Of a stretch of DNA of 64,000 bases, positions 1 to 64,000 are shown piece after piece (within the stretch, counting starts at the first letter, position 1; each line of letters starts with the position of its first letter). The position numbers and the translations under genes were made by a program. Source of the stretch: Campylobacteraceae bacterium (GTDB taxonomy: Bacteria > Campylobacterota > Campylobacteria > Campylobacterales > Sulfurovaceae); NCBI GenBank assembly GCA_027056485.1, contig JALUKQ010000088.1:1-64000 (forward strand), in the 5' to 3' direction. The notes under the pieces are model-generated. The model saw only the letters and a list, made by a program, of their open reading frames with translations, did not search any database and had not been told where the DNA came from.

Positions 1-395
1 TCTGCTAACTCCCACTTCTGTACCAAATATTTTGTTTTATCTTTTACATAAGTAGTATCAGGAAATTTCTCTTGCTTATCTTTTAACTTTTTTTCAATAG
101 CAAAATTAGGTAGCCATGTAGCCTTTAGATTAATAATGGCAACCGAACCATATTTCTCTTTATCATAGTTTTTTTCATGTAACGCATCAATAAAAGCTTC
201 ATTATCCTCTTTTTTATCTGGGTCAACATAGAAAAGTACGTAAAGTTTATCTTTTAACATACTAGAGTTCCATGGTGAACCATCAACTAAACCACCATTA
301 TCACCTTTTAAAATCACCTCTTTAGGCACTTCACCTACGGTTAGAGCAAATGTTGCTATGCTTGTTACTAATAATGTTGTTAAAACTTTTTTCAA
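1..395 (-). CDS. YtfJ-family periplasmic protein, 3' part cut by window start
   Basis: Manual minus-strand translation from TTG at 395: MKKVLTTLLVTSIATFALTVGEVPKEVILKGDNGGLVDGSPWNSS...LYVLFYVDPDKKEDNEAFIDALHEK; YtfJ-like thioredoxin-fold pattern; not in ORF track. Confidence 0.7.
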   Translation of the reverse strand, partial: MKKVLTTLLVTSIATFALTVGEVPKEVILKGDNGGLVDGSPWNSSMLKDKLYVLFYVDPDKKEDNEAFIDALHEKNYDKEKYGSVAIINLKATWLPNFAIEKKLKDKQEKFPDTTYVKDKTKYLVQKWELA

Positions 396-427
396 TTTTT
401 ATCCTTTTTAAATGAATGTATATCAGT

Positions 428-459
428 ATTGTAAAGAAGAAACATGAACGCTATATGAA
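428..459 (-). promoter_or_regulatory. Direct-repeat OmpR-type site S1: TTCATA-N5-TTCATG-N9-TACAAT
   Basis: Minus strand TTCATATAGCGTTCATGTTTCTTCTTTACAAT upstream of the ytfJ-like gene. Confidence 0.65.
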
Positions 460-502
460 CTTAACACAAAATCTATAGAAAATAGAAAAGGATACTCTAT
501 GT

Positions 503-536
503 AGGTAATATCCAACTAATAAATCTATAGTAGAAT
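503..536 (+). promoter_or_regulatory. Direct-repeat site S5: GTAATA-N5-CTAATA-N9-TAGAAT
   Basis: AGGTAATATCCAACTAATAAATCTATAGTAGAAT upstream of DUF2202 gene. Confidence 0.55.
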
Positions 537-566
537 CCATATATAAGTTAAAAATAAAGGACTACT

Positions 567-1271
567 ATGAACAAAATTCTATTAAAAAGTATCACTATTA
601 CTCTACTTACTGCCATACTCATTGGGTGTGGTAGTGGTGGAGAAAAAGGTCAAGGTAACGGTGACATTGGAGCTTCAGATGCACTTGTAGATGCAGCCAT
701 TGCTAGTGAAAAATCAACCTTAACAGTAGAGCTTCAAGACTCTATTACTTTTATGTATAGCGAAGAGAAACTTGCGAAAGAGATATACCTTAACCTCTAT
801 GCTATTCAATCTGTTAAACAGCTGACTAATATTGCAAATAAATCAGAAGTTAAACATATTGATGCTGTTGATAGATTGGCTATCAAGTATAATCTTAACA
901 CCACACTTTATCCTGATACAACTATCCCTTATGATGCAACAGCTTTAAACACCTTTACGAGTGGTAAGTTTCCTGTAGTTGAAATTCAAGAGCTTTATGA
1001 TGTACTATATGAGAAAGGTATTCAGTCAGAAAAAGATGCACTAGAAGTAGGTTGTTTGGTAGAGGTAACTGATGTTGAAGATTTAGACAGATATATCATC
1101 CAAGCAACAGAAGCTAATGCTACTGATGTTCTTACTATTTTTAACTTCTTAAGAGATGGTAGCTACAACCACTACTGGGCATTTAACAAAGGTTTAACCA
1201 ATCAAGATATTGCTGATGGATGTTGTTCATTAGGAGCAGATTACTGTCATCCTGAATATCCACAAAAGTAG
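567..1271 (+). CDS. DUF2202 domain lipoprotein
   Basis: Lipobox LIGCGS; MYSEEKLAKEIYLNLY and LRDGSYNHYWAFNKGL motifs shared with 14125..14928 and 15102..16436. Confidence 0.85.
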   Translation: MNKILLKSITITLLTAILIGCGSGGEKGQGNGDIGASDALVDAAIASEKSTLTVELQDSITFMYSEEKLAKEIYLNLYAIQSVKQLTNIANKSEVKHIDAVDRLAIKYNLNTTLYPDTTIPYDATALNTFTSGKFPVVEIQELYDVLYEKGIQSEKDALEVGCLVEVTDVEDLDRYIIQATEANATDVLTIFNFLRDGSYNHYWAFNKGLTNQDIADGCCSLGADYCHPEYPQK

Positions 1272-1293
1272 AAGACTTTTTTTAGTTTAGCAA

Positions 1294-1325
1294 TTCATAT
1301 AAGATTCATACTCTTCCTATATAAT
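1294..1325 (+). promoter_or_regulatory. Direct-repeat site S2: TTCATA-N5-TTCATA-N9-TATAAT
   Basis: TTCATATAAGATTCATACTCTTCCTATATAAT upstream of phospholipase A gene. Confidence 0.7.
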
Positions 1326-1367
1326 TAATAAAGCCATCATTTTTAAATACTGTATAGGGAGTTTATT

Positions 1368-2246
1368 TTGAAACAAATACTTATCATGCTACTACTTTTA
1401 GTCTATACCCATGCACTACCTCCTCTTATGAAAACAGAAGAGGCCAAAAGAGAGATGGTCAACTCACTAGACTTAGATATAAATGGAACTTCTAAAGACA
1501 CCATTACCAATATTATTACCTCATCTTTCAACCTAAAATCCTATCAAGAGAACTACCTATTACCATTCTCTTACCGTTATGATAGTCAACATATTGACAA
1601 TGGTATACATGAGTCAAAAGATGTAGAAACAGAGTTTCAAATAAGTATTCGTTACGATATTAGCTCTGATTTATTTGGCTTAGGCGAAATTTATAGCTTT
1701 GGATATACCCAACGTTCATGGTGGCAGGTCTATGCTGACTCTGCATTTTTTAGAGAGTCTAATTATCAACCTGAACTCTTTGTTAAGATACCTACCTATA
1801 ACACAGCTCTAAAAAATTCTCCTATAAAAGGCTTTAAAGTAGCTGCCATACATCAGTCCAATGGTCGAGGTGGAGAGTATGAACGAAGTTGGAACCGACT
1901 GAGTCTCTCAACCTTTATGCAACATAAAAATATTATTGGAGAGTTGGAGATGTGGTACAGATTACCTGATAACATAGACTACAACCCTCAGCTACTAGAT
2001 TACTTAGGCTATGGTAAATTAAAATTTATGATGCCCTACCACCAACACCTTTTTAAACTGAATCTCACTGCTAATCCATCGACAAACAAAGGTTCTGTAG
2101 AGTTTAGCTACTCTTACCCTCTACCTGTTCGAGATGAGCCTGACCTTTTTCTCTTTTTTAAGACTTTTAATGGCTATGGAGAGAGCCTCATCGACTACAA
2201 TCAACATGTTAATAAAATCTCAGTAGGTGTTAGTATTAGTAGATAA
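1368..2246 (+). CDS. pldA: Outer membrane phospholipase A (OMPLA)
   Basis: Signal peptide, beta-barrel pattern, HQSNGRGGEYERSWNR catalytic motif region. Confidence 0.85.
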   Translation: MKQILIMLLLLVYTHALPPLMKTEEAKREMVNSLDLDINGTSKDTITNIITSSFNLKSYQENYLLPFSYRYDSQHIDNGIHESKDVETEFQISIRYDISSDLFGLGEIYSFGYTQRSWWQVYADSAFFRESNYQPELFVKIPTYNTALKNSPIKGFKVAAIHQSNGRGGEYERSWNRLSLSTFMQHKNIIGELEMWYRLPDNIDYNPQLLDYLGYGKLKFMMPYHQHLFKLNLTANPSTNKGSVEFSYSYPLPVRDEPDLFLFFKTFNGYGESLIDYNQHVNKISVGVSISR

Positions 2247-2384
2247 AAGAGTTAAATAAGAGAATTATTGTCTTTTTTAAGACGATAATAATTATTATTT
2301 AGTTAGTATTCTCACTAGCTATTAATATTTCATTGATCATATTATGATAATATATAGTTATAAAGAATAATAAGGAGCAGTGAA

Positions 2385-2681
2385 ATGAAGTCAAAATTTA
2401 TACTTATCACCATACTTTTTTCACTGTTTTTTTCTATTGGACATGACTTCATTCTCTATGAAGAGAGTAAAGATGCATGTATTGCAACTGTTCAGAAAGT
2501 AGACAATATTAACGACAGTTGCTGCAGTCACATTGCTGACCTACACAACAACTTTCACTTTTTAGGACTACTTTCATCAGAGAGTATATTATTATTAAAA
2601 AAAATAGAAACTCCTCTATCTTATAAAGAACTCTCTTCTATAGGCATAGACTCTAGTACCTTTAAGCCTCCAAGAGCCTAA
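2385..2681 (+). CDS. Small secreted hypothetical protein, first gene before RND operon
   Basis: 98 aa ORF, signal-like N-terminus, CC/H motif (SCCSHIADLHNNFHFLG), RBS aaggag. Confidence 0.55.
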   Translation: MKSKFILITILFSLFFSIGHDFILYEESKDACIATVQKVDNINDSCCSHIADLHNNFHFLGLLSSESILLLKKIETPLSYKELSSIGIDSSTFKPPRA

Positions 2682-2762
2682 GCTCTCTCTCCACATAACA
2701 GACTATTTTTTCCTAAACAGAGGATAGCTCTATCTATAATTTAAGATATCAAAGGATTTACA

Positions 2763-3083
2763 ATGAAAAATTTACTACTCATAACCGTACTATTGGGTTC
2801 TATAGAGGCTCAAGAACTGACTATAGAACAAGTTTCTAAACTACGTAACTACAACCACTCTATGTCAGGAAAATTTAGGCATAAACGAGCTTTAATAAGG
2901 ATGGCAAATATTAGCAAAGAGAAGTCCCAAGAGATTACTCAAAATGAAACAAATGAATCAGTCAAATACTCCAAGCTAAGAGACCATAATAGGCGACTTT
3001 TCTACAGCATTCAAACAAGTAGTTATCGTATTAAAATAGATGCACTTGATGGCTCTATTATAAGTAAAGAGAGGATTAAGTAA
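2763..3083 (+). CDS. Small periplasmic protein, PepSY-like C-terminus
   Basis: 106 aa; signal peptide; YRIKIDALDGSIISKERIK resembles PepSY end; ATGA-type coupling to next gene. Confidence 0.5.
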   Translation: MKNLLLITVLLGSIEAQELTIEQVSKLRNYNHSMSGKFRHKRALIRMANISKEKSQEITQNETNESVKYSKLRDHNRRLFYSIQTSSYRIKIDALDGSIISKERIK

Positions 3084-4267
3084 TGAGAACTTTTATACTT
3101 CTACCTCTGTCTCTGAGTATGCTTTTTGCTCAAATCGTTTCACTTGATGAGATGATTCAAAATGCCCAAGCACCCAAACTTATAGAGCAACGCCTCCAAG
3201 AAGAGCGACTAGCCCAAGAGTCTAAAGCCTTAGCTTCGACCCAATCAGCTCCCCTTTCACTAGAGCACTCCCTTGCACGAAATAATGGGAAAGGGTTATC
3301 AGGTTACGAACATTCTGTAGGTCTTAGCAAAGAGTTTATTTTAGGTGACATTCAAGAACTTGACCGAAAAAGAATGGGTTTAGAGAGTGAAGCCTACCTT
3401 ATTGAGCAACAAAAAATACTGATAGATGTCAACAACCGTCTGAAAAATCTCTACCATCAATACTGCCTAGATAGCGACTACCTCTCAACAGTTCAAGAGG
3501 CATACGACAAGTTCACCTTACTCTCGTATAAAAAGCAACGAGCCTTTGAAGAGGGAGAGATTTCTAAAACAGAACTTCTCCAGATTGAGCTTGAGCGTAG
3601 CCGTTTAGAAATAGAACTAAACAAGTATAGTCGTCAAAACAATAATGAAAAGAGACTACTTCTTTCGCTAACAACATTACCTAAAGAAGCATCACTTTCA
3701 TGTCAAGATACCTACCCCATTCAAAAGGGTATCAGCAGTACAAACGAGCAACCATCATTAGACCAAGAGGCGTACCAAAAACGCATAGAGAGTACCCAAG
3801 TGGGACTCAAACGTTATAACCAAAAGATAGAGAGTGTTGAGGTCTCTATGGGCTATACCAAAGAGTTGGAAAATGATATCTATACTATAGCACTATCTAT
3901 TCCTTTAAACTTTAGCTCAAATAAGTCAGAATATGAAAAAGCTGCCCTCCTACACCAATCTTCAGCACTGAGTCTCCGATATGAAGAGCAGAAACAAGAA
4001 AAAGTACGACAAATAACGGCACTAGAGCAACAACTTAGCAGTCGCTACCAGACCATTCAAGCTCAGCAGCAAAATATTGACAACTACAAAAACAATCTAC
4101 TAAGCATGATGAAAAAAAGTTATGACTACGGAGAGAGCTCCGTTATCGAATACCTTTTAAGTCAACAGAAACTCTACACGTTAGAACAAGAGCTACTTAA
4201 AGAGAAGAAAGATTACTATCAAACACTCTTTAAGCTCTATAGTATATATGAAATCAAGGAGAAATAA
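3083..4267 (+). CDS. TolC/CzcC-family outer membrane efflux protein
   Basis: Coiled-coil OEP pattern, position before adaptor and RND pump. Confidence 0.85.
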   Translation: MRTFILLPLSLSMLFAQIVSLDEMIQNAQAPKLIEQRLQEERLAQESKALASTQSAPLSLEHSLARNNGKGLSGYEHSVGLSKEFILGDIQELDRKRMGLESEAYLIEQQKILIDVNNRLKNLYHQYCLDSDYLSTVQEAYDKFTLLSYKKQRAFEEGEISKTELLQIELERSRLEIELNKYSRQNNNEKRLLLSLTTLPKEASLSCQDTYPIQKGISSTNEQPSLDQEAYQKRIESTQVGLKRYNQKIESVEVSMGYTKELENDIYTIALSIPLNFSSNKSEYEKAALLHQSSALSLRYEEQKQEKVRQITALEQQLSSRYQTIQAQQQNIDNYKNNLLSMMKKSYDYGESSVIEYLLSQQKLYTLEQELLKEKKDYYQTLFKLYSIYEIKEK

Positions 4268-4269
4268 AA

Positions 4270-5340
4270 ATGAAAAATTTTTTAATAATAACCACACTTA
4301 TAACAGCCATGGAAGCCACACCTATTGTGCTAACTCCACAACAACAAGCTGACTGGAATATTCAAACCCAAACACCTAAAAACTCAAAACTTTTAAGCAT
4401 AGGTAAATGTATGGCAGAGGTGGTAACACCTCCTCAACTACTCCACACCATCTCTTTGCCATTTGAAGCACAGGTAAAAAAACTCTTTGTTGCCAATTAC
4501 GAGAGTATCAAAAAGGATCAACTTTTAGCAGAGGTAACAGGAAAAGATTGGATAGAGTTACAACAACGTTTTATTGCCGATGCCATAGAGCTTAAACATC
4601 ATGGTCATATTGCAGAGCGTAAAAACCGACTCTGTAAAGAGGAGATTATTCCTCAAAAAGAGTGTACAGCTTCCAATGCCGAGTACAAAGCAGATAAGAT
4701 AAAAGTCTCAGCATCTAAAGCACTCTTAAGAAGCTATGGTGCTGACAAAAACCTTATCAACAACCTCTTTGAATATCTAAAGATTACACCGACTATGACT
4801 ATTCATGCTAATGGAGCAGGACGTATAATTCAGCTCAATGCCCAAACAGGGAAGAGTATCTCTCCTAGTGAAGCTCTCTTTGTAACACAAAAAGAGGGAG
4901 CCTTATGGCTAGAGGCAAACATGTTGGCATACAAGTCTACTCACCTTGATGATAAAGTAAATGTTCATATTAACTTTAACCATCAAACATTTGAGAGTAA
5001 ACTACTGCTTCATGCACCCACTATTAAAGCTGATGACCAGACTCAGAAGGTACGTTTTTCACTTCCAAAAAGCTCAAAATTTCTAACAGGAATGAGAGGA
5101 ACCGTTAAGATTAGTATCGATAAACCTACTTTAAAAGTATCTAAAAAATCTGTTATTAGTTACAATGATGAAGAGATAGTATTTGTCAAAGATGCTAAAG
5201 GCTACTCACCTGTTGCTATTACCATTTTAGGGGAAGATGAAAAGTTCTATTATCTTAAAGATACACCAATACTTCATGCACCTATCGCAACTACTTCTAT
5301 AGCTATATTAAAGAGTTTAATGGAGGGTCAAGATGAATAG
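4270..5340 (+). CDS. RND efflux periplasmic adaptor (CusB/CzcB type)
   Basis: HlyD/CusB-like order, operon context. Confidence 0.85.
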   Translation: MKNFLIITTLITAMEATPIVLTPQQQADWNIQTQTPKNSKLLSIGKCMAEVVTPPQLLHTISLPFEAQVKKLFVANYESIKKDQLLAEVTGKDWIELQQRFIADAIELKHHGHIAERKNRLCKEEIIPQKECTASNAEYKADKIKVSASKALLRSYGADKNLINNLFEYLKITPTMTIHANGAGRIIQLNAQTGKSISPSEALFVTQKEGALWLEANMLAYKSTHLDDKVNVHINFNHQTFESKLLLHAPTIKADDQTQKVRFSLPKSSKFLTGMRGTVKISIDKPTLKVSKKSVISYNDEEIVFVKDAKGYSPVAITILGEDEKFYYLKDTPILHAPIATTSIAILKSLMEGQDE

Positions 5341-8300
5341 TTTAATCAGTTTTGCCCTCTCTCAGAGGATATTTTTTGTTATTTTAGCACTAACCATTTT
5401 AGGCTTTGGAATTAAATCATATAATGAACTTCCCATCGATGCCTTTCCTGATATTTCACCTACACAGGTGAAGATGATTGTTAAATCTGATGGAATGACC
5501 CCTTCAGAGATAGAGTCTCGTATTGCCATTCCTATCGAGATGAATATGGCTGGGATTCCCCATAAGAGCCTTATGCGTTCAACCTCAAAATATGGTCTTT
5601 GTGACATCACCATCGACTTTGAAGAGGGAACCGATATATATTGGGCAAGACAGCAAGTAAGTGAGCGTCTGAGCGACATAAAAGATGACCTCCCTAACAA
5701 CATCCAAGGGGGACTTGCACCCATCTCCACACCTCTGAGTGACATTTTAATGTTTACCATCGAATCTGACACCCTCAGTCTGATGGAAAAAAGAACCCTG
5801 CTTGATTGGATTATCTCTCCAAAAATTCGTTCCGTTGCAGGAGTAGCTGAAGTTAATGCTTTGGGTGGAAAGGTTAAGACCTACGAAGTGATTCCTAACC
5901 TTGAGCATATGCGAACATTAGGTGTAACGCTAGAAGATATTATCAGCACTCTTCAAAAAAACAATAAAAATGGAGGAGCAGGACGGGTAACCCAAGGGGT
6001 CGAAGCCATTCTCGTACGAAGTGTTGGAAAACTTAACTCTCTCTATGACATTGAAACTCTCTTTGTAAAAAAGAAAGGGAACCGTATTGTCAACATCTCC
6101 GATGTAGCAGCCGTACAGATAGGACATATCACACGTGCTGGATTTGTAACTAAAAATGGTCAAGGTGAAGCCGTACAAGGTTTGGTTTTAGGGCTAAAAG
6201 GAGCCAATGTTGCAAAAGTACTCGATGGAGTCAAAGCTGAATTAAAAAAACTTGAAGCGATGCTCCCTGAAGGAACCTCTATTGAGATTTTTTATGACCG
6301 AACCGAACTGGTCAATCTGGCAACTGATACCGTAAAAAAAGCATTGGTCGAAGCAACCATTTTAATTTTTGTGATTCTATTGCTACTCTTAGGTAACCTT
6401 GCTTCAGCTTTCTCTGTGGCACTTATTTTACCATTTTCTCTGCTTATGAGTTTTATGGCAATGCAGTACTTTGGGCTAACAGCCAACCTAATGAGCCTTG
6501 GAGGACTCGCCATCGCCATAGGGATGCTGGTCGACTCAGCCGTGGTGATGGTTGAACACATTACAGCTGAACTGGGTAATCCAAAGAGGCAACATGAACA
6601 TAAATTAGTCATTATTCGTAATGCAGCCATCGAAATGGCTCCATCGATTACTACAGGAGTACTGATTATTATCATTGTCTTCATGCCTCTGTTAACCCTT
6701 GAAGGATTAGAGGGGAAACTTTTTGCACCTGTGGCACTGAGTATTGTCTTTGCACTTTTTAGTTCACTTATTTTAGCATTGACCCTCATTCCCGTACTTA
6801 GTTCATTTATTTTAAAAAAGCGACCAGACAAAGAGTCTTGGCTCATAGGTAAACTCATCATTGCTTATCGTCCTCTCTTAGGTTTGGCATTACGCTACTC
6901 TAAAAGTCTGGTTGCAGTAGTGTTACTTATTTTTGCTTACTCACTCTATCTTGCTAACGAAACTGGAAAAACCTTTATGCCTACCATGGATGAGGGGAGC
7001 ATTATTATTGGGGTCGAGATGTTACCGTCAATTTCACTCGAAGAGAGTCGTGAGCTTAACCTCAAAGTACAGCAAAAACTCCTTAAGGAAGTACCCGAGA
7101 TTAAAGATATTATCGCCCGAACAGGAAGTGATGAACTCGGACTCGACCCGATGGGACTTAATGATACAGATACATTCTTAGTACTTAAACCCAAAGAGGA
7201 GTGGCGTACTCCATTAAAAGAAGCACTCATTGGAGAGATTCGGAAAGTACTAGATGAAATGGTTGGGATAGAGGCTGGATTTACCCAACCTATAGAAATG
7301 AGGGTATCTGAGATGCTTACAGGTGTTCGTGGTGACTTGGCAGTGGATGTTTTTGGAAATGACAACGACGAGCTAGAACGTATCGCGCAAGAGATAAAGA
7401 CCGTACTAGAGGATACTAAAGGTAGCTCTGATGTCTATAAAAAAGCAAACGAAGGTGTTGCCTACTTTGAGCTAACGTTTAAACACAAAAATATGGGTTA
7501 CTATGGGGTAAATCAAGATGAGATTAACCAGTTTCTTAACACCATGGTGACAGGAAGCTCTGTGGGGATTATCCAAGAAGGTATGCGTCGCATTGACTTA
7601 GTCGTCAAAGGGGAAGAAAGCTTACAGAACTCACTGGACAAGATTAGACATCTATACTTCCCCCTTCATACAGGGGAAAGTGTGGCACTAAGTCGCTTGG
7701 TTGAGTTTAAAAAGAGTGCTGGTCCCGTACAGATAGAACATGAGAATGGCTACCGAAAAACAGTGGTACAGAGTAATGTTGATGGGCGAGACTTGGTAGG
7801 TTTTGTCGATGAAGTCAAAGCAAAAATAGAACAAGAGGTGAAGCTTCCAGCAGGATACTACCTTAGTTTTGGTGGAGAGTTTGAGAACCAACAACGAGCA
7901 GCAGCACGACTACAGCTTATTGTACCCATTGCTCTCTTCTTAGTCTTTATAATGCTCTTTATCTCATTTGGTTCTATCATGCAAGCCTTAATTGTCTTTA
8001 TGAATGTTCCTATGGCATTGATTGGTGGATTTATGGGACTCTATTTTAGTGGAGAATACCTCTCTGTTCCTGCTTCAGTTGGGTTTATTGCTCTACTTGG
8101 AATTGCAATGCTTAACGGGGTGGTGATGGTCAACTACTTTAACTACCTTGTTAAGCGTGGTACTAGTATACGTGATGCCGTAATGGAAGGAGCTATCAAA
8201 CGGCTTCGACCTGTTTTGATGACAGCACTCATCGCTGCTTTTGGTTTGGTCCCCTTGCTTTTTGCTACAGGACCTGGTTCTGAAATACAAAAACCTCTAG

Positions 8301-8398
8301 CTATTGTAGTAATATCAGGACTTATAAGCTCTACTATTTTAACCTTGATTCTTCTACCTATTCTTTATCAATGGGGATGTAGAAAAAAAGAAGCGTAA
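5333..8398 (+). CDS. CusA/CzcA-family heavy-metal RND transporter
   Basis: 1021 aa; ELPIDAFPDISPTQV N-terminus, GGLAIAIGMLVDSAVVMVEH, GIAMLNGVVMVNY motifs. Confidence 0.95.
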   Translation: MNSLISFALSQRIFFVILALTILGFGIKSYNELPIDAFPDISPTQVKMIVKSDGMTPSEIESRIAIPIEMNMAGIPHKSLMRSTSKYGLCDITIDFEEGTDIYWARQQVSERLSDIKDDLPNNIQGGLAPISTPLSDILMFTIESDTLSLMEKRTLLDWIISPKIRSVAGVAEVNALGGKVKTYEVIPNLEHMRTLGVTLEDIISTLQKNNKNGGAGRVTQGVEAILVRSVGKLNSLYDIETLFVKKKGNRIVNISDVAAVQIGHITRAGFVTKNGQGEAVQGLVLGLKGANVAKVLDGVKAELKKLEAMLPEGTSIEIFYDRTELVNLATDTVKKALVEATILIFVILLLLLGNLASAFSVALILPFSLLMSFMAMQYFGLTANLMSLGGLAIAIGMLVDSAVVMVEHITAELGNPKRQHEHKLVIIRNAAIEMAPSITTGVLIIIIVFMPLLTLEGLEGKLFAPVALSIVFALFSSLILALTLIPVLSSFILKKRPDKESWLIGKLIIAYRPLLGLALRYSKSLVAVVLLIFAYSLYLANETGKTFMPTMDEGSIIIGVEMLPSISLEESRELNLKVQQKLLKEVPEIKDIIARTGSDELGLDPMGLNDTDTFLVLKPKEEWRTPLKEALIGEIRKVLDEMVGIEAGFTQPIEMRVSEMLTGVRGDLAVDVFGNDNDELERIAQEIKTVLEDTKGSSDVYKKANEGVAYFELTFKHKNMGYYGVNQDEINQFLNTMVTGSSVGIIQEGMRRIDLVVKGEESLQNSLDKIRHLYFPLHTGESVALSRLVEFKKSAGPVQIEHENGYRKTVVQSNVDGRDLVGFVDEVKAKIEQEVKLPAGYYLSFGGEFENQQRAAARLQLIVPIALFLVFIMLFISFGSIMQALIVFMNVPMALIGGFMGLYFSGEYLSVPASVGFIALLGIAMLNGVVMVNYFNYLVKRGTSIRDAVMEGAIKRLRPVLMTALIAAFGLVPLLFATGPGSEIQKPLAIVVISGLISSTILTLILLPILYQWGCRKKEA

Positions 8399-8400
8399 AC

Positions 8401-8432
8401 TGTATGGTATTGACAAATATCAATACCATGCA
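8401..8432 (+). terminator. Hairpin after RND operon
   Basis: TGTATGGTATTGA-CAAATA-TCAATACCATGCA, 13-bp stem with one G:U; weak T tract. Confidence 0.5.
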
Positions 8433-8459
8433 ATAAATAATCTCCCTACTAATAGAAAG

Positions 8460-8491
8460 GTAATATATCTATGATATGATAATTTTACACT
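8460..8491 (+). promoter_or_regulatory. Degenerate direct-repeat site S0 (possible autoregulation): GTAATA-N5-ATGATA-N9-TACACT
   Basis: GTAATATATCTATGATATGATAATTTTACACT upstream of response regulator. Confidence 0.35.
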
Positions 8492-8511
8492 ATAAAAAGG
8501 GGAAGCTTCCA

Positions 8512-9141
8512 ATGAATCGTATACTCATTTTAGAAGATGATCAAACCCTAGGCAAAAGTTTGGTTAAATATCTAAAAAAAGCAAACTATCAAATTGATTG
8601 GGCAAGAGATGGAGAAGAGGCTTTAGACTTTACCTATAACAATAGATATGCCCTCTATCTTTTTGATATTAATGTTCCTCTTATTAATGGCATTGACCTT
8701 TTAGGAGATCTACGCAATGCCGAAGATTTCACCCCTACCATTATTATCTCAGCATTGGTTGATATTGAATCTGTTACAAAAGGGTTTATGGCAGGAGCTG
8801 ATGACTACCTCAAAAAACCTTTTGACCCTGAAGAGCTTCTCATTCATATTAAAGCTAAAACAGGAGAGTTAAAACAGCAACTTCATTTTAGAAAATTTGA
8901 AATAGATATACAAAAAAATGAGATATTTAAAAATAATAAACTTCTGCAACTTGGAGAAGTACAAAAACGACTTCTTATTTCACTAATTCAACACTATCCC
9001 AACCCTGTTACGAAAGAGACTTTGCTTGAGCTACTAGAAAAACCAACCGATCTTGCACTTCGTGTCAATATTAATAAACTCAAAAAACAGTTGGGTCTTA
9101 AGATAAAAAGTATTCGTAATATTGGTTACCAAATAGATTAA
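8512..9141 (+). CDS. OmpR/PhoB-family response regulator (track start 8476 likely too early)
   Basis: MNRILILEDDQTLGKSLVKYLKK; receiver plus winged-helix C-terminus; RBS-like AAGGGGAAG precedes ATG at 8512. Confidence 0.9.
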   Translation: MNRILILEDDQTLGKSLVKYLKKANYQIDWARDGEEALDFTYNNRYALYLFDINVPLINGIDLLGDLRNAEDFTPTIIISALVDIESVTKGFMAGADDYLKKPFDPEELLIHIKAKTGELKQQLHFRKFEIDIQKNEIFKNNKLLQLGEVQKRLLISLIQHYPNPVTKETLLELLEKPTDLALRVNINKLKKQLGLKIKSIRNIGYQID

Positions 9142-9160
9142 GCATAAAACTATTTTACAA

Positions 9161-9192
9161 TTCATATAACGTTCACACTAACAAAGTAAAAT
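9161..9192 (+). promoter_or_regulatory. Direct-repeat site S3: TTCATA-N5-TTCACA-N9-TAAAAT
   Basis: TTCATATAACGTTCACACTAACAAAGTAAAAT upstream of DUF4405-like remnant. Confidence 0.65.
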
Positions 9193-9221
9193 AAAGCATA
9201 CTTATCTAGGAGTTATTATCT

Positions 9222-9442
9222 ATGAAATACCAACGCTTTGTCTCACTCTCTGCTGGACTCTCATTTATTATTATTTTATATCTAGTGGAGTTCTCTACTT
9301 TATCCCTAACCGAAAGATAACGGCTTGGACTGATTGGTCTTTTTTAGGTTTGGACAAACAACAGTGGGATAATCTACACATTAACTTAGGCATCTTCTCC
9401 CTGTAACACTCTATAATATGCTACAAGCATCACAAAAATAAA
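9222..9442 (+). pseudogene. Frameshifted/truncated DUF4405-like membrane protein remnant
   Basis: Frame 1 MKYQRFVSLSAGLSFIIILYLVEFSTLSLTER*, then shifted frame SGVLYFIPNRKITAWTDWSFLGLDKQQWDNLHINLGIFSL* matching DUF4405 TM1-loop-TM2 pattern, then TLYNMLQASQK*. Confidence 0.65.
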
Positions 9443-9448
9443 TTCTTC

Positions 9449-9480
9449 TTCATAAAAACTTCATAATTTATTTTTATAAT
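9449..9480 (+). promoter_or_regulatory. Direct-repeat site S4: TTCATA-N5-TTCATA-N9-TATAAT
   Basis: TTCATAAAAACTTCATAATTTATTTTTATAAT upstream of multiheme cytochrome. Confidence 0.7.
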
Positions 9481-9511
9481 TCTTTATAAAATAACTTTAG
9501 GAGCGTTCCCT

Positions 9512-11257
9512 ATGAAACAGATAATCATTTCCTTACTGCTACTACTAAGCTTAACAGCTTGTGGAGGTAGTAGCACTTCAACCGATAAGAGTGACTCTTC
9601 CAATAGCTCTGAAGATAGAGAGCATAATGATGAGAATAACAACGAGGATTCAAATTCCAATAATAATCCTCCAACAACACAAAACAAAGGTGGCTATGCC
9701 TTAACTGCATGGAATGACTTGGGTATGCACTGTATGGATGGGAATGATTTTTCTGTTTTTTCAGTACTTCCTCCCTATAACAATCTTCATGCACAGCTAA
9801 AAGATAAAAATGGTGACCTGATTACTACAGGTGTTATCATTACTTACCAATCAACAATAGGTACAGATGGAAAAATAAATACCTCTAGTGTTGTAGCAAG
9901 TAATGGAAGTAGTAAAACAAACTTCTGGTCACATGTGAGTGACCTCTTTGGTGCCTCTTTAGCTGAAAACACTGGACTAACAGGTAACCCTATGTCTTCA
10001 ACCTCACCTGAACCACTTACCTTTAATGCTACCCATAAATGGTGGGAAGCCGAAGGTATTCCTGTTACCCCTTATAATGATGATGGGTCTAAAAACTACT
10101 ATCCACTTGTCCGAGTCATTGCTAAAGACAACAGTGGTAATGTTTTAGCCTCAGTCGATACGGTTCTTCCTGTGAGTGATGAAATGGATTGTAAACGCTG
10201 TCATGCTACTAATAGTGTAGCAAAAGCACGACCAAGTGCAGGATGGGTAAATAACAGTGATGCTCAAAAAGATTATAAATACAACATCTTACGTCTACAT
10301 GATGATAAAGAGCCTAATGCTGTAAAAGACCATAAAACAGCACTTGTTGCTAAAGGGTACAACTATAATGATGCTGGGCTAGAAGCTACTGCCAAAGGTG
10401 GAACTCCTATTTTATGTGTGGCATGTCATAAATCAAATGCCTTGCCTGGTGTAGGGATAGAGCTGAAATCATTTACCCAAGCTATTCACTCTAAACATGC
10501 CAATGTAACTGACCCCATAACCAATAAGAAGTTAGGTGATTCAACGAACCGAAGCTCATGTTATGCTTGTCACCCTGGTGCTGCAACAGAGTGTCTAAGA
10601 GGAGCCATGGGAGATGCTAAAAATGCAGATGGAACAGCACAGATGCAGTGTCAAAGTTGTCATGGAACCATGAACCATGTGGGTGCTTCAAACCGTGAAG
10701 GTTGGCTAGATGAGCCAAATTGTCAAGCTTGTCACTTTGATGGAAAACGCGAGACATCAGCCATTGACCCTACGACAAATACTTTACGTCATGCTGTTGA
10801 TACACGTTTTGCAACACTACCAAATACACCTACAGTTGGTAAAAGTCTTTATAGATTTAGTACAGGTCATGGAGGGCTACAGTGTGAAGCTTGTCATGGT
10901 TCAACCCATGCTATCTATCCTGCTCATGAAGCTGATAACAAGGTAAGTATGGAACTGCAAGGACATACAGGAACCGTAGCTGAGTGTGTAGCTTGTCATA
11001 CTACTGTACCAAAAACCATAACAGGTGGACCTCATGGCATGCACCCTGTAGGAGACAGCTGGGTGAAAGGTCATGAAGATGTAGCAGAGAATAACCCTGC
11101 ACAGTGTAAGGTCTGTCATGGAGCTGACTATAGAGGCTCTGTATTATCTGAAATGTTTACAACTAGAACACTCAAGGTAGAACATGGAACCAAAACCCTT
11201 GCTAAAGGGCATAAAGTAAGCTGTTATGATTGTCATAATGGTCCAAGTGGAGATTAA
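9512..11257 (+). CDS. Multiheme c-type cytochrome lipoprotein (9 CXXCH)
   Basis: Lipobox LTACGG; CKRCH, CVACH, CYACH, CQSCH, CQACH, CEACH, CVACH, CKVCH, CYDCH. Confidence 0.9.
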   Translation: MKQIIISLLLLLSLTACGGSSTSTDKSDSSNSSEDREHNDENNNEDSNSNNNPPTTQNKGGYALTAWNDLGMHCMDGNDFSVFSVLPPYNNLHAQLKDKNGDLITTGVIITYQSTIGTDGKINTSSVVASNGSSKTNFWSHVSDLFGASLAENTGLTGNPMSSTSPEPLTFNATHKWWEAEGIPVTPYNDDGSKNYYPLVRVIAKDNSGNVLASVDTVLPVSDEMDCKRCHATNSVAKARPSAGWVNNSDAQKDYKYNILRLHDDKEPNAVKDHKTALVAKGYNYNDAGLEATAKGGTPILCVACHKSNALPGVGIELKSFTQAIHSKHANVTDPITNKKLGDSTNRSSCYACHPGAATECLRGAMGDAKNADGTAQMQCQSCHGTMNHVGASNREGWLDEPNCQACHFDGKRETSAIDPTTNTLRHAVDTRFATLPNTPTVGKSLYRFSTGHGGLQCEACHGSTHAIYPAHEADNKVSMELQGHTGTVAECVACHTTVPKTITGGPHGMHPVGDSWVKGHEDVAENNPAQCKVCHGADYRGSVLSEMFTTRTLKVEHGTKTLAKGHKVSCYDCHNGPSGD

Positions 11258-11276
11258 ACTCTTTTAACTATCGAAC

Positions 11277-11306
11277 AAGAATGGTACGCTTTTGCATACC
11301 ATTCTT
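11277..11306. terminator. Hairpin between convergent genes
   Basis: AAGAATGGTACGC-TTTT-GCATACCATTCTT. Confidence 0.6.
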
Positions 11307-11410
11307 CCCTTTAGCTCCATGTTTACCATGAGAAGCATTTCTTAAAATACAGCCACTCAAAGACCATAAGGTCAAAAATATCAATATTGTTTTAATCATT
11401 TTTCATCCTT

Positions 11411-12220
11411 TTATTGTAAATATAATCCCAATCCAAAACGGAAAGTATTATCATATGAGTAGTCATCTAAACCATAAGTATAAGATGCTGTTGCAAAAAT
11501 ATTTTTATTGAAACTATAACTGTTATACCAAGTCAAACCTTCTTGAGCATCTTCATCTGGATAATTAGAACCTGTATAGTTATAAGATACTGCACTATAA
11601 AAAGATGGTGTCACAGCATAACCTGTACCTATAGAAAAAGAGCTATAGTCTTCATAATCTATCGTATCATCATCTCCACTAAAAGTATAACCTCCATAAA
11701 GAAAAATATCCTGTTTACTGTTAACAAAATAGTCATAATTTAGACCAGTAAAATAGTCATCATCTCTACTGTTGCTATTATCGACCATCTTCGTTCCTGC
11801 TGACAACTTTAGCCTAGCATTTGCTAAAGGAAAACTATAACCACCCATTAAATAGATATCATTATCACTATCTGAATTATCTTCGGTTAGGGTACTCTTG
11901 GTTGTAGAACGGCTATTTGAGATGGAGATATCCCAATTGTGATAACGATAGTTAGCAAAAAGGTCAACATATTCATCATCTTCATACTCGTCATCTCGTT
12001 GAATGCTACTACCTACTTTCAAAGTTACTGCACCCCAATAGTCAGAATTGGATGATTTTTTACTGATATTAACAGCACAACCATTTTTATCTACAAAGGC
12101 ATCAAAGGGAGTATTAGAACAACGATCAATTGTATCTTCAACACCATCAATATCATTATCTTGAAATGCAAACAGAGAAGAGGAGAGCAGAAGTGTTAGA
12201 AACACGGTTTTATAATACAT
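11411..12220 (-). CDS. Thrombospondin type 3-like Ca-binding repeat plus outer membrane beta-barrel protein
   Basis: DNDIDGVEDTIDRCSNTPFDAFVDKNGC followed by alternating aromatic beta-strand pattern; paralog of 17135..17920. Confidence 0.75.
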   Translation of the reverse strand: MYYKTVFLTLLLSSSLFAFQDNDIDGVEDTIDRCSNTPFDAFVDKNGCAVNISKKSSNSDYWGAVTLKVGSSIQRDDEYEDDEYVDLFANYRYHNWDISISNSRSTTKSTLTEDNSDSDNDIYLMGGYSFPLANARLKLSAGTKMVDNSNSRDDDYFTGLNYDYFVNSKQDIFLYGGYTFSGDDDTIDYEDYSSFSIGTGYAVTPSFYSAVSYNYTGSNYPDEDAQEGLTWYNSYSFNKNIFATASYTYGLDDYSYDNTFRFGLGLYLQ

Positions 12221-12243
12221 ATTAAATCCTTTAAACTATAATT

Positions 12244-12265
12244 TGAGAGCAGAAAACTGCTCTCA
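12244..12265 (-). terminator. Intergenic hairpin (attenuator/terminator)
   Basis: TGAGAGCAG-AAAA-CTGCTCTCA perfect 9-bp stem. Confidence 0.5.
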
Positions 12266-12279
12266 TCGTAAACAATGAG

Positions 12280-12882
12280 CTATCGGTTATGACCTATACC
12301 CTGTCCTCCTTGTCGTTGCCCTTGTTGCATACTTCCAACTCCTGAACCATCACGAAGATGTTGTTGAATACCTTGGTTAACACCTCTTTGTTGAGGAGCT
12401 TGACTCCTATGACTTTCTATCTGTGCTGTCTGATGTGTCTCTAACTCTGTTGCATCAATCATACTATCACCATTGATATCGATGCTAGCAAAATCAGGTG
12501 CATCATCAGCATTCGCAAGAAGTCTCCCTTCTGCACTATTTTCAGCCAATCTATCAGCTCTTACTGCATCAAACTCTGCTTCACTTATAAGCCCATCACC
12601 ATCCGTATCAAAATCAATAAGTTTTGGTTGATTTGCAAGGTTTCCACCACCTTGTCCACTACCCAGTCCTACTGGATTAGCTTGGCGTGATACTCTTAAA
12701 GCTTCCAATTCATCACTACTCATACTATCAACACGACTTAACATCTCTGTTCTGTAATCAGCTTGCTCATCTACAGCGACTGTTCCTCTAAGCTCTATTA
12801 ACTCTTCTGTTGTCATAGAGGTAAAATCTGTTGCCATTAAGCCTAATGTCAATAAACCTAAAGTTAAAACTGTCTTTTTCAT
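12280..12882 (-). CDS. Secreted EF-hand domain protein (track start 12921 likely too early)
   Basis: DTDGDGLISEAEFD and DINGDSMIDATELE EF-hand loops; MKKTVLTLG signal peptide; -10 at 12938-12943 fits start at 12882. Confidence 0.75.
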   Translation of the reverse strand: MKKTVLTLGLLTLGLMATDFTSMTTEELIELRGTVAVDEQADYRTEMLSRVDSMSSDELEALRVSRQANPVGLGSGQGGGNLANQPKLIDFDTDGDGLISEAEFDAVRADRLAENSAEGRLLANADDAPDFASIDINGDSMIDATELETHQTAQIESHRSQAPQQRGVNQGIQQHLRDGSGVGSMQQGQRQGGQGIGHNR

Positions 12883-12937
12883 AATAAATCCTTTTATATT
12901 ATTAATTTTTCTAAAAGTCAACCCTTTAGATAAGAAA

Positions 12938-12969
12938 ATTATAGAGTAAGTTTGTTACTTATTTGTTAC
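12938..12969 (-). promoter_or_regulatory. Direct-repeat site S9: GTAACA-N5-GTAACA-N9-TATAAT
   Basis: Minus strand GTAACAAATAAGTAACAAACTTACTCTATAAT upstream of EF-hand gene. Confidence 0.7.
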
Positions 12970-13029
12970 TTTAAGAAACATTTTTATTGGAAAATAAATA
13001 TTTTTAAAAGTATAGTTGTAAATTAATAT

Positions 13030-13125
13030 TATTGATAAAAAGATAAGATAAGTAACCCTCCCTCATCCTAAGGGAGTATAGGGGGAAAGCAGATAAGAGG
13101 TAGAGTTACTTTGGAATTAAATTCC
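13030..13125 (-). ncRNA. Candidate small RNA with regulated promoter and terminator-like hairpin
   Basis: -10 TATTAT at 13132-13137; 5' hairpin GGAAT-TTA-ATTCC; outer stem AAGTAAC/GTTACTT; inner CTCCCT/AGGGAG; T-rich tail. Confidence 0.4.
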
Positions 13126-13131
13126 ATAGAA

Positions 13132-13163
13132 ATAATACAATACGAATGTTAACGCAATGTTAA
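13132..13163 (-). promoter_or_regulatory. Direct-repeat site S10: TTAACA-N5-TTAACA-N9-TATTAT
   Basis: Minus strand TTAACATTGCGTTAACATTCGTATTGTATTAT. Confidence 0.65.
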
Positions 13164-14068
13164 TTCTTTTTCAATCCTCTACCCATTCCTTTAAAACCTT
13201 GTTGAGGATAATTATCGAACATCCAGTTAGCAATAGTTTCTAACTCTTCAGGAGTCACATTACCTTTTTGAGATGGCATAAGACCAAAACGTTTAATCTT
13301 CTGAGGCATACATATCGCTTTAGCTTCAGAAGGATTAACAACATAATCTTTAATAAACGTAACGGCTTCAGTTTTATCACTATAGCTCATTTTTAAGTGT
13401 CTCATAACTCCATTAAGTGCTGGGGCAACAACTGTTGACATATCTTGTGTTTTACCAAGTGTATGACAAGATATACACTTCTGAGTAAATAGCTCTTTAC
13501 CCTTACTATCTGGAGTAACTGCTACACTCTTTTGTGCCATTTTTTGAGCTTTTGGCTTCATGGTTGCTAGTTTTAAAAGTGTTTCAAATTGCTCAGGGGA
13601 GAGAACATCTTGAATATCATAAATACATTGTAAGTGTGCTTTGGTTAAATCGGTACGGAGTTTAGAGATTTTCTCTACCAATTCATATTGAGTTTTTGGC
13701 TCTTTATGCTCTTCTAACATTGCTTTAGCAAGTTCACTTTCCATTGATTTAATCTCTTTTGCTACTTTTGCAGCTACAGGAACCGTAGTATTTTTCATTT
13801 TAATCAATTGGTCAAGTTGCTCTTTAGAAAGGTTGAGTTTATCACTCTGTGGGTGAAAGAGTGAAACACCTACCAAGAAAGGTAGGTTTTGGTTAATCAT
13901 AAAATAATCTTTTGGAAAAGCTTCTTTCTTGGCTCGATAGAAAGGTGATTTCTCCCCTGCCATCTGAGCCAATTTTTTAGCTCCTTCACCTTTTTGCATG
14001 TTGGGTGCTGCCATAAGGCTGGTCATGAGGGTTAAAGATAAAGTTGTTAAGAGTGCTATTTTTTTCAT
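13160..14068 (-). CDS. Spy/CpxP-like helical domain fused to cytochrome c
   Basis: LNLSKEQLDQLIKMKN...LSPEQFETLLKLA helical repeat plus CISCHTLG heme motif and distal Met. Confidence 0.65.
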   Translation of the reverse strand: MKKIALLTTLSLTLMTSLMAAPNMQKGEGAKKLAQMAGEKSPFYRAKKEAFPKDYFMINQNLPFLVGVSLFHPQSDKLNLSKEQLDQLIKMKNTTVPVAAKVAKEIKSMESELAKAMLEEHKEPKTQYELVEKISKLRTDLTKAHLQCIYDIQDVLSPEQFETLLKLATMKPKAQKMAQKSVAVTPDSKGKELFTQKCISCHTLGKTQDMSTVVAPALNGVMRHLKMSYSDKTEAVTFIKDYVVNPSEAKAICMPQKIKRFGLMPSQKGNVTPEELETIANWMFDNYPQQGFKGMGRGLKKN

Positions 14069-14096
14069 TATAAATCCTTTTTTAGTTTATAAAAAG

Positions 14097-14128
14097 ATTC
14101 TAGCACTACTGTATTAACTCAATGTTAA
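14097..14128 (-). promoter_or_regulatory. Direct-repeat site S11: TTAACA-N5-TTAATA-N9-TAGAAT
   Basis: Minus strand TTAACATTGAGTTAATACAGTAGTGCTAGAAT upstream of 13160..14068. Confidence 0.65.
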
Positions 14129-14928
14129 TTTTTACCACGTCCATTTCCATTGCTATTGTTTCCTTTTCCATTACTATTCATATTTTTATTTCCACTATTT
14201 CCCTTTTTATTTTTATTTCCATTTTTATTTTCTTTTCCATTCTCATTAGTTGGATAGTCAAGGTGACAATAGTTAACATGTCCTATGGTTCCAAGAGAAC
14301 AACAACCCTCTTCCATACCTAAGTTTTTTAAACCTTTATCAAATGCCCAGTAGTGATTATAGCTTCCATCTCTCAAAACTTTAAATGCCTCGACAACATC
14401 TTCTGCCTCAGATGCTTCTGCCACATCAATAAAATAATCTAAATCATCAATATCAGTAACCTCTACCATACAACCAACCTCTAAAGCATCTCTTTGAGAA
14501 TCAATTCCTTTGTCATATAAAGTATTATAGAGCTCTTGAATAGCAGGGATATCATACTCTCCACTTGGCATATCATAAACATCAGTATCTCTATCTGCAC
14601 TTGGAGTAGAAACATTAGTAAGATCATCAGAACTTAGTTCATATCTATTAACAATATCTCTAACAATTCCTATATGTTTAATTTCTGATTTTTCTGAAAT
14701 ATTTTGAAGTTGATTAATTTCAATATCATTTTCATCTAAATGATAATTATAAAGATTTTGATATATATCATAAGCAAGTCGCTCTTCATTTCCCATATAG
14801 GCTATAGCATTTTTTAATTCTGGCGTTAAGGTTGATTCTGCATAGTTTTCAAGATTAAATCCATTGCCATTTGATTGAGCAAACATAAGTGTTGTTAAAA
14901 GTCCTAAAGACAAAACGGTTTTTTTCAT
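14125..14928 (-). CDS. Secreted DUF2202 protein with Asn/Gly/Lys-rich tail
   Basis: AYMGNEERLAYDIYQNLY, GSYNHYWAFDKGLK; C-terminal NGKENKNGNKNKKGNSGNKN repeat. Confidence 0.85.
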   Translation of the reverse strand: MKKTVLSLGLLTTLMFAQSNGNGFNLENYAESTLTPELKNAIAYMGNEERLAYDIYQNLYNYHLDENDIEINQLQNISEKSEIKHIGIVRDIVNRYELSSDDLTNVSTPSADRDTDVYDMPSGEYDIPAIQELYNTLYDKGIDSQRDALEVGCMVEVTDIDDLDYFIDVAEASEAEDVVEAFKVLRDGSYNHYWAFDKGLKNLGMEEGCCSLGTIGHVNYCHLDYPTNENGKENKNGNKNKKGNSGNKNMNSNGKGNNSNGNGRGKN

Positions 14929-14980
14929 AAGTAAATCCTCTTTTTATAAAAATATTTCCCAATAATTATTAGGTTATAGG

Positions 14981-15012
14981 ATGTTATCCTATGTTTATTA
15001 CCTAAATATTAC
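14981..15012 (-). promoter_or_regulatory. Direct-repeat site S6: GTAATA-N5-GTAATA-N9-TAACAT
   Basis: Minus strand GTAATATTTAGGTAATAAACATAGGATAACAT. Confidence 0.6.
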
Positions 15013-15101
15013 TTGTTAATAGAAAAAAGAAGAGGGAGAGTCGATAAATAGAGTAGCATCATCTACTACTCTATTTTATATACATAGGAGACTAAATTTT
15101 A

Positions 15102-16436
15102 TTATTCGTTATCTGATCCATGCTCAGTTACAGGGTAGATACCATCTTTATTTGTTAAAAGAGTATCACCTTCTACATAACATCCGTTCTCTACACCAGC
15201 ATTTTTAAGACCTTTATCAAATGCCCAATAGTGATTATAACTTCCATCTCTAAGTACATTAAATGCTGCAACCACATCTGTTGCATTTGACTCTTCAGCT
15301 AAAGTAATGTACTTATCTAAATCTTCTACATCAGTAACTTCTACCATACATCCTACCATTAGTGCTTCTGTCTTAGATACCATACCTTTTGTATAAAGAG
15401 TATTATAAAGTTCTTGAATAGCTGGAATATCATATTCTCCACTTGGCATACTTTCAAATGTTACATCTCTATCTGCTACACCTTCTGAAACATTGGTTAC
15501 ATCTTCTGCTCCAAGTGCATATCTTTTCACTAAATCTTGGACAATTCCAACATGTTTAACTTCTGATTTCTCAGAAATATTTTTAAGTTGCTTTATCTCA
15601 TCATCATTCTCTGTTATATGATAAGTATAAAGATTCTGATAAACATCATATGATAAACGCTCTTCATTACCCATATATGCTAATGCGTCTTTTAAATCTT
15701 GTGTCAGTAGTGAAACAGGGTATTGAGAAAGATCAAACTCTCCATCTTGAGAACCTTCAGTTTCATTATTCTCTCCATATCTTGGTCCATTACCATAAGA
15801 ACCCCTGTTATCATTAGTTTCACCTACAGGTTCATCTTCATGTCCTTCATCTGGTCTTTTACCTTCATTCCACTCTCTTTGACTATTATCAAAGTGATCA
15901 TTTGCATTATCCTCTGAAACATCAATTAGACCATCATAATCTCTATCTAATGAGTGCTTGTCACCATTATCAATAAGTTCAATCAAACTACTTTCATTAT
16001 GCTCTGCGATTGATGTCTCTTCTATATCTTCTAATCCAGCAACAACATTTTCAGGAATAATAATACCATTAGAGACATTTCCATCAACATCTAAAGCTTG
16101 AAGTGTTCTAAGTAATAGAGTCTCTTGTTCTTCGTCTCCTGCAGATAAAGTCGCTGGTGTTACAAGACCTTCTTCTGTCGGTGCTACTTCTCCTAAAAGT
16201 AAGTTACCAATATATAGTTTTACTTTATCACCATTTTTATATTGAAATCGTCCAAATGCATCTGTTGTTCCATTGAGTCCAGAAGTAGTATTGTAATCTA
16301 CATTGGCTACAGCAGCATCAATAAAGTAACCTGTTAATGATTCTGTAGAAGAATCGGTTGAAGAACTACTTCCACATCCTACTAAAAGTGCTGCAGTTGC
16401 AAGTGATATGCTGCCTAATGTTAATGTTTTTTTCAT
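15102..16436 (-). CDS. DUF2202 lipoprotein with extra N-terminal domain
   Basis: Lipobox LVGCGS; Ca-loop-like DRDYDGLIDVSED; C-terminal DUF2202 motifs. Confidence 0.85.
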   Translation of the reverse strand: MKKTLTLGSISLATAALLVGCGSSSSTDSSTESLTGYFIDAAVANVDYNTTSGLNGTTDAFGRFQYKNGDKVKLYIGNLLLGEVAPTEEGLVTPATLSAGDEEQETLLLRTLQALDVDGNVSNGIIIPENVVAGLEDIEETSIAEHNESSLIELIDNGDKHSLDRDYDGLIDVSEDNANDHFDNSQREWNEGKRPDEGHEDEPVGETNDNRGSYGNGPRYGENNETEGSQDGEFDLSQYPVSLLTQDLKDALAYMGNEERLSYDVYQNLYTYHITENDDEIKQLKNISEKSEVKHVGIVQDLVKRYALGAEDVTNVSEGVADRDVTFESMPSGEYDIPAIQELYNTLYTKGMVSKTEALMVGCMVEVTDVEDLDKYITLAEESNATDVVAAFNVLRDGSYNHYWAFDKGLKNAGVENGCYVEGDTLLTNKDGIYPVTEHGSDNE

Positions 16437-16468
16437 ATTTAATCCTTGTTCTTTGTTTTATAGAGCGT

Positions 16469-16500
16469 AGTTTAACGGAGTTTTATTACCTAAATATTAC
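16469..16500 (-). promoter_or_regulatory. Direct-repeat site S7: GTAATA-N5-GTAATA-N9-TAAACT
   Basis: Minus strand GTAATATTTAGGTAATAAAACTCCGTTAAACT. Confidence 0.6.
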
Positions 16501-16531
16501 CTGTATTAAAAATATTAATAATTACAATAAG

Positions 16532-16563
16532 GTAACTAATAGGTAATAAAACTATGTTACACT
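16532..16563 (+). promoter_or_regulatory. Direct-repeat site S8: GTAACT-N5-GTAATA-N9-TACACT
   Basis: GTAACTAATAGGTAATAAAACTATGTTACACT upstream of 16647. Confidence 0.55.
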
Positions 16564-16646
16564 TTTACAATCACACCCTATTAAGCTATACTATTTATAC
16601 GCTATTAAGTGCTATTATCTTTATCTTACGATAAAAAGGAGGTTAT

Positions 16647-17138
16647 ATGAGACCCTTAAAAACTATAAGCTTACTAAGCTTACTTTTCTATTTACCGTTA
16701 TATGCTGAAGAGATTTTCACAACTGCACCAATAGTAAAACAAGAGCCTATGCCCATAAACAAAGAGGAGATAATCCTCCCTAAAGAGAGTGAGTCTGTAG
16801 TAACTCCAGCCCCTACAAGTACTACGCAAGAGCTTACTATTCAAGAGCTTATTGAACAAGTTAAAAGTGCTCCAGATGAAAGTAAAAGAGTACTAATGAA
16901 CCAGCTAAAAGTTCAACTAAAAACAATGAATCAAGAGAGTAGACATAAAGCAATAAAAGAACTTAGAAAATCTTTTATAAAAAAAGAGATGCATACTAAA
17001 CAAAAGAACCATGAAACATCTCAACATAGCAACCACCAACCAAAATTTAGACACCTCCAACAAGGAGGAAAGCATAATTCAACTCCTCAACCAGGTCGAG
17101 GTGGAGGATCTGGGCAGCAAGGAAATGGACAGAAGTGA
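16647..17138 (+). CDS. Secreted protein with His/Gln/Gly-rich C-terminus
   Basis: Signal peptide; charged helix; HSNHQPKFRHLQQGGKHNSTPQPGRGGGSGQQGNGQK tail. Confidence 0.6.
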   Translation: MRPLKTISLLSLLFYLPLYAEEIFTTAPIVKQEPMPINKEEIILPKESESVVTPAPTSTTQELTIQELIEQVKSAPDESKRVLMNQLKVQLKTMNQESRHKAIKELRKSFIKKEMHTKQKNHETSQHSNHQPKFRHLQQGGKHNSTPQPGRGGGSGQQGNGQK

Positions 17139-17920
17139 TACGACTATATATCTTTTTACTACTTATAAACATACCGATTCATGCATTTGAAGATGATGAT
17201 ATTGATGGAGTAGAAAATAGTAAAGATTTATGCCCCAATACCTCATTTGAGGATACGGTAGATGAAGAAGGATGTCCAGAGAATCAACACTACAAGGGAA
17301 GGATTACTCTATCTATAGGTAGTGATATTAATATAGATGACTCCACCACTACTGACTACAACTTCTTTAGTAACTACAACTATAAGGCATGGGATTTTTC
17401 ACTCTACAGTTCACAACAAAGCTCACTTGATACCAACAATAACGAAAGCCAATCAGCAGGAGACCTATACCTCTCTTCAAGTTACAATAAAAGTAAAGGA
17501 AACCTCTATACCAAACTAACTTTTGGAGCTAAAATAGCAACAGGAGACAATGAAATAAGTACAGGAGAGAGTGACTACTTTACCAACCTATATATAAGTT
17601 ATGCTTTCACCAATAAACTAGCCATTTTATCTTCTCTAAGTTATACACTTACAGGAGACAGTAACGAAACAACTTATAACAATCCACTAGGTTACTCTTT
17701 GGGTATTGGATACATGCTAAATGATGCATGGTACAGCTCATTAACATACCAAAATGTTGACTCTATTTATGAAGACAGTGAAAATTATCAATCAATCTCA
17801 CTCTTTAATAGCTATAACTTCAGTGATAATTTTTTTGGAACCCTTAGCTACACTAAAGGATTAGATGACCTATCTTATGACCAGACTATTTCCATTCGAT
17901 TAGGAGTTAACTTTGAATAA
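17135..17920 (+). CDS. Thrombospondin type 3-like repeat plus outer membrane beta-barrel protein
   Basis: EDDDIDGVENSKDLCPNTSFEDTVDEEGC; GTG start overlapping previous stop; paralog of 11411..12220. Confidence 0.75.
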   Translation: MIRLYIFLLLINIPIHAFEDDDIDGVENSKDLCPNTSFEDTVDEEGCPENQHYKGRITLSIGSDINIDDSTTTDYNFFSNYNYKAWDFSLYSSQQSSLDTNNNESQSAGDLYLSSSYNKSKGNLYTKLTFGAKIATGDNEISTGESDYFTNLYISYAFTNKLAILSSLSYTLTGDSNETTYNNPLGYSLGIGYMLNDAWYSSLTYQNVDSIYEDSENYQSISLFNSYNFSDNFFGTLSYTKGLDDLSYDQTISIRLGVNFE

Positions 17921-18542
17921 ACTGCTACTCCTAGAGGATACTCCAAACTTAGCTAAAACCCTTATAAAATACCTCAAGTTTAACGACTATGAGGTTGACT
18001 GGGCAAAAGATGGAGAAGAGGCTGTAGAGCTAAGTTATCAAAACAAGTACCTACTCTATCTTTTTGACATCAATGTTCCTAGACTCAATGGTATTGATTT
18101 ACTTAAGTCTCTACGAGATGCAGAGGATTTTACTCCTGCTATTATTATCTCTGCCTTGGTTGATATTGAATCTGTAACAAAAGGTTTTATGGCAGGAGCT
18201 GATGATTATCTAAAAAAGCCTTTTGACCCAGAAGAGTTACTACTGCGTATTAAAGTTAAAACTGCTTCACTCCAAGAAAGTATCACGTTTAAGGAATATG
18301 AACTTTATCTACAAAGCAATGAAATTTGCTATAAAGGAGAACCACTCTTCCTAGGTACTGTTCAAAAGGGTATTTTTATGGCTCTTTTAAAAAACAACCC
18401 TAACCCGGTCACCTATGATGAACTACTCAATCTCCTTGACAAGCCTAGTGAAAATGCTCTCCGTGTCAATATAGCAAAACTTAAAAAAATGCTCAACCTT
18501 GAGATAAAAAGCATACGAGGAATTGGTTATAAAATTATATGA
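17913..18542 (+). CDS. OmpR/PhoB-family response regulator
   Basis: MNKLLLLEDTPNLAKTLIKYLKF; receiver nearly identical to 8512..9141. Confidence 0.9.
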   Translation: MNKLLLLEDTPNLAKTLIKYLKFNDYEVDWAKDGEEAVELSYQNKYLLYLFDINVPRLNGIDLLKSLRDAEDFTPAIIISALVDIESVTKGFMAGADDYLKKPFDPEELLLRIKVKTASLQESITFKEYELYLQSNEICYKGEPLFLGTVQKGIFMALLKNNPNPVTYDELLNLLDKPSENALRVNIAKLKKMLNLEIKSIRGIGYKII

Positions 18543-19548
18543 AAAGGAATCACTACTAAAGAGTTTTAGCCTCTTTTTTATTATGATGGAGCTTTTTTTA
18601 GCTTTTATTTTTTACAACTACTACAAAATAGAAGAGGAGCATCTAAGTGAGCAACTCTTTTTAGAAATGAAAAACTATAGCTTTAACTTTGATGATGAGC
18701 GATTCAATATGGCAATCGTCCCCAAAGCAGAAGAAAATCAACTCTATGAACTCTATTTTGATGAGCAAAACCTCTACATCTTAACCCCTTTTCTAGAGCA
18801 GAACAGCACTTTAGCCATTCTTTATCCCCTCTCTTCTTATCAACAAAAGCTTAATGAAGTTAGAAAAGATATCCTCCTACAAGCCTTACTGCTATCACTC
18901 ATCTCAGCTTTTCTCTCTTTTATCTTCGCCCTCTACGCCCTCTCTCCTATTCAGGAGTCTTTGAGACTCTTAGAAGAGTTTATTAAGGACATCATTCATG
19001 ACCTTAACACGCCCATAACCTCCATACTTATCAATCTAAAAATGATGGAAAAGAGTGAAGAGACAGAGAGTATAGAGCAGAGTACCAAAGCCATCTCTAT
19101 GCTCCATAAAAACCTTGATATCTATCTAAAGAACAGTAAACTAGAGAGTGAAAAGTTTATGCTTAGTGAAGTGCTCAATGAACAAGTAGAATTTTTTCAA
19201 CCTCTCTATGATCACTTAAACTGGATACTTAAGTTAGAAGATAGAGTCATCTATAGTAATAAGAATGCTCTTAGTAGAATTATTTATAATTTGTTGAGTA
19301 ACGCATGTAAATACAATACTAGTAATGGATTTATACACATAGAAAGCAGAAATAAAAAACTAATTATTAGTAACCAAAGCCATGGTATTAAACATCCAGA
19401 ACGTATCTTTGAACGTTTCTATAAAGAGAGTGAACGAGGTTTAGGAATTGGTCTTCATATTGTTGACAAACTAACCAAAGAGTTGGAGATTGAAAAACAA
19501 CTCTATATAAAAGATAATATTGTCTCGGTTGAGTTAACATTAAATTAA
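18523..19548 (+). CDS. Sensor histidine kinase
   Basis: Two TM segments; H-box DIIHDLNTPITSIL; N box YNLLSNACKYN; GLGIGLHIVDKL; probable TTG start overlapping the regulator. Confidence 0.9.
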   Translation: MVIKLYEKESLLKSFSLFFIMMELFLAFIFYNYYKIEEEHLSEQLFLEMKNYSFNFDDERFNMAIVPKAEENQLYELYFDEQNLYILTPFLEQNSTLAILYPLSSYQQKLNEVRKDILLQALLLSLISAFLSFIFALYALSPIQESLRLLEEFIKDIIHDLNTPITSILINLKMMEKSEETESIEQSTKAISMLHKNLDIYLKNSKLESEKFMLSEVLNEQVEFFQPLYDHLNWILKLEDRVIYSNKNALSRIIYNLLSNACKYNTSNGFIHIESRNKKLIISNQSHGIKHPERIFERFYKESERGLGIGLHIVDKLTKELEIEKQLYIKDNIVSVELTLN

Positions 19549-19565
19549 CACTAATTCTATATAAT
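19534..19565 (+). promoter_or_regulatory. Direct-repeat site S12: TTAACA-N5-TTAACA-N9-TATAAT, reading into convergent genes
   Basis: TTAACATTAAATTAACACTAATTCTATATAAT overlapping the kinase stop codon. Confidence 0.55.
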
Positions 19566-19618
19566 TCTAAGATGCATTGTAAAACAATAGACCTTACGTT
19601 AGAAAAGTCTCTATATTA

Positions 19619-19993
19619 TTAAAACCCATCATACTCATTTATCTTCTCTCCATAAAGTGGCTCTTCTAAAAAGCGTTCATCCGTACTATTAACAAAAAAG
19701 AGTGTCGGAAAAATGGTTGAGTAGAAAAGCTCTATAGGATAAGAGATTTCACTCTCATAAATAAGCATAACAGCCACATATTTTTCGTTAAAAGTATCTA
19801 TATAGTTACGATTCATAAAACTTTTAACTATCACCTCATTACAAAGTTTACAATCTTCTTTCACTAACAAAACCATCATAGGCTTCTTCTCTTTTTGTGC
19901 TTCTTCCAACGCTTTATCATAATCACCCAGCCATGAGATATGGTTTGCATTTCCAAACGATAAAAATAGTAGCAGAAGAAGTATAGCTCTCAT
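19619..19993 (-). CDS. Thioredoxin-fold protein
   Basis: Signal peptide; EAQKEKKPMMVLLVKEDCKLCNEVI (CKLC motif). Confidence 0.7.
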   Translation of the reverse strand: MRAILLLLLFLSFGNANHISWLGDYDKALEEAQKEKKPMMVLLVKEDCKLCNEVIVKSFMNRNYIDTFNEKYVAVMLIYESEISYPIELFYSTIFPTLFFVNSTDERFLEEPLYGEKINEYDGF

Positions 19994-19994
19994 A

Positions 19995-21077
19995 CTATTT
20001 TATCTCATACTCTACTAGCTCACCATCTAATGTTTTTAGAAACTCTACTACCTCATCTATCTGTTTAGGGGTAAACTCATTTCCTAGTTGGTACTTACTC
20101 ATGATTCTAACTACCTCTTTTAGCTCTTTGACTGCTCCATTGTGAAAATAAGGAGCAGTTTTCGAGATATTTCGTAAAATAGGTACACGAAACTTTAGTC
20201 TGTTATCTTGCCCTAAAAATCCACCCTCATTTATAAAAGGGAAAGGACTCTCTTTTATTCTCAAATCAGGCTCAAATATCATCCCAATATAATCAGCTAA
20301 ATATCTTCTAAGAGGAAATTTCTGAATACTCTGTCCACCTACCGACATACCTGTATGACACCCTTTACACCCTTTGGTTAAAAAGAGTGCCATACCTCGT
20401 TTGGCTTTTGCACTTATGGCAGAGTTATCTCCCTCTAAAAACTTATCGTATGCTCCATGTGTTAGTAGCGTTCTCTCATATGCTCCTATGACATTTCGTA
20501 CATTTTCAAAGCTTATAGCAGAGCCAAAGATCTCTTTAAATTTTGTAACATACTCAGGTATTTTATTTAATCTTTCTACTACTTCATTAGGCTTCATATT
20601 CATCTCAAATGGAGCCTGAATAGGACCACCTGCTTGTTCTTCAACATCTTTTGCTCTTCCATCCCAAAACTCTGCTTTAGCTAATGCAGAGTTTAGTACA
20701 GTAGGAGAATTTAAAGCAGAAGGATTTTCTCGTCCATAATAACCAATAGCCGTAGGTAAATTATCATCACCACCTTGGTCAAGTAGATGACAGGTGGCAC
20801 AAGCAATGGTTTTATCTTTAGAGAGCAGTTTTTCATTGTAAAGCTCTTTTCCTAAAGCAATTTTTTTAGGAGTCATTCTATTGTCAGGATTGTCAACCAC
20901 TGCTAAAAGTTTTGTATAGGTAGTTGGTGTGGGTTTCATATTGGTCGATAACGCTCGTTCTCGAAGTTCATTATCGCTAAAGATTTTCACCTCTTTATGT
21001 GGCAATAAAAAAGGTAATAGAAAAATTAAAGTTACAACAAAAAGTGTTATAGTAACAGGGTGCAATAGTTTTTTCAT
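19995..21077 (-). CDS. Di-heme cytochrome c peroxidase / MauG family
   Basis: CATCHLLDQGG and CKGCHTG heme motifs, LFFDKxL-like region, AEFWDGRA. Confidence 0.9.
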   Translation of the reverse strand: MKKLLHPVTITLFVVTLIFLLPFLLPHKEVKIFSDNELRERALSTNMKPTPTTYTKLLAVVDNPDNRMTPKKIALGKELYNEKLLSKDKTIACATCHLLDQGGDDNLPTAIGYYGRENPSALNSPTVLNSALAKAEFWDGRAKDVEEQAGGPIQAPFEMNMKPNEVVERLNKIPEYVTKFKEIFGSAISFENVRNVIGAYERTLLTHGAYDKFLEGDNSAISAKAKRGMALFLTKGCKGCHTGMSVGGQSIQKFPLRRYLADYIGMIFEPDLRIKESPFPFINEGGFLGQDNRLKFRVPILRNISKTAPYFHNGAVKELKEVVRIMSKYQLGNEFTPKQIDEVVEFLKTLDGELVEYEIK

Positions 21078-21174
21078 TATCTGCTCCTTATAATATTTAT
21101 TATATTAGAAAGTTATAAGTAATTTCAATAGGATTTTAGCAGTAGAAGGTTTTTCTTTTAGCATAAAAGGGTTT

Positions 21175-22068
21175 TTATCGTTTTAACAAATCCTTCGGAT
21201 AAACCCCATAAGTCTCAAAAAATAGCTTAGAAAAATGCCCTTGGTGTTTGTAGCCTACCCTTTTAGCTATGTCACCAATGGTCATACACTCTTCTCGTAA
21301 AAGTAGATTTGCCTCTTCAAGTCTTAAGCGTTGCACATAGGCATAAATGGTGCTTTTATAAACCTTTTTGAAAACTTTTTTTAATTTTGACTCATTGGTG
21401 GCACAAAGATGAGCTAAAGCTTCAATGGTGGGAGGTTCATTAAAAGAGTTTAAAAGATGATTTTTTGCTCTGAGTGCTATAGCTAACTCCTCTTCATCTA
21501 TCTCTTTATCAAGCATATCTAGCAGAGAAAAACGATGGGTTATAAACTCCATTACTCTGTACATACAGCCAATACTTCTCATTTGCTTGTCCTCTTTTGT
21601 GTCTATGATTTTTTTAATAAGGTAGAAACTTAAAGCATCTATAGGTTGTTGATTTATCTGCTCTAATACAATCTCGTTTTGTATCTTTTCATAAAGAAAA
21701 TCAATGGGTTCATTGGCATTAAAACTCAAATAACGCTTTAAAAAAAAGTCAGCTATAAAAAGAATAAACGCTTCACCATTCATGGTTAAAGAAAAGTCTT
21801 GTCTAGAAGAGCCATAAATGGTTATGATATTCTCTTTTAAAGTGTAGGTAACATTTTCTATATGGTTAGTTATATCTACTGTTCCACTCTTGACTACTAC
21901 CATCATAAGCATTCTGTCTAAGTTTTTTAACTCAACAGTTTTACTTCTATTTTTGAGAAAGATATCATAAAAAAAGATACCATTTGATATATCTACCTTG
22001 GTTAAACCTTTTACAGACTCATCTATCTGGTAGCGTTGGGTAGGGGTATTGAAAAATAGACTCTCCAT
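21175..22068 (-). CDS. AraC-family transcriptional regulator
   Basis: C-terminal HTH: SKLKKVFKKVYKSTIYAYVQRLRLEEA...GYKHQGHFSKLFFETYGVYPKDL. Confidence 0.9.
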   Translation of the reverse strand: MESLFFNTPTQRYQIDESVKGLTKVDISNGIFFYDIFLKNRSKTVELKNLDRMLMMVVVKSGTVDITNHIENVTYTLKENIITIYGSSRQDFSLTMNGEAFILFIADFFLKRYLSFNANEPIDFLYEKIQNEIVLEQINQQPIDALSFYLIKKIIDTKEDKQMRSIGCMYRVMEFITHRFSLLDMLDKEIDEEELAIALRAKNHLLNSFNEPPTIEALAHLCATNESKLKKVFKKVYKSTIYAYVQRLRLEEANLLLREECMTIGDIAKRVGYKHQGHFSKLFFETYGVYPKDLLKR

Positions 22069-22880
22069 TATAGTTTATAATATTCCCTAACTCGTCGTTC
22101 AAAATCTTCATCACTAAGCTCTTTTCTCATAGGTATAAACTTACTAGCTTTATCGCCAACAGTAGCACGAGCTGGGAACTTTTCATTTTCTATGATTTCT
22201 AAAATCATCTCTGCAACTTCCTTTACGTCATTACCACCATTTATCTGCTCTATTATGTTGGGGGCTAAGTTTGCAACCAGTTTTGCATAAGGGGAGTTTT
22301 TATCAAAAGTTTCCAAATTGGTTACTAGGTTTGAGCGTGCAAATTGGGTGTTGAAAAAACCTGGCATAACAGAGTGTACCCTTATACTAAAGTCTCTTAG
22401 CTCATAACGTAAAGAGTCGGTAACACCTTCAACAGCATATTTACTAGAGTTATACATAGTGAGTAACGGTAAGCCTATTTTCCCAAGAAAAGAGCTAATG
22501 TTTATAATGACACCAGACTGCTCTTGTCGCATAAGAGGAATAACTGCTTTACAGACACGTAACAGACCAAAAACATTGACGTTAAACTGGTTATACATCT
22601 CCTCTTCATTCATCTCTTCAACCGTTGAGACTAGACCATATCCTGCGTTGTTAACCAAAATGTCTATTTTATCTATACTTGATATGGCTTTTTGAATACT
22701 TTGACTACTTGTGATGTCTAATTCAACTACATGTATATTTTCTAATTTTATATTAGAAAGTTTAGAAGGGCTTCGTGTTCCAGCATAAACTAGGTAACCT
22801 TTTTGAGCTAAGTAAAGAGCAGTAGCCCTACCCATGCCCGAACTTGCACCAGTAACAAGAACAGTTTTTTGCTTTTTCAT
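22068..22880 (-). CDS. Short-chain dehydrogenase/reductase
   Basis: TGASSGMGRATAL, NNAGYG, YNSSKYAVEG motifs. Confidence 0.9.
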   Translation of the reverse strand: MKKQKTVLVTGASSGMGRATALYLAQKGYLVYAGTRSPSKLSNIKLENIHVVELDITSSQSIQKAISSIDKIDILVNNAGYGLVSTVEEMNEEEMYNQFNVNVFGLLRVCKAVIPLMRQEQSGVIINISSFLGKIGLPLLTMYNSSKYAVEGVTDSLRYELRDFSIRVHSVMPGFFNTQFARSNLVTNLETFDKNSPYAKLVANLAPNIIEQINGGNDVKEVAEMILEIIENEKFPARATVGDKASKFIPMRKELSDEDFERRVREYYKL

Positions 22881-22887
22881 TAGATAC

Positions 22888-24102
22888 TTACCCCTCTAGT
22901 CGAACCTTAGGTTCTTTATCTTCCAATAAAAATATAGGCTCCGAGAATGGAGCCAATTTTGCTAAAAAGTTTAATAATGAAATTACAGGTGAACCATAAA
23001 AAAACTTTACATCTGGGTTATAAACCCATAGCTGGTCAGCATATTGATAAACTTTATGAGGAGTATCACCCACATTGTCACCATCTCTATCGAACCCTGC
23101 ATAGTTATCCCAGTAGTTTCCTACTATCTCATTTTCGTTTGTTTTACTTCCTCTACTGTCATTAACGATATCTTCTATATTCCCTTTAATAGTATTGGTT
23201 TTAATAATATTATTTTCACTTAGAGAATGAAAATGTAATGCCTCTGCATTATAAAGAACATTGTTTCCTTCTATCCAATTATGCGTGTCAGGTTCGAAAG
23301 GAGACCTATCGATGTAAATACCTTGAGCACAGTATATAATGGTGTTATCTTTTAGTGTAAAGTTAGATACATCTTTCATACCTATCCCCATACCTGTTGC
23401 TCCTAGTGAGCTTTGTATTAAGTTTCCTGTCGCAATGGTATCTTTGGAATACATAAAAAATATTCCTACTGAATTGTACTTATAGGTATTGTTTTTCACA
23501 ATATTTTTACCAGCATACATAAAGTGCAAAGAGTAACGATTATGCTCACCATAGTTCTCTTCTATAAGATTTCCATGAGAGTACCATACCACCATGTCAC
23601 GCGATTTGATAAGTCTATTTTTTTTAACAATATTGTCATGACTATACCAAAGACGAAGTCCATCACCACGTAGTCCAAGGTCATAATCTTTTGAACTAAT
23701 GGTATTATTTTGAATAAGTGAATTATTAACCATCTGCATATCTATACCAAAAAGACAATCATCTATAACACAGTCACTCACTTCACACTGTTTTGCATTG
23801 GTTATCAAAATAGCTGCATCCAGTGTATGGGTCATATCTCCAGAGTTAATAATTTTTAGGTTTTTAAGTGTGACAAATGAACTTTCTACTTTTATAACTG
23901 TTCCCTTACCTTCTCCATCTATAACAACACCATCCTCTTTACCTATAATGGTGAGTGGCTTTTTAATAACTATACTCCCCTTATAAATACCCTTTGGTAG
24001 CTTTAAAATAGAACCCTCTGGAGCTTTATCTATCGCTTCTTGTAGAGCATTTGCGTTTGCAAAAAGGAACAATGATAAAAGAATTGTTAATACTCTAATC
24101 AA
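22888..24102 (-). CDS. nosD: NosD-family periplasmic copper/nitrous-oxide accessory protein
   Basis: Right-handed beta-helix; conserved C-terminus NYWDNYAGFDRDGDNVGDTPHKVYQYADQLW..SPVISLLNF. Confidence 0.8.
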   Translation of the reverse strand: MIRVLTILLSLFLFANANALQEAIDKAPEGSILKLPKGIYKGSIVIKKPLTIIGKEDGVVIDGEGKGTVIKVESSFVTLKNLKIINSGDMTHTLDAAILITNAKQCEVSDCVIDDCLFGIDMQMVNNSLIQNNTISSKDYDLGLRGDGLRLWYSHDNIVKKNRLIKSRDMVVWYSHGNLIEENYGEHNRYSLHFMYAGKNIVKNNTYKYNSVGIFFMYSKDTIATGNLIQSSLGATGMGIGMKDVSNFTLKDNTIIYCAQGIYIDRSPFEPDTHNWIEGNNVLYNAEALHFHSLSENNIIKTNTIKGNIEDIVNDSRGSKTNENEIVGNYWDNYAGFDRDGDNVGDTPHKVYQYADQLWVYNPDVKFFYGSPVISLLNFLAKLAPFSEPIFLLEDKEPKVRLEG

Positions 24103-24105
24103 ATT

Positions 24106-24891
24106 TTATGCCTTTGACTCTCTTATTGCTTTTTGCCTAGCAAGAAATGCCAAAAGACTAAAAATAGAGATAAGAACAATCAAATAAAACCCAATTGTCG
24201 GATAAGAGTGTGTTACAAACTGGGCAATCTTTCCATCACCAAATACGGTAGGCATAAATGGTTTTATTTTAAATGCACCCCAATCATGAAGATTATGCCC
24301 AAACCAATATAACCAATAGGAGTAATCAGCAATAAACAGTATAGGAAGTGAGACAGGAATTAACATTGCATAAGTAAATATTTTTTTATTATAAGCAATA
24401 AAGTAAATCATAGCTAAACTCAAAAGTAAAAGTGCATAGATACCAATTTCACGTTCTATTGTTCCTCCAACCCACATTGGATCCATACCAACATAGTGGT
24501 TAATGGTGTTCATCTCATGGACTTCACCAGAGTAGCCATCAAAGTGAAAAAAAACAGGAATACCTTCAGGAAATGCCTCTTTTGGATAGTTTGGAGCTTC
24601 TAGCGAAACAGCCCATATAGGTAGAGAAGCAACCCCTATTTCAGAAGCACTTTTTATCATTCCATCTAGGTTATTATGTGACTCCTTGGGTGTAGCGATA
24701 CTTTTGTATCTACCTTTATTATATAGGTTCCAAACAGATTTACTAAAAGTAGAAATCTCTTCTGGTTTACCATCATCTATCTTGTTTAAAGTACCATGAA
24801 AAGCAATCATAGGAAATGTAAAAGCTACAGTCATAATAAGTAGTGCTAAGGTAGCAAAAATCTTCGACTTCATAAAACTTGGGTGCATCAT
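24106..24891 (-). CDS. Membrane protein, probably cotranscribed with nosD
   Basis: Several TM segments; 3 bp from nosD; WYWFGHNLHDWGAFKIKPFMP-type region. Confidence 0.55.
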   Translation of the reverse strand: MMHPSFMKSKIFATLALLIMTVAFTFPMIAFHGTLNKIDDGKPEEISTFSKSVWNLYNKGRYKSIATPKESHNNLDGMIKSASEIGVASLPIWAVSLEAPNYPKEAFPEGIPVFFHFDGYSGEVHEMNTINHYVGMDPMWVGGTIEREIGIYALLLLSLAMIYFIAYNKKIFTYAMLIPVSLPILFIADYSYWLYWFGHNLHDWGAFKIKPFMPTVFGDGKIAQFVTHSYPTIGFYLIVLISIFSLLAFLARQKAIRESKA

Positions 24892-24991
24892 CTCTCCTCA
24901 AAGTGGTCTAATAAAACTTATAATTTAAATAAGTAAAAATTATAAGTTTCATAAATCTAGATTATTATATAATAAATAAAAGAGAGAGGAT

Positions 24992-25005
24992 ATGATTTAC
25001 ATCAA
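24992..25005 (-). promoter_or_regulatory. CRP/FNR-type box TTGAT-GTAA-ATCAT
   Basis: Minus strand TTGATGTAAATCAT, one mismatch from TTGAT-N4-ATCAA, about 100 bp upstream of 24891. Confidence 0.45.
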
Positions 25006-25066
25006 GTTTAAAGAGTAAACATGATAAACCATTACTTACATTTAAATGTACTTAAACTCAACTACA

Positions 25067-25840
25067 TTAATCTGTTATAAAAAACCTTTTTGCACTCACC
25101 ACAGTTATACCCTGTTTTTCAAAATACTCTGTCCATAAAGTTTTAACTTCATCTAAAAGTTCTCTTGAATGTTTACGACGTTCTATAATATGCATATAGA
25201 TATGAATTTTGGAATTATGAGGAAGAGCATACTCTTTAATAGCTTCATCAGCAGAGACAACCTCTTTATAAAAATTAAATTTATAAGAGTTTTCCATAAA
25301 ATCACTTATAATATGAATCTCAGCCTCTTGACTTTGAATATTGTCTACTATCTCTGTTACGGTCTCAAAAAGAGGAGAAGTTTTTGATTCATCTGGTTTT
25401 GCTAACATCTCTGTAATTTCAACTAGAGGTTCTTGAAATGCATGGTTATAGTTATTTTTTATATCACGACAATTCTCATAGAGTGCATTACAATCCGTAT
25501 CGTTACCAGGACTACACTTATCAAAAAGTGTTTTTACCTTTGTCTTGTTCTCATCATCTCCATATATAGATAAAATATTTAGACGACTATTCATCGCCAC
25601 ACCTTCATGTATATCTGAAAGCCAACTATTCATTTTTTCTATATTATGACTGCTCCATTTATCACTTTTATCAATCAATACAATCTTCTTTAGTTGAACT
25701 ACTTTATCTTTTGAACAGAGTGATTTTTCATCAACATTATATTTTTTTGGTTTTAACTGATATGATAGATAAAATATAGAAAGCCCCAATAGAACCAACG
25801 AAACAATAATAGCTATACCCTTTTTATCCTCTTTTGTCAC
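25067..25840 (-). CDS. TM-anchored VWA-like protein
   Basis: One N-terminal TM; IVLIDKSDKWS...FDKCSPGNDTDCNALYENCRDIKNNY...IHIISDFMENS. Confidence 0.6.
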   Translation of the reverse strand: MTKEDKKGIAIIVSLVLLGLSIFYLSYQLKPKKYNVDEKSLCSKDKVVQLKKIVLIDKSDKWSSHNIEKMNSWLSDIHEGVAMNSRLNILSIYGDDENKTKVKTLFDKCSPGNDTDCNALYENCRDIKNNYNHAFQEPLVEITEMLAKPDESKTSPLFETVTEIVDNIQSQEAEIHIISDFMENSYKFNFYKEVVSADEAIKEYALPHNSKIHIYMHIIERRKHSRELLDEVKTLWTEYFEKQGITVVSAKRFFITD

Positions 25841-27276
25841 AGCTCAAGCTCCCTATTTTTTTTAACCTGATAGAGTATCTTCTCTATGCTTTCATGACTT
25901 AAATATTTATCTTTTAACTCATCAAGCTCATTTTCGAAGAGCTTTTGATTTTCATAAAATTCATTCATGTGACCATTTACTTTAGTTAAAGTATCTTCAA
26001 GTAGTTGTTGTGACTCTAATAATCTTTTGTTATTAAGCTTACTTAAACCACCTTCACCTACTAAAAGTCTATCACTATAATCAAAACTCACTCTATCTCC
26101 ATAGACAAATCTTGCTCCATTTCTATATGAGCTTATTAATGTTCTAGCACCCTCTATAGCTCGAAGATGATAACCAGTATAAGTATTAATAAATGCACTC
26201 ATATCCGAATGAAGATTATCTAAACTCTTTTTTGATGCAGCAAGGGTTGCCACCATCTCATCAGACTTTTTTAATGAGACAGAGTAGAGTTCTCGCATCA
26301 ATTTTCTTGCCTGCTTTTTAGAACTTAAAAACTGATCTTCTTTCTCTCTCCATCTACGATAAACAGCTCCATATCCAGGGTATCTGTCATCTAAGCTCAT
26401 ACCTTTAAAAATGCTGAATAATGTAACTAATAATCCTAGAGAGATTAAAATTATGGTCTCCATATCATGTAAAGCAAAAGGTTGTTTTAACATCGGTTCA
26501 ACAACAGACCATATCTCCACATGAGGATTACTACTTAAAATCTCACGATAATGAGCAATAAAAAGATGTAATACAAAAATAGTTACCAACAGAAGTGTAA
26601 AAGTAAGCAGTCCTAATATCTTTTTAAACCATGAAACATGATTTTTATAGCGTAAAACATAACCAGCTATGGTAGAGAGTGTAACGTTAAAAAAAGAGGT
26701 AACAAACCCTATAAGTACACCACCTAAAAGTCCTAAACTTGAAGCTTCACCAAAAAAATAAGCATTGATAAGTGCTTCTACAAAGATAAATACAAATATC
26801 CATGCAAAATGTAAGATATAACTTTTAGGATAATAAGCCTCTCTTTTACTTAACTTATTGGCTAAACGAAAGGTATTTAGTTCATTACGAAGGTCAAGTC
26901 TTCTTTCTTGATTCTCCTCTTCTTCATGAATAAATGCATCATTTATACTGCTAGACTTCTCTTTAAAAAATCTATACAATTTAGAAAAATTAATATTTTC
27001 AAGTTCAACTTTTTCAACAAGAGTATAAACCTCTTTTTTGATTTCAATTGCCTTTTTAGTGCCATACTCATTGAGTTGTTTAATATACTGATTGACATCT
27101 GCTATATAACTATTTTCATCATCAGTACGCTTATCTTCATTTGGCATGGGATTATTAGAAGCAAACTTTCCACCCTCTAATCTGGGTTTTAATCTCTTGT
27201 TTACCTTCTCAATATCATACCATCCAAACTCTTCAAAAACTAAACCCTGCTTTGTTTTTTTAGTTCGCCAAGCCAT
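25837..27276 (-). CDS. Multi-TM coiled-coil membrane protein, coupled to VWA-like gene
   Basis: 4-bp overlap with downstream gene; central TM segments flanked by long helices; start MAWRTKK preferred. Confidence 0.55.
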   Translation of the reverse strand: MAWRTKKTKQGLVFEEFGWYDIEKVNKRLKPRLEGGKFASNNPMPNEDKRTDDENSYIADVNQYIKQLNEYGTKKAIEIKKEVYTLVEKVELENINFSKLYRFFKEKSSSINDAFIHEEEENQERRLDLRNELNTFRLANKLSKREAYYPKSYILHFAWIFVFIFVEALINAYFFGEASSLGLLGGVLIGFVTSFFNVTLSTIAGYVLRYKNHVSWFKKILGLLTFTLLLVTIFVLHLFIAHYREILSSNPHVEIWSVVEPMLKQPFALHDMETIILISLGLLVTLFSIFKGMSLDDRYPGYGAVYRRWREKEDQFLSSKKQARKLMRELYSVSLKKSDEMVATLAASKKSLDNLHSDMSAFINTYTGYHLRAIEGARTLISSYRNGARFVYGDRVSFDYSDRLLVGEGGLSKLNNKRLLESQQLLEDTLTKVNGHMNEFYENQKLFENELDELKDKYLSHESIEKILYQVKKNRELEL

Positions 27277-27382
27277 TATTATCCTCAATATAAAGAATTA
27301 TATTTAAACACTGCTAAACATATTTTAATGATTATAGCCAAAAATAACAAAAACTAAATATAACTCCCTTCGTTAAAGTGTT

Positions 27383-27730
27383 TTAAAGGGTCACATTCTC
27401 CAAAAACTCAATCTCACCCCATCGAATAACAATTAAGTCTATAGAGAAAACCATATCTAAACCTTTCTCTTTCATATAGTAGTATGCTGAATTAATAACT
27501 TTACGTTGTTTCGATGGTGTAAAGTTATAAATGGGGTCAAAATCTGCCTGAGCTGACTTCACTTCTATAAAATGAAGTACCCCATCTTGCATAGCAATAA
27601 TATCTATCTCACCCAACTTACGAGCATAATAGTTCTGCTCTATAATCTGAAAACCCTCAGCTATAAGAAATGCAATTGCTTTGGCTTCGTTCTGACTTCC
27701 AATAATAGTGTTATTAAGTTCATGTCGCAT
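27383..27730 (-). CDS. UPF0102/YraN-family nuclease-like protein
   Basis: GSQNEAKAIAFLIAEGFQIIEQNYYARKLGEIDIIAMQDGVLHFIEVKSA. Confidence 0.85.
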   Translation of the reverse strand: MRHELNNTIIGSQNEAKAIAFLIAEGFQIIEQNYYARKLGEIDIIAMQDGVLHFIEVKSAQADFDPIYNFTPSKQRKVINSAYYYMKEKGLDMVFSIDLIVIRWGEIEFLENVTL

Positions 27731-27806
27731 AATAAGACCTTTTTTATTTCAATTATAAATAAAAAAGGTTAGATAAGAGGAAAATATGGCAAATTGTCAT
27801 ACTTTT

Positions 27807-27904
27807 GTAGGGTGTTGTGCCTCACAACACCGTATTATGATATTTTGAGGTTAATTAAAATATATGTTTAGTTTTGACGGTGTTTTCAGGGAAAAACACC
27901 CTAC
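27807..27904. repeat. REPIN/MITE-like inverted pair of palindromic units
   Basis: GTAGGGTGTTGTGCCTCACAACACCGT ... GACGGTGTTTTCAGGGAAAAACACCCTAC; ends GTAGGGTGTT/AACACCCTAC. Confidence 0.6.
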
Positions 27905-27910
27905 CTATCA

Positions 27911-29995
27911 TTATTGAGGAACGACAGAAACACGTAACGATTTAAACCGAGCCGTCATTATCAACTCATCCATCTCATCACCAAATATTGCGTTAATACG
28001 AGAACGAGCATGATGGAAAGTAGTAAACAGAGTACGAGGTTTAATCTTATCTGTATATTTTACATTCAAAACAGAAGTCTCACCATATTCAGTTTTCAAA
28101 ATAACCTTATCTCCAAACTTACCCTCATCTTCCACTGAAGCTAAAAGTGTATCTTCACTATGGTTATTAAAAAGTTTGGCTGTATGTTTGGTTTGAGCAG
28201 CATTATTATAGTGTGCTAAAGTTCGTCCTGTAGTCAAGTAGAAACCATCAAGTCCATCTGCATAAAACTCTTTGTCTAAAATCTCCTGTATCATTCCTCT
28301 TGGTTCATACTGCTTATAGACGTACTTACCTAAACCATCATCTGTTCTAAAATCCAGTAGGTGTAAAATTGGTGTATCTTCATGATAAATTGGCCACTGC
28401 ATACCACGTTTTCGGTGTCGTGCAAGTCTGTAGTATTTAGCTCCAGAGAAACGTCTGTGAGCCACCTCTGTTACCTCATGCCATACTTCTTCACTACTCT
28501 CATGCTTAAAGTCACCACCAAGTTTATTGGTCAGCTCTTTAATCACTTCCCAATCATCTGGTAAATCACTCTGTACTAATGGTTGAGATAAGTGTAACCT
28601 TCTCATAGCATTGACATAAACACCCGTCTTCTCATAAGCCGAACGCACCCCAATAACAATATCTGCATACTGTGCAATATCGGTCATAAATAGCTCTTGA
28701 ACCATAATGAATTCTAAGTTCTTTATCGCTTTTTCTATTTTATTAATATTTGGATGAATATGAGTAATATCTTCACCCATATTAAGCAGAGCTTTTATAT
28801 TCCCATCAATCATACCATCTATAAGTTGAGGTGTCATAAGCCCCACATTTGGAGCATCTTGATAGTCAGGTAAGTAGTAAGGTAGACAACCCATATCACA
28901 AGCACCTTGCACATTATTTTGCCCACGTAGAGGCATAAGTCCTGCTCCACGTTTACCAATATTTCCTGTCATCAACGCCAAGTGGGTAATTGCCATAACA
29001 GCATGTGAACCATCCAAGTGTTCAGTAATTCCAAGCCCCCAAAATATCATAGAGTTTTTAACAGCATACTCACGAGCAATATTTGGAATCATCTTTGCCA
29101 AATACTCATAGCCTTTCACATCTTTAAAAAAATCAGGGTTAGCATACGGGTCATTTAGAATTTTTTCTTTAAACTCCTCAAACCCTTTGGTACGATTGTT
29201 TATAAAACTCTCATCATATATCTCTTCATCTATTATCACATATGCCATCATATTCAAAATAAGTAAATTTGCCTCATAAGGGATAATACAATTATGTTTT
29301 GCATACTTTACAAGCTTGGTTTCACGCACATCTATAACAGCCAAATTGTTACTGTTTTTAGCCATATCAACCATACGGTTAGAGATAATTGGATGAGCCT
29401 CCATGGTGTTAGAACCAATCACCACCATAAACTCTGTCGCATAAATATCATCATAAGGGTTAGTTGCAGCACCCTCACCTATGGTCGTCTTCATACCTTT
29501 TAGCGATGGAGAGTGACAAACTCTAGCACAGTTGTCTACATGTGGCGACTCCATCGTTTCACGACAAAATTTCTGAAACGAATATGAGCTTTCACAATTG
29601 GTTCTAGCTCCACCAATAGCACAAAAACTCTCAGCCCCAAAAGTATCTTTTATCTCTTGAAGTTTTAATGCTGCTATAGAAGTTGCTGTATCTAAATCAC
29701 AAGTCCAAAAAGTATCGTCAAATACTTTGAGCTTATCTTCAAACTGCGATTTTAGCTTTGGGTTCTTATCTATAAAACTTCGACGAATACGAGGCTCTCT
29801 TATTCGCTCATCTGAATCAACAAAATCAAATCCAAACTTTCCTTTAATACAAAGTTTACCTTGAGAAACCACTCCATCTTTTTGAGCATAGATTTTAGTA
29901 ATTTTATTATTTTCAACTATTCCTGTAATGTCACACCCTACACCACAGTAAGTACAAACACTCTCTATCTCTTTTACGTCATATTTCATTGTCAT
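27911..29995 (-). CDS. fdhF: Molybdopterin oxidoreductase, formate dehydrogenase alpha-like (Cys form)
   Basis: CTYCGVGCDITG [4Fe-4S] motif; NCARVCHSPSLKGMKTTIGEGAATNPYDDI; GLGITEHLDGSHAV; RTLAHYNN. Confidence 0.85.
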   Translation of the reverse strand: MTMKYDVKEIESVCTYCGVGCDITGIVENNKITKIYAQKDGVVSQGKLCIKGKFGFDFVDSDERIREPRIRRSFIDKNPKLKSQFEDKLKVFDDTFWTCDLDTATSIAALKLQEIKDTFGAESFCAIGGARTNCESSYSFQKFCRETMESPHVDNCARVCHSPSLKGMKTTIGEGAATNPYDDIYATEFMVVIGSNTMEAHPIISNRMVDMAKNSNNLAVIDVRETKLVKYAKHNCIIPYEANLLILNMMAYVIIDEEIYDESFINNRTKGFEEFKEKILNDPYANPDFFKDVKGYEYLAKMIPNIAREYAVKNSMIFWGLGITEHLDGSHAVMAITHLALMTGNIGKRGAGLMPLRGQNNVQGACDMGCLPYYLPDYQDAPNVGLMTPQLIDGMIDGNIKALLNMGEDITHIHPNINKIEKAIKNLEFIMVQELFMTDIAQYADIVIGVRSAYEKTGVYVNAMRRLHLSQPLVQSDLPDDWEVIKELTNKLGGDFKHESSEEVWHEVTEVAHRRFSGAKYYRLARHRKRGMQWPIYHEDTPILHLLDFRTDDGLGKYVYKQYEPRGMIQEILDKEFYADGLDGFYLTTGRTLAHYNNAAQTKHTAKLFNNHSEDTLLASVEDEGKFGDKVILKTEYGETSVLNVKYTDKIKPRTLFTTFHHARSRINAIFGDEMDELIMTARFKSLRVSVVPQ

Positions 29996-30181
29996 TGAAT
30001 TACCCTTGAAATTTTTAACTTAATTAAGATTATTTTTATCCTATTTTTACTTAAAATGAAGATGATTTATAGAACTTTTTCTTATAATTAAAGTTTTATA
30101 AAAAAAATAGGAGTAATTTACTCCTATTTTAAGTAAAGTTTGTTATTATCCAAGAAATACAGATAAATAAAGGATTTAAAT

Positions 30182-30433
30182 ATGTTTAAAATCAACATAG
30201 ACAAAGAGTGTGGATGTTTCAAAAAAAGTGCCTACGATAATAATATGAGTTTTAACTCAAAAGATGATGCATTAATTCAAGCACAAAGTATGGTAAACCA
30301 CATGAATACAAAATTTTGTGGAAAACACGATTTTACACTAAGTGAAGACGGTCAAAACTTTAGTATTGCTATGAATGCACCTACTCAACCAGCAACCTCT
30401 GGTGGTTGTTGTGGTGGTGGTCACTGTTCGTAA
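30182..30433 (+). CDS. Small Cys-rich protein
   Basis: 83 aa; KECGCFKKS and C-terminal GGCCGGGHCS. Confidence 0.7.
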   Translation: MFKINIDKECGCFKKSAYDNNMSFNSKDDALIQAQSMVNHMNTKFCGKHDFTLSEDGQNFSIAMNAPTQPATSGGCCGGGHCS

Positions 30434-30441
30434 ACAGTAGA

Positions 30442-30466
30442 AGAGTCTTAGCTAAAGTAAGACTCT
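30442..30466 (+). terminator. Hairpin terminator
   Basis: AGAGTCTTA-GCTAAAG-TAAGACTCT. Confidence 0.7.
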
Positions 30467-30479
30467 CCTCTCTTTAAAA

Positions 30480-31850
30480 TTATTGATGAAAAGATAATGA
30501 AAAGCTATAAGCATGTTGACCATAATTACGAGAAGGCAACTTGACTTTTAAATAAAGTTTTTTCCCTTTTTTTACACTTATAATATCATCCTCATATTTA
30601 TACTCATTCCCAACTTGAACTTTAGGAACACCTGTAGGTTTAATAGTTACTGTACCATTAGCTTTAGGTATAAAGTAAAAATAATCTATATCGTCCGTTT
30701 TATTAATATAAGAATTAATCGTTGAACCATCAAAAATTTCTGTAGCTGTCTCTTTTGTATCTCCATATTCGTCAACTGTAGCTATCTCTGTTGTCTTAAC
30801 TTCTAACGTATATAAACCATTATACAAAGACGCATCTACATAATAAGTACCTGCATCTAATAATAAATTTATTGGTCTATAAAGTGCAGAACCAGGAATA
30901 CTACGATGGGAAGGAATTTTCTTTAAATCACTTGTATAAAGAGTTGCTCTTTTACTCTTATTAAAATAGTTAATATGTATTTCAACATACTGTTTTTTAT
31001 CTAATGTAAATGAGAAAAAATCATGATCATCTGTATAGTTTTTCTCACCCTTGACTACTGTATTCACTGCAATTTTTGTAGCAGAATCTTTATCATTCCC
31101 ATGTTTATCTTTACTGTTCTTATCCGTAATTTTAAGAAGAAGCGTTTTAGAAGTCTCTTTTCCATTAATATCTGTCACAATAAATTGTAAAAACTCTCGT
31201 CCTGCTACCGTAGGAACATAATCATTCTCTCTATTTTCTTCATCCCAATATAAAATCTCATCACCGAGTTGATTTTTTATTACCTTACCATTTAATTCCC
31301 AACGATAAGAGTCAACCAAATGTTTTTTACTAGCATCTACAATTCCACTAAGTGGTATAACATCCCCAACATAAACATCAAGATAATGACCACGAGAAAG
31401 TCTATAGTTTCCCTCAGGGCGTTGTTCACGTTTAACAGGAAATTCAGGTCTTATATCAAATGTTAAATCATTCTCATTTATCTTAATATTTGCTGTTGAT
31501 TCAACATTTACAATCAATCGCTTTATATATTTTTTTCCTGATGTATCAAGTACTACAAATTTAAGAACATGAAGTCCATCTCCTTGAGGGAGATATCCAT
31601 TTTCAGCATTGGCATCATCCCAATAGATTATCTCATCACCAGCTGTATTTTTTAATACTTTCCCATTCTCTTCCCACTGATAATGTTCAATCTTACTTCT
31701 ATCTCCAGAGAGTACTTTCCCATTTAAATCTATAATATCTCCAGAGAGAACAGACTGCTCTACACCAGCATCTAATTTAAATTCATTTGATGTTGCTAGT
31801 ATTAACTGTGTTAGCCCTAGCATCAAAATTAATCCATTAATAATCTTCAT
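30480..31850 (-). CDS. Secreted protein with two Ig/PKD-like repeats and pre-peptidase-like C-terminal domains
   Basis: Duplicated VLKNTAGDEIIYWDDANAENGY / VIKNQLGDEILYWDEENRENDY; DEYGDTKETATEIFDGSTINSYINKTDDIDYFYF. Confidence 0.65.
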   Translation of the reverse strand: MKIINGLILMLGLTQLILATSNEFKLDAGVEQSVLSGDIIDLNGKVLSGDRSKIEHYQWEENGKVLKNTAGDEIIYWDDANAENGYLPQGDGLHVLKFVVLDTSGKKYIKRLIVNVESTANIKINENDLTFDIRPEFPVKREQRPEGNYRLSRGHYLDVYVGDVIPLSGIVDASKKHLVDSYRWELNGKVIKNQLGDEILYWDEENRENDYVPTVAGREFLQFIVTDINGKETSKTLLLKITDKNSKDKHGNDKDSATKIAVNTVVKGEKNYTDDHDFFSFTLDKKQYVEIHINYFNKSKRATLYTSDLKKIPSHRSIPGSALYRPINLLLDAGTYYVDASLYNGLYTLEVKTTEIATVDEYGDTKETATEIFDGSTINSYINKTDDIDYFYFIPKANGTVTIKPTGVPKVQVGNEYKYEDDIISVKKGKKLYLKVKLPSRNYGQHAYSFSLSFHQ

Positions 31851-31988
31851 AAAAAACCCTATTTTTAAATTATAATATACAAATATAATTCAAACTGTAG
31901 TTACAGTTTGGATAAATATATTACATTCCATTATATGTTTTATTATGTTAATAATAGTTTAATTATATGTTATTAAATAATTTATACC

Positions 31989-32486
31989 TTACTTGAAGTT
32001 CCCAAAAACCAATGGAGCTTTTAAGTCAAGTTCTTTAACGGCTTTCATAACAGCTTGCAAATCATCTATCTTCTTCCCTGTAACACGAACCTCATCACCT
32101 TGAATAGACGGAGTAACTTTAAGCTTCAAAGCCTTAATAGCTTTTACTATCTCTTTAGCCTCATCTTTTTCTATGCTATCTACTATTTTATAGATAATTT
32201 TTTTGTTTCCTCCACTTATCCCTTCTGTTTTCACTTCTTCAAGTGACTTTCCAGCTATGTCTCTCTTAATAAGTTTTGAAATAAGTATATCTTTTAAAGC
32301 ATCTATCTTATCTTCAGAAGATGAACTAAGGGAGACAACCTTTCCTGCTTCATTAAGGTTTATCTCTGCAACCACACCTTTAAAATCAAAACGTGTTTTT
32401 ACCTCTTTTTGTGCCATAATAATTGCATTTTTCATCTCCATCATATCTAGCTTTGCTGTTATATCGAAGTAGTGGTCTTTTGCCAT
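31989..32486 (-). CDS. yajQ: YajQ-family nucleotide-binding protein
   Basis: KEVKTRFDFKG, IQGDEVRVTGKKIDDLQAVM. Confidence 0.9.
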   Translation of the reverse strand: MAKDHYFDITAKLDMMEMKNAIIMAQKEVKTRFDFKGVVAEINLNEAGKVVSLSSSSEDKIDALKDILISKLIKRDIAGKSLEEVKTEGISGGNKKIIYKIVDSIEKDEAKEIVKAIKALKLKVTPSIQGDEVRVTGKKIDDLQAVMKAVKELDLKAPLVFGNFK

Positions 32487-32530
32487 TTTTTATCCTTTTT
32501 ATCTAAATTTTTAGAAAATTATATCAAGAT

Positions 32531-34318
32531 TTAATAATATTTTCTAAAACCATGTAGCTCTTTATATGCTCTATAGTTAAACTTCTCTTTTACTTTAATA
32601 TAGCTCTCTTTTTTACTGCTCTTTTTGTACTTTGTTTTCTCTGTTACCACATCTTTTTGTTTCTGTTTACGCATAGGGTCTTTTTCTATAAACATCTTCT
32701 CTCTTGTCCAAGGGTCCATCTCGGTATAGTACATCAGTGCCGAATAAGTTGAAGGGGTAGGAATAAAGACTTGAACCTGCTCAGGATTTAACTGCAACTC
32801 ACTGTTGGCAAACTCTTTAAGGTTCTCCATATCTTTAAGCTGACTTCCTGGGTGTGCTGCTATGAGGTAGTAGGTCAAAAACTGCTTCTTCCTTGACTTC
32901 TTGTTTAGGTCATCAAAATCTTTTTTAAACCTCATCAGTGTAGATTTATCTGGCTTATTCATATATTTGAGTACTTTATCGTCTATATGTTCAGGTGCGA
33001 CCTTCATCTGCCCCGATATATGGTGGTCTACCAAAGTTTTTAGGTACTGCTTTCCATGTTTGGTATCTTCTTGAATCAAATCGTAACGAATACCACTGTT
33101 AACAAAGGCTTTTTTCACATGAGGGAGTTCACGTATTTTCCCTAACAGCTCTATCTGTGGGGCATGGGTTGGTTTGAGTATGGGGCAAACTTGTGAACTG
33201 GTACAAGGTATGTCTTGACAGACTCCACTTTTAAGCTTTTTATCACACTCAAAACCATACATATTGGCTGTTGCTCCACCCACATCGTTAATGATTCCTT
33301 TAAAGTCTTTATGCTCTTTAAACTGGTCTATCTCTTCAACTATAGATTTCTGACTTCGACTACGAATGGTTCGCCCTTGGTGCACGGTAATGGCACAAAA
33401 GTTACACTCTCCATAACAACCATGATGTGTTGTCACCGAAAACTGTATGGTTTGTAACCCACGTACTTCACCTTGAGACTTATAGTAAGGGTGAACATCA
33501 CGCTCGTACCCTATGTCATAAATGTGGTCTATCTCCTCTTCTGTCATGCTCTCTTGTGGTGGATTTTGTATAAGGTATCGGCTATCATGAAGTTGCATAA
33601 GCCCTTTAGAGACTCCAGGTTCATTATTGGCATAGAAGTGGTGAAACATAGAGATAAATGCTTGTTTGTCCTTAGCACACTCAGCATAACTTGGCAACTC
33701 AAAAAAATTCTCTTTTTTCTCTTTGGAGATGTAGCAGATACCTTGTATATCTTCTATAGATTTTCCATCTCGATAGGCATCGGTTAACTCCACTACCGAT
33801 TTTTCTGCCATACCATAAACCAACACATCTGCTTTGGCATCGAAAAGAATAGAACGACGTACCTTATTGGTCCAAAAGTCATAATGAGCCACACGACGAA
33901 GACTCGCCTCAACCCCACCTAAAACCAAAGGAGACGTACCTTTAAAGTATTGACGTATAAGGTTACAGTACTTCATAACAGCTCTGTCAGGGCGACGGTT
34001 ATTGACAGCCCCAGGGGTAAAGTCATCTTGTTTTCTAAACTTCTTAGTAGCTGTATAGTTAGCCACCATGCTGTCAACCAAGCCACCACTAACACCCCAG
34101 TAAAGAAGAGGCTCACCCAGTCTAGTAATATCTTTCTCATCAGATATATCAGGTTGAGCTATCACTCCTACTCTGTACCCTCTGTCTACAAGTATTTTAC
34201 CCACTATGGCTATACCATTATAGGGTGTATCTACATAGGTATCACCACTCACCAAAATAACATCAAGTTGTTTCCAGCCTAGTTTTTTTAGCTCTTTTTT
34301 GGTTGTAGGTAAAAACAT
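32531..34318 (-). CDS. ygiQ: YgiQ-family radical SAM protein
   Basis: CYGECNFCAITVHQGRTIRSRSQ; SGDTYVDTPYNGIAIVGKIL. Confidence 0.9.
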   Translation of the reverse strand: MFLPTTKKELKKLGWKQLDVILVSGDTYVDTPYNGIAIVGKILVDRGYRVGVIAQPDISDEKDITRLGEPLLYWGVSGGLVDSMVANYTATKKFRKQDDFTPGAVNNRRPDRAVMKYCNLIRQYFKGTSPLVLGGVEASLRRVAHYDFWTNKVRRSILFDAKADVLVYGMAEKSVVELTDAYRDGKSIEDIQGICYISKEKKENFFELPSYAECAKDKQAFISMFHHFYANNEPGVSKGLMQLHDSRYLIQNPPQESMTEEEIDHIYDIGYERDVHPYYKSQGEVRGLQTIQFSVTTHHGCYGECNFCAITVHQGRTIRSRSQKSIVEEIDQFKEHKDFKGIINDVGGATANMYGFECDKKLKSGVCQDIPCTSSQVCPILKPTHAPQIELLGKIRELPHVKKAFVNSGIRYDLIQEDTKHGKQYLKTLVDHHISGQMKVAPEHIDDKVLKYMNKPDKSTLMRFKKDFDDLNKKSRKKQFLTYYLIAAHPGSQLKDMENLKEFANSELQLNPEQVQVFIPTPSTYSALMYYTEMDPWTREKMFIEKDPMRKQKQKDVVTEKTKYKKSSKKESYIKVKEKFNYRAYKELHGFRKYY

Positions 34319-34442
34319 ACTGTTTCCTTATGGGGTTTTAATTGGGCGTATTATAGCGTAATGTTAGAGGGTGTTGTTTTCTAAATTCTTTTTAAATGAG
34401 CCGATTGAGTGACTTAATCCTATCATATTTTGAGCCGATTGT

Positions 34443-34826
34443 TTATTTTACTATATTCCATAAGCATCTTAAACTTTTAGATTTTAGAAACACTTCTCCA
34501 CAATCATATCCATCTAAAATTGATTGGTTTATCTCATATACCCCTTCATCTAAATCAACATCTTTTATTAATCTACCATCTGCTGTAACAATACGTATTT
34601 GATGACCAATAATAGTTACTGTTGATTTATTTATCTCAATAAAATCTTTTAGTTCAACTTCTAATAAATTTCTAAACGCTGCTTCTCCATACTCTTTATT
34701 TTCTAAAGAAAAAGTTCCTCCATCTAAAGATTTATAAATTGTATATTCTAATTCATTTTGAGTATTTATAAATCCTGTAATAAAATGCTCATCATTTTTA
34801 TATTCAATATTCTCAAATTGTTTCAC
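34443..34826 (-). CDS. Hypothetical protein
   Basis: 127 aa ORF with RBS-like AAGGAG upstream; no recognised motif. Confidence 0.45.
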   Translation of the reverse strand: MKQFENIEYKNDEHFITGFINTQNELEYTIYKSLDGGTFSLENKEYGEAAFRNLLEVELKDFIEINKSTVTIIGHQIRIVTADGRLIKDVDLDEGVYEINQSILDGYDCGEVFLKSKSLRCLWNIVK

Positions 34827-34909
34827 AATATTCTCCTTACTAGAAAATATTCTATCTAATTAAAGCTATAGAAAGATCTAAATATTAATACAAATAAAAT
34901 CTCGAAGCT

Positions 34910-36172
34910 TTACTTCTCAATCCTCATCATAGCAATTTCACCATGAACACAATCGAGTTTTTTAAGCTCTAGCATTGCAGCTTGAATCTTCTCTTCTTGG
35001 CACTCATGAGTTGTAAATAGAAGTTTTACTACATCTTCATTTTTATGTGGTTTTTGTAACATTGACTCTATCGAGATGTCAAATTTTTCTAACACATTAG
35101 TTATTTTTGCTAAAACGCCTGACTTGTCATCGACACTCATTCTAAGGTAGTAGTGAGTTACAATTTCAGATTCGAACAGAAGCTCCATATCACTCTCTAG
35201 CCCTTTTTTGTACCCAAGCATTGGACCATGGTTTCCACGGACAATGTCTACAATATCAGCAATAACAGCAGAAGCTGTAGCATCACCACCTGCACCTGCT
35301 CCGTAGTACATGGTCTCACCAACACAGTCACCAACTACAGAGACTGCATTCATTACACCATCTACTTTTGCTATCATAGAGCTTGATGGAATCATGGTTG
35401 GGTGAACTCTAAGTTCTACACCTTTCTCTACTTTTTTAGCAATTCCTAAAAGCTTAATTTCATAGTCAAAATCTTTAGCAAACGCCACATCGGTTTGAGT
35501 AATATTTTCAATACCTTCTATGAGGATATCTTCAGGCTTAGCATCGATACCATACGCAATACTTGCTAAGATAAGAAGTTTATGAGAAGCATCAAAACCA
35601 CCCACATCGAAAGTTGGGTCAGCTTCTGCGTAACCTAACTCTTGAGCCTCTTTTAAAATCTCATCATACTGAGCACCTTCATTAATCATTTTGGTTAACA
35701 TGTAGTTGGTTGTTCCATTCATGATTCCTTGAATAGACTCAATATGATTTGCAGTTAAACCATTACGTAAAGCTCCAATAATAGGAATTCCACCTGCTGT
35801 ACTTGCTTCATACATAAGTGGGATATCACCTGCTATCTCTTGGAGTTCATAACGATGATACGCCAAAAGTGCTTTGTTGGCTGTTACAACTGCTTTTCCA
35901 TTTTCTAAAGCTTTTTTTACCAGTTCATAAGGCTCTTCAACCCCACCCATAAGCTCTACAACTATGTCTATTTCAGGGTCATTAATTACATCCATAGGAT
36001 TATCTGAAAGAGTGATATTTACACCCCTATCTTTTCCCATATTTTTAACAACACCATGTTTAACAACTATCTTTTTACCAGCTCTTGCTTCTAAAATATC
36101 TGCATTATTTTCTAAAATATTTGCAACACTTGCTCCCACTGTTCCTACACCAAGTATTCCTATTTTAATCAT
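34910..36172 (-). CDS. hom: Homoserine dehydrogenase with C-terminal ACT domain
   Basis: GILGVGTVGASVANIL; GIMNGTTNYMLTKM; ACT-like C-terminus. Confidence 0.95.
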   Translation of the reverse strand: MIKIGILGVGTVGASVANILENNADILEARAGKKIVVKHGVVKNMGKDRGVNITLSDNPMDVINDPEIDIVVELMGGVEEPYELVKKALENGKAVVTANKALLAYHRYELQEIAGDIPLMYEASTAGGIPIIGALRNGLTANHIESIQGIMNGTTNYMLTKMINEGAQYDEILKEAQELGYAEADPTFDVGGFDASHKLLILASIAYGIDAKPEDILIEGIENITQTDVAFAKDFDYEIKLLGIAKKVEKGVELRVHPTMIPSSSMIAKVDGVMNAVSVVGDCVGETMYYGAGAGGDATASAVIADIVDIVRGNHGPMLGYKKGLESDMELLFESEIVTHYYLRMSVDDKSGVLAKITNVLEKFDISIESMLQKPHKNEDVVKLLFTTHECQEEKIQAAMLELKKLDCVHGEIAMMRIEK

Positions 36173-37408
36173 CTATGATTCCTTTTTATTTTCAGCATCT
36201 ACTTTTTTAAGAAACTTCTTTATATTTCGTGCAGCTTGACGAATTCTATTTTCATTTTCAATCAATGCAATACGTACATACTCATCACCATACTTACCAA
36301 AACCAATACCTGGACTTACTGCCACACCAGCTTCGACTAGTAATCTTTTTGAGAATTCAAGTGAACCCATCGCTCTACAATTTTCAGGAATCTTACCCCA
36401 AATAAACATAGAAGCATTTGGTTTACCCATTTTCCAACCTGCATTAGCAAATGCTTCAAGCATAACATCTCTACGTTTTAAATAACGAGGAATAATCTGC
36501 TCATCTGGTACATAATGATGGTCATCAAGAGCAACTGTAGCTGCTACTTGAATAGGTGTAAACATACCATAGTCTAGCCATGACTTAATACTTTGCAACG
36601 CACCAATAAGCTTTTTGTTTCCACAAACAAAACCAACACGCCAACCAGCCATATTGTAAGATTTGGACATAGTATAAGCTTCTACAGCTACATCTTTTGC
36701 ACCCTCAACTTCTAAGATAGATGGTGTTTTATAACCTTCAAAAGTAATGTCAGCATAAGCAATATCTGAAATAATATAGAAACGCTTCTCTTTTGCAAGA
36801 GCCACTACTTTTTGATAAAATTCAGGTGTAACCGTAGCTGTTGTTGGATTATGAGGAAAATTTAATACCAAAAATTTTGCTTTTGGCAGTGAATTATCTA
36901 AGGCATCATTTAAATCTATAAAAAACTGCTCTTCATCTACTTCAAAATTCTCTTCATCAAATTTAAGTTCCATTTTTTCTACGTTGGCACCTGCTAAAAT
37001 AAATGCCTGAGAGTGAATAGGATAGGTAGGGTCAGGAACAATAGCAACGTCCCCTGGGTTAGAGATGGCTTGAACCAAGTGAACATACCCCTCTTTACTT
37101 CCCATGGTTGCAACCACTTCGGTGTCTGGGTTAAGCTCTACATTGTACTTACGTTTGTACCAATTGGTCATGGCAAGTCTAAGTTTATAAATCCCTTTAC
37201 TCGCAGAGTAACCATGAGTTTTATCACGCTGTGCTGTTTCACAAAGTTTGTCTATAATGGGTTGAGGTGTTCTGGCATCAGGATTACCCATAGAAAAATC
37301 TATTATATCTTTACCAGCTCTTCTCTCAGCCATTTTCAAATCATTTATTTCAGCGAAAATATACTTTGGCAATCTATTTATTTTTTCGAATTGAATTTCA
37401 TCAAACAT
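36173..37408 (-). CDS. PLP aminotransferase class I/II (AlaA/LL-DAP aminotransferase-like)
   Basis: TMSKSYNMAGWRVGFVCGN PLP lysine motif. Confidence 0.9.
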   Translation of the reverse strand: MFDEIQFEKINRLPKYIFAEINDLKMAERRAGKDIIDFSMGNPDARTPQPIIDKLCETAQRDKTHGYSASKGIYKLRLAMTNWYKRKYNVELNPDTEVVATMGSKEGYVHLVQAISNPGDVAIVPDPTYPIHSQAFILAGANVEKMELKFDEENFEVDEEQFFIDLNDALDNSLPKAKFLVLNFPHNPTTATVTPEFYQKVVALAKEKRFYIISDIAYADITFEGYKTPSILEVEGAKDVAVEAYTMSKSYNMAGWRVGFVCGNKKLIGALQSIKSWLDYGMFTPIQVAATVALDDHHYVPDEQIIPRYLKRRDVMLEAFANAGWKMGKPNASMFIWGKIPENCRAMGSLEFSKRLLVEAGVAVSPGIGFGKYGDEYVRIALIENENRIRQAARNIKKFLKKVDAENKKES

Positions 37409-37438
37409 TAACTATTCCTCTTTCTTATTCTATTTTGG

Positions 37439-38431
37439 TTATATCCAACCATGTCCATTATTGAGTTCTCTAAACTCTTTTTGACTAATCTCTTTTAACT
37501 CACTAGAGTCTATATAAAAGTAGTGTTTATTTCTATCACTCACTTCAAGCGTCTTTAATTCTGAAGCAATATCTACAAATCCATGTCCTGTAACCAATAT
37601 CCAGCGACCATCTTTAATATCAAATGGTGTTGATACTTGCTTCATGAACTCTTTCTTTGCTTTCGTATCGACATTGATAAAACCAAACCATAACATACCT
37701 CTTGTAGGGTTAATAGTAATGGTTGATATTGTAGATACTGTTACTACTTCAGGCTTCTTTTCAGTAGTGATCACATCCTCTTCTACTTTTGTTAGTAAGG
37801 GTTGAGTCTCTTCCATCTTTGTAAGTTCTTTAGCTACTGATGACTGCATAGTTTCAAGGTTTTTAACTGTTTCTACAGTTCTATTCTCTTCTACGACTAC
37901 TTTAAGTGCTTCTGCTTCTAAATCAACTTTTGGTTCAATAGGAGCTACTATAGAGACAGGTTCTTGAGTATCTTTTGTAACAGAAATACTCTTAGCCTCT
38001 TCTACCGTTCTGTTATTTTCTAAAGCTTTATCATCATTATAAGTATCTTTTTTACTTGTAATATTTTGTAATAAACTATCTAAGCTTCCTTGAGTATAAA
38101 GATACCATCCTCCCAAAAGAATTCCTAAAATAACAAACCACTTAAAAAAAGAGAATCCTCCATTATTGGTGGATGAAGTCCTAGAGACAACCATGATATT
38201 ATCATAATCAGGTTGATTATCTTCAAAAAAAAGTTTAATCCTTTCTCTAAGTTCTGAGACTTCCAAATCTTTGTATTCTCGTTCTAAAATCAACAAAAAA
38301 CCTAAAGCCTTAACTCGACTTAGCTTTTCAAACTTTTCATTTACTAAGTAGTTTAAATTATCTTGTGAAATAGTTGTTTTTATCGCAACTTTTTCTACCC
38401 CTTCTTGCTCTATAAGTTCGTTAAGTTGCAT
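37439..38431 (-). CDS. Single-TM protein of unknown function
   Basis: N-terminal helical domain, TM FFKWFVILGILLGGWYLY, C-terminal periplasmic-like domain. Confidence 0.6.
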   Translation of the reverse strand: MQLNELIEQEGVEKVAIKTTISQDNLNYLVNEKFEKLSRVKALGFLLILEREYKDLEVSELRERIKLFFEDNQPDYDNIMVVSRTSSTNNGGFSFFKWFVILGILLGGWYLYTQGSLDSLLQNITSKKDTYNDDKALENNRTVEEAKSISVTKDTQEPVSIVAPIEPKVDLEAEALKVVVEENRTVETVKNLETMQSSVAKELTKMEETQPLLTKVEEDVITTEKKPEVVTVSTISTITINPTRGMLWFGFINVDTKAKKEFMKQVSTPFDIKDGRWILVTGHGFVDIASELKTLEVSDRNKHYFYIDSSELKEISQKEFRELNNGHGWI

Positions 38432-39104
38432 TTCCCATCCTATGTATTAAAATCGCTGCTGCTGCACTTACATTTAATGAATCAAACTCATGTTTCATCT
38501 CTATAGAGACCAATTCATCTATCTTAGACTTTGCCCGTTTTGAAAGACCATCACCTTCCGAGCCAAGAACCAATACTTTTTTATCTTCAAATTGACAACT
38601 ATTTATATCTGCACCATCCATCGCTGCACCATAGCTCTTAAAACCTACTTGCTTTAACTCATTTAAAACATCACCTACATTATGAATAATCACAAAAGGC
38701 ATATTGAGTAAAGCACCTGAACTGGTACGTACCATAGAAGCAAAATTAAGTGTTTTTACACCCGTTGCAATAACCCCATCTGCACCTAAAGCATAGGCTG
38801 AACGCACTATGGCTCCAATATTTCCAGCATCTGTTAACATGTCAAGAACAACCAAAAAATTCTCTTGCTTGAGAGTAGACAAGTCACTCTGTTTGAACTC
38901 TTCCATCTCTATTAAAATACCTTGGTGATTTCCACCTTTACTCATCTGTTGAGCCCACTTCTCTTCTAAAAATTTAATACGTGGTTTATAGGCTTCGAAA
39001 AGTTTTTGAGGTAAAATTCCTCTTTTTGCAATATAAACTGTTTTAATAGCTGCTTCATGCTCTTCTAAAGCATGGAGGCAGACTTGTTTTCCATATATAA
39101 TCAT
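38421..39104 (-). CDS. rlmB: TrmH/RlmB-family RNA 2'-O-methyltransferase
   Basis: SpoU motifs DAGNIGAIVRSAYALGADG, LVLGSEGDGLS, LNVSAAAAILIHRM. Confidence 0.9.
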   Translation of the reverse strand: MIIYGKQVCLHALEEHEAAIKTVYIAKRGILPQKLFEAYKPRIKFLEEKWAQQMSKGGNHQGILIEMEEFKQSDLSTLKQENFLVVLDMLTDAGNIGAIVRSAYALGADGVIATGVKTLNFASMVRTSSGALLNMPFVIIHNVGDVLNELKQVGFKSYGAAMDGADINSCQFEDKKVLVLGSEGDGLSKRAKSKIDELVSIEMKHEFDSLNVSAAAAILIHRMGNAT

Positions 39105-39179
39105 AAAAAAGATTTTATCAAAATTTTGCTGTGTTCTATCCATTAAGAAAAGATAGCTAAGAAGTAGTCTAAAAAACTA

Positions 39180-39989
39180 TTAAAAGATAAGCTCTTGATA
39201 CCAATCTTTAACGTTCTTCTCTGTTATCTTAGCTAAGAGTTTAGCTTTGACTTTTGGTTGCATATCAAAAGCTAAAATATCCTCTACATAGAGTGCTTTA
39301 GACTCCTCTTTTTTAGCTTCTATTACTACAACCCATTCACCTTTGGTGTTAATGGTTTCAAACGCTTCTAAAAGTTTTTTAGCTGACCCTCTATAATAGT
39401 TTTGAAACTTTTTAGAGAGTTCTTTAGCAAAAAAGAGTTCTCTCTTTTCATCTATTTTAGCTATTTCTACAATAAGTTTCTCAATTCTATGTGGGGCTTC
39501 ATATAAAACCATATTCGTAGAACTGTTCATCACTTCTATTAGTTCAGAAGAACGCTCTGAACCTTTTTGAGGAAGAAATCCATAAAAAAGAAACTCTCCA
39601 TCTTTGAAACCAGAAGCAGCATAGGCTGTTGTAACAGCAGAAGCACCAGGGAGTACGTCGTACTCTAAAGAATTTGTTTGACAATACTCAACCAAAATCT
39701 GCCCCGGATCAGATATAACTGGCATACCAGCATCACTCACATAAACTACAGCTTCATCTTTTAAACGATCAGAGACTTCTAGAAGTCTTTTGGCTCCATT
39801 ATGTTCATGAAAAGATAAAAATTCAACCTCAGGATAAGAGAAATCAAAACGCTCTTCTAGAATACGTAGTAGTCTCTTGGTTTCACGGGTATCTTCACAT
39901 AAAAACAGTGTGGCTTTTTCAAACTCTTTTAAAGCTCGTATAGTTATGTCTTGGGGGTTTCCAATAGGAGTAGGGATAAATGTAAGCAT
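39180..39989 (-). CDS. rsmI: 16S rRNA 2'-O-methyltransferase RsmI
   Basis: LTFIPTPIGNPQDITIRAL; YVSDAGMPVISDPG. Confidence 0.95.
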   Translation of the reverse strand: MLTFIPTPIGNPQDITIRALKEFEKATLFLCEDTRETKRLLRILEERFDFSYPEVEFLSFHEHNGAKRLLEVSDRLKDEAVVYVSDAGMPVISDPGQILVEYCQTNSLEYDVLPGASAVTTAYAASGFKDGEFLFYGFLPQKGSERSSELIEVMNSSTNMVLYEAPHRIEKLIVEIAKIDEKRELFFAKELSKKFQNYYRGSAKKLLEAFETINTKGEWVVVIEAKKEESKALYVEDILAFDMQPKVKAKLLAKITEKNVKDWYQELIF

Positions 39990-40008
39990 ATATTATATTT
40001 TCATATCT

Positions 40009-40031
40009 GTTCCCATGTCAAACATGGGAAC
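40009..40031 (-). terminator. Hairpin downstream of rpmE
   Basis: GTTCCCATGT-CAA-ACATGGGAAC perfect 10-bp stem. Confidence 0.65.
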
Positions 40032-40050
40032 AAGCAGAAAAATAGACCTA

Positions 40051-40248
40051 TTAAAGGTTGTATTTTTTCTTAAACTTGTCAATTCTACCAGCAGTATCAA
40101 CATTTCTTTCAGAACCTGTAAAGAATGGATGACATTCATTACAAATATCTATTCCCATTGTCTCTTTATTTGTTCTAATTTCAAACTTGTTTCCACAAGC
40201 ACACTCTACTGCACAAACTTTGTAGTCTGGGTGAATATCTTTTCTCAT
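40051..40248 (-). CDS. rpmE: 50S ribosomal protein L31
   Basis: [27 protein letters not shown]...[10 protein letters not shown]. Confidence 0.98.
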
Positions 40249-40410
40249 TTTCGGACCTTTAATTGATTTATATTAGGCAACTAACCTACTTTAGCACATT
40301 GGCTCTTCCTCTATTTAGAGGGATTTACTGCAACAATCTTGGTTGAGACAATAAATTTAGGTGTGTATTATATCTAAATAATTTTAAAATAAATTAAACC
40401 GTTTTTTAAT

Positions 40411-41751
40411 TTAATGCACTTCTGCTCTAACCTCTTCATTAAAGCTTTTCTTATTAAATATGATAATGCTCACTAAAATCGTAGCATAAACAAAAGTAGA
40501 GAGTAAAATAACGCCTATTACTATAGCATCAAACATTTCTTTATGTTCAAAGCCTTGTGGAAGCATCTGTAACATTACTATAGAGAGTCCTCCTTTAATA
40601 CCTGCAAAGAGTAAAACTGACCACCAACGCACACCGATATTTGTCATTTTTTTTGTCATGTTAGAAACTATTCCAAATGTTCCCATCATAAAAGCCCGAA
40701 TAAGTGTAGTAATTAGAAACATCCACAATATCTCTGTTTGATATTTTAAAAGTAAATCAATATGAACAATACTTGCCATCGACATAAAAAGAAAAGTATT
40801 GGCAAGCAAGGCTAAAACAGCTACATAGTTTAAATTTTGATTATGACGTTCTATATCACTTACATCAGAGCTTAGTTTTCTAGTAATTCCACTCATAAAG
40901 TTTGTAGAGAATATTTTCTTATTTTTATTGGCACGGTTCACAATATTTCTAGCTTTTTTAACCTTTTTTGCTTTCTCATCAAAAGACTTTTGAGTAACTG
41001 TATTAAGTGTAATAATAGAGACAATAACAGCTAATAACCCAGCGACATGAAAATGTTCAGCTACTTCAAATGAACCATAAGCAGTCAGTAAAATAAGTAC
41101 CAACTCACTCATAGGGTCAGCAGTCAAACGCATAATAAAAACTCCTATAAAACCAACTATAAGCCCTATAAAAACAGAAATAGCCACCACCTTTAAACTA
41201 ACTATCGCAATATCCATCGCCCCTATCTCTACACCATTCATCATAGGAATAGCAATAAACATAAAAATAATCAATGCTGTTGCATCATTAAACAGAGACT
41301 CACCTTCAGCTAAAATAGCCAACTTATGAGGAACTTTAAAACTAGAAAATACAGAAACAACAGAGACAGGATCAGTTGCAAGAACCATTGCAAAGAGAGC
41401 TATAATAGCTCCTGTAGAGAGTGCATACTCAGTAAAAAATGTATTTGCTGCAAAAATACCAAAAATGATAGAGATAGCAACTGACAGTACAGCCAAGTAA
41501 AAAAGACTTATAGCATTCTCTTTTAAGTCATTTAACTTTAATTGCAGAGCATCAGCAGCAATCAGAATAGGAATCAAAAAGAGAACCAATTCAGCAAAGG
41601 TTGCCTCTGAAAAGAGTACCATATTCGGGAAGATATAGTAAAAAGCATAACTCAATCCTATCAGAGTAATAGGAGAAGGAATTTTAAAATATTTCTGTAG
41701 TTCAATGGAAATAAAAAGAATTGTAAGCAGTACAAGTAAGGTTAAAATCAT
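40411..41751 (-). CDS. Na+/H+ antiporter, CPA1-like
   Basis: Multi-TM; ATDPVSVVSVFSSFKVPHKLAILAEGESLFNDATALI. Confidence 0.9.
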   Translation of the reverse strand: MILTLLVLLTILFISIELQKYFKIPSPITLIGLSYAFYYIFPNMVLFSEATFAELVLFLIPILIAADALQLKLNDLKENAISLFYLAVLSVAISIIFGIFAANTFFTEYALSTGAIIALFAMVLATDPVSVVSVFSSFKVPHKLAILAEGESLFNDATALIIFMFIAIPMMNGVEIGAMDIAIVSLKVVAISVFIGLIVGFIGVFIMRLTADPMSELVLILLTAYGSFEVAEHFHVAGLLAVIVSIITLNTVTQKSFDEKAKKVKKARNIVNRANKNKKIFSTNFMSGITRKLSSDVSDIERHNQNLNYVAVLALLANTFLFMSMASIVHIDLLLKYQTEILWMFLITTLIRAFMMGTFGIVSNMTKKMTNIGVRWWSVLLFAGIKGGLSIVMLQMLPQGFEHKEMFDAIVIGVILLSTFVYATILVSIIIFNKKSFNEEVRAEVH

Positions 41752-42126
41752 TAGAATATCCTAAATTTTATAGTAAGTGTATTTTAACTGTTTGTATCTA
41801 TAGTTTAGTTTATATATAAACTTAAATAATAAATAATATTTTATTATAATAATAAAATATTTGTTTTAATGAGTAAAATCAATAATTTACTATAGTTACT
41901 AATTTTAATTTAAAAAATTACTTAACATAAAAAATAAAAAATAATTTTTATATTAAAAACTGTTTTTTTAACATAAATATACATAAATTTTGTTATTATT
42001 ACCACAAGGGTAAACTAATTGGAATAGAAATCATATTTTAATTTTGAACTTACCAAGGTATGAGATAAACTAGTTAAATGCAAGTAGCACTCAATCAAAA
42101 TAAAAATTAAACACGGAGTAAATTAA

Positions 42127-42885
42127 ATGAAAAATTATTTATTAATCATATCCATTATAGGTTTTTCAGGATGTAGCACAAAAGATGACTTTCTTTTGTT
42201 CAATAGTGCTGAACTTAATCAACCTTCGAAAACAACAATAAGTCAAGAAGAGGTACCTGATGTAAGTAATGTACAATTTGACTATAAAATCCAACCTCAT
42301 GATAGAGTTTCAATAATTGTTTATAAACACCCTGAGCTTAGCACCTCTAATATTAATAGACCTCGGGAAAGAGGTATTCTCGTAAATTCGAAAGGTAACT
42401 TACGTGTACCTCTTATTAAAAGTGTACATATAGCTGGATTAACACAAACAGAAGCTGAAGAGGCACTTTCTACTTCTCTTGCAAAATATATTAAATCACC
42501 AGATGTACAACTCGAAGTTATGAATCAACGTGCATATATTATTGGGGAAGTCAATGATCCAGGAGAAATTCCACTGGAAAATGAACGTTTAACACTTTTA
42601 CAAGCTATCGCAAAATCAGGTGATTTAACTGATTCTGCTAATAGAAAATCTATTCTTATTTTTAGAGGTGGAGACACATCTAAAATACATACAAGTGTTG
42701 TTAACTTAACTGATGTAAATTCACTTAAAACTGCTAATTTAATGATAAAACCAAACGATATTGTTTATGTTATGCCAAATGGGATGAAAGCATTCAATGT
42801 AGGCGTGAATGAGGTTAGTCCAGTATTTAGACTTATTGGTAGTATCTTGCAACCATTTGTCAGTATCAAATATTTAACAAATTAA
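42127..42885 (+). CDS. Polysaccharide export lipoprotein (Wza-like)
   Basis: Lipobox SGCST; Poly_export DYKIQPHDRVSIIVYKHPEL; SLBB-like AYIIGEVNDPGEIPL. Confidence 0.9.
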   Translation: MKNYLLIISIIGFSGCSTKDDFLLFNSAELNQPSKTTISQEEVPDVSNVQFDYKIQPHDRVSIIVYKHPELSTSNINRPRERGILVNSKGNLRVPLIKSVHIAGLTQTEAEEALSTSLAKYIKSPDVQLEVMNQRAYIIGEVNDPGEIPLENERLTLLQAIAKSGDLTDSANRKSILIFRGGDTSKIHTSVVNLTDVNSLKTANLMIKPNDIVYVMPNGMKAFNVGVNEVSPVFRLIGSILQPFVSIKYLTN

Positions 42886-42901
42886 AAATAAGGAGTTAAC
42901 C

Positions 42902-45226
42902 GTGGGAGCAACTATAAACAAGAAATCAAATGAGCTTCATGTTCAAGATATAGCTGGAGTTTTAAAGAAATATAAGTGGTCTATAGCTCTTTTTACTATA
43001 CTATCTGGAATTTTAGGCTATGCATACCTTTACTTTACTCCATCTATGTATAACTCATATGCGATTATTAAAGTAAAACCAAATGTAAAAACACAATCAG
43101 GTGAGTTAATTAACAATACTATTACTACAACAAAATCAAAAGAGGTTACAGAAGAAATTTCTCTATTGCAAACTTATAAAATTAATAATCAAGCATTAAA
43201 GGAAATAAATTTAAATGTTCAATATTTTATAAATAAAGATTATAAAACAGTTGAAATATATAAAAACTTACCTATAGAAATAACAAATATCAAAATTATT
43301 AATCCTAAAGTAATGGGAAAAAAATTAACATTAACTCCTGAAGGTAATGGGTATAGATTAAACTATTACCATTCATATAAGGAGAAAATTAAAGAGAGTC
43401 TATTTGGAAGTGAATTATTTACATTAGATGACTCAGGTAAATTACCTTATGGTAAAGAGATTAAAAATCAATATTTACAATTAACAGTCAATAAACTTCA
43501 TGAAATAAAAGAACCCATTCATTTTGTTATAAATGGGAACCAAAGACAAATATTTGAAAATATAATTAAGAACAGACTAGAAGTTACGCAACTACAAAAA
43601 GATACTTCTTTAATTAAAATTAATTATAAAGATACTATAGCAGATAGAGCACAAAGCTATGTAGATGCTCTAGCAAGAAGTTTTGTTGAGTACAGTATTG
43701 ATAGCAAAAATAAGCAACTAAACCGAACTTCTGATTTTATTGTTGAAGAGCTTAGTAATATTAAAAAAGAATTAAAAGAATCAGAAGAGCAACTAGAGAG
43801 ATATCAAGTAAGTAAAAGTTTTGTTAAACCATCAGAACAAGCTGCTCTTTATATTAAACAACTAAGTGATATAGAGATTCAACAATCAGAAAACAAACTC
43901 AAGAAAAAACTTATTAATAATCTCATTAACTTTGTAAAAAATAATGATAATCTAGATGCAATTGCACCTTCTTTATCTAAACTAGATGACCAAAGTACTT
44001 TAAATCTTATCACCAAACTTCAAGAGAATCAACTCACAGAAGAAGAGTTAATGACTGAATATACTGATGAATATCCTAAACTACAAAGTATTAGACGACA
44101 AATTGAAAGTATTAGAAATAAAATTGCCTATAACTTAGAAAGTTTAAGCAGTGACATTGATTATGAAAATAAAAGCCTTGCACAGCGTAAACTAAGTTAT
44201 GAACGAAAGATGAATATCTTACCTTCAAAAGAGAGACAATTAATTAATATTAAAAGAAATTATGAAGTTAAATCAAGAATGTACGAATATCTACTTAAGA
44301 AAAAAGCAGAAAGTAATATTATTCAATTGGCAACTTTTTCTGACTATCAAATAATTGACCATGCGTATAATTCAAATGAACCTATTAACAAAGAGCGTTC
44401 AATTATTTTCTTATTGAGTTTATTATTAGGTGCTATTCTAGGTTCTATTCTTGCACTTATTCGTAACCAAAGTAATAAGACGATAGAGAGTAAAGAAGAT
44501 ATTGAAAAGCTAACTTCATTACCAATCTATGGGACTATTCCTTTCTCTAAGCAAAAGAGTTATCAATTAGAGGTACGAGATCAAGGGAAATCACCATTTG
44601 CTGAAAGTTTCCGTACTTTAAGAACAAACTTACAATTTAGTAAGAAAGAGAATCAAGCAACAACTATCCTAGTAACATCAACGGTTGCAGGAGAAGGAAA
44701 AACAACAACTGTAGCTAACCTCGTTACCATGCTAGATATGGCACGATATAAAACTGTTGTTATCAACCTTGACCTGAGAAAACCTACTTTACATAAGTTT
44801 TTTTCAGTAGATAATAGTATTGGAGTTAGTACTTATCTCAATGGAAATCATTCTCTTAAGGAGACTATAAGAGCAACAGAGTTTGCAAACTTAGATATTA
44901 TTACATCTGGACCAATTACAGATAATCCATCTGAGCTTATTTTATCTAAGAAATTACCTGAGATGCTAGAAGAGTTAAGAGAAATGTATGACTACATTAT
45001 TATTGACAGTGCACCAATAGGTATTGTTACCGATACAAAAACCATTATGAAATATACTGATTTAAACCTTATTATCATAAGAGAGAACTATGCTAAAAAA
45101 GATTTTATAGCTACACTTGAGAGTATGATAGAGAAGTACGAGTTTAAAAATGTTGGACTCATAATCAATGCTTCAAAAGAGCAAGCTGGTGAATATGGTT
45201 ATGGATATAGCTACGAGTATAAATAG
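42902..45226 (+). CDS. Polysaccharide chain-length/tyrosine autokinase (Wzc-like)
   Basis: Wzz domain; VTSTVAGEGKTTTVANL Walker A; C-terminal Tyr cluster EYGYGYSYEYK. Confidence 0.95.
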   Translation: MGATINKKSNELHVQDIAGVLKKYKWSIALFTILSGILGYAYLYFTPSMYNSYAIIKVKPNVKTQSGELINNTITTTKSKEVTEEISLLQTYKINNQALKEINLNVQYFINKDYKTVEIYKNLPIEITNIKIINPKVMGKKLTLTPEGNGYRLNYYHSYKEKIKESLFGSELFTLDDSGKLPYGKEIKNQYLQLTVNKLHEIKEPIHFVINGNQRQIFENIIKNRLEVTQLQKDTSLIKINYKDTIADRAQSYVDALARSFVEYSIDSKNKQLNRTSDFIVEELSNIKKELKESEEQLERYQVSKSFVKPSEQAALYIKQLSDIEIQQSENKLKKKLINNLINFVKNNDNLDAIAPSLSKLDDQSTLNLITKLQENQLTEEELMTEYTDEYPKLQSIRRQIESIRNKIAYNLESLSSDIDYENKSLAQRKLSYERKMNILPSKERQLINIKRNYEVKSRMYEYLLKKKAESNIIQLATFSDYQIIDHAYNSNEPINKERSIIFLLSLLLGAILGSILALIRNQSNKTIESKEDIEKLTSLPIYGTIPFSKQKSYQLEVRDQGKSPFAESFRTLRTNLQFSKKENQATTILVTSTVAGEGKTTTVANLVTMLDMARYKTVVINLDLRKPTLHKFFSVDNSIGVSTYLNGNHSLKETIRATEFANLDIITSGPITDNPSELILSKKLPEMLEELREMYDYIIIDSAPIGIVTDTKTIMKYTDLNLIIIRENYAKKDFIATLESMIEKYEFKNVGLIINASKEQAGEYGYGYSYEYK

Positions 45227-45231
45227 TCAAT

Positions 45232-45945
45232 ATGAACCTATTTAAACTTTTTAATTATACGAATCCTATCACCGTTGATATACACTCTCATCTACTGCCT
45301 GGCATAGATGACGGGGTTCGAACTATTGAAGAGTCTGTAGCCATTATAAAGAAATTTAAACTTTTAGGCTACAGCAAACTTATTACTACTCCTCATATCA
45401 TTTCAGACCTTTATCCAAATAGTAGAGAAATTATTACTCAAAAATTACAAGAAGTTCAAGATGCAATAAAAGATGATAACATTGATATTGCCATAGAAGC
45501 CAGTGCAGAATATTATGTTGATATAGAATTTCTAAAGCTTATAGAAAATGATGAACTTCTTCCATTTATGGGAAACTATATTTTATTTGAAACAGCATAC
45601 AGTTCTAAACCAATGATACTAGAGCAAGCAATCTATAGTCTACAAGTAAAAGGATATATTCCTGTTTTAGCTCATCCAGAGCGTTATCATTACCTTCACA
45701 AAGATATAGCTTTATACAAAGCATTAAAAGCACAAGGTGTACTCTTTCAACTCAATATAAAATCATTACAAAACAGATCTAAAGCAATTTATAATATTGC
45801 ACTAAAGTTAATAAATTTAGGACTTATTGATTTTATAGGTAGTGATGTCCATAAAATGAAAGATATAGAAAAACTAACAAAAACTCTTAAATCTTCAGCC
45901 TATAAAAATACTATTAAAAAAAATAATCTCTTAAACAATCTATAA
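45232..45945 (+). CDS. PHP-type tyrosine phosphatase (CpsB/YwqE-like)
   Basis: VDIHSHLLPGIDDGVRTIEESV; LAHPERY; IGSDVH. Confidence 0.95.
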   Translation: MNLFKLFNYTNPITVDIHSHLLPGIDDGVRTIEESVAIIKKFKLLGYSKLITTPHIISDLYPNSREIITQKLQEVQDAIKDDNIDIAIEASAEYYVDIEFLKLIENDELLPFMGNYILFETAYSSKPMILEQAIYSLQVKGYIPVLAHPERYHYLHKDIALYKALKAQGVLFQLNIKSLQNRSKAIYNIALKLINLGLIDFIGSDVHKMKDIEKLTKTLKSSAYKNTIKKNNLLNNL

Positions 45946-46108
45946 ACTATTTTAAAACTCCTTAAAAAGTTAAGTAATTCTTCACAATTATATTTTTTTA
46001 AATAAACATTAAACAACAACTATACTTTAATTTTTAATTATTAAAAAATGTTAATATGATATAATAATTGGTTATATAATGTTTTATTAGAAATCAAAGG
46101 ATTACACA

Positions 46109-48424
46109 ATGAATAAAAAACAAAGCATTGGACTCTGTTCCCTACTTTTAACATCTGTAATTGCCAATGCAGATGTAAGTGGTATTGTTTATAAAGATTT
46201 ACCCTTAAATGGTGCAACTGCTAATACATACGGTCAAAAAGATAGCAATGAACAAGGTTTAGAAGGTATTACTGTTACTGCTTATCCCAGTGGAGCTACT
46301 ACTACCACAGCTATCGATGGCTCATGGTCTTTAAATAGCGATGGTAAAGTTAAAATAGAATTTACAAATATTCCAAACTATTTAAAAGAGAGTACTGGTC
46401 AATCATCTGTACAATTTATTGATGGTGACAGTAATAATGTTAACTTAGCTCTTTACAACCCATCAGAATATGCTACAGGTCAAAGTGATATTGCTATGAC
46501 TTTTCAGCCAAGTGCTGCACTTGATGCTTCTGGTATAGTTGCATTAAAAATATTACCAAAAGATAATATTCCTACAGTGGTAACAAATAATAATATTGCT
46601 ATAACATCTGATGATATTCCCTTTAATGAACTTGGTTCAGTATGGGGACTAGCATTTGATAGCTCTTCCGAAACGTTATATGCCTCAGCTTTAGTAAGAC
46701 GTCATATTGCAATGGGGATAGGTGGTCCTGGTGCAATATATAAAATCAATGGTAGCATAGTAGAACTATTTACAACCGTTGATAATGTAGGAGATATTAC
46801 TTCAAACACAGCTAGAAATTTAGCTGCTAACCCTATAAATCCAGATCATGACCCTATTTTTGATGAAGTAGGTCGTATTGGGCTTGGGGATATAGATATT
46901 AGTGAAGATAGTACAAAACTTTATACTATTAACCTACATACCAATCAACTTGTAGTGATTGATATTAAAACAAAAACTCAAACTACTTATGATATTGGAA
47001 ATCCTTTTCCTAATTGTCCAGCAAGTGATGTTACATCATGGGGTATAGGTCAAAACAGTGGTAAAGTATATGTTGGCTCTGTCTGTACAACCAGTGTAGA
47101 TGAAGGGGCATATATCTCAATGCTTAATGGTAATACCTTTACGGCACTTCATCAAATAGCACTTAATATGACAGGCGAAAGCTCAATTAATGCTGGTGAC
47201 CCATTAGCAAGTAATCAACGATGGAGAAGTTGGATTACAAATCCTAGTGATCTCTTTAAAACAGCTCACATTAGAGTTAGTTACCCAGCACCAATTCTTT
47301 CAGATATTATATTTGATGAAAATAATGGAATGATTTTAGGTTTTACTGACCGTACTTCAATGCAGGCAGGAAATAAGAACTATAGCACAAATCCAGCTGA
47401 TACGACAAATTATAAATATGATGCTGGTGGGGATATATATAGAGTATGTAAAGTAAATGGTACATACATAAATGAAGGTGATGCAGGATGTACTCAACAT
47501 GATACTGCTGCAACTACTCCAAATTATCCAGAATTTTTTACAGAAGAAGAATGGAATGGAACTGAAGGTACTCATAGAGAGACAGCACTTGGAGGATTAG
47601 CTTACATACAAGGATCAAATAATGTTTTAACTACATCATTTGACCCTGTATCAAACGGAAAATTTAATAAAGAAGTTGATAGCTCAGGTATAATTGCACT
47701 AAATACTATATCTGGCGAAAAGACTATGGCCCAAATAATGGTAGGGAATCATGGTGATAATAGAAGATATAATGGTAAAGCAGGAGGTATAGGAGATATT
47801 GAACTATTAACTCCAGCAGCACCAACAGAAATAGGAAATAGAGTATGGTTTGATGAAAATGCAAACTGTATTCAAGATGCCAATGAGTCTGGTATCGCTG
47901 GTGTAGAAATTAGTTTATATAATTCAACTGATTGTACAGGTAGTGCAGAAGAGACAACTACTACCGATGAAAATGGGCAGTACTTGTTCCCTGTTAATGC
48001 AGGTAGTAACTATAGTGTATGTATCAACAATATAGAAGGACAAACTGTATTAAATGAGAAAAAACTAACTTGTAATAATGCAGGAACATCTATTAATAAT
48101 AGTGATGCTATTATTTCTGGGGCTGATGCAAAAATATCTATTTCTCCATTAAATATAGGAGCTAATGATCATTCATTAGACTTTGGATTTGTTACAAAAG
48201 AGAGTGAAGTAGTAACACCTACAGAACCAGAAACACCTGTAGATCCTGTAACACCTATTGTTACTGATAATAATAGAACAGTAGATCATTCAGATGGTTC
48301 ATGTGATTGTCATAGTTATACTGAAGACTCAGCTACTACATTAAGTATATGGAGTATAACAATACTTATCTCTTTAACTTCAATTATGGCTTTTCTTTTT
48401 AGAAAAGAGTTTGAAATCAAATAA
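46109..48424 (+). CDS. Large secreted SdrD/SpaA-like protein with C-terminal TM anchor
   Basis: Signal peptide; two Sdr B-like stretches (GLEGITVTAYPSG; GNRVWFDENANCIQDANESGIAGVEISLY); tail SCDCHSYTEDSATTLSIWSITILISLTSIMAFLFRKEFEIK. Confidence 0.75.
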   Translation: MNKKQSIGLCSLLLTSVIANADVSGIVYKDLPLNGATANTYGQKDSNEQGLEGITVTAYPSGATTTTAIDGSWSLNSDGKVKIEFTNIPNYLKESTGQSSVQFIDGDSNNVNLALYNPSEYATGQSDIAMTFQPSAALDASGIVALKILPKDNIPTVVTNNNIAITSDDIPFNELGSVWGLAFDSSSETLYASALVRRHIAMGIGGPGAIYKINGSIVELFTTVDNVGDITSNTARNLAANPINPDHDPIFDEVGRIGLGDIDISEDSTKLYTINLHTNQLVVIDIKTKTQTTYDIGNPFPNCPASDVTSWGIGQNSGKVYVGSVCTTSVDEGAYISMLNGNTFTALHQIALNMTGESSINAGDPLASNQRWRSWITNPSDLFKTAHIRVSYPAPILSDIIFDENNGMILGFTDRTSMQAGNKNYSTNPADTTNYKYDAGGDIYRVCKVNGTYINEGDAGCTQHDTAATTPNYPEFFTEEEWNGTEGTHRETALGGLAYIQGSNNVLTTSFDPVSNGKFNKEVDSSGIIALNTISGEKTMAQIMVGNHGDNRRYNGKAGGIGDIELLTPAAPTEIGNRVWFDENANCIQDANESGIAGVEISLYNSTDCTGSAEETTTTDENGQYLFPVNAGSNYSVCINNIEGQTVLNEKKLTCNNAGTSINNSDAIISGADAKISISPLNIGANDHSLDFGFVTKESEVVTPTEPETPVDPVTPIVTDNNRTVDHSDGSCDCHSYTEDSATTLSIWSITILISLTSIMAFLFRKEFEIK

Positions 48425-48435
48425 AAATAAAAAAA

Positions 48436-48460
48436 GGGTTATGAATATATATCATAACCC
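48436..48460. terminator. Bidirectional hairpin terminator
   Basis: GGGTTATGA-ATATATA-TCATAACCC between convergent genes, A/T-rich flanks. Confidence 0.75.
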
Positions 48461-48535
48461 TCTATAAAACTTTTACTCTTTTATCTACACAAAATCTTTC
48501 ACTATTTTGACTGTAATACCCTAACAATATAGGCT

Positions 48536-49771
48536 TTATTTATTAAGATTATAAAATTTACTAACCTTAACGTTATCAGTTTTATCAGCTACATATACAT
48601 ACTGTAACATAATAACCATCCAAAAAAGTGGATTTAAGAAATAGGTTTCTGAAGTCAACAGTAACAACATAATAAAAACAATAGAACCACCCATATATTC
48701 TCCATCTCTAGAAAATCTTTTACTATAGCTAGAAAAGGATTTATACATTAAGAAAAGTATCCAGAAGAAGAAAGGTAAGCCATATCTTACAATTATATCA
48801 GTACTACCTACTGTTCTAGTGTCAGTCTCTGAATTATAATCATATATTGAAGCACTGTATCGAGTAGAAGCATGTGTACCTCTCCCTATGATTTCATGTC
48901 CTTTAAAATCACGCCAATCTTTTAACATGGTAATAAATCTATCAGTACCTTCACCCTCTAAATTAGGTAAATCTACAAGGTCCTTAGCTTCTTGCCATTG
49001 TTTCTCAATTTTTTGACCTAAAAATTCTAAATTCATATAAGCAACATAACTCATACTTAGTATAGAAGCAACCACTAATATTTTCAACAAAACATCCTTT
49101 GTTTTATTGAGAAATATAAAAAATAGAAACGCTAATAATGCAATATATGCTGTTGAGGATTGTGTCGATAATATAGTAATAATCAAGACAACATTTATTT
49201 TATTTAATAATACCTGATCTCTAAGATAGTTAAGAATTAAAGTCAATATTAAAAAACCTCCAAATGCACCCATTTCCCAAAATGGACCTGCATTTTTATA
49301 CTCTAATCCATCAATAAGTGTATAAATACCTAGAATACTATGTCTAATCTCTTGTACAGTAACAATAGATAGTTTAGTTCTTGCTAAGTCTCCAACAGCA
49401 GGAATAAGATATGTAAAAAATAGAAAAACCAGACTTATAATCGCGAAATAATACATTATAGTAATAAATTTTTTTGCAAAATCATCAATACTTTTAATTA
49501 AAAAATATGTAAATAATATTCTCATAAATACACCCAAATAAGTTACAACAGGAAAAAAATTAAATTTGAACCCTTGTAAAATTGTTATAATTAATAACCC
49601 AATAAGAAAATAGACAAAAGGCATATCAAATTTAGCTTTTCTATAAATAAATATTATTAAACTTAGTCCAAAACCTATAAATAAAAACTCCTTTGACCTA
49701 AATGCAATATTTCCTGAAATAAAAATAAGTGCAACTATCATAAAATAATCTATTATTTGATTAATACGCAT
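48536..49771 (-). CDS. O-antigen ligase/polymerase-like membrane protein
   Basis: About 10 or more TM segments, periplasmic loop with IIGRGTHASTRYSAS; polysaccharide context. Confidence 0.65.
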   Translation of the reverse strand: MRINQIIDYFMIVALIFISGNIAFRSKEFLFIGFGLSLIIFIYRKAKFDMPFVYFLIGLLIITILQGFKFNFFPVVTYLGVFMRILFTYFLIKSIDDFAKKFITIMYYFAIISLVFLFFTYLIPAVGDLARTKLSIVTVQEIRHSILGIYTLIDGLEYKNAGPFWEMGAFGGFLILTLILNYLRDQVLLNKINVVLIITILSTQSSTAYIALLAFLFFIFLNKTKDVLLKILVVASILSMSYVAYMNLEFLGQKIEKQWQEAKDLVDLPNLEGEGTDRFITMLKDWRDFKGHEIIGRGTHASTRYSASIYDYNSETDTRTVGSTDIIVRYGLPFFFWILFLMYKSFSSYSKRFSRDGEYMGGSIVFIMLLLLTSETYFLNPLFWMVIMLQYVYVADKTDNVKVSKFYNLNK

Positions 49772-49875
49772 AAGATTTTCCTTTAAATTAATAAACTTGA
49801 CCCACTATCCTATTATCTCATTATTAATATTAAAAACTAATAATAATAGTTGAAAAATATTTTAAAACCAGAGTT

Positions 49876-50964
49876 TTAATATTTAGAGATATACCATGAA
49901 TACATCTTCTTTATGCCCTCTTCAAGCTCAACTTTATGTTTCCATCCTAAACCATGAAGTTTTGAAGGATCAGTTAACTTAATCATGGTGCCATCTGGTT
50001 TGGCTGTATTAAAATATAATTCACCATTAAAGCCAATAATCTCTCTAATTATCTGGGCAAGTTCTTTAATAGAGATATCAACTCCTGTACCAATATTTAT
50101 ATGTGTGTTTCTAATCTCTTGATGTAAAGTTTTAGTTACTTCACACGAGCTATTGTCACCATCTATAGTTTCATAAGTATCTTTAAAATCTCTACTTTCA
50201 AGTAGGTAAACACAAGCATCTGCCATATCTTCACTGTACAAGAACTCTCTTTTAGGGTTACCTGTACCCCAAATCTCAACACGATTTTCATCGACACCGA
50301 AATCTGATAAGTAAGCTTTGGCTTCTTCTAAAGAAGTAACACCTAAATCTACAATCACTTCATCAGTTTTACCTTCATTAAGAAGTTTTGCTAAATGGAT
50401 TTTTCTAATCAGTGCAGGAAGAACATGAGAAGTCTCTAAATCAAAATTATCATGTGGACCATACAAATTTGTAGGCATGACAGAGATGAAGTTTGTTCCA
50501 TACTGAATATTATAGCTCTCACACATCTTGATACCAGCTATCTTAGCTATTGCATAAGGTTCATTGGTATATTCTAATGGAGAAGTCAAGAGACAATCTT
50601 CAGGCATAGGTTGAGGAGCATCTTTTGGATAGATACAGGTTGAACCTAAAAAAAGGAGTTTTTCTACACCATGTATATAAGCTTGATGAATAACAGAATT
50701 TTGAATCTGAAGATTTTCGTAAATAAACTCTGCACGGTAAGTATTGTTAGCCACAATACCCCCTACTTTTGCAGCAGCCAAAATAACATATTCTGGTTTT
50801 TCAGCCTCAAAAAATGATGCTACAGCTTGATTATCAGTCAAATCTAACTCAGCATGCGTTCTATATACTAAATTAGTATACCCTTTTAATTCTAGATTTT
50901 TAATAATGGCTGATCCAACAAGTCCCCGATGTCCAGCTACATATATTTTACTATCTTTTTTCAT
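49876..50964 (-). CDS. fcl: GDP-L-fucose synthase
   Basis: [57 protein letters not shown]. Confidence 0.95.
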
Positions 50965-50970
50965 TATGAC

Positions 50971-52104
50971 CTACTCAAAGTAATTCATAATTGTGTATCC
51001 ACCATCTTTAAGATACTGATCTTTAGTCATAAGTTTCAAGTCACTTTTCATCATATCATTTACTAATGATTCAAGTTTATACTCACGCTTCCAACCAAGT
51101 TTAGTTTCAGCTTTTGTAGGGTCACCAAGAAGTAAGTCAACCTCTGTTGGTCTAAAGTATTGAGGGTCAACTGCAACGACTTCACTTCCAATTTCTAATT
51201 GATAATCAGGATTAGAACAAGATACTACATAACCTTTTTCATCAATTCCTTCACCTTTAAACTCTAACTCTATACCAGCATAAGCAAATGACATTCTTAC
51301 AAAGTCTCTTACTGTAGTCGTTGTACCAGTAGCGATAACCCAATCTTCTGGCTCATCAGCTTGTAAAATTAACCACATCATTTTGACATAATCTTTTGCA
51401 TGTCCCCAGTCTCTTTTTGCATTTAAATTTCCAAGGTAAAGTTTATCTTGTAATCCAAGTGCTATTTTTGAAGCTGCTCTTGTGATTTTTCTCGTTACAA
51501 AAGTCTCTCCTCTAACTGGTGACTCATGATTAAATAAAATACCATTACATGCAAACATATCATATGCTTCTCTGTAGTTAACAGTAATCCAATATGCATA
51601 CATCTTTGCTACTGCATAAGGACTTCTTGGGTAGAAAGGTGTTGTTTCACTCTGTGGTGTCTCTTGTACTTTTCCATAAAGCTCAGAGGTACTTGCTTGA
51701 TAAATTCTAGTTTTTTTTGCAAGACCAAGAAGTTTAACAGCTTCTAAAATTCTTAACGTACCTGTACCATCAGCATTTGATACATACTCTGGAGTCTCAA
51801 ATGAAACAGCAACATGACTCATAGCTGCTAAATTATAAATCTCATCTGGTTGAGTCTCTTGAATAATTCTAGTAAGGTTCATAGAGTCTGTCATTTCACC
51901 ATAGTGTAAAATAAAATTTCTATTCTCTACATGTGGGTCTTGATAAAGATGATCAATCCTATCTGTATTAAAAAGAGAAGATCTTCTTTTTAAACCATGT
52001 ACAATATACCCTTTTTTAAGTAAAAACTCTGCTAAATAACTTCCATCTTGTCCTGTAATTCCTGTAATCAATGCTACTTTTTGTTCTGCCATTTTCTTCT
52101 CCAT
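50971..52104 (-). CDS. gmd: GDP-mannose 4,6-dehydratase
   Basis: [53 protein letters not shown]. Confidence 0.97.
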
Positions 52105-52127
52105 ATCATTTTATTTTTTAATATAAT

Positions 52128-53513
52128 TTAGTTTTCTCTTAGAAAATCATCTTCGATTCTAACAATATCATCTTCACCCGTATATTCACCTACTTGTGCT
52201 TCAATCAGTACAACTGGTATTTTACCTTCATTTTCTAATCTATGTATCTCTCCCATCTTAATATATGTAGACTCATTTGGTCGTATAAGCTTCTTCTTAT
52301 CACCAACCGTTACCGTTGCCGTACCACTTACTACTATCCAATGCTCATTTCTATGAAAATGTTTTTGTAAGGAGAGTCTTTTACCTTGGTTAACAATAAT
52401 TCTTTTAATCTTATATTGTGATGTAGAGAGTAAAACCTCATACGTTCCCCATGGTCTATGTGCTAGAGTATGAACCTTTGTTAACTCAGAATTTTTCTTT
52501 TTTAACTCTGCTACTACATTTTTAACTTTTTGTGTAGACTCTTTTTTAGATATTAGCAAAGCATCTGCTGTATCAATAATAACCAAATCTTCTATATCTA
52601 TAGTTGCCACTTGTTTATTAGATATAATAAGATTATTCGAAGAGTCAATAGATATTGCTTTAGAATCCAAAGGAGTCATATCTTCAATTTCATTAGATAG
52701 AGCGTTAAAATCACCTAAATCACTCCACATTATATCAGACGGAATCACTTTTACTCTATCAGACTTCTCCATTACAGCATAATCAATACTATCTTCTGGA
52801 ATATTTAACATATCATCTGTTTTAATTTTAAACTGCTTATCTGAAATATTCAACTTTTTAGCAAAAGCTATTTCTGATGTTTTATATATTTCTGGTGAAT
52901 ATTTTTTTAGTTCTTCTAAAAAAACTCTTGCTTTAAACATAAACATCCCACTATTCCAATAGTAATTTCCTTTTTCCAAATAAGATTTTGCTGTTTCTAA
53001 GTCTGGCTTCTCTTTAAAACTTTTAACATCAAGACCTTCTGCCTCAATGTAACCAAAACCAACTTCTGGATATGAAGGTGTAATTCCAAACGTAACTAAG
53101 TTGTCTTTTTCAACTTCACTCTTAGCTTTTAAAATTACTTTTTTATATGCTTCTTCATCTTTAATTAGGTGGTCAGAAGGTGTAACTAAAACAATCTCTT
53201 CTTTATCTAATGCCATACAAGCCAATGCAATTGCTGGAGCTGTATTTCTACCTACAGGTTCCAACATATAAGCTGATATATTGTTATTTAATAAAACCTC
53301 TTCTTCTTGCTCCAATGCTAAGAAATACTGTTCACTATTTGAAACAATAAAATTTGAATCACAAAGAAGAGAATTTCGCTTTAATGTAAGCTGAAAGAGA
53401 GATCTGTCATTAAATAACTTAATAAACTGTTTTGGATATAATGACCTACTTAAAGGCCAAAGTCTGGTTCCTGAACCACCACACAAAATAATATTTATCA
53501 TATTTTTTATCAC
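52128..53513 (-). CDS. manC: Mannose-1-phosphate guanylyltransferase / mannose-6-phosphate isomerase
   Basis: IILCGGSGTRLWPLSR; C-terminal cupin RPWGTYEVL...QKHFHRNEHWIVVSGTA. Confidence 0.95.
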   Translation of the reverse strand: MIKNMINIILCGGSGTRLWPLSRSLYPKQFIKLFNDRSLFQLTLKRNSLLCDSNFIVSNSEQYFLALEQEEEVLLNNNISAYMLEPVGRNTAPAIALACMALDKEEIVLVTPSDHLIKDEEAYKKVILKAKSEVEKDNLVTFGITPSYPEVGFGYIEAEGLDVKSFKEKPDLETAKSYLEKGNYYWNSGMFMFKARVFLEELKKYSPEIYKTSEIAFAKKLNISDKQFKIKTDDMLNIPEDSIDYAVMEKSDRVKVIPSDIMWSDLGDFNALSNEIEDMTPLDSKAISIDSSNNLIISNKQVATIDIEDLVIIDTADALLISKKESTQKVKNVVAELKKKNSELTKVHTLAHRPWGTYEVLLSTSQYKIKRIIVNQGKRLSLQKHFHRNEHWIVVSGTATVTVGDKKKLIRPNESTYIKMGEIHRLENEGKIPVVLIEAQVGEYTGEDDIVRIEDDFLREN

Positions 53514-53769
53514 CTATATATTTTAAATTCTTTCTAATTATACATTAAACTTTATTCTTATCAATCAATAAGTAAAAATATTTTTTAAATTTTATATATT
53601 ATTATTTTAAATGATTTTATTAAAATTTTCTGTGTTACTTAGCTGTCTTTAATTATAACCCCAATATTCTTAATAAATGTTAAAAAATAATTAAATTGAT
53701 TAATAAAGAATTAACTAATTAAAGTATATACTCCCTTAATTATTTTTGCATATCCTATAAAGGTTTTTT

Positions 53770-55719
53770 ATGAAACTACATCCAAATATTAAGTATAGAA
53801 GTGATATTGATGGACTTCGTGCAGTTGCAGTTTTAAGTGTTATTTTATTTCATATCAATTCAACTTGGATTCCAGGTGGTTTTCTTGGTGTTGATATATT
53901 TTTTGTAATTTCAGGATACTTAATCACTCTTATTTTAACAAAAGAGATAGATTCTACAAATAAAATAAGTATAACTAACTTCTATAAACGTCGTATAAAA
54001 CGGATTATTCCTGCTCTACTCTTTGTTCTTATTCCTACAATAATTATAGGTTTTATACTATTTACTCCTGATGATTTTTTATCTCTATTAAAATCATCCA
54101 TTTGGTCATTCTTTTCTGCTGCTAATATATATTTTTTCTCTTCAATTGATACAGGATACTTCGCTACTGGTAGCAATGAATTACCTCTACTTCATCTTTG
54201 GTCACTAGGAGTAGAAGAACAATTCTATATTCTTTGGCCATTTATTGTACTGTTTCTTTTGACTTATATATCATCAATAAAAAAGCGTATTTTGATTATA
54301 AGTACGATATTTTTGATATCATTAATAGGGGCACAGCTAATTATTGTTGAAAATCATTCATTTGCATATTATATGTTACCCACCCGTGCATGGGAACTAT
54401 TAAGTGGAGCTACTGTAGCACTACTTGTTCATAATGGATTTAGAAAAAGTAATACAACAAATGAAATTATGGCAATAATTGGAATAGTTGCTATTTTATT
54501 AGGTTTTATCTTCGTATCTGAATCAGACCCTATTCCAGGACTAGCAGCACTTCCTACTATTTTAGGGACATCTCTATTGATTCTATCTGGTATATCTTAC
54601 CGTACTTATGTTGGTCGCATATTATCCGTTAAAGCTTTTGTAGGTATAGGACTGGTATCCTACTCTGCATATTTATGGCATTGGCCAATTCTTGCATTTT
54701 TAAGATATTCTATGATTGATATTAATCTAAATATTACAATTATTGTTCTCATTCTTACCTTTATATTAGCAACCATCAGTTACTTTTTTATTGAAACACC
54801 TTTACGAAAAAATAATTTTAATACCAAAAAAGTATTTATAAGATATTTTATAATTCCTGCAGTTATTCTTGGTACATTATCTACACTTTTTATAAAAGTA
54901 ATTGAGCATAGACCATCTTGGGTTTACTCTGAAAAGAAACTGGATAAAGCATTTCTTGTACTTCCAAATCATAAATATAACTATAGTTGTTTATTTACTG
55001 AGTTTACAACAGACGCATATACAGAAGATAGATGTGTTTATCCAAAAAAGAATAAACCTACTGTTTTACTGATGGGTGATTCAAATGCTGCACACTACAT
55101 AGGTATGATACGGGTATTTTCTGACCATTATGGATTTACGACTAGAAATGCTTCACAAAGTGCATGTCCACCAGTTTTTAATAATAAAGAGTATTCTTGG
55201 ATAGATAAAAAATATGCAAAAGGTTGCTTGACTTACCGAAATACAATTTTAGATGAAGCAATACAATACGATACAGTTATTGTTGGTGGTAACTGGCCAG
55301 CATATGATTATAAAGAATTTAAAGAAGCTTTCAGTCAAAGTATTGATACTTTAGCCAAAAAAGTCAACAAAGTTATAATTCTCGGGAAAGTACCCATCAT
55401 GAATAATTACAGTAAAGATTGTGCCCAGAGATCAATTAAAATGCCATGGATAGAGTGTACAGAAAATTTCCATAGTACAGGAAGAGAAGTCTCTATTAAT
55501 AAATTTATTAAAAAATTAACTGAAAAGTACTCTAATGTATCTTACTTTACTATCAAAAATCAAACATGTAAAGGTAAAGAGTGTTCTCCTTATCTAGAAA
55601 ATAAGCCTCTTTACTATGACAATGGACACTTAAGTATGAGTGGGTCAAAACTAATCGGTGAGATTATGCTAAAAAATAGTGATCCAATGCTAAAAGTATT
55701 TGAAGAGATAAATAAATAA
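53770..55719 (+). CDS. OafA/YrhL-type acyltransferase with C-terminal SGNH domain
   Basis: YRSDIDGLRAVAVLSVILFH; LLHLWSLGVEEQFYILWP; VLLMGDSNAAHY; DNGHLSMSGS. Confidence 0.95.
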   Translation: MKLHPNIKYRSDIDGLRAVAVLSVILFHINSTWIPGGFLGVDIFFVISGYLITLILTKEIDSTNKISITNFYKRRIKRIIPALLFVLIPTIIIGFILFTPDDFLSLLKSSIWSFFSAANIYFFSSIDTGYFATGSNELPLLHLWSLGVEEQFYILWPFIVLFLLTYISSIKKRILIISTIFLISLIGAQLIIVENHSFAYYMLPTRAWELLSGATVALLVHNGFRKSNTTNEIMAIIGIVAILLGFIFVSESDPIPGLAALPTILGTSLLILSGISYRTYVGRILSVKAFVGIGLVSYSAYLWHWPILAFLRYSMIDINLNITIIVLILTFILATISYFFIETPLRKNNFNTKKVFIRYFIIPAVILGTLSTLFIKVIEHRPSWVYSEKKLDKAFLVLPNHKYNYSCLFTEFTTDAYTEDRCVYPKKNKPTVLLMGDSNAAHYIGMIRVFSDHYGFTTRNASQSACPPVFNNKEYSWIDKKYAKGCLTYRNTILDEAIQYDTVIVGGNWPAYDYKEFKEAFSQSIDTLAKKVNKVIILGKVPIMNNYSKDCAQRSIKMPWIECTENFHSTGREVSINKFIKKLTEKYSNVSYFTIKNQTCKGKECSPYLENKPLYYDNGHLSMSGSKLIGEIMLKNSDPMLKVFEEINK

Positions 55720-55735
55720 GATTTTTTATATAAAA

Positions 55736-56902
55736 TTACTTTTTTAATAATACCTTTATAGATAACATAGAAATAATCACTTCAAGAAGACTAGCTAGAA
55801 TAACAGCATAGTAATCAAAGTTGTCTATCATCCCTTTCTCTACCCCAATGGTTGCAATAGCAATCATTAGTGTTAAGGGCATGGAGAGGGCAAAGCCACT
55901 TAAAAGAGCATTTCTCTTTCCTATTAGCGTTACTAAAGTATAAGAAGCCAATACTCTTATTAAAAACATCAATCCCAATAAAGTTACTGTAGTTATTAAA
56001 ACTTGAGGTATAAAAATATTCTCTAAGTCAAATGAAGCTCCAACATGAATAAAAAATATAGGTACCAAAAATCCAAATCCAAAACTTGACATTTTCTCTT
56101 CAAGGGTATGCTTATGATGAAAAAATGTAGAGATAAAAAGTCCAGCAATAAAAGCACCAAAAGCCAACTCTAAATGCAACTGTTTCATAATAGCAATCAT
56201 AATAAAAAAAAGTCCCATAGCCAATCTTAAATCTTGATACTTTCCATCATCATGAGGCATTAATGTAGTTTTAAATTCAGGATACCACCAAAAAAGTACT
56301 CTAAAAAAAATATACAGTGCTATTATAACCACCATAAAGCCAAAAAGCTGAACAATTTTATAAAACAATTCTTCTCCAAAACCAACTAAACTAGATGCTT
56401 CAAAGATGGTCAAAGCTAAAATACTAATAACCTCTCCTATGGTTCCCACCAAGAAAGCTATCTTTATCCATCTCTCTTCTTTTCCGTACTCCTTAGATAG
56501 GGTAGCTAAGATTCCTATAGATATAAGGGGTAAAACTACAATTAATATCAGATGTAAATGAAAAAGCAAACCAAACAGTAATGCCAAACCCCAAAGAATT
56601 AATACAAAGTATAGAGATTGCATAATATAAACTTTAGGCATTTTCATAATACTTTTTAGATTAACTTCTAATCCTGCTAAAAACATCAAATATAAAAATC
56701 CAATTTGTGCCACCAGTTCAAAGTTACTCTCTTTAGCTTCTAATATTCCTAAAAAAGCTAAAAGAGAACCTACCATAATTTCTATAGGTGCGGTAGGGAG
56801 ACGAAACAGTCTTGATAAATGGGGAGAGAGTACTAAAATTAATGATAGTGTTAAAATAGAAACAACTATAGAATTACTCATGACAAGATGTTGCCACTCC
56901 AT
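55736..56902 (-). CDS. Kef/CPA2-type cation:proton antiporter
   Basis: Multi-TM; FGAFIAGLFIST; FFIHVGASFDLENIF. Confidence 0.85.
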   Translation of the reverse strand: MEWQHLVMSNSIVVSILTLSLILVLSPHLSRLFRLPTAPIEIMVGSLLAFLGILEAKESNFELVAQIGFLYLMFLAGLEVNLKSIMKMPKVYIMQSLYFVLILWGLALLFGLLFHLHLILIVVLPLISIGILATLSKEYGKEERWIKIAFLVGTIGEVISILALTIFEASSLVGFGEELFYKIVQLFGFMVVIIALYIFFRVLFWWYPEFKTTLMPHDDGKYQDLRLAMGLFFIMIAIMKQLHLELAFGAFIAGLFISTFFHHKHTLEEKMSSFGFGFLVPIFFIHVGASFDLENIFIPQVLITTVTLLGLMFLIRVLASYTLVTLIGKRNALLSGFALSMPLTLMIAIATIGVEKGMIDNFDYYAVILASLLEVIISMLSIKVLLKK

Positions 56903-57728
56903 ATCCTAACTGCTCTAACATTTGTCTATCTTTCATAGGAGCATCACCAACTGTAGTTAAGTAGTTACCAATAACCATAGAGTTAGCTCCTGCTTCAAAC
57001 ATAAGCTCTTCACAGCCATCAAAAAGAAGTTCACGTCCAGCTGCAACCATAAGAAGTCTATTATCACCCAAAAGACTTCTTGCTTTTTTTACTATCTCTA
57101 AAGCTTCATTACGTGAGATATTTCTACTCTTTATAGGTAAAGCTTCATTTGGATGATAAAAATTTAATGGGGTTGACTCAGGATTTAGTGAGGCAATAGC
57201 ATTCAAAAGAGATTCTCTGTCTTCAGCAGACTCACCCATACCAAAAATACCACCCGTACAGAGCTGCAATCCAACCTCTTTTGCATTTTGACAAGTTTCA
57301 TAACGCTCAGACCATGCATGTGTGGTACAAATGGTCTTATAATAGTTTTCCGAAGTTTCAAGATTATGATTATAACTATCTATTCCATGCTCTTTTAAGT
57401 ACTTTAACTGCTCAGTATTTGCAGTACCATTACAGGCAATGAGATTAATATTATCAACTTCTGCTTTAATCGCCTCTGCAGCTCTGGCTACAAAATCAAC
57501 TTTTTTATCATCTAAACCTTTACCTGCTGTCACCAAACAGTAACCCAAAGCACCATGAGACTTTGCTCTTTTTGCTTCTTTAACAATAGTATCAATAGAC
57601 TTATAATTATAACGTTCTATATCAGCATGATAACGTACACTCTGTGTACAAAACTTACAATCTTCTAGGCAAGTACCAGACAAAATATTATTGATGGCAC
57701 ATAAAAATATCTCTTTTTTCATAAACAC
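56874..57728 (-). CDS. bioB: Biotin synthase
   Basis: NNILSGTCLEDCKFCTQSVRYHADIERY; GGIFGMGES; AGANSMVIGNYLTT. Confidence 0.9.
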   Translation of the reverse strand: MFMKKEIFLCAINNILSGTCLEDCKFCTQSVRYHADIERYNYKSIDTIVKEAKRAKSHGALGYCLVTAGKGLDDKKVDFVARAAEAIKAEVDNINLIACNGTANTEQLKYLKEHGIDSYNHNLETSENYYKTICTTHAWSERYETCQNAKEVGLQLCTGGIFGMGESAEDRESLLNAIASLNPESTPLNFYHPNEALPIKSRNISRNEALEIVKKARSLLGDNRLLMVAAGRELLFDGCEELMFEAGANSMVIGNYLTTVGDAPMKDRQMLEQLGYGVATSCHE

Positions 57729-57800
57729 ATTATAATAGAGTTTACTGAATTATGGGCGTAAGATAGATAATAATATCTTGAAATACCTCATCTTATATTA

Positions 57801-59663
57801 TTACTTAACAACTCTCTTTTCATCAAAATAAATTTCATGATTATCTGCCGTTCCCCATTTTTTAAACATTGCATTATTTGTCACCATACCAGGATGGTAA
57901 TCCATACCAAAAATCAATTGTGTGACTTCACTATTTGTAGGTGTATGTTGTATTGATTCATCTATGTTTAAATAAGTTTTATAATTACCTTTTCCTTTTC
58001 GTATTTTTAGAATATTATTAGCATTCTTTTGCCATATAAAATTATTATTTTGTAATGTTATATATGAACTATCTCCTTCTATTCTCTTTTTCTCTTTAGA
58101 TGTAATTCTTCCTATTATTTTCCAATAACGATTTTTATCTCGTCCATAACCTAAAAATCTATTATTTTTTAAAATATGCCGTCCTATATCTCCATCTTTA
58201 TAATCAGCAATAATTAAAGCATTACTATAGATGGGAGTATCTAACGAGACACTTTTATTGTAACAGCAAGGCAATATATTTTTTGTTGCACGTTTAGTAT
58301 AAAGTCCAATATTATCAGCAATAGTAATATTGTCAGAGTTAGCAGAGGTAAAGGCTCCTTGTGTAGCATTGTAAACAACATTATGGTGAATATATATATT
58401 ATGAGAATCATCATCTGTTATAATCCCCCCTCCATATAATGCTTCACCAATATTCTCACTCCCTGCTATAATATTATGATGAATCTCTCCTATTTTCCCC
58501 ACTAACATAGATACTCTTCTAAGATTTATATAATCCATAGCCAATGATTTTTTATATTTATCCTTCTTTGTCCACTTTGGATTATATGGTGCATCACTTC
58601 TATCAATAAGATTATAGGCTATCTCCAATTTATTGATATTTTTAGCTCCACTTACTACAAATACATGTCGAGACAACTTTTTACTACTTATCTCTTGACA
58701 TGTTTTATTAGATACAGCATGGTTTTTTACTTTATTATATTTTATTTCAATATTTTTAACAGAATGAAGTATAACAGGATGAAGTACTCTATCAAAAAAG
58801 TTCCCTTCTATAATTACAGTATCTACCTCGTTAATATAAATAGCTTGTGCATCTATATTCTCAAATTTTGAAGCTCTAATAACAACAGTTTGATTTTTCC
58901 CTACTTTTCCTTTAATTGTAATAGTTGAACGAGTCGTTGGGTCTCCTGAAAAATATCTATTTTCTATAATAAGCTTTTGATTAACTTGTGTCAAAAGATG
59001 CGTATATCTATTTTTATATCCTATACCTTTATAGTTTGTTTTTTTTAAATTTTCAGTATATTGATACTTATTATGACCTTTCCTTTTAGGAATACCTCCT
59101 ACACTAATAGTATCTTTCTCTTTTTCAAAAGTTTTTTTCTTATTACTATCTACTTTATCTATTCTAATATCTCTTGCACTTGCATAGTTCCACCCTTGGG
59201 TGCTGCGTAAAGATAAATAAGAGGTTGAAGCAGTAGCAGTAAATTCAAACGCTATACTTTTTTCTTTTGAACCAACAACTTTTTCACTACTGTAATTAGA
59301 AACAACAGATGGACTAGGAACCTTATCATCTATTGTTATATATGATGCAGCAATATGACTAAAGTTTTCCTTCTTACTAACATCAGTACCCAATAAAATA
59401 GCTGTTACATTATAACGTTGACCAATCTCTGTGGAAAAGCTTTGATATATTCCCCCTCTATTCTCTGTATTTGCAGAATAGATATAGGTATGATTATTAT
59501 AATCTCGTTTACTTACACTAAAGGATTCTCCCAATTTACTCCATTTATTTTGGCTTAGACTAAGTATATTATTCAAAAATATAGTATTATTTATCATTGC
59601 AGCATTGCTAAATATTGAAAAGCATATTAACCCTAGGATAGTATTTTTAAATCGGAACATCAA
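57801..59663 (-). CDS. Right-handed parallel beta-helix protein, polysaccharide lyase-like
   Basis: YFSGDPTTRSTITIKGKVG; repeated IEGNFFDRV, IEIKYNKVKNHA, IYIHHNVVYNA rungs; N-terminal carbohydrate-binding-like domain. Confidence 0.65.
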   Translation of the reverse strand: MMFRFKNTILGLICFSIFSNAAMINNTIFLNNILSLSQNKWSKLGESFSVSKRDYNNHTYIYSANTENRGGIYQSFSTEIGQRYNVTAILLGTDVSKKENFSHIAASYITIDDKVPSPSVVSNYSSEKVVGSKEKSIAFEFTATASTSYLSLRSTQGWNYASARDIRIDKVDSNKKKTFEKEKDTISVGGIPKRKGHNKYQYTENLKKTNYKGIGYKNRYTHLLTQVNQKLIIENRYFSGDPTTRSTITIKGKVGKNQTVVIRASKFENIDAQAIYINEVDTVIIEGNFFDRVLHPVILHSVKNIEIKYNKVKNHAVSNKTCQEISSKKLSRHVFVVSGAKNINKLEIAYNLIDRSDAPYNPKWTKKDKYKKSLAMDYINLRRVSMLVGKIGEIHHNIIAGSENIGEALYGGGIITDDDSHNIYIHHNVVYNATQGAFTSANSDNITIADNIGLYTKRATKNILPCCYNKSVSLDTPIYSNALIIADYKDGDIGRHILKNNRFLGYGRDKNRYWKIIGRITSKEKKRIEGDSSYITLQNNNFIWQKNANNILKIRKGKGNYKTYLNIDESIQHTPTNSEVTQLIFGMDYHPGMVTNNAMFKKWGTADNHEIYFDEKRVVK

Positions 59664-59711
59664 TTCTCATTTCATTTGTTATATTAAATTAGACTAAATA
59701 AAGATTAAAAT

Positions 59712-60230
59712 TTAAATATCTATCTCTCTACTCTGCCATGCATCTTTTGAGAGTTCTCGAAAATAGTGCTTCACCCTATAGGAATCATCAACTATTTCAA
59801 TAACTGCACACTCAGTTAAAGGTTTTTCTCTTGCACATACTTCACCAGGGTTTAAATAAAGCGTATCTTCTGTTTTTGAACACTCAAACATATGCGTATG
59901 CCCAGAGATAACAATGTCAGTATCAGAAGAGAGATAATAAGGCATATGCATTATTTTCATTTTATGCTCTTTTATTTTAAAATAATAAGGCTCTTGATAA
60001 ATATTATATTTGTTTTGAAGAGAAATTAAGTTTGCATCATTATTTCCATAGACACAAACATAAGGAACAGGAGCATCTTCTAGCATTTGGAGATGCTCTT
60101 CAAGCATAATATCTCCTGCATGAAGAAGATAATCCACATCAAGACTCGAAAGATGCTCTATCGCCTCTTGGTGTAGGGTGGTCTGAGTATGACTATCAGA
60201 GAGTATACCGAGCTTAAGACTCTTTTTCAT
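59712..60230 (-). CDS. MJ0936/YfcE-family metallophosphoesterase
   Basis: GILSDSHTQ; HAGDIM; VYGNNDA; SGHTHMF. Confidence 0.9.
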   Translation of the reverse strand: MKKSLKLGILSDSHTQTTLHQEAIEHLSSLDVDYLLHAGDIMLEEHLQMLEDAPVPYVCVYGNNDANLISLQNKYNIYQEPYYFKIKEHKMKIMHMPYYLSSDTDIVISGHTHMFECSKTEDTLYLNPGEVCAREKPLTECAVIEIVDDSYRVKHYFRELSKDAWQSREIDI

Positions 60231-62481
60231 TCTTTTCTTTTTGCTCTTCTTTTGACTCAGGTAATCCTTTGAGTTTATCTTCTGGTACAGGCTCTTTAAA
60301 TTTACACTTTTTCTCTATACATTCATAAACTTCTCCTGTTTTTAAAACCTTATGCACTATCATACTTTCACACTCTGGACACTTACGCTCTTGAGGTTCA
60401 CCATTTGAGATAAAACGACATTTAGGGTAGTTAGAACAACCGTAAAACTTACCACGTTTTCCCTCTTTTTCATGTAATTTAGAGCCACATTTAGGACAAG
60501 GAACACTCAGCTCTCTTGGGGGGACTAAGGGTTGTGCATTTTTACATTTTGGATAAGCTGAACAAGCATAGAATTTACCACGACGGCTATCTTTTATAAC
60601 CATCATCTCTCCACATTTTTCACATGGTCTATCTGTTTTTTCAGGTTCAGGAGGAGCATTTCCTTCTAAGTCAGTTGTATATTTACATTTTGGAAAGTTT
60701 CCACAAGCAATAAACTCACCAAAACGACCTTTCCTTCTAAGAAGCTCGTGTCCACACTTAGGACACATCTCTCCTGTAGGAATCGCCATCTTCTTGCTCT
60801 TTATCTTCTCTTTGCCATCTACAATTTTTTTCATAAATGGATCATAAAAATCAGATAAAACTTTTTGCCAATCCAACTTACCTTCATCTACCTCATCAAG
60901 TTTTGCTTCCATGTTTGACGTAAATGCAGAATCAACTATTTCAGAAAAATATTCTTCTAACATCTCAATAACCGTAAAAGCAACTTCTGTAGGATGTATT
61001 CTTTTCTTTTGAATTTCAATATATTTTCTAGTTTGAAGGATTGTGATAGTAGGAGCATAAGTACTTGGTCGTCCAATTCCCAATGACTCCAATTTCTTAA
61101 TAAGACTCGCTTCATTATAACGTGCTGGTGGCTCTGTAAAGTGTTGCTCTGGTTTAATGTCATCTAAAATAACCTTCTGACCTTTTTTAAGTTCTGGTAA
61201 AAGCTTATCTTTCTCATTATAGCCTGTTACTTTATAAAAACCATCAAAAAGAAGTTTTCTACCACTTGCTTTAAAAGTAGACTTCTCACCTTTAAAAAGA
61301 AGTGTTTGGGATTCAAGTCTGGCTTCTGTCATTTGACAAGCTAAGAAACGGTTATAGATTAAACGGTAAAGTTTAAACTCATCTGCACCCAAATAATCTT
61401 TTGCAATCAGTGGAGTAAAGTCAACCATCGTAGGACGTATCGCTTCATGAGCCTCTTGAGCTCCTTTTGACTTGGTATTATAATTTTTAGCTTTAGATGG
61501 AAGATAATCATCTCCAAAATTACTTTGAATATAATCTCGAGCATTCTCAACTGCTTCTTTAGCTAGGTTTAAACTATCAGTTCTCATATAAGTGATGACA
61601 CCCATATTTCCTTTATCTGTCTTAACACCTTCGTAAAGTTTTTGAGCTACCATCATAGTCTTTTTAGGTGAAAAACCAAGCTGTGTCGACGCACTTTGCT
61701 GAAGAGTAGAAGTCATAAATGGTGATGGAGTTTTACTTTTACGCTCTTTCTTTTCCAAAGATTCAACTATAAAGTTCTCTTTAACAGCAGATTGGACAAT
61801 TTCCGTTGCCATCGCTTCATTTTTAATACTCATCTTATCTACTTTGTTACCATTAAAAGAGTAGATACTGGAATCTATATTCTTTTCAAACAGACCATCT
61901 ATAGTCCAAAATTCTTCAGGTTTAAAAGCTTTTATTTCACGTTCTCTATCGATAACAATTTTAAGTGTTGAACTCTGAACACGTCCTGCACTCAAGCCCT
62001 TTTGAATTTTACTTGCTAAAAGTGGTGAAAGTTTATACCCAACAATTCTATCAAGAAGTCGTCTTGCTTGTTGTGCATTGATAGAGTCCATATCTAATTT
62101 TCTTGGATTATCTAGTGCATGCTGTATAGCTGTTTTAGTAATTTCATGAAAAACAATTCTAGGTAAAGATTCTGGCTCTTTCTTAATTGCCATAGCAATA
62201 TGATAACCAATAGCTTCTCCCTCACGATCCTCATCGGTCGCAATATAGATAGTTTCTGCATCTTTTGCTAATTTTTTTAACTCTTTTACAACAGGGTTGA
62301 CATCTCTAGGGATAGAGTACTTAGGTATAAAGGTACCATTTTCATCTACCGTGATACCAAATGAACTTTTAGGTAAATCACGAATATGCCCTTTTGAAGC
62401 AACTACCTTATAATTTTTTCCAAGAAAAGCAGAGATAGTTCTAGCTTTTGCTGGGGATTCTACAATAATCAAATTTTTCAT
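60214..62481 (-). CDS. topA: DNA topoisomerase I (track start 62547 likely too early)
   Basis: MKNLIIVESPAKARTISAFLGKNYKVVASKGHIRDLP; four C4 zinc fingers. Confidence 0.97.
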   Translation of the reverse strand: MKNLIIVESPAKARTISAFLGKNYKVVASKGHIRDLPKSSFGITVDENGTFIPKYSIPRDVNPVVKELKKLAKDAETIYIATDEDREGEAIGYHIAMAIKKEPESLPRIVFHEITKTAIQHALDNPRKLDMDSINAQQARRLLDRIVGYKLSPLLASKIQKGLSAGRVQSSTLKIVIDREREIKAFKPEEFWTIDGLFEKNIDSSIYSFNGNKVDKMSIKNEAMATEIVQSAVKENFIVESLEKKERKSKTPSPFMTSTLQQSASTQLGFSPKKTMMVAQKLYEGVKTDKGNMGVITYMRTDSLNLAKEAVENARDYIQSNFGDDYLPSKAKNYNTKSKGAQEAHEAIRPTMVDFTPLIAKDYLGADEFKLYRLIYNRFLACQMTEARLESQTLLFKGEKSTFKASGRKLLFDGFYKVTGYNEKDKLLPELKKGQKVILDDIKPEQHFTEPPARYNEASLIKKLESLGIGRPSTYAPTITILQTRKYIEIQKKRIHPTEVAFTVIEMLEEYFSEIVDSAFTSNMEAKLDEVDEGKLDWQKVLSDFYDPFMKKIVDGKEKIKSKKMAIPTGEMCPKCGHELLRRKGRFGEFIACGNFPKCKYTTDLEGNAPPEPEKTDRPCEKCGEMMVIKDSRRGKFYACSAYPKCKNAQPLVPPRELSVPCPKCGSKLHEKEGKRGKFYGCSNYPKCRFISNGEPQERKCPECESMIVHKVLKTGEVYECIEKKCKFKEPVPEDKLKGLPESKEEQKEKNEKES

Positions 62482-62631
62482 ATATACTCTACACCCATCC
62501 AATAATTTTTTGAATTGTAACAGATTTTTTTGATAAATAGCAACCATTATTAACGATAAATATCAAAAAGACTCATGATTAATCCATCTTTTGCTATACT
62601 TATGCCTAAAAATAGGGAGAATACAATAGTC

Positions 62632-63612
62632 ATGTTTGAAATTATGGAATATTTAGCACCAATTCTTATTGGGATCGTCTTTCTTGCATTGGGTATTTTT
62701 ATATTTATGCTTATTCAAATGAGTGTAAATAAAAAAACAGCAACCATGTCAAATAATGCTGCTTGTAGAAAAGTACATAGAGAAAAGTTTATACGTAACT
62801 GGACAGACTTTTTTTGGTCAAACAGTATGAGGTTCGCATGGATTACACTTTTTTTAACTGCTATCATTATTTATGGCTATGTCATTTATGCACATTTTCA
62901 TATATTTACAGGAGCTGTTATTAGTGTATTTTTTTCAATTCTTACACTAATCTTTTTTTATTTTGCATGGCATAGTTATCATAATTTTGAGGGAAAAGCA
63001 AAAGAAAGACTTACTGAATTTGAAAATGCAATTAAAGCTGGTATAGACAAAGAGATTAGTTTTGAAGGAGATAATATTCAATCTTATTCTAAAGATGATG
63101 ATAACATGGATACAGATGCAATAAAATTTTACTTTCCTGTAGGTACTAAGAAAATTGCCTATCCTCTCTTTCAAAAAAATCCAAAAAAACAACCTATTAT
63201 TGCAGAGAGAAAACTGGAAGTTTTAATCTTATCACGTGAGTACTTTAGTATCTGTAAGTCAGCAACTCCCTTTAACCTTTTAAACCCAAAAGAAGGAGCT
63301 CTCCCTAAAAAGTGTGCTGAAGTAAAAGCTTCTGGAGAGTGTGAAGAGTATTACTACTCTCAAATGAGAAATGTTCTCTATAAAGATGATGCCATTCAAA
63401 TTATTTTTGATAATGAAACTGAAGATGTAAGCTTTAAATGTCCTAAAGCATCACCAAATAGAAAACCTGCTATGAAAGCTTTGAAAGAAAAACTACGAAT
63501 AACAGAACGACAAAGATTATCAAAAATTGATGAACATAAGAAATTTAAAGATATTAAAGAAGATAAAAATAATACTACTAAAGAAGATGAAGAGTTAGAG
63601 AGTGAAGAGTAG
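62632..63612 (+). CDS. Two-to-three-TM membrane protein of unknown function
   Basis: MFEIMEYLAPILIGIVFLALGIFIFML start preferred over 62575; acidic/charged C-terminus. Confidence 0.55.
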   Translation: MFEIMEYLAPILIGIVFLALGIFIFMLIQMSVNKKTATMSNNAACRKVHREKFIRNWTDFFWSNSMRFAWITLFLTAIIIYGYVIYAHFHIFTGAVISVFFSILTLIFFYFAWHSYHNFEGKAKERLTEFENAIKAGIDKEISFEGDNIQSYSKDDDNMDTDAIKFYFPVGTKKIAYPLFQKNPKKQPIIAERKLEVLILSREYFSICKSATPFNLLNPKEGALPKKCAEVKASGECEEYYYSQMRNVLYKDDAIQIIFDNETEDVSFKCPKASPNRKPAMKALKEKLRITERQRLSKIDEHKKFKDIKEDKNNTTKEDEELESEE

Positions 63613-63629
63613 AAGCTAGCTTCTACTCT
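63606..63629. terminator. 24-bp perfect palindrome overlapping a stop codon, likely bidirectional terminator
   Basis: AGAGTAGAAGCTAGCTTCTACTCT. Confidence 0.6.
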
Positions 63630-63639
63630 CTAATATAAA

Positions 63640-64000
63640 TTAAGCAGCTTTTTTAGTAGGAGCTTCTTTTTTTTCAGCAGATGCATTCTCAAGTTCAAAA
63701 CCTAAACCTTTAAATGTTTCAACAACCTTTTTATCAATCTCTTCAATACTCTTTCTCATAGCTTCATCCTTTATTCCAGTCGTTGCTAACCAGTTTTTAA
63801 CATTGGCATAACCTACATGAAGTTCTTTTGAACCCTTTGGAACATAAAAATAAATTGAACATGGAGCAAAGAGTCCAGCTTGTGGTTCACCATGATTAAA
63901 TATAGAATTAGAGAATTTAAAGTGACATAACGATGAAACCCAATAGGCATCATATTTAGAAAATTCTTTCTCAGCATCATCATACTCTAATTTAAAATCT
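63640..64000 (-). CDS. DUF302 family protein, N-terminus beyond window
   Basis: Manual translation: ...HGEPQAGLFAPCSIYFYVPKGSKELHVGYANVKNWLATTGIKDEAMRKSIEEIDKKVVETFKGLGFELENASAEKKEAPTKKAA*. Confidence 0.7.
   Translation of the reverse strand, partial: DFKLEYDDAEKEFSKYDAYWVSSLCHFKFSNSIFNHGEPQAGLFAPCSIYFYVPKGSKELHVGYANVKNWLATTGIKDEAMRKSIEEIDKKVVETFKGLGFELENASAEKKEAPTKKAA

Follow-up and report, generated by a model that had tools for sequence, protein, structure and literature searches.

Candidate promoters of one rigid repeat design, mostly before genes of exported proteins, around two OmpR-type response regulators of a Sulfurovaceae bacterium

As far as sequence can show, the DNA analysed here (a stretch of 64,000 nucleotides, hereafter the window) holds genes, mostly for exported proteins, under promoters of one rigid design: two hexamers 11 bases apart, then 9 bases, then a -10 element (Table 1). 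In our opinion these are quite probably sigma70 promoters in which half-sites of OmpR/PhoB-type regulators stand in for the -35 element, and they would belong to at least two regulons of common geometry and different hexamers, the GTAA sites being read by RR2 and its kinase and the TTCA sites by a DccR-type regulator. If the -10 is counted as -12 to -7, the upstream hexamer would occupy about -38 to -33 and its downstream partner -27 to -22. On some signal, a phosphorylated regulator dimer would bind both tandem half-sites, one subunit next to the other, and would hold RNA polymerase, as in class II activation. The RR2-kinase system would read GTAACA/GTAATA, autoregulate its own operon and activate the DUF2202 and EF-hand/DUF1104-like genes. 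RR1, a paralog of RR2 with almost the same recognition helix, has a GTAA site before its own gene. The TTCATA sites before the YtfJ-like gene, OMPLA, a gene remnant and the nonaheme cytochrome would be DccR-type boxes, most likely those of a regulator encoded on another contig, C167.

Table 1. Candidate promoter sites and regulatory genes in the window
Feature	Position	Strand	Sequence	Context
TTCA-dialect site	428..459	-	TTCATA-N5-TTCATG-N9-TACAAT	before YtfJ-like gene 3-398 (-)
GTAA-dialect site	505..536	+	GTAATA-N5-CTAATA-N9-TAGAAT	before DUF2202 gene 567-1271
TTCA-dialect site	1294..1325	+		before OMPLA (PLA1) gene 1368-2246
GTAA-dialect site	8449..8480	+	CTAATA-N5-GTAATA-N9-TATGAT	before RR1
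RR1, compact OmpR-type response regulator without adjacent kinase	8512..9141	+		63% identical to RR2
TTCA-dialect site	9161..9192	+		before frame-broken membrane gene remnant (about 9223-9430)
TTCA-dialect site	9449..9480	+		before nonaheme cytochrome 9512-11257
GTAA-dialect site	12938..12969	-	GTAACA-N5-GTAACA-N9-TATAAT	before EF-hand/DUF1104-like gene 12280-12921
TTAA-dialect site	13132..13163	-	TTAACA-N5-TTAACA-N9-TATTAT	faces hairpin-forming stretch; no ORF between it and 12938
Mixed site	14097..14128	-	TTAACA-ttgag-TTAATA-N9-TAGAAT	before Spy/cytochrome c gene 13160-14068
GTAA-dialect site	14981..15012	-		before DUF2202 gene 14125-14928
GTAA-dialect site	16469..16500	-		before DUF2202 lipoprotein gene 15102-16436
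GTAA-dialect site	16532..16563	+	GTAACT-N5-GTAATA-N9-TACACT	before operon 16647-19548
His/Gln-rich small exported-type protein	16647..17138	+		RR2 operon, gene 1
RR2, compact OmpR-type response regulator	17913..18542	+		
Histidine kinase (HisKA, HATPase_c)	18523..19548	+		RR2 partner
TTAA-dialect site	19534..19565	+	TTAACA-N5-TTAACA-N9-TATAAT	no same-strand downstream gene; faces 19619-19993 (-)

Geometry of the sites

The preliminary description of this DNA listed 13 sites. All of them read as it gave them, and 12 are exactly hexamer-N5-hexamer-N9-TAnnnT; the remaining one, given as 8460-8491, is out of register and belongs at 8449-8480 (CTAATA-gaaag-GTAATA-tatctatga-TATGAT), where the end of its -10 lies 31 bp from the real ATG of RR1. 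The usual distance from site to ATG is about 25-60 bp, the site at 16532 being an exception at 84 bp. An Rfam search of positions 1-22000 returned no match.

That this promoter grammar is real and non-random, as had been claimed, is upheld by shuffling, clustering and geometry scans. In the 5.1 kb of intergenic DNA of the window, exact 6-mer repeats at the N5/N9 geometry occur 8 times against 0.8 expected from a shuffled control (the maximum in 60 Markov shuffles being 4), and with one mismatch allowed there are 25 against 7.9 expected. When the intergenic DNA is scanned with arbitrary hexamers, repeats of period 10-11 are elevated at every spacing. We attribute this background, which makes the scan unusable alone, to the AT periodicity that promoters of Campylobacterota have. 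It is also what speaks for reading the sites without any dedicated activator, as a periodic AT signal general to the sigma70 promoters of Campylobacterota, an explanation that we regard as very improbable, since once the hexamer class is fixed (KTMAYR) the enrichment is confined to N5/N9: positions 1-20000 give 10 matches at N5/N9, 2 matches at N5/N11 and no more than 1 at any other geometry. Moreover, the matches are clustered. By pattern search, on which all genome-wide site counts given here are based, KTMAYR-N5-KTMAYR-N9-TAnnnT has 24 matches in the 2.48-Mb genome and 0 in its reversed control, and 10 of the 24 lie within 428-19565 (binomial p=1.3e-15), with none in positions 20001-64000 of the window. 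Many Campylobacterales genomes, for example those of genera g24 and g31, have only 0-2 matches, which also argues against a general signal.

The KTMAYR class was derived from the window's own sites, and therefore it is the relatives that provide the independent test. In 424 kb around the RR1/RR2 orthologs of other Sulfurovaceae there are 55 matches at N5/N9 and 0-3 at other geometries, with an N5/N11 echo of 18 matches in the same DNA; upstream of DUF2202 genes, 21 of 34 regions carry the N5/N9 pattern, while 34 other geometries give 0-5. Tandem 11-bp direct repeats at a fixed distance from the -10, in the -35 region, are found in the window, in the genome and in the relatives. As a sequence layout, the proposed class II-like OmpR/PhoB design, replacing the -35 before genes of exported proteins, appears to be borne out.

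Regulators and hexamer dialects

Domain searches, a structural model and a fold search all support the earlier assignment of the two local regulators to the OmpR/PhoB type. The receiver domain (PF00072) scores 86 bits in RR1 and 83 in RR2, and E8, D9, D52, S80 and K102, which include the phospho-acceptor Asp and the conserved Lys and Ser, are invariant in 27 RR1/RR2 orthologs. The Pfam match of the C-terminal winged helix is weak (23.7 and 24.5 bits against a cut-off of 26.2; 26.1-26.5 in a second search). The AF2 model (pLDDT 90.5) has the order of elements of an OmpR winged helix, namely sheet, three helices and C-terminal hairpin, and the best Foldseek matches are full-length OmpR/PhoB regulators, at a TM of about 0.55 with the domains packed differently; judged by the model, both proteins would carry this fold. 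Neither reaches the cut-off of any curated NCBIfam equivalog. A CusR/CopR identity for RR1 was rejected (TIGR01387 cut-off 279 bits against 87 for RR1 and 76 for RR2), as was membership of RR1/RR2 in the DccR clade, from which they form a separate clade (SH-aLRT 96-100) at 30-36% identity to the putative DccR ortholog of a Campylobacter-like genome. In the genome, RR1 adjoins a CusABC-like set.

We part from the preliminary description where it had both local regulators read one common regulon, because the hexamer dialects go with distinct regulator clades and distinct recognition helices. In the regulator tree, classes A and B stand apart from class C (the C167 type), and the recognition helices are ALRVNIxKLK in A and B as against SLRAYInTLR in C. 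Genomes with RR1/RR2 have 2.9 GTAAYA sites each against 0.83 in those without (p=3e-9, raw counts with kinship ignored), and within the genus the figures are 2.2 and 0.21 (p=1e-4, kinship ignored); the control, TTCAYA, gives 2.13 with RR1/RR2 and 1.69 without. Against the link, two genomes of the genus that belong to the RR1/RR2 clade, G094 and G100, lack any GTAAYA site. In relatives, GTAACA sites lie upstream of the RR2 operon and of genes for DUF2202 and EF-hand proteins. The RR2 loci there resolve mainly to GTAACA, which the DUF2202 genes of these loci also bear, and the RR2 operon, whose autoregulation we infer, has GTAACA-N5-(G/T)TAACA before its first gene, which is the same as in the window. 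Class B regulators, which are related to RR1/RR2, have GTAAYA sites upstream of their own genes, at 5-10 bp from the ATG.

For the other dialect, TTCAYA sites number 2.24 per genome where class C is present and 1.37 where it is absent (p=6e-5, kinship ignored), and within the genus the link is not significant (p=0.5). TTCATA-type sites precede class C genes themselves in some genomes and are absent from most flanks examined, and the examined flank of the C167 regulator gene holds no strict site. The TTCATA sites of the window look like boxes of this DccR-type regulator, which is encoded outside the window.

One could still argue that RR1 and RR2 jointly read all variants and that the dialects are the degeneracy of one motif, KTMAYR. 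Every dialect indeed clusters within 20 kb of both genes, RR1 and RR2 hardly differ in their recognition helix, and hybrid sites exist (GTAACA/TTAACA, TTAACA/TTCATA), which shows that the dialects can mix. However, genomes lacking RR1/RR2 have almost as many TTCAYA sites as those with them, which does not hold for GTAAYA, the RR2 loci of relatives are mainly GTAACA, and in Campylobacter-like genomes TTCACA boxes co-occur with a DccR-type regulator; hence we consider this unlikely. Less likely again is a split between the paralogs, in which RR1 drifted to TTCATA with its neighbours as a regulon and RR2 kept GTAAYA. In this genome four TTCATA-type sites do lie at most about 8 kb from RR1, but its recognition helix fits the GTAA-reading classes, its own promoter site is of the GTAA type, and its closest relative, in L151, lies among GTAACA sites.

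The reading with at least two regulons may be part of a wider pattern, to which we would give somewhat less than an even chance: throughout Sulfurovaceae, and perhaps Campylobacterota, paralogous OmpR-type regulators would share one N5/N9 frame and differ solely in the hexamer, set by a few recognition-helix residues, and the exported DUF2202 proteins would have passed from one regulator to another by a change of dialect within an unchanged frame. For a group in which regulation has seldom been studied by experiment, the dialects offer a cis-code of response regulators that can be put to the test, with hexamer, regulator clade and recognition helix predicted jointly.

Relation to known systems

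The description called the regulon undescribed. That does seem to hold for the subfamily formed by RR1/RR2 and for the GTAAYA regulon, while the layout itself is published, in the Pho box and the SARP boxes; the architecture is already known from PhoB, SARPs, PceP and DccR.

For the DccRS regulon of Campylobacter jejuni, Wosten in 2010 reportedly gave the motif WTTCAC-N6-TTCACW. Like the TTCA sites of the window, it has 11-bp-spaced TTCAC repeats in place of the -35 and periplasmic or membrane targets. The class C regulator of C167 is 48-51% identical to the putative DccR ortholog of Campylobacter-like genomes; in one of these (G254) the class C ortholog (51%) has a hemerythrin-like gene on one side and groEL/groES on the other, and another two-component pair is close by, surroundings that presumably match the dccRS neighbourhood. 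The window shares with Campylobacter-like genomes repeats of the form TTCAYA-N5-TTCAYA-N9-TA, with the 11-bp period at the -35; those genomes have TTCACA-N5-TTCACA-N9-TA before genes of exported proteins, at the same N9 to the -10 as the window sites. The match concerns only the TTCA part of the window, the target genes differ, and RR1/RR2 are shorter than DccR, with GTAAYA boxes. This type of regulon would be extended from Campylobacter to free-living Sulfurovum.

In E. coli the Pho box sits over the -35 region. Like the window sites it has two 11-bp direct repeats (PMC2648988), but its 7-bp repeat is CTGTCAT, the window has other hexamers, kinase and targets, and RR1/RR2, with 73 and 84 bits, stay far under the PhoB equivalog cut-off of 296. 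A literature search found no paper on B. subtilis PhoP with a TTAACA box. SARPs likewise combine OmpR-type DNA-binding domains with 11-bp direct repeats, and for Streptomyces AfsR the upstream repeat lies over the -35, and 8 bp separate the 3' repeat and the -10 (PMC10936776); they differ in the 8 rather than 9 bp, in having no receiver domain, and in phylum and sequences. Sulfurospirillum PceP, an OmpR-family regulator of Campylobacterota that is there called RR2, bound in EMSA to short direct repeats that recur every 11 bp across the -35 box and was judged an activator (PMC7755780), but its units are CTATA, in three copies, and its genes serve organohalide respiration. The targets of DccRS are periplasmic and membrane proteins, and its genes are numbered cj1223c/cj1227c (PMC9449129).

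Targets and their conservation

The earlier statement that the targets are mostly exported or envelope proteins agrees with a simple hydropathy rule, by which 15 of 19 targets against 23 of 66 genes for comparison in this genome count as exported, and 39 of 46 against 146 of 399 in relatives. Across the family, genes of DUF2202 proteins (found in 90 of 151 genomes) turn up repeatedly as targets, with all three dialects; a literature search on DUF2202 found no paper, and this large uncharacterised exported family would now be attached to two-component control.

Beyond close relatives, most orthologs of the nonaheme cytochrome and OMPLA showed no site in footprinting: with the window included, a strict site precedes 3 of 28 and 1 of 9, respectively. 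A near-copy of the OMPLA site is conserved before the OMPLA of G120, TTCATA repeats precede the nonaheme cytochrome orthologs of G130 and G004, and G110 has a form with one mismatch. The mixed site at 14097-14128 is conserved in G089, at 94.8% over 77 bp.

The site pattern and its geometry

The site pattern is real and conserved. When the 13 sites of the preliminary description were read again from the sequence, 12 of them stood as described, while the 13th had been misplaced and its position is corrected in the table. The source genome is related to Sulfurovum, as the closest named regulator match (68%) comes from a Sulfurovum MAG. Searching the 2.48 Mb genome with a hexamer class drawn from the window's own sites (KTMAYR-N5-KTMAYR-N9-TAnnnT) returned 24 matches versus none for the reversed pattern, and 10 of the 24 fall within positions 428-19565, where 0.19 would be expected. 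Behind the matches outside the window an ATG mostly follows 25-36 bp downstream, and the genes there, named by eye from the sequence, are NosL-like proteins, a TonB-dependent receptor, a thioredoxin-like protein and a probable phosphoethanolamine transferase.

The specificity of the N5/N9 geometry is not clear if arbitrary hexamers are allowed, because periods of 10-11 are then raised whatever the spacing. Once the hexamer class is fixed, the geometry is specific. In an independent sample (424 kb of stretches, selected solely for the presence of an ortholog of the response regulators RR1 or RR2) N5/N9 gave 55 matches and other combinations 0-3, excepting N5/N11 with 18, which we take for TATA echoed in another register. 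Upstream of DUF2202 genes (34 reading frames at 30 loci) N5/N9 was found 21 times and other geometries 0-5 times. All 151 of 151 genomes of the same family carry the pattern. Several other Campylobacterales genera have 0-2 matches per genome. Together with the enrichment of N5/N9 for the fixed class, this meets the objection named in the preliminary description, an equal motif density with the same spacing in a shuffled or unrelated AT-rich genome.

Individual promoters are also kept. That of the Spy/cytochrome c gene is 94.8% identical over 77 bp to its counterpart in another genome (G089), the TTCATA repeats of the nonaheme cytochrome are retained in two genomes (G130, G004) and occur with one mismatch in a third (G110), and a near-copy of the OMPLA site is present in G120. 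More distant orthologs of the nonaheme cytochrome and OMPLA lack the site.

As a separate matter, the nonaheme cytochrome and its promoter are 99.6% identical over 1816 bp to a stretch of G110 (L289), and no matching flanks were found in the stretch compared; this common segment may have been transferred recently or may be an artefact of binning. A same-strand regulator related to RR1/RR2 directly adjoins the nonaheme cytochrome in many relatives (genome:contig G129:C5, G080:C2, G149:C50, G115:C127, G147:C11, G130:C141, G106:C76).

Coordinates of the features discussed
Feature	Position	Strand	Remark
RR1	8512-9141	+	compact OmpR-type response regulator
RR2	17913-18542	+	compact OmpR-type response regulator, paired with a kinase
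13th site	8449-8480		corrected position
Spy/cytochrome c promoter	14097
Nonaheme cytochrome with promoter	9443-11258
Short membrane-protein-like frame	9223-9430	+	disrupted by frameshifts; follows TTCA site 9161 in the interval from RR1 to the nonaheme cytochrome
Long hairpin	13030-13131	-	-25 kcal/mol, z -2.6; T-rich stretch nearby; behind TTAA site 13132
Perfect TTAACA site	19534-19565	+	directed into a convergent gene at its 3' end

Hexamer dialects and their predicted readers

We disagree with the earlier proposal of a single regulon read by the local regulators, because GTAAYA sites go with RR1/RR2, whereas TTCAYA sites do so little, and the regulators concerned differ in clade and recognition helix. 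GTAAYA sites number 2.9 per genome where the RR1/RR2 clade (class A) is present versus 0.83 where it is absent (p=3e-9; raw counts, kinship ignored), and 2.2 versus 0.21 within the genus (p=1e-4; kinship again ignored). TTCAYA sites barely depend on RR1/RR2 (2.1 versus 1.7 per genome, kinship ignored). At orthologous loci GTAACA-type sites lie upstream of the leading gene in the operon of RR2 and its kinase, of DUF2202 genes and of EF-hand/DUF1104-like genes, and the related class B regulators have their own start codon 5-10 bp behind GTAAYA sites. The compact RR1/RR2 subfamily reached no curated family, and its predicted GTAAYA regulon appears not to have been described before; the kind of system to which it belongs is already known.

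Class C regulators, which are probably DccR-type, form a clade apart from classes A and B in the tree and differ consistently from them in the recognition helix. Some are preceded by TTCATA-type sites, and TTCAYA sites are somewhat commoner in genomes that have them (2.24 versus 1.37 per genome, p=6e-5, kinship ignored); within the genus this association is not significant. In Campylobacter-like genomes the best class C match reaches 51% (G254) and 48% (G242). The G254 gene is surrounded by a kinase, a hemerythrin-like gene, groEL/groES and a second two-component pair, a neighbourhood which we take to correspond to dccRS-cprRS in C. jejuni. There the locus numbers are cj1223c-1222c for dccRS and cj1227c-1226c for cprRS (PMC9449129). 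Campylobacter-like genomes also have TTCACA-N5-TTCACA-N9-TA about 30 bp upstream of small exported proteins. Given a class C match in a dccRS-like setting and TTCACA sites in such genomes, the window's TTCATA sites are therefore best read as predicted DccR-type boxes, and their likely reader is the regulator of class C encoded on contig C167 of the genome to which the window belongs. The exported proteins recur in stretches L328-L336 (G242, G254, G187, G195) with about 100-140 residues, 26-36 bp behind the TTCACA sites.

Proposed mechanism and known systems

That the regulator is OmpR-type, as first described, agrees with the RR2 structure model, which predicts with high confidence a receiver and an OmpR winged helix and resembles OmpR/PhoB structures. 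By analogy, known class II activators use the same layout as the N5/N9 sites. Like the window sites, the Pho box consists of two repeats of 11-bp period (PMC2648988); SARP boxes share the 11-bp repeats, but their 3' repeat lies 8 bp from the -10 (PMC10936776) rather than the 9 of the window; PceP of Sulfurospirillum binds repeats of 11-bp period over the -35 (PMC7755780), as would be the case in the layout proposed here. The regulator would be phosphorylated in response to a signal and would then bind the repeats. Our guess is that this signal is envelope stress or metal, because the Spy-like, EF-hand and DUF2202 targets and a neighbouring CusABC-like set would fit.

Sites without an ordinary target gene

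No product was recognised behind the perfect TTAACA site. The frame between RR1 and the nonaheme cytochrome, which by eye resembles DUF4405, is probably the remnant of a gene. The hairpin interval contains no ORF, and it may either terminate transcription of the cytochrome gene or represent a small RNA.
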